Below, one piece after another: positions 1-64,000 of a DNA stretch of 64,000 nucleotides. Below the pieces are notes generated by a model. It saw only the letters and a program-made list of their open reading frames with translations, had not been told where the DNA came from and did not search any database. The translations under genes were made by a program, and so were the position numbers. The DNA comes from Acanthosoma haemorrhoidale (taxonomy: Eukaryota; Arthropoda; Insecta; Hemiptera; Acanthosomatidae): positions 116,443,768 through 116,507,767 of the forward strand of contig OV884014.1 in NCBI GenBank assembly GCA_930367205.1. Direction: 5' to 3'. Each line of letters begins with the position of its first letter. Positions within the stretch are counted from its first letter, which is position 1.

Positions 1-647
1 TGTGGTTGAATTTTCCTCTTTTAATGCACGGGTGGATTTTGGCTTGTTGACGTACACCTTTTACTTCACATAACCCCATAATAAGAAATCTAAAGGTGTT
101 AAATCACACGATCTAGGGGGCCAATTCTGATCACCGAAACGAGAGAGTACACGACCTGGAAATGTCTCATGGGTTTTATGGCATGTGGCACCATCTTGTT
201 GAAACCACATATTTCCCACATCAATATCATCCAATTTTGGCACAAAGAACTGTGTTTACGACGCCGAATTGATGTTCCTGGATTTTCAACAACACTCTCA
301 CGCACTGCTTCGATATTGACATTTGAACGGCTTGTTTTTGGACGACCAGTGTGTTAAGTGTCTCTAACTGATCCAGTCTCCCTAAATTTTTCAATTAATA
401 TCTTCACAGTTGAGGAAGTCAAAACACTATTCCGACCATATTTTGTATGAAATTTTTAAACTGCGGCCGCCAAACTTTCATTATTTTTGAGATAATGTTC
501 AACAATAAAGACACGTTTCTCTATCGTGTAACGCTCCATTTTTACTAATCCTAAACTGTCAGCGGTCAAATTGTTTTGTTTTTGGGGCTTACTTTACTGC
601 ACAAATGGCGGCAAATTCAAATCTTGCGTTAATTCTGGCACACCCTT
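1..647 (-). mobile_element. Tc1/mariner-like element, family A, copy 1 (cut by window edge)
   Basis: Decayed transposase on the minus strand. Peptide pieces read FQQDGATCHKTHETFPGR and PPRSCDLTPLDFLLWGY, which carry the second and third catalytic aspartates of a DDE core, and NPGTSIRRRK from the helix-turn-helix side. The right terminal inverted repeat (about 621-645) is the reverse complement of the GGGTGTCCCAGAATTAACGC end seen intact in copies at 14.5 and 43.9 kb. The left end lies outside the window. The coding region has lost everything between the DNA-binding half and the second aspartate and is shifted in frame, so it cannot make a transposase. Confidence 0.85.
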
Positions 648-842
648 TATATACATATATATGTATGTATTTATATCCATCAATTCATTCCTGTCGTAGT
701 TTAGGGTAGAAAATGTGATAAATAAATAAACTTTATTAATAGTTTTAACAGTGACGGAGTGTTCTCATTTAGCACTCCTTAATGTTATTTGCTTAGTCCT
801 CATACTGTTAAGCAAGATTATTCTTGGATGTGAGTTTATCTA

Positions 843-1638
843 TTGATGTTGGCAAGAAAGTAATTTCGGTTTTTTAGTGTGAAAAAATAAACATTAATCA
901 GTCAAATATCTTCCATTCTGTTCGACGACCTTTTGCCATCGTTCTGGCAACTTCATGATCCCGCTCAACCAAGTTCGAGGTCATCGTTATTACTGAAATG
1001 TTTACTATTTAAAAGGTTTTGTACACTTCGAAATAAATGATAATCCGATGGTGCACGGTCGGGGCTGTATTGAGGATGCGACATCACTTCCTAACCAAGC
1101 TCCAATAGTTTCCTACGTGTTGATAAAGATGTGTGAGGCATTGTCCTGGTGGAACCCAAATATCGAGCTTCTTAACCAGTCCAAGACGTCCTATATGATT
1201 TCCAATTGTTGTGTGTGGTACATTCAACTGTTTTACAATCTCTCGGACAGTTATATTTCATTTTGACATCATCAGCTTCAGAACGTTGGTCATTTTTCAT
1301 TGAAAATTCTCCATAACGAATTTTTTTAAACCAATTCCGACACGTCCGTTCTGATAAACAATCAGCACCATACACTTCATATATCTCTTTATGAGCCTCA
1401 GCCGCTTTTGTGCCTTTATGAAAATAAAAAAGTAAAATGGATCGAAAAGTCTTATTTTTGCAATCCATGTTAAAACTGACAGTTGTAAACAAAATTACAC
1501 GGAATTTCTTTCTATAACAACCTTAAAGTATCGACTAGCAAATCTCAAAAGAAAAAAAATCATACATTGACAAAAGAATAACGAAAGGAACATAACGCCA
1601 TCTGCTGCAAACCGAAATCACTTTCTTGCCAAGCTATT
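843..1638 (-). mobile_element. Internally deleted mariner element (second mariner family)
   Basis: Terminal inverted repeats TTGGCAAGAAAGTAATTTCG (from 849) and its counterpart with one change (reverse complement ending at 1632) bracket about 785 bp. Minus-strand peptides from 1450 down read EIYEVYGADCLSERTCRNWF and FSMKNDQRSE, the N-terminal helix-turn-helix of mariner transposases. At the other end 965-897 reads LPERWQKVVEQNGRYLTD, the mariner C-terminus. The catalytic core is mostly missing, as expected from 785 bp against the usual 1.3 kb. Exact outer ends are uncertain because the flanking TA duplication is not clean. Confidence 0.85.
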
Positions 1639-2365
1639 ATATGAGTGGAAGCGTTTCTGTGAGATCTGCTAGGGTTGATTAATAAACGCTGATCGTTATC
1701 GGGAGCTGGTGCTGATACATACACCCAAGGGTTACAGTTAGTCAAGATACGGGAGTTCCCTTAGACGTGGTATTCCTCTACACTGTGAGGGCAACTGAGT
1801 ATCTTCTTAAACTAAAGCAATTGCGAATTCGCTCTTGAAAAGTGAAAAAAATTTCGAGATATGACACTCCAGACGTCGATCCCGATGTTTAGTGGGAATT
1901 TTAATATTTTGGGCATTGGCAAACTAACTTAAATTACCAAATTTCATGAACAATAGACTGAAAAAGTTAAAATACGATTGTCAAATATACAGTGGTGAAC
2001 GTTTAATCTTTAACCATTTTGAGGTAGAAAGATTACACCAATTGTAGGCAAAGCCATATTAAATAAATAAATAATAAAAAAAAAGTAAACTAAACTGGAT
2101 TAAGTGAAATGATTTTTCAACAACATTTACATGAGACAATAAACACTTTTGAGGAATCCATTGTAATACGTGTAGCCCAAACCATAAACTAAAGTGAGCA
2201 CCTCAAACCATACTGATACTGAAACTACATTAAAGCTAATTTAATTGTTAACATATCCGTCAATAATTATCCATTGCTTCATGGTTTAAATGATTTCATA
2301 CCGAAATTTCTCAGCTATTTATAATTTTTTTTTATGAGCAAAAAGGGATTTTTAAAGGCCTAGAA
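1639..2365. other. Intergenic or intronic, nothing recognised
   Basis: AT-rich DNA with only short chance reading frames. I see no family, RNA gene or repeat in it. Confidence 0.5.
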
Positions 2366-2440
2366 CAGGGATGGCCAACCTTTTTATGACGCGTGCCACA
2401 ACTCTGCCCCCCCCCCCTATTCCCTGCCACCTTCACAATA
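2366..2440. mobile_element. hAT-type terminal fragment
   Basis: CAGGGATGGCCAACCTTTTT followed by GACGCGTGCCACAA resembles the terminus of hAT elements and is close to the CAGGGGTGGCCAACCC end of the intact MITE at 19.7 kb. No matching inverted end was found downstream, so this is a one-ended remnant, interrupted by a C run at about 2407-2418. Confidence 0.45.
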
Positions 2441-3625
2441 ATTTACTTCACTCAAAATATTCCTTTTTTGTAAATTTTTATAATATACCTACATAATGAA
2501 AACAATTAATAACTATTATTTGTGCAATAATAATGTAAGTTCTGAGTAATCATGTTCAAGCTACTAGCGAATCGTTAATTTCCATCAACTTGATGTTATT
2601 TCAGCCTTTCAGAAAATTTATATTATTGCAAAATCTTAAAATCACGGTTGTAAAAATAGTCAAGAAATGTATAAAAGTAATTTTGAAACCTTTATTAAAC
2701 ATGGCGTGTTTAAATTACCTTTTCTTCCCAGAAAAAGACATCATGATGATAATAATATTAAATTTAAAAACTACGCGTGTTTTGGGTTGTGGAGCCGTTA
2801 CCTCTACTGTTTAACAAATACAATGAACTATTTTTGATCGAAATCTCAGGAGTATTTTTTTTTCCAGAATCATTTAAGCGCTAGGAGCTTGTTAACCTAC
2901 CACCTGTGCTTTGTTTCTTGTTAAGTATAATCTGAGGCTTATCTCTCCGCCGCTCGCTCATAACTGTAGTCAAAAGGTAGAAGTCAGTTGGTGTGAGGAC
3001 GGCTTCGCCTTGAAGCCCTGAGAATGGGGACAGCCTCGGGTGGGAACATCCAACAGCGGACTTCCTGCCATCCAAGTATAGTTCCCATATCCTCCCTAAC
3101 AAGGCACAGTCCGCTAATTGCGTCCAGTTTCAACTCCTCGTCCGTTTTCGGTATCATCCGTTGGGCTACTTTTCCCCGACCGGAGAACCTAGATTCTTTT
3201 TACAAAGTTAAAAAAGTGAAATGGGGGGGGGGGGAAGTTCCTTAGGAAATTCCAGTAGCGAAACCATTTAGAAATGCACTTATTTATTAAAGGGTGAATG
3301 GATTACTTTGTATTCTTGCACTGAAAAAAGAAGCTGGATACAATTTTAGCGAATGTAGATTGAAAAACTTGAACTAGACACAGCTAAACTTTATCTTGCT
3401 TTGCTTGCAATTGTAATTACAAAGTTAAATTGAGTGTCTAGCTGCACTAGATGGTTTTTAAGTACGGTTGTACATTTGTACATTACAGTTAAAACCCTGC
3501 AATTTTTTTTTTACTTAATTGTGGTTTTCTATCTATTACCCCCACACCAAGATATATTTAACTACGCCTAATATAATTTCATTATTTTTTAAATTTAACA
3601 CAAAATTAATGTCTAAAAATATTTA
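2441..3625. other. No gene recognised; GC-richer block 2930-3200
   Basis: Open frames of 60-75 codons exist on both strands around 2881-3245 but match nothing I know. The 2930-3200 block is richer in GC and CpG than its surroundings and ends in a G run at about 3224-3234. It could be an old promoter, untranslated exon or repeat end. No function can be given. Confidence 0.4.
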
Positions 3626-3713
3626 TTACTGACTAAAATCATTATTAATGGCTTCTATTTTTTTTTCCAGGTGAGTTCAAAGGAGGTTACTTAAGAAAGA
3701 AATGTACGTGAGT
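3626..3713 (+). promoter_or_regulatory. Candidate recursive splice site 1 (ratchet point, junction 3670|3671)
   Basis: A pyrimidine tract (CTTCTATTTTTTTTTCCAG, AG at 3669-3670) is followed immediately by the 5' splice site GTGAGT at 3671. Branch-point-like ACTGAC and CTAAAAT lie 30-45 nt upstream. A second donor, GTGAGT, begins at 3708, 37 nt downstream. This is the recursive-splice-exon arrangement: the exon is first defined by the downstream donor, then the regenerated GTGAGT is used so that no nucleotides remain. No coding potential is needed or seen. Confidence 0.7.
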
Positions 3714-5835
3714 ACCCAAACGATTTTTCAATCCAATGTTTGAAAAAGTTTAGTTACGCCTACAGTCTTTTTGCACAAAAAATCATTTTTGTTATCTGTA
3801 TGATAGATATAGCAAAGGATTGTTTAGGAGACCCGTCAAGAGAAACATGACTACTCAAGACGGTAGCTCAGTTGAGGTACGGGCTTAAATCCGGGACTTA
3901 TCTCTTAAACCAAAAATATCTTATTATTCAGTTTAAAAATAATGAATCGTCCATTAGATTGTGTTCGTTGATCAGAGTTATTCACAGTTCCCAGGGCCCG
4001 TTAAAACGGTATTAATTGCTCGAGACGCTCACAAGCGTAACTGCCCACCTGTTTAAAGGTGGAATTATACACAAGTCCATTGTACATTGTTGTTGTTGAG
4101 GGTTCACACCCCCTCCTAAATATTCATGGTTTCATGGGTCCCGCCTGGGACCAGTAGCCATGACCTGCCGCAGAAAGAAACGGTCGGGTTACACTGCATC
4201 CTTCCAGTTTACTTTTTGCCCATCTCAACTGTCTTCACTTTTATTGTTTTTTCAGGTCGATCATGTGAAATCGTCTTGTTTGCTCTAACGGATTGCTTGT
4301 GCGCAATAAAATTGTTGTTTTGAAAGTCTGACAACCGATCCATTTCTTCTTGATTTCGTTCTGTCCCCGACTCCCCGATCTTACAGTGTCAACTTCTCTT
4401 CGCGAGGGGTGTCAGTGATCGAATAAAGAAGTAACAAACTTGGTCGAGGAATTATTAAAATTTGTATGAATTCAACTAACACCACATCACAGACCACAGG
4501 TTAAGCGGTTTAATTTTTTGATCAATCTTATCAATAGTATAAGTATTAATAATTACTACTCAACATTTCAAAACAATTTTTTAATTTTTAATTGTTCAAT
4601 TGTTGGTTTTGGGTTTAAATTATTTACATAACTCTCTATTTTTGTTTTCCCAGAAGTTATTTATTTCTTATTCAGGGGCGCTTTAGGCTGCTTAAATTCT
4701 CAAGTACTCGGAATGACAGTATGTTCTTCTGAACAAGAAATAAATAGCTTGTGTTCTTCAATTTTTAGGCAATTTTATGATAGGTCTCGGTTTAGACTTT
4801 GTTCCTTTTCTACGAGCAGTAATTTTCTCCAAAATGAGCGAAGAATTTGAAATATTCAACCGTGTTGAAATAAGCAGTTTTGGCTTTAATTGTTTGTATT
4901 TATTATTTTACTCGATTGATGTCTAATTTTAAACATGTAATTTACTGGGCTGCAAGTGGGAGTAAATTTACTGTCCGACTTGGAATTCCAACAGGAGAAC
5001 TTTTTTTTGTTTTTCTGCTAAATAGATTTAAAAACTGTAAGACTGTTCTACAGTTATGAAATGTTCCTTTCTTTGGCGTTATAATTAACAATGCCAGTAC
5101 AGCAATCACACTGACAGCAGGGAAATTATAATGTTAAGGAGTGAAATTGAAAATGGGAAATTGTACGTTATCACACGCGAGGCATTGTTTTGTCTGAGCG
5201 TATGTCATTTCTCCCTGTCCGCTCCTCCGGTGATTACAGGGACAACCCAACCAAGACCGTGGTCATTACACTTAAATGCCTTGTTCGAGTGTGTAGGGGT
5301 CGGGTCACGGCGCCCTGTGGCCCACGCATGATGCCGCTTCAAATGTCTCGTCGAAAGGTCAATAGTTTCGAAAAATAATACCTATCATTTTTGTATAACC
5401 GTACCTGCATCGGGGAGGTACTGGTAGGTCTTCATGACTCACCCCATTACAGGCGGATAGAAAATTATTTATGGGTCAAGGGTTAAAAATAAAAAAAATC
5501 ATTGTTGAGGTACCCATGACCTCATTATTTTTTTTCTCATGCTTGTACTTTTATCAAGCTTGAAGCTGTCATGAACAGCTCATTCGTCGTACCAAAAGCT
5601 TCTAGAGCACTTGTTCAGGTATGCATTGCCTGGAATTTTTTTCTCATCAGTGCTATCTTGTATTTTTTAAAACTTGTATTACCAAACTATCTAGTAAAGC
5701 AACTAAACCGGATTTGCCAGCTTCTTCACTGTTAAAGAAACTATTTCGTTAATTGAATTGGGCTCTGCTTTTGAAACGATCATAATATTGTTCTAAACAA
5801 CAAAAAAATTGGCTTGTAAGATTTGTTATTGAAAC
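3714..5835. other. Non-coding DNA; one weak tRNA-like motif
   Basis: No gene recognised. At about 3860-3900 GACGGTAGCTCAGTTGAGG resembles a tRNA A box, but no B box follows at proper spacing, so I do not call a tRNA or SINE. Small open frames at 5131-5378 resemble nothing known. Confidence 0.4.
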
Positions 5836-6590
5836 TTCTTTATTGTGCTAAAATTACTATCTGCCTTATTAAGCAATAAATAATTGTGATAAATATTCGC
5901 ATTCATACCATATTTACAATTTTCATTCACTCGCACATTCATACAGTATTAGTATTTACAAACAGCCCGGAGACCTCCAAAATCCACATGGTTGTCACCT
6001 CCCTCGCATGCGAAGAAGGAAGCGGAGTCTTGGGAAGTCCTCCACACTCCTCCGTCAGCCGTGTAACCGGATACGATCTTGTGGAGGCTGAGGAAGAGCG
6101 CGAGAGCCACATACGCTCAGGACATGATTGGAGAAACTGGCCATTACCAGGACTCCCACTGTCACGCATTTATAGCAGGTCACGAGGCCACTGCCATTTC
6201 AGTCTCCGAGGAGGATTATAGGGATGAGTGGTGCAGTGCAATGACTGTGCTAAGGGGGATTAAGTTGGTCGGATAGGTTTCAATGGAATTTCATGAAGGG
6301 ATGAGTTCAAGAATCTAGGGTATATTAAGATCGTTATGAAGGGTTTGTTGCTGACGTAATAAGGGGCATTTACTACTGTTCTCAGGACTTTTGATTGAAA
6401 GGATTGGCTTGATGTTCGACACAGAGCTATGGGGGTCAGATAGCTCTATTCCGTATGTCCAAGGCTTAAGTAGAAATTTGTAGTGTATGATTAGAAATTC
6501 ATTTTTTGTTAGTGTATTAAATATTTCATGGGCAAATCTGTTGAGAGAAGTTTTATTAGTTAGCGAACCGGACTTTTTCACATTGAATTT
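5836..6590 (-). mobile_element. LINE family A (Jockey-like), 5'-truncated copy
   Basis: Minus-strand reading near 6580-6320 gives the end of a non-LTR reverse transcriptase: LLKPWTYGIELSDP, then remnants of the segment before TLHNDLNIP. The rest is the family's 3' tail, shared with nine other copies here, ending in a terminus with AATAAAGAAG at about 5836-5850. The frame is broken and most of the ORF is absent, as is usual for 5' truncation during target-primed reverse transcription. Confidence 0.85.
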
Positions 6591-7199
6591 TTTTTTGCTT
6601 CTCGCTTAGGTATATTAACCGAAAAATAATTATCATATTTTGAGGTGTTCTTGTAATATCTTGTTTTCATTTTGGCTTGACAATATGTATCACTGATTGA
6701 TAAGTCATGTACGTATGTTCTGGATCAGTGCTCATTCTCCGCACGTCTGAAATGATTGACTGCCACTCTCACGAGAGTACGCCATACGCACTGTCGTCTA
6801 TTCCACTGTAGGAAAGGATATGACTAGTCACGTCCACGCGAGTCAATGACTTTACGGCAAGATATTGCATTCAGGCTGCACCTAGCGCCTCCTGCTTTTC
6901 CACCTCATGACTCATTGAGAAAGTGGATGACCCGAGATAACCCGAGTGCATTATCAAGAAAAATGTGGGAGAGAGTCGACAATCGCATGCAACGCTCATT
7001 GAATTCGTAACGATTTCGGTTTCGGATATCATGGCCTCCTTAATGGCCATTAATTAGTGTAATACGTATTATAATTAGTTTAGTGTCCTAAATTAGTATT
7101 TATCACAGTCGTATAACGACGAAAGCCTAATGACTTAATACATTCGTCAGGTAGTTAGACATTTATTTCAGTCAAGAATAAATTGTGAAGATGTTATTA
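6591..7199. other. Unassigned non-coding DNA
   Basis: Contains a pyrimidine tract followed by TAG|GTATAT near 6590-6612, considered and rejected as a recursive splice site. 6720-7010 is moderately GC-rich without a recognisable product. Confidence 0.4.
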
Positions 7200-7490
7200 T
7201 AATTTTATATTGTAATAATTGTGGTATAAATCGTGACAGTGGGCAGTATCTCCAATCATGTCCTGAGCGTATGTGGTAGTAGTGGAGTCCACTGGCTGGT
7301 AGCCGATGACGCGGCTGACGGAGGAGCGTGGGGGACTTCCCAGGACTCCGCTTCCTCTTTCGCATGCGAGGGAGGAGACAACCATGTGGATTTGGGAGGT
7401 CTCTAAGGCTGTTTGTAAATACTGTATGAATGAGAACATTACTTAATGCCTGATAAGGCAGATTGGAATTTTACCACAATGAAGATGTTT
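7200..7490 (+). mobile_element. LINE family A, 3' tail fragment
   Basis: Only the 3' non-coding part is present. It starts at the ATAAATCGTGACAGTGGGC region and runs through the conserved GAGGAGCGTGGGGGACTTCC block to the AAGGCAGATTGGAATTTTA terminus. It lies 0.6 kb from, and in opposite orientation to, the copy at 5.8-6.6 kb. Confidence 0.85.
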
Positions 7491-10400
7491 CCATGATGAT
7501 TGTATATTATAATAATTATAATTGTTGACTTAGTTTTCTCATAAATCAGAACCTTTTTTCAACAATTAAAAACTTTAATTTGTGTAACCTTCTGCAGATT
7601 TCACTCAATTCAGAACTATTCAGTTCATTGGACTATTTTTTCTCAGATGAACAAGATATAATAATTAAAAGATATGTTTTTCAAACTAGAAACTATTAGT
7701 AAAGGGGTCCGTTTGGACTTAGGAATAAAATAAAATAAACCGAAAACCTATACCTAAAGATTAGCCCAGTTTTAAACTGTATTTAGGCTATTGGTTACAT
7801 TTTTGTAGTTTGTATACTCTTATGCCCTGATAGTATGCAAGCCAATAAAACAGTTGGTAGAGAATTGTCACTAATTCTCAGGATAGAGGAAAAACTTTCA
7901 TTTACCACTTGGAGTAACGTTATGAATCAAATACTGTCAGATTTTTAGAAACCTGCCCATTTTCCAACGTCATTGCTTGTAATAAATTTCAATTTTAACA
8001 TAATAAGAAGGCAACAGTTCAAAATATTTAATTTTTTATTCTAGAAAGAACGTTCATTATTTTTCGTTCTCCAAGTTAAACACTCGGCCCCTGGGGAAAT
8101 ATATACAGTTGACTTAGGCCGGCCTATGTAATATCTTTATAAATAAAATGCCTTTTGTTTGTCTTCTTAAACTTTTGTGACGTTAAAGCAAATGTTACGG
8201 CTATGAGTTAGGAGAGGCTTTATGAACTTGTGCTGTGGCGATCACCACTTTCTTTGTCTATCTCCAAGTATATAATAATAATTTTTCTGAGCTCTGCTTT
8301 TGCAATTATTATTGTAGTTATCCTAGAACCACAAAAGCAACAAAGCGATCACTGCGTTACCGAACAGTCACGCTTTTAATCGATCCTATTCGTCTCGTCG
8401 ATTTGGAGCGAAACGAGCTACAGTTTTATCGACTGATCATGAGTTGTGAACTATTTTCTTTACAAACATTTCAAAAATCACCTTAGAACGACTTTTTGAT
8501 GAGGTTAAAGATAAAGATATGATGAGGTTAATCATATCAACCGCAACTCTTCAGGTCTCAAAATTCCTTAATATTCATAGGAGGTTAAAAGAAAGGAGGT
8601 TTCAAATCCCCTTTATTTAAACATTTTACAAAGAATCGAATAATATCATGAACAAATGTACAGATTTATGGCTCCTTTTTCTGCATAGCATAACATGCAT
8701 TTGAAGGAGGGTAGAATTTCAAAAAACATTTTTCGTTTTACAGTAAAAAAACTTTGTTTTAATTCTAAAAACTGTTTATAATAGGTAGTTTAAAGCCAGG
8801 TAACATTTCCAGAGCGACCCTTTCAAAACCAAAGAAAAGTGCCTTACTGTTTTGGTTGGAGATTTCGGCCTGGAAGCGGCTTAGAAAGAAATGAGGTGTA
8901 TTTCTTTCACTATGAGTGTATCGACTCAACACTGTTGCTCGCTAAAAACCGGCTTCACCATCTGTACGTGAACCATCTCCAAAAAGTGATGTTAACATTG
9001 GCGTCAAAGCGCACAGACATTTCCCGTGACGCTGTTAATTTTACCACCCTATATTTATTGAACCGTTGACACTGCGCAGGTATGCTTATTTATACGTTCA
9101 TACATGTGACCAATGTCTAGATTGTTAGATGAAATAATAACTTTTTGTAAGATATATCTAATACTTTATTGATAACAATAATCGACAAGCTATAGTTAAC
9201 GTTCAGCTTGTTATTTATAGATTTAAGAGAGGTCGATGTGGCCAAGCCAGTAACGCAGTTGGTGGTCTCGAGCATCGTGACCTCAGCGTTCTCGCACTGC
9301 CTAGAAAACCCTTAAGAGCTTTTATTCATATAGTATTGATAGGCATGATAGCCATGTTTATCCAGGAATACTATATATTCTTGTGATGGTCTCAAGCTTT
9401 AAGTGATAATAATAAATGATTTTTTTTTAATTGGTCCATTAAACCAGTAATTGGCTTTGTGTTTCCTTCGGCCAATAGTAAACATTACATTTTTATTTCA
9501 AATGCGTTTTCACATCAATCAAACGTATTTATATTTATACGGGGGCCAACCAAAAAATTGTCCTTTAAATTGTTTTTTGTACTTTTTCTATTTCTTTTTT
9601 ATTTTATTTATTTATTTGTGATAAAAAATTTTAATTAAGATATATTGCTCTGAGTAAATTATGTATGTTTGCTCCATTCAAGCCATACATTTCGTTCTGA
9701 GATTCAGTGCCTTCCACCCTTTTCTAAACGGGAGGTCATTCTATAACTATAATTAATAATTCACAAGCTATTATTTTAATCCAATCATACTGATGGCGAA
9801 GTCATAGTTTGTCGGGATACAAGGAAATAAACAGATATAAATACATTAAAACAATTGCAATAGTTATGAGCAAAATCTTTATTAATTGTGCCTAATGTGT
9901 TATTTGCGGGGATTCGATTGCGTAAACCTGAAACGTGTAGGCCTCCAGTTCTGATTAGCTTTTCTACCTTAATGGCCGCACTTAAAAACTACAGAAACTA
10001 ATAAAAAAGAATATTACCAAGTTGTTCACTATGCGTGTCCGTCTATTCAGTAATTAAAACACTGTGCATGTTAGACTTCATAACCCGTAATCCATTTTTT
10101 TTTTTTTATGTTTCTTTTTTAGTGCTGTCTGTGTAGTTAATATTCCTGTTCTACTCCTTGATCTAATTAAAAAAACTACTGTAAATACACTTAGTAAATG
10201 ACACAGGCCTTGGACCGTTGAACTGAGCCTCGGTCGGTCGGTGCAAGAGCAGCTCCTACAGAAAACTGGTTCCAGCCGGCCCCATAGGGGACCCCACCTG
10301 TTGATTAAAAACCAGTAATTATACTAATGGGGTGTCCCCTCCTTTGTAGGGTGTGTTGTTTTATGGGACCGTGTGTCGGTAAGTAGGGGGGGGGGTTACG

Positions 10401-11817
10401 ATTTCCAATCATTCCTCGTAATATCGTTGGAGACATCGTTGAAGGGTAAGATTATCAGTAAGCTAAAGTTGTCGTTTTTTGACTGTTTGATTTATGGAAA
10501 ATCGTTTCATTAGTACATAGAGTTCTGTACATTCCAAATGTGAAATCAGTATGGAATTCCACATGCCAAAAACAACTCAAAATCTGCGCATGAGCGTTAT
10601 GTATAATATATAAACACCCGCGGTACACAATATTTTTTTTAGTTAAATAATTTCATCAGGCAATCCCTTAATTCTCATTGATTTATATTTGAATTACTTT
10701 CTTTTAATTATCCAACTCTTTATATCATAATTGGCTCTAAAACTGTTCCTTTTAAACGAGGATACTCCAAGTTTAACTTAAGGAAAAAAAGTCTGCCTTC
10801 TTTTTAAATTAGTTTATGATAAAAATAATAAAAAAACTAATGGAAAGGATTTGAATACAGGAAAAATAGCAATAACAATAAGAAATGGACTTATTACCCC
10901 GAGGAACCCCTGGAATGGTTTTAAGCCGCGGATCAGCCTCTTCTCGCTTACTTGGCACGCCATGGCAATACATCAAACCATCCTCTTTCTCTTTCTCTTT
11001 CTCTCAAATCCTTTCTTAATGTACCACTTCATATTTTTTATATTTTGGATTAGCTACGCGTCACAACATGTCTCAAACCTGGCTTTTAGATGGATAAAAA
11101 CATAGATAGACTGACGGCTAACTTTCATGTAAAAATCACTAAGTAAAAGTAAGAAATATTTGAAAGAAGTCCAGTAAATAAATTCATACACGGAATGATA
11201 AAAAATAGAAAACAATAAAAAAAAGTCATTAAAAATACAAACTTATTATTAAACTAAATTAAAAGAACACATAAAGAATTAATAAATAAAAAAAATAGAC
11301 AAATAAAAAATGTAATAATAACAGATATTTTATAGTCGCTAATTGCCTTATTTATGCAATCACTTCTTTTTTAAAGATCCTCGATTTATGTTATTTACGG
11401 TTTACTAAGTTTTTTGTCAGTGGTATTGCCATTAGTGGATTGCTAGTGAGCGTATGAACACTGTTACCACGCCCTGAAAGGCAATTTACATTCGTTCAAA
11501 AAAAGGTTTAAGTTATAAACTTTATGAACAGTTAAAGGGCGAAATAAATTATAATAACTTAAATACAAATTAGTTGAAGCGTTTGTTGTGTAGGTCAGTT
11601 TGTTTAGTCTATTTTGGGACAACTTTCCATCATACTATGTATGTTTGCATCAGGTTCAAGTGACTAGAAGGTTTGGACTACTCGAAACACTGATGACTAG
11701 GCCCTGATGGAGATAATGAATAGTATCTATTTTTCATAAAGCCAACCCGAGATATCTCAACAAATGCTTTACCTCATTACATGTACACACGGCTAACAAT
11801 TAAATCGTAGTTTAACT
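7491..11817. other. 4.3 kb without recognisable gene
   Basis: AT-rich DNA with poly-T and poly-A runs and a G run at about 10386-10395. Open frames at 8235-8486 and 8839-9069 each contain LERNE followed by a similar stretch, so they may be two diverged copies of one unknown repeat. I cannot name it. No exon, RNA gene or transposon end was found. Confidence 0.4.
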
Positions 11818-12530
11818 TAACTACTTCGAAGGACATCCCATCTCTAAATAGAAAATAAACTACGTATTTACAAAGTTATACTTAAGCCAATCTGGACATA
11901 CGAAATAGAGCTATGGGGGGACAGCAAAAAAGTTAAGCATCAAGCGTACCCAGTCCTGAGAACAATAGTAAATGCCCCTTATTACGCCAGCAACAAAAGC
12001 CTTCATAACGATCTTAATACACCCTACATTCTTGAACTCATCCTTTCCAAGTTCATGAAATTCCATAGTAACCTATCCAACCACGCTAATCCCCTAGCAC
12101 AGTCGTTATACTGCGCCACTCATCCCCATAATCCTCCTCGGAGACTAAAACGGCAATGGTCTCGTGACAATACGTCACGACAATAATCGCTATAAATACG
12201 TGACAGTGTGAGTACTGGCAATGACCAGTTTCTGGTATCATGCCCTGAGCGTCTGTGGCTCTCGCGCTTCTGGTCAGCCTCCACTAGCTCGTATCTGGTG
12301 ACGCGACGAAACTCCGCTTCCTCTTTCGCATACGAGGGAGGTGACAACCATGTGGATTCGGGAGGTCCCCTGGGCTGTTTGTATCTACTGTATGAGTGAG
12401 CGAGTGAATGAAAAATTAGAAATATGTTATGAATGAGAAAGAACATTTATTTATCATAATTACTTATTGGCCAATAAAGCGGATTGTAATTTTATCGCAA
12501 TCAAGAAATTTCAATGACAAAAATAAAGTT
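11818..12530 (+). mobile_element. LINE family A, truncated copy with RT C-terminus
   Basis: Begins within the thumb region of the reverse transcriptase (pieces LKPIWTYEIELW and NAPYYASNKSLHND across frameshifts), continues through PPRRLKRQWSRD at about 12135-12170, and ends in the shared 3' tail at 12480-12530. A short local duplication (TACGTCACGACAATAATCGC, about 12171) is not in sister copies. Confidence 0.85.
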
Positions 12531-12834
12531 GTGAATAATACGATTAATGAATAAGTTTATATAGTTTATATAATAAATAAGATTTTCGGTTTAATTAAAT
12601 CTGAATTTGGTGCGAGCGGACAAGTTAGATAGAAGATTAAATGAGGTAGGTTTTGCTCAAATGATTGCAAGTGCTTGTGTTCCGTAGCAATTAAGTCGAC
12701 TGTTGAAAACATTAGACCATCATTAGTGTTGCAAAAGCACCAGTCACCTTCCTACATAATTTCCCAATGTTATTAATCAACCACAATGGCAAGGCCCCTG
12801 CAATGGTCAACATTTCAGAGTATATACAATTTTT

Positions 12835-13215
12835 TTTTCCCTAAACCCCTTTAATTGATTATAACATTATTAACAATTTACAAAATTTCAATTTACAAAT
12901 TTCTCCTCTTTCTGTGATGCGCAGATGCATTCGAAGGAGGTTGGGTTACCTAACAATCTGATTGAAGTTAAAAAGTTAATAGTATATATACAATTCTAGG
13001 TGATGGGGCTCACCTTCAGTTTACAAATGTGGGAAAACTTACAAACTAAAACCTAAGACTAAAGTGTTCCTGCCGGGACAGCGTCCTGCCATCGATGGGG
13101 GAACGGAGCGGGGGTTATCGTGTTAAACACCGGGTTTGTCAAGTACTGTAGGGTGTCGAAAAATTTGATATGTCTACGTTGGATGAATAGTATATACAAT
13201 AGTACAGAGTGTGCG
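12835..13215 (-). mobile_element. LINE family B (Jockey-like), 3' fragment
   Basis: Minus-strand reading from about 13200 gives FFDTLQYLTNPVFNT and PHRWQDAVPAG, the C-terminal tail of a reverse-transcriptase ORF. The same peptide occurs at 36.1 kb (FDSLHYLTKPMFNT) and 55.5 kb (FFDSLQNLTNPMFNT). The 3' tail follows, with the GGTGATGGGGCTCACCTT segment shared with 55.67 kb, down to an AAAGGGGTTTAGGGAAA end near 12835. Confidence 0.7.
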
Positions 13216-14524
13216 TTGATGCAAACTATCCAGATCAAAGGGAAAAACGCCGATGGGTTGATGTTTCAGCCAAACTTCCCTGAAAAAGGAAGGGTAAGGC
13301 TGGGCTGGGAGTGGTGTGTGGTGTGTTTTTGCAATCCTACGAGAAGCCAGTATGAAGTATTTATTGCCTCCGCAGTGCTGTGGTTTTTTCGGTTTCGCAT
13401 CACGTATACTACACCCATAGAGGATTTGAAAAAGTCGCATAGATTAAATCAAATTAGTCGCCTATGCTAATGAGGCATTAGCATAAATAGAAAATATTTT
13501 AATTAGTCAACTGCTTGAAATAAAACATGCTAATCCTACCGTTTTAAAGGGGCATTACATTTTTTTTTTATTTCATGCCTCTCTCTTCTTGGACGCTACG
13601 GGACTTCTTAATAAGGATACGCTGGCAACGCCCCATTATCGACACATATGGCCGTAAGAATTTTTTTGCTGTACATAAAATTTATAAAAGCTAGTATTAA
13701 TCAAGGCAGTTTTCCCATTATCCTTTATGACGTAGCCACACTCCATTAGAGTTTCCTCATGATGCAAAAAACTTGTTCTCATGGGGGGGGGGGAGAGAGA
13801 GAGAGAGATAGAGAGGGGGGGATAATGTGCAGGTTTTTATAGCTCTGTTTCTAAAAATTGTTGTCATGGGCTAATGGGCTGTCGGGTTTACGTTTATTTA
13901 TCCGTGATCGTGTACTGTAATTTTAGGCAGCCCTATCCATCCATATATAAACACTGTGGTGTGCTTGCCTTCCAAAACACATCAATGGTTAAAAAATTAA
14001 ATTGAGCTCCTAAATGTGTATGTCAAAATAAAATTAAAATGAAACATTAATTTGTTAAGTCAGAGTAACGGCCGAAGATATAAGTTGATAAAAGGGTTAA
14101 TACCAAAATAATTTCGTAAGATATACTCAAAAAAAAAAAAATTAAAATGAAGAATTCCTTATGTCTTTTCAAAGAAAAAATGACAAAAAAAATGTGGGGG
14201 AGTATTTTCTGAAGAAAAAAAATAGCTGATTATTGAAATAGATAGGAATTTGGTTTCTGATGGCTGAATGCCAATTCTAAATGGAAAGGAGACTAGTAAT
14301 AATAAACCCAAGTGTAAATAAAATCATGTTTGCTATCTTGATATCTTCTTTTTTTTGAGTAGTTTATTATTTTTTGAATAATGTATTAATGCAATAAACT
14401 ATAAAAGTTTATTAGGATTGCTAAGAAGATCTGCAGCATAGCCCCAAAACGACCCAGTGCTGCCTCGTCCCAAAGTACCCTGTACTCTTGTAGTCTCTAT
14501 CTCCTAATAAAAGGGCTAATAAAA
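13216..14524. other. No gene recognised; purine microsatellite
   Basis: A G-run plus (GA)n microsatellite occupies about 13783-13819. The 116-codon frame 13120-13470 overlaps the LINE B fragment antisense and is not a gene. The remainder is AT-rich without recognisable content. Confidence 0.5.
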
Positions 14525-15401
14525 GGGTGTCCCAGAATTAACGCAAGATTAAACTTAAATAAATAGAAAACACAGTTTTTAGTATTTTTTTTTTTTTTAT
14601 TGAATTATAAAGTAAATAGAATAGGGTTATTTATGGAATAACACATCGGGCAAATGGCCTCCACGACTTTGCTGGCACATACGAATGCATTTTCGAAATT
14701 TTCAATGATCATTTAGCATAAATGTGGTTGAATTTCGTTGATGCAGCGTTGAATTTCCTCTTTTAATGCACGGGTGGATGTGGGCTTGTTGGCATACACC
14801 TTTGATTTCAAATAACCCCATAAAAAGAAATCTAAAGGTGTTAAATCACACGATCTAGGGGGCCAATTCTGATATCCGAAACGAGAGAGTACACGACCTG
14901 GAAATGACTCATGCAGTATTTGAATTGTATCATGGGTTGTATGGCATGTGGTACCATCTTGTTGGAACCTCATATTGGCCACATCAATATCATCTAATGT
15001 CAGCACGGTCTACGACGCCGAATTGATGTTCCTGGATTTTCAACAACACTCTCACGCACTGCTTCGATATTGACATTTGAACGGCTTGTTTTGGACGACC
15101 AGTGTGTTTAGTGCCTCCAACTGATCCAGTCTCCCTAAATTTTTCAATTAATCCCTTCACAGTTGATGAAGTCAAAATACTATTCCGATCATATTTTGTA
15201 TGAAATTTTTAACTGCGGCCGCCAAACTGACATTATTTTTGAGATAATGTTCAACAATAAAGACATGTTGTTTTATCGTGTAACGCTCCATCTTTACTTA
15301 CCCTAAACTGTCAGCTGTCAAATTGATTTTTTTTAGGGTTGCCAGCACTTTACTGCACCAATGGCGGCAAATTCAAATCTTGCGTTAATTCTGGGACGCC
15401 C
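14525..15401 (-). mobile_element. Tc1/mariner-like element, family A, copy 2
   Basis: Inverted ends GGGTGTCCCAGAATTAACGC (14525) and its complement (ending 15401, one change) are flanked by A/T-rich TA-like sites. Minus-strand peptides: TSSTVKGLIEKFRETGSV and GTKHTGRPK (helix-turn-helix side), then DGTTCHTTHDTIQILHESFP and CDLTPLDFFLWGYLKSK (second and third aspartates). The stretch between RRR and the ALTLDDIDVANM-like segment, including the first catalytic aspartate, is deleted. Confidence 0.9.
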
Positions 15402-17778
15402 TTTATTTTCACTCTAAGTTGTGACTAAGTTTTGGTTCAAACCACTGTCTGTAAAACACGAAGGAGGTCTCTCCACTTCACTGCTGAGCACCATATCTTT
15501 TATGGCACTCCCTTTTCCAGAAGGGTTGTAAACTGTCAAATCCTCCAGTAATTAAACGCCACCCTGGAGCGGATAGCACCCTGGTTGCCGTCGGGGAAAT
15601 CGCCCCACGCCCAAAAGATTTAATTTCGTGCCGACTTCTTCCGTCTCTGCCATTCAGCACCTGCCACACACATAAAATCTCTATCTCTTAACCCATTCTT
15701 ATTTCTACCTTCATTTAACTTTACTTAGTAGGAGTCGAACATATAACATAAGTAATGGAATAGACATGAAAACAAATAAATTTGTACCGCTCTTCTTCAT
15801 TTTTTTTTACTTTACTATAATAACTATTTAATATTACAATTATCTACATGGCAGACATTAAGGGAAAAATAAATCCATGGGTATTCCATAAAAATGTTGT
15901 TGGAGAGCCAGTTAAGTTTTTTAATAGGTTTCTACAGTCAAATTACAATTACAATTTATTTGTTTCTGTTCTAAAGCTATGGATTTGTGTAGGACTAAAT
16001 GGTGAATTTGGTTCAAATCACGTTTTAAGTATTGTAATTTTCTGCGTGCTTATGTTCTGTGGCTATTACTATTTATTTATTAGCAATTAGATCGCCTTTA
16101 CCATTTAATAATAGGAGTATACAATTTAAATAATAAATGACATGCCAAAAGGAATCTCGAGGCCACTTGTATGCTTCAACAGTTAATTAATCGGCTTTGT
16201 TAATTTACGTTTTAAGTTATGAACACTTGGAATATTATCTGTTTGTTGGATATGAATCTTCGACAGGTTTTCTTCTTGTGATAATATTCTTTGATGATTT
16301 TCCGCGGTATATTACTCTACTTATTATTATGTATCAAGAATACGTAACCGTTTTGAAACTGATGACTAAAGAGTGTTTATTCTGTGATGACATAAAACCA
16401 CAGATGAGACGGCCTGTATCGGTGGTTGGTTGATGAAGATTCGATGCCTGCCTGCCCAAGATAAAATATACATTAGGGTTTTTTGGTTTTTTTTTCTAGG
16501 GTGAAATTTATGGCGACTGGAAATAGTCAGGTCCCAGTCCCTCGGGATGGAGATAAACGCTATCGGAGTTTTGGGACCGATTAGGTCTCTGTCTCTAGGT
16601 TTCAAATGTTTTTTCTAGCCTCATTTTTATCGGTTTTATTGTTTATTGTTGGGGGTTCACGTCTATTGGTTTTATTGTTTATTGTTGGGGCTCACCTCTA
16701 TTGGTGATGATCTAAAATAAGGTAGAACAAGCAGAGGAAAAATCACTTGTCCAAATGTGGTTTGATTCGTCACCAAATTTTTTTAAAGTCTTTTGTCTTC
16801 TCTATCCTGAAACAGTCGTCTAGGTCTAAAAACAGGTCAACTAGCAAATCTTTAACCAAACCATTATAATATGTTCTTGAGTTGCTTTATTGTTCAATTA
16901 CTGGTATTTTCTTTTTCCAAACCATACACGAGAATAATAATAACATGTACATTGAAAAATAACAGTTGTCGAATAGCCAGCCTCTTTTATTAGCAATAAT
17001 AACATCTTAGAAGTGAACTATAATTACCTATAGCTATAAAAGTGATTACATGCCAAAACTGTAAAGCTAATGTTATGTATTATTATGAAGGGCATCGAAT
17101 TAAAGGTCTCAGTGTCATGATTAATAATGTATATTGTGATGGGACTATAATAACTATAATTCAATAATAGCTGTATGGGTAATGAGAGTTTGTTTAGTAG
17201 CATGGGTTCCCAACCGTGACGGTTTGGACGGATAGTCACTTGAGTGGTGTAGGAGAAACTAAACACTAGTATCTTATGTTAACTTCGTAAATAGTATACA
17301 CAACGTTTTAATACATTTTTGAAATGTAAATAATATTGACGTATTATTGCTTACACACAACAAATCTTAAGGACTGTACAGACGATACACAAATTAGTGT
17401 CTTGCTGTTATATTTTCTTAGAAATTATTTTTCGCTCGTTTTCATCACTCACCTGCGATCAACTTGAATAAAACTTCAGTGGTGTATCGACTGGGGATTT
17501 TTAGGGGGTTAACGGCATATTGCAGGACCAGATTTTGATATTTTCTCTGCCATTTAAAGGTTGGTCCCCAACGGCCCTGCTGAAAGCTAAGGTCATAAAC
17601 CTTAGGCTTAGGTCATGATTCGGAACGCTTTAAAAGAGAAAAAGAAATTACCTCCTAGTATGAGAATTGTTGCGTGATAGGCGAAAAAGAAGATTACTAT
17701 CACCAGTAAGGGCCTATTGATGGTATGTTCGAAAATCCTTTATTTGCCCGCCGATGACATTTAGTATCTTATTGTATA
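15402..17778. other. No gene recognised; GC-richer block and a 36-bp duplication
   Basis: 15420-15680 is GC-richer and holds a 63-codon minus frame with no known relative. 16632-16703 is a 36-bp tandem duplication (GGTTTTATTGTTTATTGTTG repeated). The rest is AT-rich and unassigned. Confidence 0.45.
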
Positions 17779-18622
17779 GGATGTCCCAGAATTAACGCAA
17801 GATTTAATTTAAATAGATAACACAGTTTTCAGTATTGATTTTTTATTGAATTATAAAGTAAATAGGATAGGGTTATTTACGGAATAACACATCGGGCAAA
17901 TGGCCTCCACGACTTTGCTGGCACATATGCACTCTTTTGTCGAAATTTTCCATGACCATTTGGCATAAATGTGGTTGAATTTCATCTTTTAATGCACGGG
18001 TGGATGTGGGCTTGTTGACATACACCTTTGATTTCAAAAAACCCCATAAAAAGAAATCTAAAGGTGTTAAATCACTCGATCTAGGGGGCCAATGCTGATC
18101 ACCGAAACGAGAGAGTACACGACCTGGAAATGTCTTATGCAGTATTTGAATTGTTTCATGAGCTGTATAGCATGTGGCACCATCTTGTTGAAACCACATA
18201 TTGGCCCCATCAATATCATCCAATTTCGGCAGAAAGAACTGTGTTACCATGTCGCGATATCGAGCACCAGTAACAGTCATTGCTTGACCAGCCTCAGTTA
18301 AAAAAAATATGGTCCAATGATGCATCCAACCCAAAATCCATACCAAAAAGTGACACGTTGTGGATGCATTTGTTTTTTGACAATCACATGTGGGTTCTCC
18401 GTACCCCAAATGCGATAATTTCGTTGATTAACAAAGCCATCGAGATGAATATGTGCTTCATCGCTTAGGATAATTTGCTCGAAAAATCAGCGTGTTCTAT
18501 CATGTAACGCTCCATTTTTTACTATTCTCAGCTATCAAATAGTTTTTTTTTAAGGGTTGTCAGCACTTTACTGCACAAATGGCGGCTAATTCAAATCTTG
18601 CGTTAATTCTGGGACACCCTTT
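17779..18622 (-). mobile_element. Tc1/mariner-like element, family A, copy 3 (best catalytic core)
   Basis: TIRs at 17779 (GGATGTCCCAGAATTAACGC) and ending near 18620, beside TA. This copy keeps most of the catalytic core. Around 18480-18400 one frame reads ILSDEAHIHLDGFVNQRNYR (first aspartate region). The long 178-codon minus frame 17873-18409 then holds FQQDGATCYTAHETIQIL (second aspartate) and DLTPLDFFLWGFLKSKVY (third), finishing QQSRGGHLPDVLFRK. The helix-turn-helix half is missing and the two core pieces are in different frames. Unlike copies 1, 2 and 4, the deletion here is 5' of the core. Confidence 0.9.
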
Positions 18623-18796
18623 ATGTGCGAGGTTTGAGTTCTTACTAATGCCGTGTGCGGTCACCTGTACTTCCGTAACACGCTTCAAAGCCCACTCGAA
18701 TCGAACTGATGGGCTTAAAATAAAAAAATTATTCAATATCTGTTTGTCCCTTCACAGCAGTACTGCTTTATAGGCGCATGCTCTCTTCCAAGAGTC

Positions 18797-18854
18797 GTTT
18801 GGTAGACCGTGGACAGACACAAGTTGTTTGGTAGACCGTGGACAGACACAAGTT
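18797..18854. repeat. 29-bp perfect tandem duplication
   Basis: GTTTGGTAGACCGTGGACAG... is repeated head to tail with a 29-bp period (18797-18825, 18826-18854). Perfect identity suggests a recent slippage or repair event. Confidence 0.9.
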
Positions 18855-18892
18855 GTTTTATTTTATAATATTCTCACTCCATTCCATCGCTA

Positions 18893-19238
18893 GTTAAATA
18901 ATCTTTGTAGAGGAGAGTATTTTAAAAGAAAAGAAAGAAAAGCTTTATTATGAAGTACAAGCAAAACACTGGTATATACAAATATTAAGAGTTACGTTAC
19001 TACATACTGGGTGGGATGTCTAGGCACAAGTGGGGTCTGGGGCTAAAGCTGAGACATACATGCATAAGAAAAGGGTAGTTCTGGGAAGTAGGGAGGTCTT
19101 GGAGGGATGCGGCTGATTACTTAAAAAATAACAGGAACCATCAGTGACAAGTCACGAGGCAGGTATACAGTTCTGCTCCAGCCCTTTCTACTTGTTGTTA
19201 GCAATATGATTATAATTATTAAAGTATTATAAAACTGA
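18893..19238 (-). repeat. Dispersed repeat R, copy 1
   Basis: About 345 bp, starting GTTAAATAATCTTTGTAGAG and ending near TATAAAACTG. It is also found at 26355-26698 and, reversed, at 30102, 30811 and 31273. The strand given is that on which it ends with AATAAAGCTTTTCTTTC like a retroposon 3' end. No protein is encoded; it may be a SINE or the 3' tail of an unrecognised LINE. Confidence 0.8.
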
Positions 19239-19676
19239 CGATTCAGTATGTCGCCAAAAAAAAATCTGCGCCAATTCGTCTCCTTGCACGAGATGAAGTC
19301 AATTGTTAAATTTGTAACGAATATTGTATTTTTCTATGGGAAACCCGAAGTGGAAATCTGTAGTTATTATAAATAAAAAAAATGTCAGAAACAAGCATAA
19401 TATATATTTCTGAGAACAGCTTGAAGAAGTCTACTGCAAACATAAGTTAGTCTTCTTTTCCTTAACATATTTTAAAATGTTACTAATGTGACCAATTACA
19501 GTTAGCCTAATTTTTAGGTAGCCTAATAATTAAATTAGACTAATCCGGGGTTTGCTCATACAATAACTAATAATAACAATACATTTTAAATATAGGTCCC
19601 ATTTGATAAGCCGACGATAAGGCGACATATTGCCTACACCACTCACAATAATTAAGGGCTGTATGTTATTCTAAAC
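19239..19676. other. Unassigned AT-rich DNA
   Basis: Nothing recognisable between repeat R and the hAT MITE. Confidence 0.5.
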
Positions 19677-20096
19677 CAGGGGTGGCCAACCCGCCTTGAA
19701 AATTTTTCCGGCCTACGAGATTCATTACAATTTTACAAAATATATTTATTTTATAATGGCCAAAAGTAGTGAAAACCAATGTATTAAAAAAATACTTTAT
19801 TTGTGTATCTATATATTCAAAATTAACTGTCGAAATCATAAGAAAAAATTAACTTTGATTTTTAAATAATATTCATGCGAATATATGACGCGTTTAGTAT
19901 CATTATTATTATATTATCTGTGTTTACATGTAAGACTAATAGTAAACACAATAATAATAACTCATTATGTTTCAATTTGTCACTCCAAAAAAATGTCTAT
20001 AGTGGGTTTAAATCTAATGTAATTTTATACGTGGGCCGCGGAGTTTCGATGGATTTCCGAAGTGACCCGCAAGATAATTTGGGTTGGCCACCCCTG
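19677..20096. mobile_element. hAT-type MITE with perfect 16-bp inverted ends
   Basis: 420 bp bounded by CAGGGGTGGCCAACCC and its exact reverse complement. Flanking octamers TTCTAAAC (19669-19676) and CTCTAGGC (20097-20104) agree at 5 of 8 positions and differ only by transitions, as expected for a decayed 8-bp hAT target duplication. The interior is AT-rich and encodes no transposase, so it is non-autonomous. Confidence 0.8.
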
Positions 20097-20844
20097 CTCT
20101 AGGCATTTCAACAGGTTTAGAAATGTAGGCGTAGGCTAGGCTTCCAGAAAGAAATGGAGCGAAAATGCTTCACCATCGAGGAAATTAAAGTCTTATTTTT
20201 TGTCCGAGATCTGAAATCAGAAAAAAAATGTGCGTAGAATATGATAAAATATTAAAACTATACAAATACATATTACATTCTAGGAATTTTCAATGCATAA
20301 GAACCTTTATTAATTAGGTAAAGGGTTTTGCCCCTTTGATACATATTCAAAGAATGCATTAGCTGAGAGAGCCATTCTTTGAAGCAGGCTTGTGTGCATT
20401 TCAAAGTGGGAAATGGTGTATTTTTTCTCTTTTTTTTTTCTTTTCCTACCTTCCGCTTTTTCTTTACTTACCTTTCTTTTCCTGTTTGGATTTATTCATT
20501 TACCGTTCATTTGCAGGCCGCTAATGCTAATGGGTTTTTCTCGTTCAATCTAAATGAGTGTGGTTCTAGTCCCCCGATGCTTGCTTTGTAAACAAAGATT
20601 TTTTTTCTCTCTCTCTTTATTTATTTAATTATTTTTTAATGAATCAACTCTTAAATAGAATTAAACGTGGAATTAGTTTAAACTGTGATTTAAATTATAA
20701 TTATTCTTGGGAGATGGAACGTTTTTCATTCCTTTTAGTACAAAAGAATCTTTTCCCATTTCAATTATTTAAAATATTTTCATGATCTTAATACATAGGT
20801 ACTATTTAATTATTATCTCATAATAATAATAATAATAATATGCT
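20097..20844. other. No gene; AAT microsatellite
   Basis: Poly-T and CT-rich runs around 20415-20470 and 20600-20620; (AAT)n at about 20820-20840. No coding region recognised. Confidence 0.5.
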
Positions 20845-20933
20845 CTCAATATTAATAAATAAATTATAATTATATTTTTATTTTCTGTTTCAGGTAAGAG
20901 AAAAAAAAGTAAAAACTATCGTTTTAAGTAAGT
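20845..20933 (+). promoter_or_regulatory. Candidate recursive splice site 2 (ratchet point, junction 20893|20894)
   Basis: TTTTTATTTTCTGTTTCAG is followed directly by GTAAGA at 20894. Upstream ATTAATAAATAAATTATAAT offers branch-point candidates. A stronger donor, GTAAGT, starts at 20928, 34 nt downstream. The layout matches sites 1 and 3 in order, strand and internal spacing. Confidence 0.7.
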
Positions 20934-21461
20934 GATTGACAAAGATGATCTTTTTCGGATAGCTGTTTGATCCGTTTGTTCGTCATTTCATCTAACTTTA
21001 ACTTTTTGGTTATTTATTATTGTGAAAACTGATTCTAATTTGAAATATTTCCTCTCCCTTGAAGATTTGTAAATTGCTTTTAAATATTGCGACAATTATT
21101 CATTATTCATGAAATTCTTATCAAGTTACTGAAATTTTACCGCTTGATTTTTCGGGAATGAAGTGGGCAAAACCGTAAGGAAAACGGCTGTATAAATTAA
21201 GCTAATGGCTGGACCGAGTGATGGAAAAGGAGCCACTCCCAGCTTCTAGCCCAGGTTTAGAATTACAAATTTACCGGAGCTTGGATCCAAAGTAACTTTT
21301 TACCATTTTATCGAGATGATAATTTATTTAAATTGCGGATTTGTGTTAATAATTAAACTTGTACCCGGAGAATGAGAGTTTAAAGTGTAGTCGAAATAAG
21401 AGATTTTATAGTTTTTCGGGAATTAACTATATTTTAAAATACTTATAACAACTGTTAAATA
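20934..21461. other. Unassigned non-coding DNA
   Basis: No feature recognised. Confidence 0.5.
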
Positions 21462-21655
21462 CTTTTATTAGTCAGTTCAGTCCAGTCACGTATAATTCAT
21501 CATTATACTTGTTTACTTATTATATAATTTTTTATAAAATAGCCAAACCTGTATATAATGTAGCGACGCTACAGGAAATACAAAAATAATTTGTAAATTA
21601 ATTGTCCTGAGAATGCATAATTGTATAGAAGTATCTGTAAATTTAAAGGGGGTAT
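21462..21655 (+). mobile_element. LINE family B, 3' tail only
   Basis: About 190 bp matching the 3' tail of the LINE B copy at 55.69-55.88 kb: shared GTCAGTTCAGTCCA, ACCTGTATATAATGTAGCGA and AATACAAAAATAATTTGTAA segments in the same order, ending in AAATTTAAAGGGGG. No coding part remains. Confidence 0.75.
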
Positions 21656-21741
21656 GAAGAAAAATAAGACAAAAAAAAACACTATATTTTCATGTTGGGA
21701 GACTATGGCAAAATAAGTATTTGGATGAGCTGGTGATTTTT

Positions 21742-21810
21742 CGCTCTGTGCCCACGAGTAATGTCCTGCTTAGTCGCTTTGTGCTCACGAGTAATGTCCT
21801 GGTTAGTCGG
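21742..21810. repeat. 33-bp tandem duplication
   Basis: Two diverged units of CGCTCTGTGCCCACGAGTAA... at a 33-bp spacing. The period keeps a frame on the minus strand (QDITREHKATK / QDITRGHRAKN), but the 66-codon frame around it is unrecognised and probably not a gene. Confidence 0.7.
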
Positions 21811-22749
21811 AGTACAGGGTAAGATGGGAACCGTTTGATCCGCCCTTGTCGAAATTGAAAATGGGCCTACACAGGAGGTCTGTAAAGTTTCCGACCTCAA
21901 CATGAAGATGAAAATAAAATAAATAAAAGCTAAAATAAAAGATTTGTTAGGTCGGGAACTTTTCAGACCACCCTCATGTTTACCTTATTGGTATATAAAA
22001 GGCGGAATGACAAATGAGATTATATATTTTTGAAGTGGGTGTCCTCCAAATATCTGATAACTTGGTTATATTAATATGTAATAACTTATTGTTTGAATTA
22101 TAAGTATTATTTTTTTTTGCGGTATTACAGTTAATTAATACGAACTGCCCATTTATAGTAAAAAAGTAACAGCTTTAGATTTTAACTTGTAATTCTACGT
22201 GTTTAATCCACTGTGATCAGTAAGGCTTCACGCCACCCCTCGGGTTTCGAACGTCAGGGTTTTTTTTTGAAAATCCTTTTTGGTTGTGATAAATCTTATC
22301 CGAATGATGTTTTGTGATGGGTTTCATGTTGCATTCAACTTACTGAATTTCAGTGTTGCTATTCAAATCAGTTTGTTTTTTTTGCTATCATCGCAGCCTC
22401 TCTGTAGTACCTATTTCGGCGACAGCCATAAATAGTCATTCACTAGATGAATCGGAGTTGAAATCTTTATTTGGTATTTTCACAAGCGGAGCTCCAACAC
22501 TCTCCGCCAGGCCAATACTTAGGCAGTACCTATTCAGTCATTTATACCAATATCAGCAAATAATCCAAGTTATGTTTTTAAGAATAATATTTGACTAGCC
22601 AAGATACGCTACAATAGTTAGTATATTATAAAGCTGATTACATTCTAGGTTTAGTTTTTTTTCCACGTGCCTCTTAAAATATAATATTCTATTATTATGA
22701 TTACATTCTAGATATTTTAAAAGTGTTTAAATATTATAAATAAATGTAC
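21811..22749. other. Unassigned non-coding DNA
   Basis: Short open frames only. Nothing recognised. Confidence 0.5.
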
Positions 22750-24030
22750 TTCATAAAGACCCTAATGTACCTTACATTTCGAGCTCATCCCTTCCAAGTT
22801 CATGAAATTCCCTAGTAACCTATCCAACCGCCCTGATCCCCTAGCAAAGTCATTGGACTGCACCACTCATCCCTATAATCCTCCTCGGAGACTAAAACGG
22901 CAGTGGCCTCGTGACCTGCTATATATGCGTAACAGTGGGAACCCTGGCAATGGCCAGTTTCTCTAATCGTGTTGTTGTGGCCACCTCTTAATTTCAATTA
23001 ATTATAAGTCACCCTCTTCTCGATCAGATCATATCTATCACTGTTTCCATGTGTTTAATAAAGCTTATGACGTCAGTCGGAGTGGGGGAGAACAGCTGCT
23101 GGTGGGGATGGCACCCCACCACGACTAGCCGCCTATTTAAGAAGCGGCCCGTAGAGTGAAAATCAGAAAGAAACAAACCGGCACCTTGAACACTTCTCTC
23201 TCTCTGCACTGGCGCTTGCTGCTCTACTCAAAACCATGGTCTTCTCATTCAACTATCTCTGCATCTCTCTCTCCTAACCTCGTTATGTTTTAGTCCGGCA
23301 TTGTCAGACCCCACACCTGTCTAGTGGGAATCTCTGCCTTCGTCTCGCTAAATCTAGCACCTCGTTGGGAGAGACCTCTCCCTCGCGGACGATGGCCCTA
23401 CAAACTTACCAGTAGTGTCTCCCACGGTAATCCAGTCTGCTTCTCTCCGGTTCACATTCGCTTTTGGGACTCGGGCGGTTTTCGCCTACACTTAGACACC
23501 GAGTGTGAATTCGTGGTCATTTAAGACCGCATAAACTACCTATAAACCTACCATGTACCTCTTCTTCTGAACATGTGCACGGTTGGGGCACACCTTCTAA
23601 GATCATATGGGGTCAGATCAAAACGAATTAGACAGCCGCTAGGGCAAAAGATCCGGCAGCTAGGGTGAAAGACCACAAGTCCGCCCGCCTATCTCTTTCT
23701 TGGCGCTCGCCGGACGGCGGCTAGAGGTTGTAGCGACCCTAGCCCGCGGTGGGCGTCTCCTCCCCACTTTAGGGATACTCAGTTAATTAATGAGCCCGAC
23801 ACATGTCCTGAGCGTATGTGGCTCTCACGCTCTTCATCACCCTCCACTGGCTCGTATCCGGTGACACGGCTGACGGAGGAGCGTGGGGGACTTCCTCAGC
23901 TTCCTCTTTCGCATACGAGGGAGGGGACATGTGGATTTGGGAGGTCTCTGGGCTGTTTTATCACAAACACATTTATCACTTATTGCCCAGTGAGGCAGAT
24001 TGTAATTTTATCATAATAAAGTTGTTTTAT
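22750..24030 (+). mobile_element. LINE family A copy split by an LTR insertion
   Basis: The two halves, 22750-22972 and 23802-24030, are collinear with the uninterrupted copies at 59.1 and 60.6 kb. The left half carries the C-terminal PPRRLKRQWPRDLL coding stretch and ends inside CTCTAATCGTGT. The right half resumes at CATGTCCTGAGCG and runs to the 3' end near 24030. Confidence 0.85.
22973..23801. mobile_element. Solo LTR of an LTR retrotransposon
   Basis: 829 bp beginning TGTTGTGGCC and ending GCCCGACA (TG...CA), inserted into the LINE A copy. The flanks CGTGT (22968-22972) and CATGT (23802-23806) are a 5-bp target duplication with one later change. Intact LINE copies have a single CATGT here. 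A TATTTAAG box at about 23134 with an ATCAGAAA initiator-like site about 25 nt on suggests transcription rightward. No internal gag or pol exists in the window, consistent with LTR-LTR recombination. Family (gypsy or Bel-Pao) undetermined. Confidence 0.8.
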
Positions 24031-25420
24031 CAAATAAAGGTAAACCTGCCGAGAGTCCATTACTACAAAATAATAAATAAATTATGAAAACATTATGCCA
24101 GAACATGATATATTAAGAAACATTTTTTTTGTTCATAATTATTCGTAAATTGAAATTTATATTTAATTCAATTCAATCAAGGCTTTATTTATCATCAAGA
24201 GTCATCATGTTAGTCTTTGGTTTTTAGTCTAGATGCATAAGATTATTTTTATTATATATAAGCTGAAAATAAATCGATTTCAATTTTAATAAAATATTAA
24301 TTATTATTCAATAATGAAGCTCATAAATAATTAGTTTTGCATGACTATATCACAAATATTGTCAATAAAATGGTTTATCTAATCTTAACCGCGACTAAGG
24401 AATAACTCTCAGTCAAGACTAAATCAGCTAGGCTATCCGTTGGCTATGAACTATTTAAGGTAACTATAGTAACTAAATATAAATATTATTTTTCTCGGTT
24501 TCGTGTCAGCTGTAGGCTGTCTCCAATAACTACCACGAGCAAACAGTCGATGTAATTGGAAGCCATCTCTGTTCCACCACGGCGCTACAGCACGAACCAA
24601 TTTCTTTTTCCTACACTTGTCCATTTGTTTTTCATTCGAATAAACATTTGTAGGATCATCTCAACAGAAACATGATGTTACATCTGACAAAATGTGTGAC
24701 ATAATAAATAAGAAGTTATAGACCGACATTGTGTTGGAATAGGTTATTGCCTAACCTTATATTATTTTTTTAAAGCGTTAAGATTCACTGAAAAAAATAA
24801 AAAAAATAGAAATGCTTCATTTAACCTCTTTGTATTTTTTTCTAATGTCAGATGAACAATGCCGGGAAGAAAATTGAACGCTTTTTTCTTCTCTATTTGA
24901 GAATAAATTGGTTCAAAATTTGAAACGTCGTTCTTTTTTCCTTTTTCTTAAACTCTGATAATTTTAAATATTTATTGAAAATATAATAAAATAAAACTAA
25001 CATTGGGTTATATTTAGAAGCTATCAACAAACATGTGCTCACCAAAGTAATTTCCTGAATAGTTAACCCACATCTTCCTAGTCCTTTGCTATAGTTATAA
25101 TCTCATATCCGTGGAATTTTCAAACTTATATAGCAAGTGCAGTACATGTTATTTTCCTTTGTAGACAATTTTGTATGCATGTCATCAATCGAGCAGACGA
25201 TAATTAATGTTATTTATTATTGTACCAAATTTTGGTAAATATCAAAATCGTCGTTGTATAATAAGTACAGTATTATTAATGATGTAAAGATTCATTTTTA
25301 GCAAGGGAATTTTAATGCGGGAGGAGGGGAGGGAGTATTGATGTAAAACTAAGTGCATCTGGAGTAATGTAATTGTATCTGGAGTAATGTAATTGAAAAA
25401 AATGTACACATTATTTATAG
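24031..25420. other. No gene recognised; 20-bp duplication
   Basis: AT-rich. A perfect 20-bp tandem duplication (ATCTGGAGTAATGTAATTGT) lies at 25357-25396, just beyond the predicted poly(A) site of the MADF-BESS gene. Confidence 0.5.
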
Positions 25421-25426
25421 TTTATT
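25421..25426 (-). terminator. Polyadenylation signal of the MADF-BESS gene
   Basis: AATAAA on the minus strand about 100 nt after the stop codon at 25525, a typical distance for a short insect 3' UTR. Confidence 0.6.
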
Positions 25427-25524
25427 AAAAAAAGAATATTTACAAATTAATATTAATACGATACTAACAAGGAAGTAGATATCATATATTTGGTATCATT
25501 TTTGGACAGATTGTTCCAAGTGTT

Positions 25525-28018
25525 TCACCGTGAACCCGAATGAGACTCCTTCTTGACACCCAGCCTCATCTCGCCGAACTGGAGTTCGTTGACTACCGTG
25601 AGTATCCTCAGCTTGGCCTCACCCACCTTCCTCGGGTGCATTTTCTTCAGTTGGAGGGCGACACTCCGCATGAACAGATCCACGTCGTCCTCCTGCGGGC
25701 CCCGTCCCGAGTCCTCGTCCTGGCTGTGTATTTCGTCCATAGACACTTCGTCGAACCTCCTCTTCCGGGAGGTTCCTTCTTCCGAGATGTTTCCCTCCAT
25801 GGAGAAGTCCTCTTGCTCCTGGATGACGATCTCTGGGGCCGGCAGGATGAACCTCCCTTTGTCATATTTGCTGTCTCTTGAAGGCCCTGCCGCTTCTCTG
25901 TCTTCGATATCGTCGTGGGACACTATCCTGTAAATGAGCAGTTACGGTTGTTTATTGGCATCCTCTTATATTACTATCTCATAAACAAGAAATCCATGTT
26001 TAAATCACTAACAGTAGTAGGAAGAGAAACGGAATGATTATATTCGAAATGGGAGAGTCATTAGTAGTAATTTTCTCGGATGAGAATATAGATAGAATCA
26101 GACTCAACCCAAAAGAAAAAAAAGAGCTAAGGCGAGTCGGGAATAGAACCCAAATTTGCGTATTTGTATTCAGACATGCTAACCACCGTTTAAATATATC
26201 TTTGAAAATGTAATTTGAATATTTGAACCAATGCCAATGTGCTGACCGAAAATATTGGTCTGTTTATTGGAACTCGCACATTTTCTAGGGAAGAGAAGAT
26301 ATTTTCGTTGTGAAAAATCATAACCCTTTTTAATTGTGGTTGATTTCATGCGAAAGTTAAATAATCTTTGTAGAGGAGAGTCTTTTAAAAGAAAAGAAAG
26401 AAAAGCTTTATTATGAAGTACAATCAAAACACTGGTATATACTAATATTATGAGTTACCTTACTACATACTGGGTGGCATGTCTAGGACGAGTGGGGTCT
26501 GGGGCTAAAGCTGAGGCACATATGTATAAGAAAAGGATACGATTCTGGGAAGTAGGGAGGTTTTGGAGGGATGCGGTTGCTTATTTAAAAATAACAGAAA
26601 CCATCAGTGACTTCCATGAAGTCACGAGGCAGGTATACAGTTCTGCTCAGGCCCCTTCAACTTTTAGCATTATATATAATATTAGCATTATAAAACTGGA
26701 AGATACGATGCAATCGTTATAGATAAATTATTTCAGCAGTCATACATGTATTATGTGAGGAGCTATAGTTTTTCTTTTACTAAAACATGGCTACGTTTTT
26801 GCTTTAAACTCACCTCCTCTCAGGCTGGACCATGTCGAGAAATGCGAGCTTCCCCGCCAGAGGCCACCTGCACTTGTCAATCTTATCTTGTCTTTTGATC
26901 TTGAAATAATTGTCCTTAATATCTCTCCATCTTCTCTTACATACTTCAACTGAAAAAAAACCAAAACAATTCTAGGTTCAATTCGTTTTGAGGTAGCAAA
27001 GTATGTCAATTTCAATAATTGCTACAGCATATTCTTTTCCACAGTTCAAGGGTTCATGTGATTGGCGAAAATTAACTCACGTTCGTAGTAAACCTTTATC
27101 AATGGAGTGGATATTGTATTATTGTATTATTTTCATTTTAAGATTGCTTTACATAACGCTTACTTAAATGTGACTAATATCGAGTAACAGTTGAAAATCT
27201 CAAAGATAACGTTCCACGTGACATAATCTGATTTTCTGCTAAGTGAAACCTATTACTGATATTTTGAGGGCGTCTGATAAATTTAAACCATGCTTGAAGA
27301 TAACCAGTATTTTCGGTTGATGTATGAATAAATCACACTCGCATATGTATGTAATGGATTGAATAATGGAATAATAATCTGCATTGAAACGATGACTTGC
27401 AATTAATTTATTCATTCAGCAGACGTGCGGCGATTGTAATTGTATAAATTGCGACGTGTGTGAAAAACATTTAGCACCATTTGAACTCCATTATAATTTT
27501 TAAAAGTAATTATTTGTTAGTCTATTTTTATTGATTATAAACGGCAAAATTTTTTTTATATAATTCGTCGTTTTTAAATGTTAAAATACAATTTAGTCCA
27601 GGTCTTTAGATCAGTTAGTATTATTATGTTTATTTTATATTTTATTCTATGTTTATTTTTAAGGAGATATTTTTGTCTTTTGATTTAGATCTTCACTTAA
27701 CGGAGTAACTGATCTAGATGGCGATTTATGTACATATATTCATAATTATGCTTGAAATATCTCAGTCGTTGGGTAGATGATAAAAATAGATTTCAATAGA
27801 GGGGGGGATTATAGAAAACAAACAATGTGAAAAGTAAGTAGCTTTGGCTCACCGTCTCTCGCCACGGACGCTGCAATGATCTCCCATATGTCGCTCTTCA
27901 CCTTCGCGTTCCGGAAATCCTGGTGGCGCCAGATGTAGATGGCAGGGTATCTGGAGACGCAGCTGATGAGGAGGTCGTCTTCGGCGTCGCTGAACCGCGT
28001 TGGACCCTTGTGACTCAT
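25525..28018 (-). CDS. MADF-BESS domain DNA-binding protein (Adf-1-like), three exons
   Basis: Exons: 28018-27853 (166 nt, ATG at 28018, donor GTGAGC), 26949-26814 (136 nt, acceptor TTTTTTTTCAG, donor GTGAGT) and 25927-25525 (403 nt, acceptor TTTACAG, stop TGA). The sum of 705 nt keeps frame across both junctions and encodes 234 aa. Residues about 12-100 form a MADF (Myb/SANT-like) domain: SDAEDDLLISCVSRYPAIY, the W of YIWRHQDFRN, SDIWEIIAASV, then VCKRRWRDIKDNYFKIKR in exon 2. Residues about 181-218 form a BESS motif (DDVDLFMRSVALQLKKM ... LRILTVVNELQF). Between them is an acidic linker with a basic RKRR (155-158) that may be a nuclear signal. In this family the MADF domain binds DNA and BESS mediates protein contacts, so a nuclear transcriptional regulator is expected. 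Intron 2 carries a SINE fragment and repeat R. Exons are far GC-richer than introns. The exact orthologue is not determined. Confidence 0.9.
26120..26196 (-). mobile_element. tRNA-derived SINE head (in intron 2)
   Basis: On the minus strand ACGGTGGTTAGCATGTCTGA is followed about 20 nt later by GGGTTCTATTCCCGAC. This is an internal pol III promoter layout (A-box-adjacent segment and B box) of tRNA-derived SINEs. The A-box 5' half is degraded and no anticodon arm folds convincingly, so it is not a functional tRNA. Confidence 0.55.
26355..26698 (-). repeat. Dispersed repeat R, copy 2 (in intron 2)
   Basis: Closely matches 18893-19238 over its whole length, from GTTAAATAATCTTTGTAGAG to TATAAAACTG. 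It lies between exons 2 and 3 of the MADF-BESS gene in that gene's sense orientation, and it brings an AATAAAGC poly(A)-signal-like motif into the intron. Confidence 0.85.
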
Positions 28019-28330
28019 GTTACACCGCCTGTCGTCCGACGTGCTAGCGTTCCGACAACGAAGTAGTTAGGTTATGAGCCAACATCTATAACTACGAAGT
28101 TGGTCGTAAGATTGGCAATCTCCTGATCATCTGACAGCAACAATGAAGAACTGCTGTTAAAAACAACTGTGAACAGCGACGCACGTGTGTTGAAGCGAGC
28201 ACGGTCGACTGGCCGCCATTACTGACGACCGCACAGCCTAACGGCGCATGCGCGGACATCCCCCGACCGCTGCGGTCGCCCGCTCCCTACGACCTTGCTC
28301 TCTTTATCTCTGTATATTCAACTCGGTTCT
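28019..28330 (-). promoter_or_regulatory. CpG-rich promoter region of the MADF-BESS gene
   Basis: Directly upstream of the start codon the DNA becomes GC- and CpG-rich for about 300 bp, then returns to AT-rich. It contains the palindrome GCGCATGCGC (28244-28253), the core of NRF-1/Ewg-type sites, and GGCCGCCATT (28211-28220), resembling a YY1/Pho-type site. There is no clear TATA box. The 5' UTR and start site must lie here; the exact position is not visible. Confidence 0.55.
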
Positions 28331-30101
28331 CAACCGCTCCAAATCACCTCAGATCTAAGCGATTTTCATCTTATAAATTAGATTATATATATATTGGTCG
28401 CTTGTGTTGAGCCCGAACTAAGCGAACTCTGCTGTTATAGTGCTTTATCTATCTGAATAATAATAATAATACCGTAGGGATAGTAAAAGTACTATGGAAT
28501 AACAAATTATAGGTAATAATGTAACCCATTTAGAGATTTTTAATGCTCAAAATAACAAGATTTTTTCAAATTGATATAGTGATATCGACACTATTACTAG
28601 ACATTCTCTCTTTTACGAGTAAGTAATTATTTGGTTTTATCTGTACAAATGTTTCCGAAAACCGAAAATAGTAATTTAGTTTATAATCGATGTATCACAT
28701 TAACGAATAGCATATGAATGTCAGACCAAGTGGAATTCCCAGTGGTTTTATCATTTTCTTTTTTGTTGTTACTGGTTAAGACCTAGTAGTAGTCAGCTTT
28801 AAGCAACACAAAATCCCAAATTTGTATAAATAATGTGTTGTTTTGTTTTAGTTTTAAATTCGGATTGGTTTAAGTTTAAGTTATTGGAAACAACTCCTTC
28901 GGGAACTCCGCCAAGACTAAAAAGGAAAAGATGTACTTGAGATGGTGTGAGATCCCCCCCCCCCAAAAAAAATATCATCACACTGTCACTTATGTTGAAC
29001 TATTCGGTCATGGCAGGACTCTCCCAACCGCAACAGACGTAGGTTCACGACCGGGAAACTGTGAGCTGTGACCTCAGAAACTTCCCAGGCATTCTCCGAG
29101 TCGTACGCATCTCTAGAGGTTGTCTCTTCTGAGAGAACATCCCTTTTCCTGCGCTTGAGTCTTCATGCCGCTTTTTTTCCTCGGTCCATCTCATTATTTT
29201 TCTGCTCAACTGGTGACATCGGTGACTAACGAACCGTTGTTTGGTCCTGCTTTCCCTTGGGAATTTTTTATTTTTCCATTTTTCCCCCGTCTCCCTGCAT
29301 TATTATTATGAAAGTCTAGAGAATATTGTTTCACAATTGCTACGCTTCGGCTCAATAGCTCTTTAGGGAAGAAGTTATCCGTATCAAAAAGGGAGAGACC
29401 GTCTAATGATCAGGAGGGAGCGTTTTTCCTTTCAGACAAGTTTAAGGCAACCGATTTTCGTTTATGGGTTTCTAAGGCAGTGGGTTGCAAAAATAGTCCG
29501 AAAAACCATTAAACCTGTAAAATAAAGTTCTGTGTATGTTAGTCAGCCCGTTTGCTTTTACCGTTTACCTTTCTCAAGTCGTAGCCCAGAGTTTTTTTTC
29601 GAGAGAAACAAAGATAAAGAAAGAGAGAAACAAACAAAGAAAAGAACAGAAACAAGTTTTTTTCGAAATCGAAGGAAATTTCTCATACCTACCTCCTTGA
29701 ATTAGTTAATTTTGTAGCGTTTCAAAAAGATAAATTCAGATCGTCTATCTTTTGTGCAATAAACGTAGCCAAGGCGATTATTAAGGACGAATTTAAGGCA
29801 ATAAAACAAAAGAAACTCTGGGATATACAAAAGAGGCCTATCAAGTCAAGGCTGAGCTATTTTAATTTTTAGGTTGTTTTTTTTGTCAATATTTCAGCTA
29901 TTTACAATTATATTTTATGTAATGTTTTCAGCGGCTAGTTATGTAATGCTCATTAGATCTTACATTTTCAGTAGAAACGTGTGCCACAGTTGAGACTTAT
30001 GGTCCCCCTTTTTTTGTAAGTACCATTTCCCAAAAGTCCTACCCTTTGGGCTACCTGCTCCCTCACCCTACAAGACACACTCGTGCCTTAGCCTTCCCAA
30101 A
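28331..30101. other. No gene recognised
   Basis: AT-rich, with a C run at about 28955-28964 and a purine-rich stretch at 29600-29660. I see no exon, transposon end or RNA gene. Confidence 0.45.
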
Positions 30102-30210
30102 AGTATGTTCTAACGCTGTAACTGATTAATATTTGTATGTATACCAGTGTTTTGATTGTTATTCATAATAAAGTTTTTTAAAAGACTCTCCTCTACAAAG
30201 ATTATTTAAC
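30102..30210 (+). repeat. Dispersed repeat R, copy 3 (3' part)
   Basis: Only the last about 110 bp of repeat R in sense orientation: ACCAGTGTTTTGATTG, CATAATAAAG, then CTCTCCTCTACAAAGATTAT and TTAAC. Confidence 0.8.
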
Positions 30211-30284
30211 TTCTGACACCTAAAATCCGAAAATAAATGCTTGACTATTAAAAAAATACGGGCTCACAATAGCTGAAAATATGC

Positions 30285-30535
30285 TGATTATTGTGCCTGT
30301 TTGCGCAGTGAACCCGGATCGTATGTCCCAAACTTAACTGCCCGTTGTACATTTGGAAAGGCACCCGGCGCCCGAATGTCGCACCCCCCCCCCCCTGGAG
30401 AAGTTAAAACCCGAGGACACATTCCGCCCTGCCCACGTACTCCCACGCCTGGTGCAGCACGCGAAGGCAGCGGCGAAAGGTCCTGGAGAATCCGCGCTGT
30501 CACCACTACCTCTTGACAACTCTCTGGAGTGTATG
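30285..30535. other. Orphan GC/CpG-rich block
   Basis: About 250 bp with open frames of 60-72 codons on both strands and a C run at about 30385-30396. No family was recognised in any frame. It could be an untranslated exon, a promoter or an unknown repeat. Confidence 0.35.
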
Positions 30536-30810
30536 TACTTTCTTTCTCGTGTAGAGCCTATTCAATAGGTCCTGCCTTCTTGTACAAACGCTCTACACCT
30601 ACCTCTTTGTGGTGTTGTGACAATAGCCAGCCCCGTTGGAAAAGAAAGGTTAAGTTTTCACCGAGTTTATTCGTGGTTAACGTTTCCTCATAAAATGTCT
30701 GTCTACAAAACAGAACTGTTTAAAAATATAACGTTAGTTCTCATTCATATGTACAGTTATTACGAATAAACTTGATAAGAACATATTTTACATCAGGTCT
30801 CCAGTCTTTA

Positions 30811-30961
30811 GTTTTATAATGCTTGCTTTATTTATAATATTTATAATCTTACAAAGAACAAGTAGAAGGGGCTTGAGCAGAACTTTATACCTGCCTCGTG
30901 ACTTCATGGAAGTCACTGATGGTCCCTGTTATTTTTAAGTAAGCAACCGCATCCCTCCATG
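30811..30961 (+). repeat. Dispersed repeat R, copy 4 (5' part)
   Basis: Matches the first about 150 bp of the element: GTTTTATAATGC, GAAGGGGCTTGAGCAGAAC, ACCTGCCTCGTGACTTCATG, CCGCATCCCTCCA. It is cut where the copy at 31.3 kb continues. Confidence 0.8.
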
Positions 30962-31272
30962 CTTTAACATAGATTTTAACATTTTTGGCGTGAATATGTA
31001 TTATGGTTCGTCTAATAATGTAAAAACTAAAAATAACATCCAAATGCTAACTGATGGTCCCCAATACGACTATAACTATGTTATGCCCGCCAGTTTGTCA
31101 TTGAATTGCGTTAAATGAAGACTGCAAAGAACTGTCGTCCGAAAGCGTAAGGGTAAGGATTGAGACTTGACAACTACTCTCAAACTCCAAAAGCCGACGA
31201 ACCCTTAAAAATTAGATTCTAGATTGCAAATATTGAATCCAGGCAGAAAGACTACACCTCGGCCGAGTTCTA

Positions 31273-31635
31273 CAGTTTTATAATGCTAAGAATATTATAA
31301 TGCTAATATTATATATAATGCTAAAAGTAGAAGCAAGCCCCTTCTAGTGTATACCTGCCACGTGACTTGATGGAAGTCACTGGTGTTTCCTGTTTTTTTT
31401 TTAAGTAAGCGACCGCATCCCTCCAAGACATCGCTCCCTATTCATGGAACTACCCTTTTCTTATACATATATGTCTCAGCTTTAGCCCCAGACCCCACTT
31501 GTTCCTAGACATCCCACCCAGTATGTAGTAACATAACTCTTAATATTTGTATATACCAGTGTTTTGCTTGTACTTCATAATAAAGCTTTTCTTTCTTTTA
31601 TTTTAAAAGACTCTCCTCTACAAACATTATTTAAC
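31273..31635 (+). repeat. Dispersed repeat R, copy 5 (most complete, sense strand)
   Basis: About 363 bp from CAGTTTTATAATGC to CAAACATTATTTAAC, with CATAATAAAGCTTTTCTTTC near the 3' end. It contains short AT-rich duplications at its 5' end (TATTATAATGC / TATATAATGC). Confidence 0.85.
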
Positions 31636-34241
31636 ATACCACACTCCTCAATTCCTTCAGCCAACCTTCAAATAGGTCCCTCCTTGTAAAAGGATCCCTT
31701 TCACCCCTATAAATTCCATGTTATTTTATTTCCCCCAATTCTTTTTTCAAAATTTGATAGAAATGGAGGGGGGGGGAGGGAGAATAAAAATCAAATCAAA
31801 TATTGAATGACGTCAGAAAATATTTCGTAAAGGATATTTGGCATTTCAATCATCACTCGAATTATCCTGCCTTTGATAAAAATCGCCTACTCTTACTTTC
31901 AGATGGATTAGTTTTAAGATTTAATCTTAAGCTTCAAGATGGCAAGTTGTAATTAAGTTTTATTCTTAAGAAGACGGCCAAGATAAGCTCGATTTGAGGT
32001 TAAGACGAAAAATATTGTTTAAGATATGAGAGTGCTTTATCTTGGCCACAAACAATGCCTTCCTTAAAACAATCTGAGATTGTCCGGTATTTTCACAACG
32101 CGTTATCTGATGTTTTTTTCGAAAGCGATGTTATTGTTAGTGTAGAGTAACGATCCACTATCTCCTGATATTGATTATTGTTGCATTTTTCGTCTCTCTC
32201 ACCTCGGAAATTTCTAGTGAGAGTTCATTGCTATTAGATTTGTATCATGGTTGTAATAATTCATTTCCAGATTGGGTGACTCCGCCTAATTCGAAAAGTT
32301 TTTTATTTATGTATTTTTTTTCTATAAAAGTTCCTATTTTCTAAAAGTTTTAGCTCTGATTAATGTTATTGGTTTGTAATAAAAATGCTTTAAGCTAATA
32401 TAAGTACTGCTAGCCATTGCGAGGTATTTTACTATAGATATTAATTAATTAATACAAAAGATATTATTAAACTGAATTCCACGTCTTAAGAATATTAATT
32501 TTATTTAGTTGGAGCAACAAAGTATTTCAAAAGGCTTTGAAGAGTTATTCTTTAACGAAAAATACAACCTTATTACTTTTGAAATCACGGTTCTAGAAAA
32601 AAAAAAAAACCTTATTTGAAAAAGTATTGTGATTTTAGTAGTAATTTCTCAAAATTAAAAGTCAAGTTCCAAATGATTAGAATCCTGGTATCTCTCACAT
32701 AAAATTAAATATTCTTACATATACATTTGTTTTTTTCCCCCATATCCCCTTGTTACAAATTTATACATGTACAAAATTTAGACTCTACAAACGAATCTAT
32801 TTACAATTGCTTCATTGTATTTCCTGTAGCATGGCTACATTTTATATAAATTTTGTATACAAAATAGTGATTAACATAGTACAAAAGTATAATGATGCTC
32901 ATTATACTTTTGTACTACTTTTAAACCCTAATTTTAAACCCTTCAATTTTATTATAAAATTATTTATACAATATTGATATAGAATTCCTTTAATTGTTTC
33001 CATCTCTCAACACTGATGTGGGATGACCATAAAACTGATACATCACTGGGAGTGGGGTGGTGATTCTGGGCAAAATGTGTATATTATATGAGTAATTGTT
33101 TATAAGCATGAATGATATCTTACATCCAAATTAATAATGCTGCACAAGCAAACTGTAATTTTTAGAATAGAATTCACAAAATTATTTTGTTGTTGCGTCA
33201 GTGAATTCGCATCACTCGAAAAAGATTCAATTATTTGTCCCTATGCAAATTGTAGGTTTCGCTCGCTTGTGCGGAACGTGTGTGTGTGTTTTTTGTATCC
33301 TACCACTTTAGAGATGCGGTAACTGAGAGACCGAACGAAGTTAATTTGTAGTTTTAAGTTAACTTTCACCGATCACGTAGTGCCTAGGATTTATTAGATG
33401 GTAGTTACTGTATTTTGTTTTCTCTAAAATTAATGAGTTCTTACCTGTCTATAGAGGCAGCATTTATTTGGTCCGTTGAACTCGGTATTGCTTGATAAGA
33501 CTATCTTCAGTTGTGACCAAAGTGGATCCAATGAATTATCTGTATACAATTTTTGTTTTCTAGGCTGTATTCGCATTGTTTGCTTCTCGGTTTCCCCGTG
33601 GGGGCTAGCTGACCCCAGCCCAAGATCGTCTTTTTTTCGGATGCAAAACGGGTGGAAAACGTACAAGGAATCAAACCCAATGCACCTTAATTAGTAATAG
33701 TAAATAATTTTAATAATAACAAACAATTATGAACCTATGAAATCCTAATATCAAGTATAGCTATATATTGAACTTATAGATAGTTAGTTCTCTCAAATCT
33801 GAGCAGGGTTTTTATGACAAGACTGACTACGTCTGGTACGGCCGGGGTCGTTGTGACCTACATGCTATCCTTTGACCCCTCGCCTCGCAACTTGGGACCT
33901 TTGCTGGCCCAGATCTTTGAGATCGACCCTGTTAATGTTCCACGATTTATTCCTGACGCAATTGGTCCTGTCGCAACGCAACCTTTTTTTTTTTTTATTG
34001 AACAGGGTACGCTGTTCGTTCTTTTGTAAGAGCATTTGCATGATTCTCATAAAAGTTTGTCAATAGGCTGATATTTACTGTTCTATTGGACCATGTCCGA
34101 CTTAGTCTAGTCAGGATAATGAGTAAAGGAGTAATCCATGGACGTCAGGCCACAAATTTCATTTACGTTAATCTTGTAATGAATGAGCACTCAATTCAAT
34201 TTGTGTTGCGATTGTTCAGAGGCATCTTTTATTGATATTCT

Positions 34242-34289
<48 letters not shown>

Positions 34290-35828
34290 TGTTATATTAT
34301 ATTTTATTCTTTTATGAGGTTAATTAGGAAAATATTTACGAATGTATAAATCATTTTAAATGTTCGCGCAATTGAGATCTTAGCTGGGAAATGGCGTCTC
34401 CATCTTATTTATAAAATATTCATTCTTCATTGCTCAGTACTAGTTCTAGCCCACAATATACTCGTACCCAATTGATACATGACATGCAGTGATTACTACA
34501 GCATTTGCACTATATGAAAGTCTTGGGTTCAATTCATTATATTGGTGATGTTTCATTCTTCGTTCGCTCCTTGAAGGACGAGTTCCTTACATTTTACTAC
34601 ACGATAAAACCATATCATAATTATATACCATAAATTAATATAATATCTCTGAGATTCTATAATAATCCAACTTACATATCTGGGATCTGACCCGGTAAAT
34701 GTTGATGCTATGAGTATATCATTCCTTATTCCAGAGCTTTTATTATTCTTAACTCCTCCACAGTATGGCTAGTAACATCTAACATATACATATGGAACCA
34801 TGGAGCCATAGTGGTCTTTGAGAATTGAGGCATGCTCACCCACCCACTGTGTGGACTGTAGCCATATTAGCATCTCCGTTCTCAGCTTCTAACCCCTCTC
34901 TTCTTTTGCCGCATTAACTCCACTCCCCTTGAGTTGGCAGAGATTCTTTTGTGGACTGTGCTAAGTCGCCTGTCGTCTTCAGCTCCCGCCCGCATACACG
35001 GTACGGAGAGATTATGCTAACTGCTTCCTTTCACTCGGCACATCCTGGCTCCGGGTCGTGACAGATCGTCGTCTCATGGGCTAAACAGTCTTCAGCAGGA
35101 AACGCACCGCGTCAAAATAAAATACGCAATTTGAGAAACTGTCTTTTTAATTATGAATAAGTTCAAAAAAGTAGTAAAGAACATCACAGGAATTTTGATG
35201 GTACGCCTTTTTTTTTTCCAACAGGTCTTTAAACCCGACGCTTATTTTCCACAGTCACCTTGTAAATCACCGCTTTTGGAGTCGTCAAAAGCTAAAAATG
35301 CTCAATTCATCGTTGTTCACGTCATTGCCTCATCATATTTAACGATGGTACTTGTATTCCAATCAAGACCAAAACATTGTTGCTAGCTCATGGAATTTTT
35401 CGTATGTTTAAGGTCTACACCCCAGCGCCTTTGTGTTTGCTATGCAACTGTGTTTTTTGTATTGTTTTTAATTTAGACAGTACGCATATATATCTATAAT
35501 GATTATATTATTTTTTTATACTTCAGATTCAATAGTCTCTCGCTGCCATGCCAATACTTGATTGTCAGCAAGCAGGAAATGCGATTTAATTATCGAAAAT
35601 CGTTACTTAAATATCGATTAAAAACATTGACGGTTTCTGTATTTGATTTGTTCATCGGCTAACTCTTCCCATGATCCCTGGGGAATTTTACTACTGCCAT
35701 GATGTAGCATTGAGCTCGCGGAAGATCGCATTCGAAGGCTCTGGAGCCCAACAATGGTCGGCTTGGCATAAAGCGAAGTATTAAAACATTGTGAAATAAG
35801 TTTGGTTTTTGTGGCCATTTTGCGAGGA
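31636..35828. other. 4.2 kb without recognisable gene
   Basis: Contains a G run at 31767-31776, an 11-bp inverted pair GGCCAAGATAA/TTATCTTGGCC (31977 and 32037), a (TA)n microsatellite at 34254-34285, and GC-richer stretches at 33800-33990 and 34880-35100 with no identifiable product. Confidence 0.45.
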
Positions 35829-36200
35829 AGTTGAAAAAAACCCGCACGGCTTACTTGCTGACTTCCCCCATTCTATCACTGCGCCTCAAGCACATGATTT
35901 ACAAGAACATACTCAGGCCTGCTCTGCTGTATGGTGCACCGCTTTATAGTCATCTGACCGACTCCAACAATTTCAAAACGCGATACCCATGAAAGTGGTC
36001 CGACAATCTACATTCCAGCACCGGAGGAACAGTGAGCTCCACGAAAATTTTGATGTGAGTTCATTCGCCGTAGACATATCAAATTGTTTGATTCGCTGCA
36101 TTATCTAACAAAGCCCATGTTTAACACGATTTCCCTCCCTCCGTTACCCTATCGATGGCAGCAGGCTGTTGAGGCGGATTCACTAGGATTAAGTTTGAGG
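35829..36200 (+). mobile_element. LINE family B, reverse-transcriptase C-terminal fragment
   Basis: The + strand reads TAYLLTSPILSLRLKHMIYK and NILRPALLYGAPLYSHLT, the thumb-region motif of Jockey-like reverse transcriptases. After a frameshift it reads FDSLHYLTKPMFNT and YRWQQAVEAD, the tail shared with the copies at 13.1 and 55.5 kb. It is 5'-truncated, and the 3' tail fades after about 36200. Confidence 0.75.
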
Positions 36201-36724
36201 TCCCCATATGTAGTCGGAAGGTGATCCACTTCACCTAGTCCCTTGTATAATTTTTAACCATAGTCAGAGATAGTATTTGTGCCAGACACTGCATAGATTT
36301 AATTGTTAAATAGACTTAAACTTGGAGGTTAAAAGTGGGGAGAGGCAACTCCTCTACCTCTTGAGTTAAACGCAATGCCGACCCGAGCATAGGCTCAGGT
36401 ATTTATTAAAGACGCCCTGTGTCTAGCGGTAACAAGCAACATTGATTAACCTCTACAATTAAGGTGAAATAAAGCAAGCCTATTTAAACTCAGTAGAACA
36501 CTGAGCAGGGGCTCGTGCATGTCTCTATCCACATCACTGCTCACTTTAAAATATGCTGTTTATTAATGATGATAGTTATTAATATGATTTTTTTCATGTG
36601 TGTTTTCAAATTGTTTTCATGTCTTGGCTGTTATATTATCGTTAATTAGACGTACCTGCTAGTTATCGACAAAATACAGTGACATGAAAGTTAGTGGATA
36701 CAGATGAGACAAGTCTAGAGCAGC
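36201..36724. other. Unassigned non-coding DNA
   Basis: Nothing recognised. Confidence 0.45.
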
Positions 36725-37065
36725 GACGTTCATTCTTTCACGTCATGCCAGAAGTGAGGTCTGATCGTAATTGAATAAAAGCCCAACGGCAGCGCAGCGT
36801 ACATATCTCCCGAGACATGAACAGCCGAGGGGAAGTTTTTGTGCGGATCTGTGCCGCACACAAAGAGGCAGGGGTGGACAGGAGGGGTAAAACGCCTGCG
36901 GGAGACGCCGTGCCCGAGGCACTCAGGCGTTAGGAGCGCAGGCGTCGCAGGACGGCCCCTGGTGGCGGGCTCTTTTTGTAATTCCACATCTCTCTCAGCG
37001 CAGCGACATTTTTTTTTTAGGTCGTCCGTCGGCCAACGGAACCGCTGTGTTCTCGGATTTTTCTT
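36725..37065. other. Orphan CpG-rich island
   Basis: About 340 bp rich in CpG (for example GGAGACGCCGTGCCCGAGGC) with open frames of 85 and 100 codons on opposite strands. I recognise no protein in any frame. It lies 0.3 kb upstream of candidate recursive site 3. It may be a promoter, an enhancer or an untranslated or lineage-specific exon. Confidence 0.35.
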
Positions 37066-37364
37066 TTTTTTTTTTTCTGACAGCTATCTCGTTACAGTTA
37101 GAATATTTCTGTTTTTATTTTTAAAATATCTTTACATTTAGTTTTGACTGTACGATCATTTATTTGTTTTGTTTCAATACAATCAATGTAATTTCGTCAT
37201 CGCGAGGATTCTATAGTTCTAAGTATCCACCCACATCCATACTATCTAGAACCACCTCCTGGCATGTTGGGCTGGGGTGCCTACTTGAGTTTCGTTCACT
37301 ATTGGAAAATTGTTTCTGCGTCATTAAGTAGATTTAAATTTTATCATATGTCATAACATAAAGA

Positions 37365-37436
37365 AATATACTAATGCTTTTTTTTTTCTTTTTTTTTCAG
37401 GTGAGTGTTTACAACTATGGAATACTGTTAGTAAGT
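37365..37436 (+). promoter_or_regulatory. Candidate recursive splice site 3 (ratchet point, junction 37400|37401)
   Basis: A textbook 3' splice site: TACTAAT branch point at 37369-37375, a long T-rich tract, CAG at 37398-37400. GTGAGT follows immediately at 37401, and a second donor, GTAAGT, starts at 37431, 30 nt downstream. This is the strongest of the three sites. Confidence 0.75.
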
Positions 37437-37606
37437 TACTAATAATTAAATAAACAAATTTTAGATACTGTTCGAATAATTGCAATGTAAAGATACAAAC
37501 ACAATGATTTTTAAAACTGTAAACATTAACACGGCTATCAAAATATTACAGTTAGGAAAAGCCCCTTTTTAGCTGCACTTAAGCAATCTAAGAAAGGCCT
37601 AGAGCA

Positions 37607-38811
37607 TTAACACTAAACATACCAGCACTTAAGCTATTTCTACCATGGGCGGTCAAATGACCGCCAAATGGCGCTATGTCTCTTGATTCAATGTCTCAAA
37701 TATGGATTTTAGGAAGGAAATAAACAAAATAACTTTATTATAATTAAAAAAAAAATGTATATTTTCGATTTCTATTACAAACACAATAAGAATAAAAAAT
37801 TTTAATTCATTGCTCGTCGCATTTATATATACGTGTATATAAAATTGCAATAAATGCATCTAATTTCTCTTGCAATAAAATCCAATCGGTTCCTCTTTGC
37901 TTCTTCTAGTGTGCGTGTTCTTATATGGTCCATGATACGGTGATCAATTATCGACGAAAACGCAGTCCTAACTTTATCTTTCAAAATATGGCGTTTTGCA
38001 TATCCTGTTGGATATGCCTACTTCTAGACTGTAAATGACATGAAGTGGTCATCTACCAGTTATGCCACCTATTTGTATTTCTTTCCAAACAGATCCATCC
38101 ATCGCAGCAATGCTGTTCATTTTTTTCTATCTCTTCTTCACAACTTGAGAGTAATCTTATTCTTTTTCGTACACGACCTATATTCAAAATATTTTCCTCT
38201 TCATCATCATTATCTGTGCATTCAAACTCATTATCATTTCCAACCAGTATATCTTCATTTTCAGAAAATTCATCTTCATCAATTTCCGAAAACTCTTCGC
38301 CTTATATCTTCTAAGAACTTGTACTGTCTTGATTGTTTCGACATTTTTCTGGCTAAAGAATAATCTGGGTTAGCAATGAAGTAAAGCTATCAAAATAAAA
38401 CATGAGCTACTTACCAATAATTTTAGTTTCTGTTTTTTTCTACTTCCAGTCTGAAACTAGTAAAGTAACTTCGCAATTCAATTTTGATTGAACTAACTAT
38501 GCAACAGCTTTTATAGAAATGTGCAACTAACTGAATACAATACTTGGAATACGCATTTACATAATAATTTCTGGACCTAAAACCTTATAAAGCAACAATT
38601 TATTCATATGCTGTGGCAGATAACGGTAAACGACAAGTATTACTCAAAATACAAATAGAAAAAAAATAATAGAATATAAAGTGTATATAATAAATAGAAG
38701 AAGTCATGAAGTCAAGTGCGCAAAAGCGATAAGATTATATGCGCATAAGATTATATGTGCTTTTTCAATGCAATAGTTCACAACCGGTGGTTATGGTATG
38801 TTTAGTGTTAA
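37607..38811 (-). mobile_element. Non-autonomous piggyBac-like element with TTAA duplications
   Basis: TTAA (37607-37610, 38808-38811) flanks a 1197-bp element with perfect 14-bp ends CACTAAACATACCA. The subterminal palindrome GGCGGTCAAATGACCGCC lies just inside the left end. Minus-strand pieces match the N-terminal third of piggyBac transposases: acidic DEDEFSENEDILVGNDNEFE and RKRIRLLSS, then DGSVWKEIQIGG, then AFSSIIDHRIMDHIRTRTLE and ELDAFIAILYTRI. The DDD catalytic region is missing and the pieces are in different frames. Mobilisation would need a transposase supplied elsewhere. Confidence 0.88.
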
Positions 38812-39697
38812 GTAGCATTAGTATATTCTATGTGCGATGCATTTTAAATGTTTGCTGCAAGGCTTACAGCATCTTCTCGTGTCGTGATGTCTCAAGTGTT
38901 GGCCTAGGCTGAGTCAGTAGGCCAGACCGCTAAGTGCTATAGCATAAACCAGAGTCAGCACAGCCATGCTAATGGGCTTTATGATTCAAGCAGATGTGAC
39001 TCAAGGCCTGTACCTGGTGATGTAAGAATTGACAGCCGAAAAGGTCAAACCTTTGGTTCAACGCTGACTCAGCCAGGAGATCTCTATATAATAACAGTTC
39101 AAGTATGGTTTACTTCTCCTGTACGCATATCAATGACATTTCAACGCAAAATAATATTATTATTAAGTTAACATTCACTACCCAAAACCTAAAATAATTA
39201 ACGTTACGTTAATAGCCAGTCTAAGGAACATATCTATTGTAATATTTTCAAAATGCACGGGTATTATTTCATTCCAATCTTCCAACAGACAGGAAAAGGA
39301 ATGAATTCAAGTTAATAATGTAAAATCGAAGTATTTGTTCGGAATCAAGAGTACGAGTAATCTACAACAAATTATAAAATAAAATCATTTTTCAAATTCA
39401 CAATAGTATTGATTTAACTTTGAACTCAAGATTTTTATTCTCTCCTTCCAAGGAACAGACGAAGAGGAGGCAAGATAATTGTGGAAGTAACGTTGCTATT
39501 TGAGATCTTCTCCCGTCCCTTCTGACTAAACATGGGCCTAAGTGTCATGGGGACTGTGAGCAAACCATATACACAGCTGTACATACATATATTCTAACGA
39601 GATTTTTGAATCAAACTAAATCTATCTATTAGAAGTTAGTTCGGGTCAGAGAGTGAGATATGTGATGAAATTCCCTGTAAATGATGTTTATTGATTG
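38812..39697. other. Unassigned non-coding DNA
   Basis: Nothing recognised. Confidence 0.45.
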
Positions 39698-39873
39698 GAT
39701 GCAAGTCACACTCGGACCGTTAGGGACACTATACCTATTTATGGTTTTTTGTCCTATGGCGGACCTTACATCGATATATGTGATATGTGCATATCGATGC
39801 AAGTCACACTCGGACCGTTAGGGATACTATACCTATTTATGGTTTTTTGTCCTATGGCGGACCTTACATCGAT
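39698..39873. repeat. 98-bp tandem duplication
   Basis: GATGCAAGTCACACTCGGAC... is repeated at a 98-bp spacing, with one change over about 78 bp. The second unit ends at CTTACATCGAT. No coding role is seen. Confidence 0.9.
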
Positions 39874-42800
39874 AAGGAGGGGTCGTTCCATGATAGGACG
39901 AAGCGACTGTATGCCGAGGAAACTTATACCTTATCTCAGTACAAGTTAGTGTTTACGATCTAATGGTTTTCAGACGTCAGAAGCGTCTTCCCTTCTTTAA
40001 TAATCACTTCCTGCTCCTAAAATATCCTTCTATCCAACCATTGCAACAGTTACGAGCGTACACTAGATCTGCATAATTTAAGGTAAGCGAACTAATTTGA
40101 TATCGCCTAACCTGCTTTATTGTTGTATCGATAGTTTCATATTGCTAAATCACTCAGCAAACTAGAACGTGTTGTTTTTTAACAATGGCTACTGTTCTGA
40201 TACTTCCCCTATTTTGTTCATCAGATTTGTGCCCTTTCTTCTCAGACGATTGAAGTACTTCTGTATTAAGAGTGAGGAAATTTACAGAATATGGTTGCGC
40301 CTTGTTTGAACGAATTAATGTCGCGTTGTGACCTACCGAAAAAACATTAGCTGTAGTGAACGTTCACTCTAAACCATCTTATAATAGCCAATACACTGTT
40401 CGACAATAGGTAAGATGGTATCATAAACGATAGTAAGTTACCGCTCAGTTCCAATCCCCGTGCTCGCTGAGGCCCCGACAACTATGGATTCCGCGTTAAT
40501 ATCAGCTGTTTTGTTTTATTTTTTCATGTCACCCACCATCTTGTCCCCACAGTGTGTTTTCCAGATTGTAAGTCAACCATGTTTGATGAGAATTCTTAAT
40601 AGCACAATATTACTCACGCACATCCATTTTTATTTTTGAAAGATTACTTTTGAGTTCATCGCGAATTTAGATGTGAGTGAAGATATTTTTTGTTATTTCG
40701 GCTTATGTTAATGCAAATCGTTAGCCGTTACATCGCAATCGCATCCCATTGTCGGTGGGTTAGCTTGTGGCATGATCCGGGTTCTTGGCTATTGTTTATT
40801 GTCCTGGGATGCGTTGACTCATTACTTTCGCTCCTTGTACGAGGGCTGAAGAGGTTAATGAAAATCTGACGACTTTAACATCAGCCTCAGCTGATTATGC
40901 CAGGACATGACATATTGTATAGTTTCAAGTTATACAAACGGATTTGAAATGCACTGTGTTCGCAGATTTACTCAGACACACCCTGTCCTAACCTTGACCC
41001 ACCCCTGCTGAGTATTTTCCAATTTCGCAGTGTTTGAGACCTTATCATCCAGCCTACAGTCGTACCTTCCTGAGTCATACACCGCTCGTTTCTCATGTGT
41101 AGTGCGTCACACGTGCTCCACACCCCTCCATTGTTTCCCACTTATAATCCGATGAAGGGCAGCGAAAACATCAATGTGTGATAATTAGTATTGCTAATAT
41201 TCGATAAGTCATCTCTATCTGTTATTATGGCTTACTTAGTTAATTAATGTATCTCTTAATGAACGTATCATAAGACAACGTATGGGATTTTGAATGGGTA
41301 GAGTATTCAAACAGTCTATTCTTTTTTGAAAGGACGTAGTATATTATACAAATACAATTACAATTACAATTATACAAAGTAACTCCTCAAATACATGTTG
41401 AAGGTGGAATAAAAAATTAAGATACCAATACTTTTTGGGTAGACAAACCGTTTCGCTCATTAGGAAAATGAAACCTACTACCGGCATGCCACACAATCGT
41501 TGAATTACAGGACAAAGGCTCTTTATACCCCCCCCCCACCCCCCAAGAAAAGGATGGCTTGGCACAAAGCGTACAAAATAATAAGTAAACGCAGGACAAT
41601 TGGCGCCCATCCAGCAATGCCACCATGTACCTGATTGTGCTTGGGCAATTAGGCAGACCTAGGAGGAGGACACCTCCCGTCCTTCCGAATTAAGGTAGTG
41701 AGAAGCCACATTGAACCCGACCCTCTGTACTTGAGGTAGAACCAAGCAGTCCTGTTTAAAGTCGGTAGCATACTGAGCTGGAGTTGAAGATAATAATTGT
41801 TATGACATCAAATAACATGAATACATATAAATTATACATGTTTAAACAATAAAAATCATTTAAAGTAATTAAAAACAATTAAAAAATCAGCACTTATTTG
41901 ACTACAATTTTTGCCATTTTTAAAGAAAACTTGTAATACATTTATATTAAAAAAACATAAATATATATAAATTGAACATGTTGAAGGTTCAATAGACTAT
42001 TTTAAACTAATAAAATACTATTCCAAAACTAAATAAAAAAAACCACTAGACATTTTTTATTCAGTTTTTGGTGTTCTGAAGGTTTTTAAATTGAATTCCA
42101 TGTTCCAGGGTAAGTAAAATGGTGTATTAGAACGTTGATAAATTATAAAAAACACAGTGTTTTGGAGTATTCGCGTAATTTTTAGTCCGCTGTGACTCCT
42201 ATTTGGTAATTTCCAGTCTACTTATGGCTGGTGATCAAGGCCTAGAGTGGAGGAATGTGAGGGCCCCAAGCAGAACTATTTCCGTTGTAACAGGCAAGCA
42301 AAAATGCACTAGGCTTGCCAAAAGCCGCCCTGACACACTTATCCTCTGGACAAACCGGCCACTCATCTTCCCAAAGAATCCCTCTGTCCCGCCTCATATC
42401 GGGCGATGATGTAGGAAGCGTTCCGCATACCGGACCAAATAGGATCTCGAGGGTATGCTATCAGATGTCGTTGTAACAAGTCTTTTCAGCACTCTTGTAC
42501 TGAGTAACGATTTTTTCCAAAAAAAATAAAAAGTGCTGAGAGTTCCGCGTTGAGAATGGACTAGTGAGGCGGTAATGTGATGAAGTTGCAGACGGAGGCG
42601 TGCCAGGTAAACGGATAATTAAAGGTAAACACGTTTAAACAGTTAACACGTCACCTCCTCTACCAGAGTTGAGATGTAGCACACGTGATGATCCCTAGTT
42701 AAAGCGACCCTTGATAGCATCTGTCTCACAGACGCGTTAATTACTAACCCATCTCAGCCCAAGGTTTGCCAGTTTGGATTGTATCCAACATTACCTTAAT

Positions 42801-43064
42801 AAATATTGAAATATTCTCATTTTAATCAATGCGGCCCTTCAAGTTTTAAAAATACTTCTTTATAGATATATTTTGCTCTCAAAACCTCTGTTGATAGTTA
42901 AGTCAAGCCTTTTTTCTGCGAACAATATTACCTCTTGCGGGTTTTCAGCTGATCTTGCACCAACTTAATGTACATTTTTATTAGACGAATCTACTTCAAG
43001 TTCAAGTTCTATGACAGGTAATTTCATTGAAGCATTAAAAAAAACAAAAAACTATGTATTTCTA
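39874..43064. other. 3.2 kb without recognisable gene
   Basis: Includes a C run at about 41529-41544, an AT-rich stretch at 41800-42180, and GC-richer DNA at 42200-42450 with a 68-codon frame of unknown kind. No exon or transposon recognised. Confidence 0.45.
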
Positions 43065-43211
43065 TTTCACGAGAGCTTTCGGCTGCTGTACTGCCATTAT
43101 CAAGTGCTCACTTCCTTCTACAGTAGTAAGTCTGGCACCTGATGATATCAACATCATAGCGACATTTTGAGCACTTGATCAGAGTACAGGAGCCGGAAGT
43201 CGCTTGTAAAA
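43065..43211. repeat. Imperfect inverted repeat with ribozyme-like core
   Basis: Left arm 43065-43110 (minus strand: GAGCACTTGATAATGGCAGT then CAGCCGAAAGCTCTCGTG) and right arm 43168-43211 (plus strand: GAGCACTTGATCAGAGTACA then GGAGCCGGAAGTCGCTTGT) are about 75% alike, with a 57-bp spacer. Each arm has a GATNA ... GCC-GAAA-like arrangement reminiscent of hammerhead cores in Penelope-like elements, but neither has the canonical CTGATGA, so activity is unlikely. Confidence 0.45.
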
Positions 43212-43864
43212 TTGACTACAAACTTTTGAGAAGACAAAATTGGACCTTTTTTTTCTTACTTCATCTTAACCCTCAACCAGGAATTAAGTCATAAAATGAT
43301 AGTTTTGGTTCAGAAACCACGACGTTTTTATCGTCTTAGGTGGCCCCCACTCGTACCATGTTTCCGTGTATTTGACTATGCTATGAATTGACTTCCCAAA
43401 CGAAAAGAACATACTCAAAAAAACAAAACACAAAAACTTAAACAGAAAGGTGAAATAAAAAACGGACACGATGGGCAAGCACCCAACAGCTGAGCGTTGT
43501 GCAAGAGTAGACAATTGGTGGCGGCAGGTGGCGGTTACCATGGTTGGCCGACAGTTGGACAGGCAGGTGTGGCAGTCTTGGATATTGCAACGTTTTTTTG
43601 TTTCAAGTTTAAAAACGATTAAAAACAAATCCAAAGGGTTAGTGGGGTGGACAGGTCAGCACTGTTCTTGTAACAGGGGAAATATTGTTACTTAACAATA
43701 GGATGAAGATTGTGGGCTATTCTTCTATCGATAGAGGAAATTGTATTTTTTTTTCTATGTGTTGTACCCACAATAAAAACTTTTTTAGCACAAGCGTTTT
43801 CCCCATCTTTCGCAATACAATAAATTCCAAAGAAAAACAAAATAAAGACTTATATACACATATA
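43212..43864. other. Unassigned DNA with a 116-codon frame
   Basis: A 116-codon minus frame (43284-43634) contains a hydrophobic run, but its composition follows T-rich DNA and nothing supports it as a gene. 43470-43570 is locally GC-rich. Confidence 0.4.
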
Positions 43865-44552
43865 GGGTGTCCCAGAATTAACGCAAGATTTGATTGAAAT
43901 AGAAAACACAGTGTTTAGTATTTTAGTTGTTATTTTTTTATTGAATTACAAAGTAAATAGGATAGGGTTATTTATGGAATAACACATGAGGCAAATGGCC
44001 ACAACGACTTTGCTAGCACATACGCACTCTTTTGTCGAAATTTTCCATGACCATTTGGCATAAATGTGGTTGAATTTCCTCTTTTAACGCACGGGTGGAT
44101 GTGTGCTTGTTGACATTCACCTTTGACTTCAAATAACCCCACAAAAAGAAATCTAAAGGTGTTAAATCACACGATCTAGGGGGCCAATTCTGATCACCGA
44201 TACGAGAGAGTACACGACCTGGAAATGTCTCATGGGTTGTATGGCATGTGGCACCATCTTGTTGAAACCACATATTGGCCACATCAATATCATCCAATTT
44301 ACGACGCCGAATTGATGTTCCTGGATTTTCAACAACACTCACACGTACTGCTTCGATATTGACATTTGAACGGCTTGTTTTTGGACGACCAGTGTGTTTA
44401 GTGTCTCCGACTGATCCAGTCTCCCTAAATTTTTCAATTAATCTCTTCACAGTTGATGAAGTCAAAATACTATTCCGACCATATTTTGTATGAAATTTGA
44501 AATTGTATGAAATGGCGGCAAATTCAAATCTTGCGTTAATTCTGGGACACCC
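43865..44552 (-). mobile_element. Tc1/mariner-like element, family A, copy 4 (most intact ends)
   Basis: 688 bp flanked by TA, with inverted ends GGGTGTCCCAGAATTAACGC and its complement. A continuous 150-codon minus frame (44465-44013) fuses the helix-turn-helix side (TSSTVKRLIEKFRETGSVGD, ENPGTSIRRRK) directly to LDDIDVANMWFQQDGATC and CDLTPLDFFLWGYLKSK. The in-frame fusion skips the first catalytic aspartate, so the product could bind ends but not catalyse, if it is made at all. Confidence 0.92.
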
Positions 44553-45644
44553 TATATATGTAAACTTGCATACCTTTTAAGCTTACATGTCTATCAAGCC
44601 TATATATTATATAATAAGGCCGTATTTCGGAAATATTAAACAAAACTTGTTAGTGTGAGTTAACAATATTTTTATTTTATTAATGTTCGGATAGATTCAG
44701 TTGGCCCAGACTACTTTAGTATGCTGTACACATTAGATAACTGCACAGAGTTGATGCATATAAAATTAATTTGATTTTGAACAGGGTTACAGTTAAAACA
44801 AAATACGATTACTCTCCTACTCATACCTATCACCTACTAAGATATTCAGAATTTTCATTCATATTTTATACAAGGGCCGAACAAATCTTGGAGCAGAAGG
44901 TTTGTTGTTGTATTAGCTCCCTGCTAGTTGAACAGGCCGTCATGACAGAACCATTAATCAAAGTCGCTAATCGCTTAGGCAGTCGTCGGACTTTGTTCGT
45001 AGGATGAATATGATTAACCATTGTCGCAAAAACCTTGACACGCCATCAATTCCGCTTTTGGATTTAAACCGAACGCCTTCAGCTGTAGGTGGAGGAGAAA
45101 ATATATGCCATCCGCTTCTATTTCTGGCAACGGCGAACGCCTGATGACCCGGTTGACTGTTTGTTGCCTCCGACTCACGGTCGATCTAATGTTCGTCAAT
45201 AAAACTTCATCAAAGTAACGTTTAATATTGTTAAGTTAAATTAAAGTTAGCAACTCTTCAAATTTGAGAAATTTTGCGGAGGTCGGTTCCTAACCCCGGT
45301 GAGGGTTAGGATGACGGAGAGTTTGTCATTAAAGATCTTTTCGGAAATACTGAGTATGTCTGTCTAAGATCCTCGAAAAAATAGACATGTAGATGTTTTT
45401 TCACACTTTTTTTTATTTGCTGTTCATACTGGATTTATATCTACGACATTTTGTTTTATTTTGCATCTGACATTTGTTACTAAGTATTACCCCATAATGT
45501 TTACGCTCTAAGTTCGTTTGTTGTTTTCGGGAACTTATGCTGACTTGCACAGTAGGTCGAGACGTCATCCATTTAATAAACTTGATGAAAACCTAACAAG
45601 GGTCATCACTGAACCCAACAATCTCATGGCGGTTCCAGGGTTTT
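44553..45644. other. Unassigned non-coding DNA
   Basis: Short frames only. Nothing recognised. Confidence 0.45.
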
Positions 45645-45990
45645 TTGAGAATCCACACATACGCTCAGGACATGATTGGAGAAACTGGCCATTGCCAGGA
45701 CTCTCACTGTCACTTATTTATATAGAGAAATGGAATGTCCTGTAGTAGTGTGTACAGTTGTCCAAAGCGTATGTTTAGCTCTTCGCTTTTTAGCGTCGTA
45801 TGTGGGTTCCAGGTCTGCCGTTTGTCGAGATGGAAGCCTAAATACAGGAGTGGACAAGGCTTGTTTGTGACAGAGAGTGAAGATAATATGGGAAGATTTT
45901 GTTTCATTAACTTTGATTCGCCATTATTTGCAGCAACGCTCGAACTCATCGAGGTGTTTTTGAAGGTTATGGGATGCTATATCAGGGTCT
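45645..45990 (-). mobile_element. LINE family A, internally deleted copy
   Basis: Minus-strand pieces HLDEFERCCK and WRIKVNETKSSHI, then in another frame YLGFHLDKRQTWNPHTTLK and ELNIRFGQLYTLLQDIPFLY, represent the reverse-transcriptase end. This is the furthest 5' coding part of the family in the window. It jumps at about 45712 to the 3' tail segment (GACAGTGAGAGTCCTGGCAA), skipping about 0.35 kb, and stops at 45645 without the terminal part. Confidence 0.85.
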
Positions 45991-46867
45991 GAGTGGGATG
46001 ACAAGACTGCGTCTGAAAGTGTGGCCAAGAAGGTATTGGGGTGGAGGGGACATCAGCGGTGTATAGGTTATAGCGGCTAAAGCGAATAAATCTTTCGCCT
46101 TTTACTAAAGATTTTTGAGAACAAATTTTGTATTTTTGCTCCGTCTAATTTAATGCATCCGGTAATGAAAAGCTTTACTCCAATATAAATATATTATTCA
46201 GAGCTCTGTGAGAAGTTAGAAATGGCTCTCCTTTGCAAGAGCCGTTTAACCGACAGGGATAAATCAAAGTTAAAGCAATCCCTAGGGAAGGGAAGGGAAG
46301 GGAAGGGACTGTTCCACCTCACTGTAAAAAAAGTCTTTTACAGCGATCCAGATAGCGTGGAAGAAAATAATTTTCTCGTTCTTTCTTTCATCCATTATTG
46401 GTTGGTTTCGTTACGCTGTGACTATTGCCGCATGCCATTTGCTTCCGTGTCTCTGTCGCGAAGTCTCAGATCTATGAAAATAACAGATTTTAACAAAATA
46501 ATAATTTAATTTATTTTGTAATGAAAAAATTCTTTCCCCGACACTAGATAAGAACGTTTTTATTTTATAAATCTTTCCAACTAAATAAGCTGTGTTATCC
46601 TGTTTATTGTCTTCGGTGCTATGTTCTAGGTCAGGTATCTAGGCCGTTGGACAATAATAACAATTGTTATAACAACAATGAGAAGACTAAATTATGCAAC
46701 AATTAACCCTTAGAAAATTCAAAGAAAATTTTATTATGTTGGGAGAAACAAGAAACTGTTCATACATCATACATAGTCTATATTATGGGACTTCATGCAT
46801 GACTTCAAAATGTACATTCACCGCAAGTCGGGGGCTTTGGAAGTTTATGGATGACCCTTCACTTGAC
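45991..46867. other. Unassigned; (GGGAA)n microsatellite
   Basis: A short GGGAA pentamer array lies at about 46285-46308. Small frames only. Confidence 0.45.
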
Positions 46868-47042
46868 TGTAAGAATGACTTAATTAAATTAAGAAGGAGG
46901 GTGTTAATAAGAACGACCGACTTCATGGAATGTTAGAACAGAACTATATTGTAACAGCAAACAAAGGTTACGTATTATACAAGGCATAAACAAACTAATT
47001 CAAGTGACGTCATCATTTGCCTGCTGACATCCTTCTTCTTTT
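46868..47042 (-). mobile_element. Possible polypurine tract and start of a 3' LTR
   Basis: About 60 nt after the stop of the gypsy ORF the minus strand reads AAAAGAAGAAGGA immediately followed by TGTCAGCAGG. This is the expected order of a polypurine tract and an LTR beginning with TG. A candidate end, TTCTTACA, lies near 46868 (LTR about 162 bp), but without a partner 5' LTR the far boundary is a guess. Confidence 0.35.
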
Positions 47043-47102
47043 GGATTTGAAGCTTCATATGTAGTCTTCTTGGTATTGTTGTCAGTCTTATTGGTTGCTT
47101 GA

Positions 47103-47984
47103 TTATTCTTCTTTTATCAGTCTTCTTGGTTCTTTGATTAACCTTCCACTCTTGGTTCGGTATTCTTCAGTTTTATTTTGTTGAGTAGCAGATTTGGTTA
47201 AACTCATATCCTCAGAAACAGGTGGCTTTGGTGTTAGACTCTTTGGTGGTGTGAACTGAGTAGAGATCGATTTACGAGTAACCACTGCTGGAGCTGATTC
47301 CATACGTTGTGGAGAGGAAACCACACTTTCCTTAAATTCAAAGTTTTGGGGTTCAGTTATAGGACGAAGGAACCATGAGTTGCGGCGGTACTTCACACCA
47401 TCTTGGGTTTTAATAATGTAAGAGTTGGAGCCTTCATTTTGCTTAATAATTGTTGCTGGTACCCATTCACGAGGTGCTTTCTTCCATAGGATCTTTTCTC
47501 CATCACTGAAGGTTTTATGCGACGTTTTGCCTATGTCAGCATACCTTTTCTGCTCGCTTTGCCAATTCTTGAGTGTTTGTGTGACCTTGTCTGGGCTGAT
47601 GAGTTGAGGCTTAAGAACTGAGTCCAAACAAGGAATCAGGGTTTTCGTTCTTCTTCCCATGAGCCTTTGAGCTGGGGATCCAATGCTATCCCTCGGAATG
47701 TTGCGTTGATTCAGTAGTGCAAGGTGGATATCCGTGTTTTCCTTGGCGCATTTTCTTAGTAATAGTTTTGCTTCTTGTACATATCTTTCGATGAATCCGT
47801 TAGCCCGCGGAAAATGAGGGCTGGATACTTGATGGGTAATGTTCCATGATGTGCTAAAGTCTTGAAATTCTTTGCTGCTATATTGTGGACCACCATCAGT
47901 TTTTAGTATATCAGGTATTCCATGAGTAGAGAACCAATTCTTTAGTTTAAGGATAACAGCTGCACTGGTGGTTATGTTGAGCAC
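47103..47984 (-). mobile_element. Ty3/gypsy pol fragment: integrase core and C-terminal domain
   Basis: An uninterrupted 293-codon frame. TDGGPQYSS (D30) and ANGFIERYVQEA (E66) are the second and third catalytic residues with the diagnostic 35-residue spacing (DD35E). A GPY/F-like C-terminal region follows (ILWKKAPREWVPATIIK, YIIKTQDGVKYRRNSWFLRP), then a Ser/Pro-rich tail ending KSGRLIKEPRRLIKEE. It resembles K02A2.6-type gypsy polyproteins. The zinc-binding N-terminus, first aspartate, RNase H, RT and gag are absent upstream, so it is a 5'-truncated relic. The lack of stops suggests a fairly recent insertion or domain retention. Confidence 0.88.
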
Positions 47985-48501
47985 TTGATAAAAAATATGT
48001 AAGCAATAAAAAATATCATATTAAATTTTAAAATAAATTATTATCATTATAAGTGGGCATTATGACCTTATATCTTTTCATTCAGTGCTGTTAACTTAAC
48101 CTGCTTTATGAATATAAAATAACTGAAGAGGTATGCACTCAAATCATGAAGCTACACTATAATATGAACTATAATATATGAAGCTACACTATAATATATA
48201 CTAACTATAATATATGTAGGTACACTCCCCAATGGGCAATAAGATTCTATTCCCTACATTTATCATATTTAAAACTGCGAAAATTATTTAATAGGTAAAC
48301 ATTAGTTTTGGTTATATGACGGAGTTTTTCCAGTGACAATCCACATGGGAAACACTGCCATTTCAACATATGTTTGTACCACTGCCTCTAAGAGAAAACA
48401 TTTATGCATGTTCCTTGTAACCTCTTTTCAATTTAGTTATCAGTACTAAGAAGGTTATGGCAATATAATCTCGAGAAGTTGAATAAATTGAAGCGGACGA
48501 C
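47985..48501. other. Upstream region of the rolling-stone-like gene
   Basis: AT-rich. 48155-48235 has imperfect reiterations of GCTACACTATAATATATGAA-type units. The promoter of the downstream gene must lie here unless an untranslated first exon exists further upstream. No TATA box could be assigned with confidence. Confidence 0.4.
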
Positions 48502-49305
48502 ATGTTTACAAAAACTTTCCAAATCAAATTGTTCAAAAATGACTACCTTTCGAATTTCCACTTCGAGGAACAGGGCGGTATGCGAAGACACTGGTGCCCG
48601 GACAGCAGCCGGTACCTGAGGAGCCAGTGGGAACAGGACCACGAGCTGCCTAGCGCCAACTACTTGGCCTACCGATGGGCCCACGTGGTTGTCCTCCTCC
48701 TCTGCTTGATCGTGTCCCTGGCGAGCTGCCCTACAAACTACGCCCTCAAGTGCTACATCTACATGACCACGTGGGCTTCATGCTTTCACCTGTATCAGGC
48801 CCTGCTCGGTGCTTCCGTGGTTACCATGGGCCTCCGCTGCGGGTCTGTTCCTGCTAGGCTGAGGTCCCTTTACAGGGCACATCACGCGACTTCCGTGGCC
48901 CTGGCTCTTGGGGTCACCTTCGTCTATTGGATCTTCATCTACGAAGGATTGAGCCTGACCGTCGGCAAAGTGGCATCCCATGGGATCAACTCCGCTGTGA
49001 TGCTCCTCGATTTGCTGCTGGTGGCACATCCGGTGTTCCTCTCCGACATTGTATACCCTCTCGCCTTCGGCTTCCTCTACACCCTCTTCACTCTCATCTA
49101 TCACGCCTACGGTGGCACCAACGCCAAAGGAAACCCCTACGTCTACCAGATCCTCGACTGGAACAACCCCAAGGATGCATTGTCCTTCGCCGTTATCGGT
49201 ATGTGCATCCTTATCTCCATGTTCTTGTTTGTCTTGTTCGTGTCTAAGCTTAGGCGGAGCGTCGCTAGAAAACTGAAACCGCCACATGTCGTTGTTCACA
49301 TATAG
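48502..49305 (+). CDS. rost: Rolling-stone-like multipass membrane protein
   Basis: A single intact 267-aa frame, close to the usual length of Rost-family proteins, and much GC-richer than its flanks. The N-terminal cytosolic segment includes SSRYLRSQWEQ (35-45), the family's entry motif. Six hydrophobic segments follow at about 58-76, 86-107, 129-150, 162-182, 184-203 and 226-249. NPYVYQILDWNNPKDAL (211-227) is the conserved polar stretch before the last helix, and a basic tail (KLRRSVARKLKPP) follows. In Drosophila, rolling stone acts in myoblast fusion at the plasma membrane; paralogues are widespread and of unknown function, so only family membership is claimed. The first ATG (48502) is preferred because FQIKLF...RYLRSQW matches the family N-terminus; Met27 is the alternative. 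No introns in the coding region. It is followed at once by AATAAA. Confidence 0.9.
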   Translation: MFTKTFQIKLFKNDYLSNFHFEEQGGMRRHWCPDSSRYLRSQWEQDHELPSANYLAYRWAHVVVLLLCLIVSLASCPTNYALKCYIYMTTWASCFHLYQALLGASVVTMGLRCGSVPARLRSLYRAHHATSVALALGVTFVYWIFIYEGLSLTVGKVASHGINSAVMLLDLLLVAHPVFLSDIVYPLAFGFLYTLFTLIYHAYGGTNAKGNPYVYQILDWNNPKDALSFAVIGMCILISMFLFVLFVSKLRRSVARKLKPPHVVVHI

Positions 49306-49317
49306 GTGATTTACAAA

Positions 49318-49462
49318 AATAAATAAGCCTTCTACTGTAACAATGTTTCCTTCTGCAAATGGTTCTCATAGCGATTATAAGGGTCACGCCAACTCACCTT
49401 GACCGCCATCTTCAAGATAGGACTGTCATGTAAGTCTAACTTTGACACCTGTTGTAAATAAA
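49318..49462 (+). terminator. Polyadenylation signals of the rolling-stone-like gene
   Basis: AATAAA at 49318-49323, only 12 nt after the stop, and again at 49457-49462. The first would give an extremely short 3' UTR; the second, about 170 nt, is more usual. Confidence 0.5.
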
Positions 49463-50796
49463 ACTGTTAAGGCTTTGACATTTACTGTTTTTAATAAATA
49501 AACAGAAAACTACCACTATGCTTGCAAGTACAAACACTTAATACAAACACAAATCACAGACTAATTTATTTTGTTAAAAAAATTATTGTCCTCCCAATCT
49601 TCCCTTAGTAATTTTGGATGAGAAGACTGCAAGTATTTGCAACTCCAAAAATGACTAAAGCTGAACCAAGATGATAGCTTTCAATGCCTACCTTCAAAAC
49701 GAAATAAATATTACTAATCAGGAAAAATAAATACACAATTGTAAGGGTATACTAATGTAAAGGTTTTTTTGAAGTACCACGCTAGGCGGTATATAGATAA
49801 TAGTTGTAAGTAGTCTTTGCCAATTGACCCATGCGCATTGTATGTATCACTCTTGCTTTGGAGATCTATGTCAAGTGGTTGGTTGTCGGGGGGTGCACAT
49901 CTATTTACCAAGTGAAAAAATCACTGCACTTATTGGATTTTAAACACAGAAACACGAGTTGACGGATTTTTTTCTTTATTCTCCAATTTTTAGTTTACTT
50001 GATAATTTTGAATATGAACAAGCGAGGAAAAGACAAAATAGTTAATGGAATTAATATTGGCCCAGGACTGACGGAAGAGGAGGCTGTGCATATAAGGGCC
50101 ATTTAAGTGATTGCTCCAGCCTCCGAAGAATTGAATGTAGATTGAAGTGCAGGCTGGAGAAATAAAAGGTCTGAAGAACTTGTGCGGTCTCTGAGAACAA
50201 CTTCCACTTCTGCGCCTGTCACGATTCAATTTTACCTTTTATCTTCCTCCTGCCCACAAATTGCTCAATCGCCTATTGAGTTTTATTTATAGTTTTATTT
50301 CCTTATTTTTATTATTGTATTGCGGTCGGCCCGTGAGACCTTCAATCTTTTATGAGAACTAGAGCCCTCCCCTTATGGCCTGGAAAAGCTTTATACTTAT
50401 TTACAGTGTTTTTATGAAGATTTGTACACGTACGGTAATCAGCAACAAAGGAGATTTTAGTTGTTTGGGCACTGGACATGATAATGAAGTCCAGTTACTA
50501 GCCCAGAATGGAATGTATGGTGTTCTGATAACAAGTTACAAAACAAAAATAAATAAAATAATTTATATAAAAAAGAATAAAGGGGAAGGGACCTTCAGCA
50601 GAAATTAATGCAAGCAATTAAAAAGAAATACAAGAAAATGTATACACCAAAATTATAAAATAAAAATAAAAGTTACACATTATATTCATTATAACAAATA
50701 AATAAGAAGATATATAAAAATAACCATACACCCCTTTTATGCTGGTAAAAGTAATATAATTTGCTAACATGAATTCATGTTTCTAAAATAAAACTC
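49463..50796. other. Unassigned non-coding DNA
   Basis: Nothing recognised. Confidence 0.45.
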
Positions 50797-51310
50797 TTTT
50801 AAAGTCCTGAGAACAATAGTAAATGCCCCTTATTACGTCAGCAACAAAACCCTTCATAACGATCTTAATATACCTTACATTCTTGAACTCATTCCTTCCA
50901 AGTTCATGAAATTCCATAGTAACCTATCCAACCGCCCTAATCCTCTAGCACAGTCATTGCAATGCACCACTCATCCCTACCATGAGTGGTAGTGGGAGCC
51001 CTGGCAATGATTCTCCAATCATGTCCTGAGCGTATGTGGCTCTCACGCTCTTCGTCAGCCTCCACTGGCTGATATCCAGTGACGCGGCTGACGGAGGAGC
51101 GTGAGGGACTTCCCAAGACTCCACTTTCTCTTTTGCACGTGAGGGAGGTGACAACCATGTGGACTTGGGAGGCCTTTGCGCTGTTTGTAAATACTGTATG
51201 ATTGAGCGAGTGAATGCAAATTGTAAATATGGTATGAATGAGAACATTTATCACAATTAATTATTGCCTAATAAGGCAGATTGTAATTTTAGCACAATAA
51301 AGAAGTTTTC
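50797..51310 (+). mobile_element. LINE family A, 5'-truncated copy
   Basis: Starts in the RT C-terminal coding part (AGTCCTGAGAACAATAGTAA, encoding the VLRTIVNAPYYVSNKTLHND stretch) and runs to the AAGGCAGATTGTAATTTTAG / AATAAAGAAG end. About 30 bp around the PPRRLKRQW segment are missing relative to the copies at 59.1 and 60.6 kb. Confidence 0.88.
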
Positions 51311-52997
51311 AATAAAAATAACACCAATTTACATTCCTGAATCGCATATAGGTTTTGATACAATTATTAAAGAGTCAATTGTTGAATAATTGATCGTAAA
51401 AAGGACAATGGTGCACATTTCTAATTTATCTACCATAGTCATTCCATATATTATACCTTGTGGGATTCTAATAATTTAAGTTTATTTAATGACTTACAAA
51501 TTTGTTTTAAGAATACTGTATTCTTAATACTGTTTACGACACATAACATAAGCACGTTAATTTACAATTATTATGAAGGTTGATGATTGACCTATCGGGT
51601 TAACTGCGACACGCATTAGTTTGCCATGGCATGATTCTTAATCTTTTCGTATCCCGAGATTATGGTTTGATCGTAAAATGAACATTAAACTTGAGCCGGG
51701 AATGCTCAAAGTCACTTCCGGGAATGTTCCTTTTATTGAAGAAATGTTTACGGCACTCTCTTCCGGATTAGATTACGAAAATCAAAGACCAGCTTGATGA
51801 AATATTATTCTCGTTTTGATAATTAGTCACCTGTTCACTTGGTCGATTGAACGGCTCAGGTAGTCCGACCCTCAGGAAGTAGTTGAAAATTTCAATTATG
51901 CAAGTGGCACTTAAGACATTCTAAAGGAAGGTGTAAGCATGAAGCCTGCCGATCCATGAAGCCAACTCAACGAGGGTGTCAAGTAAACAATTCTTCATGT
52001 TACCCCAACACGCAGTTCCCAAACTGCCTTTAAATTTTCAAAAAATAAAATGTCGTGAAATCCATATAAAAAGGGATAAGAGAGACTTTTATTTTCTCCC
52101 TGAAAAAAGATATATTTACATTGATCCCTTAATATAAGCCTTTTACTTATGCTAATATACAGTATATTATTGTAATTGTAAATATTACAATTATTTTAAT
52201 ACGTAAATTTAAAAAAATACAATATTAAAGTATCAATATGTAAAATTAATAATATAATAACAATAAAGATAAAAAATAGCATATGCTAGTACGCATGAGA
52301 ACTAACATAATCATGATATAAAGGTAAATATTTCCGTAAGATTTATGTTTTATTAGTTTTTTTTCAATATTTAGTTTATGTAGCAAGTTTGGACTCCTAA
52401 CATATCTCCTAAGTACACCAAGTATCGCAGGTATGTGAACCTTGTGAAGTCTACAGTCCTTAGTAAGACCGATGTGGAAAAACGAAATCAATGTAAAGAA
52501 GATTGTTTTGAGTGACATATGTCCCTGGAGAGTGGTCGAAAATCCTTTTGCATCAGTTAATTATAAATGGTGTCTTTTATCTGAGCAAGTGGTTTTGAAC
52601 CCGAGTTCAGCGAGCCGAGTTGTGCGATCCACAATATGTTCAAAATTACTTCATATAGTCTAATACTCGAGATAGACCATATCCTTGTTTATACCATCTG
52701 TTTTTATATCTAATGTTTATTTTTATTCCCTTGAATTTCCCAGTTATTCCATATTTTCGATTCGGTAGAAGCTATTAAATTGTTAAGAAATTGTGACTTG
52801 TGAAGTAAAAATCGCAGATTTTGTGGCACAGTCGGCTGTTCGTTTTCCTTTTGTTTGAGAACGTTCTAGATTTCCACCCTTTATTGCCCCCCCCCCGCTA
52901 TACCTTTTGTTCCCCCTACGCTGTCTCTATTTTAATTTAGAAAAATTAAGGTGAGGACGCTTCAAGTAGTAAGGTTGCAATGCGAGAAAAATGTTAC
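51311..52997. other. Unassigned non-coding DNA
   Basis: AT-rich, with a C run at about 52888-52897. No gene recognised. Confidence 0.45.
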
Positions 52998-53492
52998 GGG
53001 GTTCGTAAAGTCTCACATCAAATAGAATGAAAAGAAACATCATGGGCTCTAAATTTAGGAGGCTGTGGGCCGGTCACGAAAAGTTTGAAAGTCCAACTTT
53101 AAAATGAATGAAGTGGGACTTCGTGGGCTCAAATTTTAAAGGGCTTTTAACCGGTCACGAATAGTTCGTAAAGTTTTACTTCATTTAGAATGAAGTGGAA
53201 CTTTGTAGGCTCTAAATTTAGGGGGCTGTTGGCCAGCCACGAATTGTTCGTAAAGTCTCATTACAAATAGGATGAAGTGGGACATCGTGGGCTCTAAATT
53301 TAGGAGGCTGTGGGCCGGTCGCGAAAAGTTTAAAAGTCCAACTTCAGATAGAATGAAAAGGGACTTCGTGGGCTTCAAACTGAAAGGGGTTTTAGCCAGT
53401 CACGAATAGTTCGTCAAGTCGCACTTCAAATAGAATGAAAGGAAACATCATGGGCTCCAAATTTATGGGGCTGCTGTAAAGTTTCGTAAACT
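52998..53492. repeat. 81-82-bp tandem array with trimeric higher-order structure
   Basis: Monomers anchored on CGTGGGCTCTAAATTT occur at 53041, 53122, 53204, 53286, 53367 and 53449 (steps 81, 82, 82, 81, 82), preceded by a partial unit. Monomers 1 and 4 are nearly identical, and 2/5 and 3/6 pair likewise, so the true period is a 245-bp trimer. This is satellite-like organisation without a coding frame. Confidence 0.88.
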
Positions 53493-53850
53493 CCGGTGTC
53501 ATTATTTTGCGTCTATTTCAAAAAGATGACAGAAAGAACTTATCCTATAACTATACAATTTTATTAGATATATATTTGGTGCTCAAAATCTGCCAAAACT
53601 CGATAAATACCACGTATGAGACTATAAGTATTGTAAACCGTCGGGAGTCAAGTATATTATAGTTTAGTATTCCAATACACCATCACTTCTTTAGAAGCAG
53701 ATACTCTACGAAAGATACCATAAATGGCTTATATAATTATTAAATAATAATACATTTGACGTGTTTCCTGTCGGTGTTGTTTATTACCAGAAGATGAAAT
53801 TGGAGGATTACGAAGTTACATATTATGAAACTAAAGGAGATCGAGTTGTT
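53493..53850. other. Spacer between two tandem arrays
   Basis: AT-rich, nothing recognised. Confidence 0.5.
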
Positions 53851-54258
53851 GGCAAGGCCTCTTCAACTTGCCCCAGATCTCCTTGAAGGCGATGCGTCCA
53901 CTTCGTCGTATTTTCTTCGACCTTCTCGTGTCTATTTATAATAAAAAGGACACGTTCTCTCAATAGACTATTAATGTTTGAAATATCTCCGCTTTATAGA
54001 AGTTAATTTCATATTTCAAACGAAGCAGTAGTGTATAAATGTCAAACATTTGGCAAGGCCTCTTCAACTTGCCCCAGATCTCCTTGAAGGCGATGCGTCC
54101 ACTTCGTCGTATTTTCTTCGACCTTCTCGTGTCTATTTATAATAAAAAGGACACGTTCTCTCAATAGACTATTAATGTCTGAAATATCTCCGCTTTATAG
54201 AAAAGTTAATTTCATATTTCAAACGAAGCAGTATAAATGTCAAACATTTGGCAAGTGC
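53851..54258. repeat. About 200-bp tandem duplication
   Basis: Unit 1 (53851-54051, 201 bp) and unit 2 (54052-54249, 198 bp) begin GGCAAGGCCTCTTCAACTTG and differ by a few small indels and substitutions. A third unit starts (GGCAAG) and stops at about 54258. Confidence 0.92.
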
Positions 54259-55514
54259 CCCTGTGGTATTCGGTTTAAAGGCTGCCCTGGTATCCCCAGG
54301 TATTCCCAGGCAGATGACATTCCTAGATATGCGGGCGAAATTTACAAAGTATATTTACAAAATGACAAATAAAATTAAACTATTTCAACTACACTCCGGG
54401 CAATTAGTATTTCTTTTACTGTCATATTGTAGCTGTTAGGCCTTCGTTCTCAAGCTCATAAAATTGTGTGGTAAAAACTCATGTCATTTTCTCATACTGT
54501 TGTTAGTCTTATACAACAGTGTTAATGGCGAACTCTTTATGCTTGAGGTTAAAATTTTAAATGTGTATTATTATCTTTCGCACACGGACTGTGAAAATGA
54601 AGGTCAATCATGTTTAGGAGAGGAAACCTACTCGCTACTATATTTTAAAAGACTTGAAAAAACTGAAGCATTGATATTTTTAACCGTACTGGGTTCTTGT
54701 CAAAGGGTTAAGTTAATCAATGTGCCTACACGAGCTTAGAGAATCTGTGAGAAAGTTAGGAAACTGTGTCTTTTTACTGTTACATTTATAAATTATTTAA
54801 GCTATTTCAATAAAACCTGCTCCATTTTTCATGGAATAGTGTATTGCAAACTGCAAGTTATTTACTATAAAGCGCTTTGGCGGAGGAACGTTAGAATACT
54901 GCCTGTTTTTGCTGTTGTTGAATAAAGAGTAAATGTTATCTAGAAAAAGTTTTAGCTTGATTGGAATTTTAAATAATAAAATTATTTAATCGTGAGCCCG
55001 AATATGGCCTGTCTCTCTACGTGTATGAAAACCACAGATTTTTATTATTTAAAAAAAATAAGTTTTGAAATATCAATAGAAATAATTTATATTCATTTTA
55101 ATAAGGTCATTTGTCAATTTCAGCTGTGTACAGGTTAGGCAACGGAAAGTGTACAATAGAAATTTTAGTGATTATGCTATAGGGAGTAGGTTTGTTTTCT
55201 TTATAGCGTAGTCGAACCAGTGTTTTCGGTCCTCCTAAGTTGTATGTATCATCATATCGACCGACAACAGCCCTAAGTAATGGTTCGTTATTGAAGCACA
55301 CTTGTAGGCACGGCTCGGTGATGTATGGAACGAGTTTGTGTCGAGTTTTTAGCTTTAAATGGAGAAAATCGACGGCTGACCGGCAATGAATGACAAATTT
55401 TGCACATGAAATGTATCTAAAAATGAATTCTGTTTCATTTTATATCAGTACGAACGCCGGGAAGGCTGACTGCGTAATCTTCTTCCTCCAAGAGGGGAAA
55501 GCCTTGCCAAAATC
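54259..55514. other. Unassigned non-coding DNA
   Basis: Frames of up to 91 codons (54464-54739, start codon followed by a hydrophobic stretch) are present, but no family is recognised and composition is AT-driven. Confidence 0.4.
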
Positions 55515-55880
55515 ACACACAGCACCAGTTTTTTTGACTCGCTGCAGAACCTAACCAACCCTATGTTTAACACTATGATCCCACCATTCTTCCCGGATCG
55601 ATGGCAACAGACTGTCGGGCAAAACTAAGTTAAGAATTAGTATGTAGGTTAGTTTTAAGTTTGATCAAAAAGGTGAGCCCCATCACCTTTATTAGAGTCA
55701 GTTCAGTCCACGTATAATGTATATCAATATACCTGTTTATTCCATTATATAATTTTTATAAAATAACAAAACCTGTATATAATGTAGCGACGCTAAAGGA
55801 AATACAAAAATAATTTGTAAATAGATTCGCCTGAGGATCTATAATTGTATATAATTATCTTTAAATTTGAAGGGGCTATG
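55515..55880 (+). mobile_element. LINE family B, 3' end copy
   Basis: Reads STSFFDSLQNLTNPMFNT and PDRWQQTVGQN followed by a stop, the intact C-terminus of the family's ORF. The 3' tail follows through GGTGAGCCCCATCACCTTTA and ATGTAGCGACGCTAAAGG to AAATTTGAAGGGG. It is the only copy joining coding end and tail without a break, so it defines the family's 3' structure here. Confidence 0.78.
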
Positions 55881-57489
55881 GGGAAAAAAAAGTTTCATTT
55901 TGTTGACCCCCCTCCCCAAAAAAAGCAAATAGTGACAAAAGCTACCTGAATGCAAATGGAACCGGCAAAGCTTTGGCTCCTCGAATCGGACTAGTTCAAT
56001 CGAAGTTTTACAAACGAAATTCACATTTAAACTGTTTATTAATTCTATGGAAGTGAGCTCGTTGGACTCACCAGGGTTAGGCTAAGTAGACTGACGTGGC
56101 CACTGGTTCGTGAAAAGTTGCCTCAGAGCTTACTAAGACTTTCGCAACTTCTCAGTCACAGAAGTAAAGGGGGGGGGGTGGTGGTTTCGAAATCCCGCTG
56201 TGATAAATCTTGACTTTTTGATTTGTCTTATCGCCTGCACGGGCAGAGCACTTTGGTCTTGTCACTGTTCCCTGCCGTTCCTGGTGTTATGATTGTAAAA
56301 TTAATCAACAACCATGAAACCACAGAGATTAAATTAGATTACCTAACATTGGGTAATATAAATGAAAAAAGAGGAAACATTAAACAGACGAATGTACCCT
56401 CTCCAATCCTCCTAAATGAAACCAGTCGTGGAGTGAAGACGGTAGAAATTACAATTTGTTACAATTACAATATACAATAATTTTCATACCATCAATTGGT
56501 TGAGTAGCCATAATATGAATGCATTATTGTGTTTTTTATTTATTTATATACCGATTTTTTGATTGCATAATACATAAAATGGATATAAAATTTTCATACA
56601 GGTTTTATTTATTGTTATTTTACGTTATTGATTTTTTTTGTCTCCGTATGCTCAGTCTATGTTTTAATCATGACAGCATAGAGCAGTAGAAAATGTGTTT
56701 GTTTGAATTAAGCGATATTGTTGAGAGACGGAAGATTTGTTGTTTTAATCCCTGGTGTTTCTTTTTGTAACAAAAACTTTTCAAGGCTGGGTAGTTTAAT
56801 TCCTTTTTCGTAAGTTCAATGCAACAGTGGACAGAGACTGCTGAGCCAATAGGTAACTTCGTTCATTTTCCTCTCACATTAATTACTTGTCAAAAGAAGT
56901 TAATGAGAAAACTCTCCCGTTCTCAAGAGCAAAGAATTAAGCTATGAAATCACTCATTTACAATTTTTTAGTTAAGTCCATATCAACTTATACAGCACAC
57001 AGTTGAAGTTTAGTCAGTTAATATAAACTGACTTCAAATTATCCAAAATCATTTTCTAAGAAAAATATTTTGCAAACCAAGTTACGCCACAAATCTTGAT
57101 AAACTACAAAAATTATAGATAAATCTAAACACAACGAGGAATATTACTAACATAGATAAATGATCCCAAACGTAAAGGCTTGGAGAATTATTTTATTGTT
57201 TTTATTCTGTTATTATTTTTGACTCTTTTGTAGGCTACATACATGCCACATAAGGCTAAGGGTTACGAGAGAAAGCCAGAGAGAATTGAGATCAGTTTAA
57301 GAATTGCAGGTGTGTGTGGTACAATGGCTTTTTCCAACATATTAGTTCTTCTTGTGTAGGGCGAAACTGGTTTTACGTCCATTTAGGGTATACGGTTATA
57401 AATAACTCTTCTTCCAAATTATACCCGTTCGCTTCGATAAAACAGACGATAAATTACTAGAAATAAGTATTAATTTGTTTAATTGTACA
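55881..57489. other. Unassigned non-coding DNA
   Basis: G run at about 56169-56177. No gene recognised. Confidence 0.45.
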
Positions 57490-58022
57490 AAAAAAAGAAG
57501 GTTAATTTCTCATTTCATAAACAATATGCCTCACTGGCAATAAGTGACAGTGATAAATGTTTTCATTCATACCATATTTACCATTTGCATTCATACAGTA
57601 TTTACAAACAGCCTAGAGACCTCCCAAGTCCACATGGTTGTCACCTCCCTCGCGTGCGAAAGAGGAAGCGGAGTCTTGGGAAGTCCCCAGGCTCCTCCGT
57701 CAGCCATGTCACCGAATACAAGCCGGAGACTGTCGAAGAGCGCGAGAGCCGCATACGCTCTGGAAACGATTGGAGAAACTGGCCATTGCCAGAACTCCCA
57801 CTGTTACGCATTTATAGCAGGTCATGAAGCCATTGCCGTTTTAGTCTCCGAGGAGGATTACAGGGATGAGTTGTGCAGTGCAATGACAGGGTGGTTGGAT
57901 AGGTTACTATGGCATTTTATGAACTTTGAAGGTATATTAAGATCGTTATGAAGGGTATTGTTGCTGACCTAATAAGGAGCATTTACTATTGCTCTCAGAA
58001 CTTTTGATTGAAAGGATTGGAT
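57490..58022 (-). mobile_element. LINE family A, 5'-truncated copy
   Basis: On the minus strand it begins CCAATCCTTTCAATCAAAAG and continues through the C-terminal coding remnant and conserved tail to the terminus at about 57490-57540. The 3' terminus differs slightly from sisters (GCCAGTGAGGCATATTG). The 135- and 114-codon + strand frames here are antisense to it. Confidence 0.88.
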
Positions 58023-59097
58023 GTTCTTGTTTAATGTAAATATGTTACTCTGTTCGTCGTAGAATGGATGCACTGACAATCGGAATAAGTTGCGCTCCAT
58101 TTTCTCTTTGAGGTGAAATCCCATTATAGTTCCCCGTCGATTGGAACTGTTGTTGACAGGTCGATATACTTTAATCGATTATTGACTGCTGACATATACA
58201 TCTTTGTAATCTGTATCATATCTCTGCCTCCCAAATAGTGGAAGTGAAGATTTACACTTTTGGGACCTCATTCGTTTCTGCCGATTGAAATGAGAACAAT
58301 TTCTCCAATCCTTCTTTAGCTCATTAGAAAGTTGCATTTTTCATATCGTTTCTGTTCTCAGCCACGGTGTGGTTGTTAACGTTCTGCTCTGTTTCCTCCG
58401 ACAATCGTCTTTGCCTAATGCTTCTCCTCTGTCATTGTTGTCTGTCATTGTTGCCTCATCACAATCATCATCGTGGCAATCGCTTTTACTATACTAATTA
58501 TACTTTATATTTGGCTTCTCTTTCTAAAATTTCTTTTTTTTTTTGTGAAAACCATCTGAAGCAATTAAATGTAATTACTACTGCAGCTAATGGTTCTTAA
58601 AACGATGCTGCTCATTGCTCCGTAATAAATTCTAGAAGGAATAAAATAAAACTTTTGTGCGGGGATTAAGGTGAGGCGCGATCCAATTAAAAATGAACGG
58701 TAAAGTTCTGCTGTAATGAGCTAAAACTTTTCGTTTCAAGCGCTGATTTTTTTTTTCTTCTTCTGCTGGGAGGAATTCCGCTTGTGTAAATCCGATTCAA
58801 TTAATAGTTTATCAGAACAGTTACCTGAATATTTAAGTAAACGAAATTCATCGAAAATTAAGCGCAAATATTTAGAGGTGGTTTCATTCGATTCTGGGAA
58901 AGTTTCATAAACACTTCCTACGCTGTATTTAGGAATATAAATTGAATTTTTATCTGGATACCGAATACATAACAGTTCTGTATTGTAAGTTTCCATTACA
59001 TTTCATATTTTTTTCAAGTCATTTCGCAAGGTTGAAGATTAGCCACACATGCATTACATAATTCTGCCTCAAATATTGTGGTCATCGAACATCAAGT
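58023..59097. other. Unassigned non-coding DNA
   Basis: Nothing recognised. Confidence 0.45.
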
Positions 59098-59668
59098 GCA
59101 TCCAATCCTTTCAATCAAAAGTCCTGAGACCAATAGTAAATGCCCCTTATTAGGTCAGCAACAAAACCCTTCATAACGATCTTAATATACCTTACATTCT
59201 TGAACTCATTCCTTCCAATTCCATAGTAACCTATCCAACCACCCTAATCCCCTAGCACAGTCATTGCACTGCACCACTCATCCCTATAATCCTCCTTCGA
59301 GACTGAAACGGCAGTGGCCTCGTGACCTGCTATAAATGCGTGACAGTGGGAGTCCTGGCAATGGCCAGTTTCTCCAATCATGTCCTGAGCGAGTGTGGTT
59401 CTCGCGCTCTCCGTCAGTATCCGCTGGCTAGTATCCGGCGACTTATCTGACGAGGAGCGTGGGGGACTTACCAGGACTCCGCTTTATCTTTCGCACGCGA
59501 GGGAGGCGGCAACTATGTGGATTTGAGAGCTCTCTGGGCTGTTTTTAAGTACTACATGAATGAGCGAGTGAATGAAAAATGTAAATATGATATGAATGAA
59601 AACATTTATTACACTTACTTATTGCCCAAAGAGGCACATTCTAATTGTATCATAATAAAATTGTAAAT
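59098..59668 (+). mobile_element. LINE family A, 5'-truncated copy
   Basis: Begins at the same CCAATCCTTTCAATCAAAAG point as the copy at 57.5-58.0 kb and covers the RT C-terminal coding remnant, the CTATAAATGCGTGACAGTGG stretch and the full 3' tail. Used here as the reference for the uninterrupted CATGT site of the solo LTR. Confidence 0.9.
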
Positions 59669-60584
59669 AAACCTTGATATCGTGGTGGGACACTTCCCAG
59701 TAATATGTTAAAAACACTTCATTCTCATTTACATTTTTGAACACTCGACAATAGCACACCAAATTGGTCAAATAGCTTTTGGGAGCGTTGTACCTGCCCA
59801 GTTACGAGTTATTGTCAAGAAAACAGGTTACATGGATGTGCCAATTGGCTTTCATAGGGATTACCGAAATAGCTTAGGCATACTGCGGCCTGACTCGGTA
59901 GCATTGTTAGAAAGCCACTTGGCATTCCCGCGGCCTTTGGCTCCCAATTGTCTGCGCTACGGGCTTGTCTCTTCTGACACTTTGATTGGTTTATACATAC
60001 ATATATATCACATTTCATAAAATGTTATATACAGTTATTTATCATTAATACTCACTTACACGTACTAACATAATATGTTAAATTTAATAGTTTATTTGTA
60101 ATTTTCTTTGATTCTTCTCAATTATTATAGTGATATTCAGAAGTAATAATTTATATATTTAAACTTTATAAAAAAAAGTACTGGATCGGTAGTAATTGGT
60201 GCGTGTAACTGTGTTGGACCCATTGTTTAATTGCCAAGGATTTTCTCTTTAGAAGATGACAAGAACAAACTAAGGCGTAGTAAAACCTATGTGCATAGCC
60301 GAAATTAAGCTAGAGAGGTAACCCTAGCGGCATCTTTTATAAACTTATTTTTATTTATATTACTTTAATAATAGTTTTTAATAACCCATTCTCATTAAAG
60401 TACTTAGTCGGATATCTTTATGTAAGAAATAATCATAATATGTGGATGATAAAAGGATGCCACCATAATTTCTTGCACTTTCTATGTGATAACCGCTGTG
60501 TAACCTTTATTTAATTGTTTTGTATAGTTAGTTGTGTGTATAGATATAGAAAAAGGACGTGAAATTTAATTATTTAGTGAGAAA
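59669..60584. other. Unassigned non-coding DNA
   Basis: Nothing recognised. Confidence 0.45.
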
Positions 60585-61070
60585 GCGATCTTAATATACC
60601 TTACATTCTCGAACTCATCCCTTCCAAGTTTAAGAAATTCTACAGTTACCTATCCAACCACCCTAATCCCCTAGCACAGTCATTGCACTGGTCCACTCAT
60701 CTCTATAATTCTCCTCGGAGACTGAAACGGCAGTGACCTTGTGACCTGCTATAAATGCGTGACGGTGGGAGTTCTAGAAATTGCCAGTTTCTTCAAACAT
60801 CGCCTGAGCGTCTGTGGTTCTCGCGCTCTCGGTCAGCCTCCGCTGGCTCCCAGTGACGCAGGTGGGGGACTTCCCAAGACTCCGCTTCCTCTTTCGCATG
60901 CTAGGGAGGTGACAACCATGTGTATTTGGGAGGTCTTTGGGCTGTTTGTAAGTACTGTATGAATGAGTGAGTGAATGAAAATTGTAAATATGGTATGAGT
61001 GAAAACATTTATCAAAATTACTTATTGCCCCACGAGGTAGAAAGTAATTTTATCATAATAAAGCTGATTA
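60585..61070 (+). mobile_element. LINE family A, 5'-truncated copy
   Basis: Starts at GATCTTAATATACCTTACAT and runs to TAATTTTATCATAATAAAGC. About 20 bp are deleted near the GACGCGGCTGACGGAGGAGC block relative to sisters. Confidence 0.88.
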
Positions 61071-63594
61071 TACATATATCCAATTATACATATACTCCCG
61101 AGCGAGATAAAGCGTTGAATTTACATAAGCGTGAATTCGACTTGAAGGAGGCGTAAATACGTTATTATAACAAATCGATGATATTTATTAGTTAATATTT
61201 ATTAATTAATATTAATATTATTATTGAGGGCTTATAAACATATATCAAGGGCTGATTTCCGTCCTGAAAGCGGCCCCTTAGGTCATCGTGATCACATCGT
61301 TCGATAGCCTATGCTATTTCGGTTTCCTAGCCATCTTTTCCTGTAAACTGTCCAGGTTTGAAAATAGCCTACCAAACAGTGCTCTTTGCATGAGGCTATA
61401 TTTCTGTCTCGTCCCCTCTGTTTCCTTGATTTAGTAGCCGTTCTTTAACTGTGTTAGTGTTTTTGTTTTTTGTATACACATTTGGTCTTTCCTTTTGATA
61501 GAGCATACTTAAAGGACCTTCTCATTATGAACTGTAGTTAAAAATATAAATCTATGCAATATATATATTTCAAATTATATACAAGTTTTATTTTTCAATT
61601 GCCCTCCTCAAGATCCAGCTGTCTGGAATATCTCTGTTGTAAGTAAAAGAGAGACAATGGGGAGGCTAAACGCTGAAGCTTTGAGATTTTGTGTGTGGGT
61701 GAAAGTAATGAAAAAACTAAAAGATGACTTGGCGCGAACAAAAGGCTCGCTGATGAAAAATTTATGAAAAAGACGAGAGTAGTAGAAGAGGAGGTTTCGC
61801 TGTAGAAATGGAAATTCATCAGAGTGAAAAACAATATTTAGACAGCTCACTTTTGACAGCTTATCTTTACAAACATCGGGATTGCCGATCGGGGGATGTA
61901 TTTATGTATAGAGCGTGTGTTTACATATTCCATATAAATATTATCTTTCTTCGGTCGTTGAACCTTCAGTTTATTCAGAATTATATTATTGCTGGTTTTG
62001 TTTGTTTGTACTCTTTGGCAGCCCATATGAGGGGGGAACTCGCTCTATTTTTATAAACGCGGTAAATATGCCCATTGTAGAAATTTGCCCAAGTTTGATG
62101 CATAGTAGAAGTGTCCATAAATGAACAATGTAAAAAAACATCAATGGAAAGTAGTCATTTTCTTTTTCAGTTATCTAGACCTACTCCGTTTGGCTATAAA
62201 TCAATTAAGCTGTTTATAGACAGAAGGTGTTTTATTTCATATTATAGTTGAGGAAACTTAGAAAGCAAAAACCTTTTTTTTAGAAGTTTTTTTGTTTACA
62301 ACGATGGATACGAGCCTAGCGGCGTCCTCAAACTAGACTCTTGAAAATGAATATTTATGAGAGGGGAAAAAAAAGTACTCAGAAGGAATTACTCAAGTAA
62401 CGATGAAAAATGAATTATTCATTATGTAAACCACTTGAAGTTCGTTTTAGTTTAGGTAGTGGGTACTCTCATTACGGGTAGAAACAACGTGTTCCCTTTT
62501 TCAGTTTTTTTTTTGTATATTTTTGGTTTTAGCAAAACTTTAAAGGTGTTAGATCTGTTATTGGGGCGAGTGATCTATCAGTTAGTCTAAACAGATGTTG
62601 GGCTGACAGGAAGTGTACTGAAGATTTACAGTGCTGTAGGGTAACGGTACTCAGTCGACAACTAGGGAACAACTCCCGGGTTTTTCCTTCTTCTTCATTC
62701 AGGAATCCGGATGGCTTATTTAACGCTCTGCCAGTACTGCTCGGGAACTACGTCCTGGATATCCCACGGGAAAAGTTTATTTGTTCCTTTGCTACAGGAA
62801 AGTACAGGACTGGGAAATCAGTGCGCAGGCCAACTATATGCTTTGGGGTAACTAAAGTACTATGCCACAAAGATTAGAAAATTGGAAGGAAAAGGAGGCC
62901 GAGAAAGGAGACAGCAAGTCTCAAGCTGTGTTGCAAAAATGTGTTTCAGCACTTCGTTTTTGTAATATGCTTTTCTGATCTAGACCTGATGGCATTTACG
63001 CTGGTGTGAACAGGGTCCTTTTCAAAGAGGTCTGACGTACAGCTTGATAATAAACACGGATTTGATAGCCCATGGCACATAGTTCGGAATCTTGACAGCT
63101 TTCAGAACGAGACAACATTAAAGTAGAGTAATTTATCAATTCCCATTGTTTTAATGACTGAAAGTTCTTTTCAGAATGAGAAAGGTCTTTTATAATAGTT
63201 CTAGACTATCGACTGAATCATAAATATGAGAAACTAATTTACTCGTTCGCTTTCATGCTGCTCGTCAATAACGAATTCCCACTTTCACGCTTAATTATCC
63301 GTAAATGCTAACCGTTTATATACCCTCTACGCTTCAGCTGTCTTTCCCAATACAGCGCTTACCCTTAAAGGGATTGAATAAAAAAGAGACAAAAAACGAA
63401 AAAAAACGGAAGACGGTTTTAGAAAGTAATGCGTGAACCTTCTATCGGTTGGTTTCTGTTCTTTCAACATTGATGTTTAAAAAATCTTTCATTCTATTTG
63501 AACTTTGAAATAGTTTGATAGTGTTCCAGGAGCAGGTCGTTCCAAACTTATTCTGCTACTAAGTAACTTTTAATTCAGTTCCTCTCCCTGTATC
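61071..63594. other. 2.5 kb without recognisable gene
   Basis: Frames of about 60-80 codons on both strands at 61595-62124 match nothing known. 62560-62900 is moderately GC-rich. No transposon ends seen. Confidence 0.45.
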
Positions 63595-64000
63595 CGTGAC
63601 AGTACGGTACTTTGGGTTCCATCTCGTCGAACGACCTGGAACCCACATAAGAAGCTAAAAAGACAACAACTAACCAGACGCTTTGGACAACTGTACGGAC
63701 TACTTAAAAGGACACCCCATCTCTTAATAGAAAATAAATTACTAATCTAGAAAGTTATACTTAAGCCAATATCCACATACGGAATAGAGCTATGGGTGAC
63801 AGCAATAAAGTCAAGCATTAAGCGTATCCAATCCTTTCAATCAAAAGTCCAGAGAACAATTGCAAATGCCCCTTATTATGTCAGCAACAAAACCCTTCAT
63901 AACGACCTTAATATACCCTACATTGTAGAACTCATCCCTTCCAAGTATATGAATTTCCATAGTAGCTTCTCCAACCACCCTAATCCCCTAGCACAGTCAT
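63595..64000 (+). mobile_element. LINE family A copy running off the window
   Basis: Begins at the reverse-transcriptase stretch YFGFHLVERP, then RRFGQLYGLLKRTPHLL, LKPISTYGIELWVTA, RIQSFQSKVQRTIANAPYY and VSNKTLHNDLNIPYIVELIP across frameshifts or stops. It continues past the right edge and has the longest RT thumb coding in the window. Confidence 0.9.

Follow-up and report, generated by a model that had tools for sequence, protein, structure and literature searches.

Introduction

Most of what is understood about recursive splicing comes from work on Drosophila and mammals. The locus described here raises the question of whether three composite splice junctions in the shield bug Acanthosoma haemorrhoidale are ratchet points of this kind and, if so, to which gene they belong. 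The junctions lie in a stretch of 64,000 nt, referred to below as the window, the numbering of which is continued beyond both of its ends. An initial annotation read the window as part of one giant intron divided by ratchet points, and this interpretation is partly supported by the analysis reported here. We consider it very probable that the three junctions represent ratchet points, each with a cryptic RS-exon, in a single Rap1GAP intron of 201,869 nt, which extends from the exon encoding the GoLoco motif to the next coding exon.

Three composite junctions

The three CAG|GTRAG junctions named in the initial annotation are present, all on the plus strand, and the spacings given for them, 17,223 and 16,507 bp, are correct. 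The first candidate ratchet point (3651..3713) has its acceptor at 3651-3670 and its GT at 3671 (TTTTTTTTTCCAG|GTGAGT), with a candidate branch point, CTGAC, starting 42 nt upstream. In the second (20874..20933) the acceptor occupies 20874-20893 and the GT is at 20894 (TTTTCTGTTTCAG|GTAAGA). The third (37381..37436) has its acceptor at 37381-37400 and its GT at 37401 (CTTTTTTTTTCAG|GTGAGT); a candidate branch point, CTAAT, starts 30 nt upstream. The donor reported 30-37 nt downstream of each junction was also recovered, as the next GTRAGT lies at 37, 34 and 30 nt, respectively. The putative RS-exons thus delimited on the plus strand are 3671-3707 (37 nt; donor GTGAGT at 3708), 20894-20927 (34 nt; GTAAGT at 20928) and 37401-37430 (30 nt; GTAAGT at 37431). 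We note that a row of tandem repeats runs up to 20,867, shortly before the second site.

The window contains 16 AGGTRAG sites, eight on each strand. Pyrimidines make up 13-15 of the 15 tract bases in the three junctions only; the other 13 sites have 3-9, in keeping with the earlier remark that sites of this kind elsewhere are without a pyrimidine tract. Composite scores were calculated with approximate splice-site matrices. The junctions at 3671, 20,894 and 37,401 score 26.4, 21.9 and 27.4 bits, respectively, and the next-best AGGT composites in the window score 14.5 bits on the plus strand and 19.1 bits on the minus strand. The score of the three is reached by three of 198 AGGT sites on the plus strand and by none of 210 on the minus strand, which agrees with the claim that no minus-strand site in the window qualifies. 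A scan of the window with Rfam at the gathering thresholds returned no family, and the three junctions are free of any copy family among the largest 20 of 26 direct families and the longest 25 of 35 inverted pairs.

It might be argued that junctions of this type are chance resemblances in T-rich DNA, and the plus strand does have acceptors of like strength elsewhere that are not followed by a donor. The initial annotation had proposed that the number of composite sites expected in shuffled sequence of the same composition be calculated; the number obtained from simulated sequence is far below the three observed. In Markov simulations of orders 1, 2, 3 and 5 (200 per order, one strand each) the mean number of sites scoring at least as high as the weakest of the three junctions was 0.035, 0.01, 0.02 and 0.02, respectively, with a maximum of one site in any run. 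The downstream donors tell equally against chance, as all three junctions have one at 30-37 nt. A GTRAGT occurs 25-60 nt downstream of 1.5% of plus-strand positions in the window, so that its presence at three of three junctions would have a probability of about 3e-6. The composites are furthermore biased to the plus strand, and the genome-wide controls described below fall far short of the 195 sites found with the complete pattern. Taken with this evidence, chance resemblance is extremely improbable.

Host gene

The window (C4:116443768-116507767, plus strand) lies wholly within an intron of Rap1GAP for which both flanking exons were located. The intron extends on the plus strand from -81,166 to 120,702 (C4:116362601-116564469; 201,869 nt), and the three junctions are therefore placed between two coding exons on the gene's own strand. 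It is preceded by a 90-nt exon (-81,256..-81,167, plus strand) encoding a GoLoco motif (PF02188, E=3.2e-11), which ranks first among 36 plus-strand exon candidates in the 314 kb that were read (the window, 200 kb upstream and 50 kb downstream). The next exon begins at 120,703, following the plus-strand acceptor GTTACAG|AGC, and was identified by a protein match to Halyomorpha halys; an exon had been expected in that stretch beforehand and was then located there. Joining the phase 0 donor of the GoLoco exon to this acceptor gives the junction AYFSQ|SSREERR, identical to that of the H. halys protein P0004. Exons encoding the Rap_GAP domain follow at 134.6-135.6 kb on the same plus strand as the GoLoco exon, and the translation of the joined GAP exons matches a Rap1GAP of solved structure with E=3.8e-84.

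The H. halys Rap1GAP (P0004, 648 residues) carries the GoLoco motif and the dimerisation and GAP domains together in one protein. Residues 13-648 give 12 co-linear matches on the plus strand of C4, in the order exon at -109.7 kb, GoLoco exon at -81.3 kb, exon at 120.7 kb and exons at 133.2-141.8 kb; residues 1-12 are unplaced. A further seven matches, on other contigs, are weaker and paralogous. The exons of the gene are 93% identical to those of H. halys, and the gene thus comprises a GoLoco motif, a Rap-GAP dimerisation domain and a Rap_GAP domain that are co-linear with one known protein. Rap1GAP isoforms with a GoLoco motif have been described in mammals (PMC12329598). The genes pins/GPSM2 and loco were also considered as owners of the GoLoco exon but were dropped, since a single H. 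halys protein contains both the GoLoco and the GAP parts and maps across both flanks. The suggestion in the initial annotation that the window is inside one giant intron with its exons outside, and that plus-strand exons should appear on extending the assembly both ways, is borne out by Rap1GAP exons on both flanks, on the same strand and in the same assembly.

Nested genes

The initial annotation described the intervening DNA as apparently empty. The window instead holds two nested genes, rolling stone (rost) and a gene of the MADF-BESS type, together with transposon remnants. The rost gene (48502..49305, plus strand) is one open frame of 267 codons (Pfam PF21534, E=2.4e-28), the product of which is 59-65% identical to three proteins, including two of stink bugs; the identity to the protein from Nezara viridula is 63%. 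The MADF-BESS type gene is antisense (25525..28018, minus strand), with putative exons at approximately 28018-27853, 26949-26814 and 25927-25525. Its assignment is based on a BESS motif, on splice-bounded open frames and on MADF in two pieces, the second of which is under the Pfam cut-off.

Rost, the sole plus-strand coding gene of the window, was first considered as the host, with the ratchet points serving a long 5' UTR intron. All three sites in the window precede rost and share its strand, and candidate acceptors are found shortly before its ATG (48,437, 48,444, 48,334 and 48,086). Past rost, at 98,160, there is, however, a further ratchet point that has an RS-exon donor, and coding exons of Rap1GAP lie on either side of the whole stretch, likewise on the plus strand. 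For these two reasons rost was dropped as the host gene, and we regard this arrangement as very unlikely.

Candidate ratchet points along the intron

Within the Rap1GAP intron 195 kb were read, on either side of a 6.5-kb stretch at 114,001-120,533. Five candidate ratchet points were found, at -32,715, 3671, 20,894, 37,401 and 98,160. The two outside the window, both on the plus strand, also have RS-exon donors, at 36 and 40 nt for -32,715 and at 37 nt for 98,160. At a threshold of at least 20 bits the 195 kb of intron contain five composites on the plus strand and none on the minus strand, with -81,166 left out; the corresponding figures for the 314 kb are eight and none. The composite at -81,166 (21.8 bits) was rejected as a ratchet point because the GoLoco exon ends there in the ordinary way. 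Two plus-strand composites lie upstream of the exon at -109.7 kb, at -174,456 (with a weak donor only, GTATGT at 36 nt) and at -145,157 (with no clear RS-exon donor); these may serve the preceding Rap1GAP intron. A plus-strand composite at 103,709 scores 18.3 bits and is without an RS-exon donor.

The five sites divide the intron into segments of 48.5, 36.4, 17.2, 16.5, 60.8 and 22.5 kb. The antisense MADF-BESS gene falls within the segment between 20,894 and 37,401 and rost within the 60.8-kb segment. The regular step of 16.5-17.2 kb that had been proposed does not hold for the intron as a whole: the segments span 16.5-60.8 kb, and the even spacing in the window is therefore local. Further sites had likewise been predicted at about -13 and about +54 kb, but the nearest ones outside the window are at -32.7 and +98.2 kb.

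Putative RS-exons and proposed mechanism

In all five intron sites the ratchet donor outscores the RS-exon donor on the approximate matrix. The respective values are 13.2 and 6.0 bits at 3671, 11.3 and 6.7 bits at 20,894, and 13.2 and 4.7 bits at 37,401, with 10.2 and 6.7 bits and 11.4 and 6.8 bits for the two sites outside the window. Under the donor-competition model as set out in PMC8605326, this order predicts that the RS-exons would be skipped. The RS-exon donors have modest values when the full donor matrix is applied (4.7-6.8 bits), and a donor of at least 7 bits lies within 20-60 nt of 4% of positions; the excess of RS-exon donors consequently depends on the GTRAGT hexamer.

If retained, the segments at 3671, 20,894 and 98,160 (37, 34 and 37 nt) would shift the reading frame, and the one at 3671 also contains an in-frame stop. 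Following the phase 0 GoLoco exon, the reading frame is kept, with no stop, through the 30-nt segment at 37,401 and through the 36-nt form at -32,715, so that either may be included in some mRNAs. The segments might accordingly be alternative Rap1GAP microexons that start with GTRAG and that some isoforms retain, as opposed to being cryptic RS-exons only, a reading that these two open segments favour and that is compatible with recursive splicing (compare the Ubx microexons). It is at odds with the frame shifts of the other three and the stop in the first of these, with RS-exon donors that score below the ratchet donors and with the H. halys isoform X1 protein, which goes straight from AYFSQ to SSREERR. 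We consider microexons unlikely and prefer cryptic RS-exons.

The junctions combine a strong acceptor and a strong donor in a shared AG|GT, lie in a very long intron and share the strand of its gene, are enriched on that strand, and are followed by an RS-exon whose donor is weaker than that of the ratchet point. From these features we infer that they are used in recursive splicing. The donor of the GoLoco exon would first be joined to the acceptor half of the ratchet point at -32,715, which would be recognised as a short exon by means of the donor 36 or 40 nt downstream. The two donors would then presumably compete, with skipping of the RS-exon, and the remaining sites would probably be used in order. 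The intron would be removed as approximately six lariats, leaving no residue in the mRNA.

Genome-wide pattern

The assembly containing the window (865.6 Mb, 72 contigs) was searched for TTTTNCAG|GTRAG with a GTRAGT 24-54 nt past the junction. These bounds were chosen by us, and the distribution of RS-exon lengths is confined by them. The pattern occurs 195 times (104 on one strand and 91 on the other), compared with 11 times for the reversed pattern. With the donor displaced to 124-154 nt the number falls to 12 (reversed, five), so that a donor at 24-54 nt is about 16-fold in excess of this control. A pattern without the donor gives 190 sites and 38 when reversed. Only the best candidates were scored, and the genome-wide counts may for this reason be low.

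Neighbouring sites tend to share a strand. Among the first 100 of the 195 sites, strand agreement is seen in 20 of 20 pairs at most 200 kb apart, in 21 of 22 at most 500 kb apart and in 25 of 29 at most 1 Mb apart. For the donor-free pattern, six sites of a tandem array were set aside from the first 100 of 190; in 13 of 13 pairs at most 200 kb apart both sites are then on one strand, and uniform placement would give 4.5 pairs at this distance. By hand count, G precedes the RS-exon donor at position -1 in 15 of the first 100 of the 195 sites.

Comparison with known systems

In Drosophila, the existence of ratchet points, of RS-exons and of competition between donors is established (PMC8605326; PMC6110457); most introns longer than 40 kb have a recursive site there (PMC6110457), and Ubx, kuz, Bx and hundreds more genes contain ratchet points (PMC8605326; PMC6110457). 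The Rap1GAP intron resembles these in that a pyrimidine tract and CAG|GTRAG meet in a single junction, in its great length, in the use of the gene's strand, in a short cryptic exon that is followed by a donor of its own, in the presence of several sites per intron and in the stronger ratchet donor. It differs in that the species is a true bug, the gene is Rap1GAP, the intron is 202 kb long and the case is predicted from sequence. The RS-exons are also shorter, at 30-40 nt, than the approximately 50 nt quoted for flies in PMC8605326.

Enrichment of ratchet-point sequences in large introns has been reported for mosquito, bee, beetle and sea urchin; the number of sites per 100 kb was 0.48-1.03 for the three insects among these and 2.2 for the fly (PMC2773006). 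That survey, like ours, used sequence evidence with the opposite strand as a control; its table has no Hemiptera and its scoring does not include RS-exon donors. Because the scoring differs, the five sites per 195 kb found here are not directly comparable with those densities. In mammals, splicing likewise proceeds in two steps through an AG|GT with the outcome set by competition between two donors; only nine fully suppressed sites in long introns are definitively noted there (PMC8605326), compared with five candidates in one intron here. A 2026 review gives fly, mouse and human as documented species (PMC13149111), and insects are unmentioned in the text of a 2026 preprint (PMC13105047). In the literature searched we came across no account of recursive splicing from Hemiptera, where the one hit was a review of piRNAs, or for Rapgap1, and a broader search on insects brought up nothing relevant among the entries listed. 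The mechanism and the class of ratchet points are thus known, and what appears to be new is this Rap1GAP case in a true bug.

Since ratchet points can be recognised in the sequence of this true-bug genome and carry a second, independent signature in the RS-exon donor, they offer a cheap route to the age of the mechanism and to the introns that depend on it. The Rap1GAP intron, with 202 kb, five predicted junctions and two nested genes, provides a sharp single test case. We think it likely that Hemiptera use recursive splicing with cryptic RS-exons throughout the genome, as suggested by the approximately 200 strict sites found here and by their clustering on one strand across tens to hundreds of kilobases. 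The system would then be older than the divergence between true bugs and flies, and any insect assembly could be catalogued by the donor-distance signature without RNA.

Nested genes and repeats in the Rap1GAP intron

The intron carries two nested genes in the window, the first of which is a MADF-BESS gene of about three putative exons (25525-28018, - strand) lying antisense to Rap1GAP; it may be either a gene of the host or one of transposon origin. Also present are copies of one repeat family (D1, D4, D9 and D13; 12-498, 14600-15406, 17826-18624 and 43921-44576), which we take to be mariner-like on the basis of their transposase-like reading frames. The sole Pfam result for this family is a sub-threshold helix-turn-helix match to one copy. 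A retroelement integrase fragment (rve; 47103-48020, - strand) scored 29.9 bits in Pfam, slightly under the cut-off. Downstream of the window, a long GA-type simple repeat (window coordinates 98,310-99,073) begins approximately 150 bases downstream of the predicted ratchet point at 98,160.

Ratchet-like sites elsewhere in the genome

Among the genome-wide sites in which a ratchet core is followed by a donor are two on the + strand of contig C1 (C1:57106728 and C1:57152002), 45 kb apart. Their short cryptic exons are alike in sequence, and the pair looks as if a single ratchet point had been duplicated. Six copies of CTTCTCCTCCCAGGTGAGT form a tandem array on the same strand (C1:38505828-38536126; spacing 5.1-6.3 kb), which is to be excluded from ratchet counts. 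We also note a second Rap_GAP-domain gene (C1:140643978-140645727, - strand), with two strict ratchet-like sites (C1:140684929 and C1:140736937, - strand) located 40 and 93 kb upstream on the strand of the gene.

Transcription through rost

The other nested gene, rost (48502-49305, + strand), is a coding gene with a single reading frame. It shares the strand of Rap1GAP, and a single predicted ratchet segment (37,401-98,159) contains all of it; the Rap1GAP transcript must therefore read through the rost poly(A) region.
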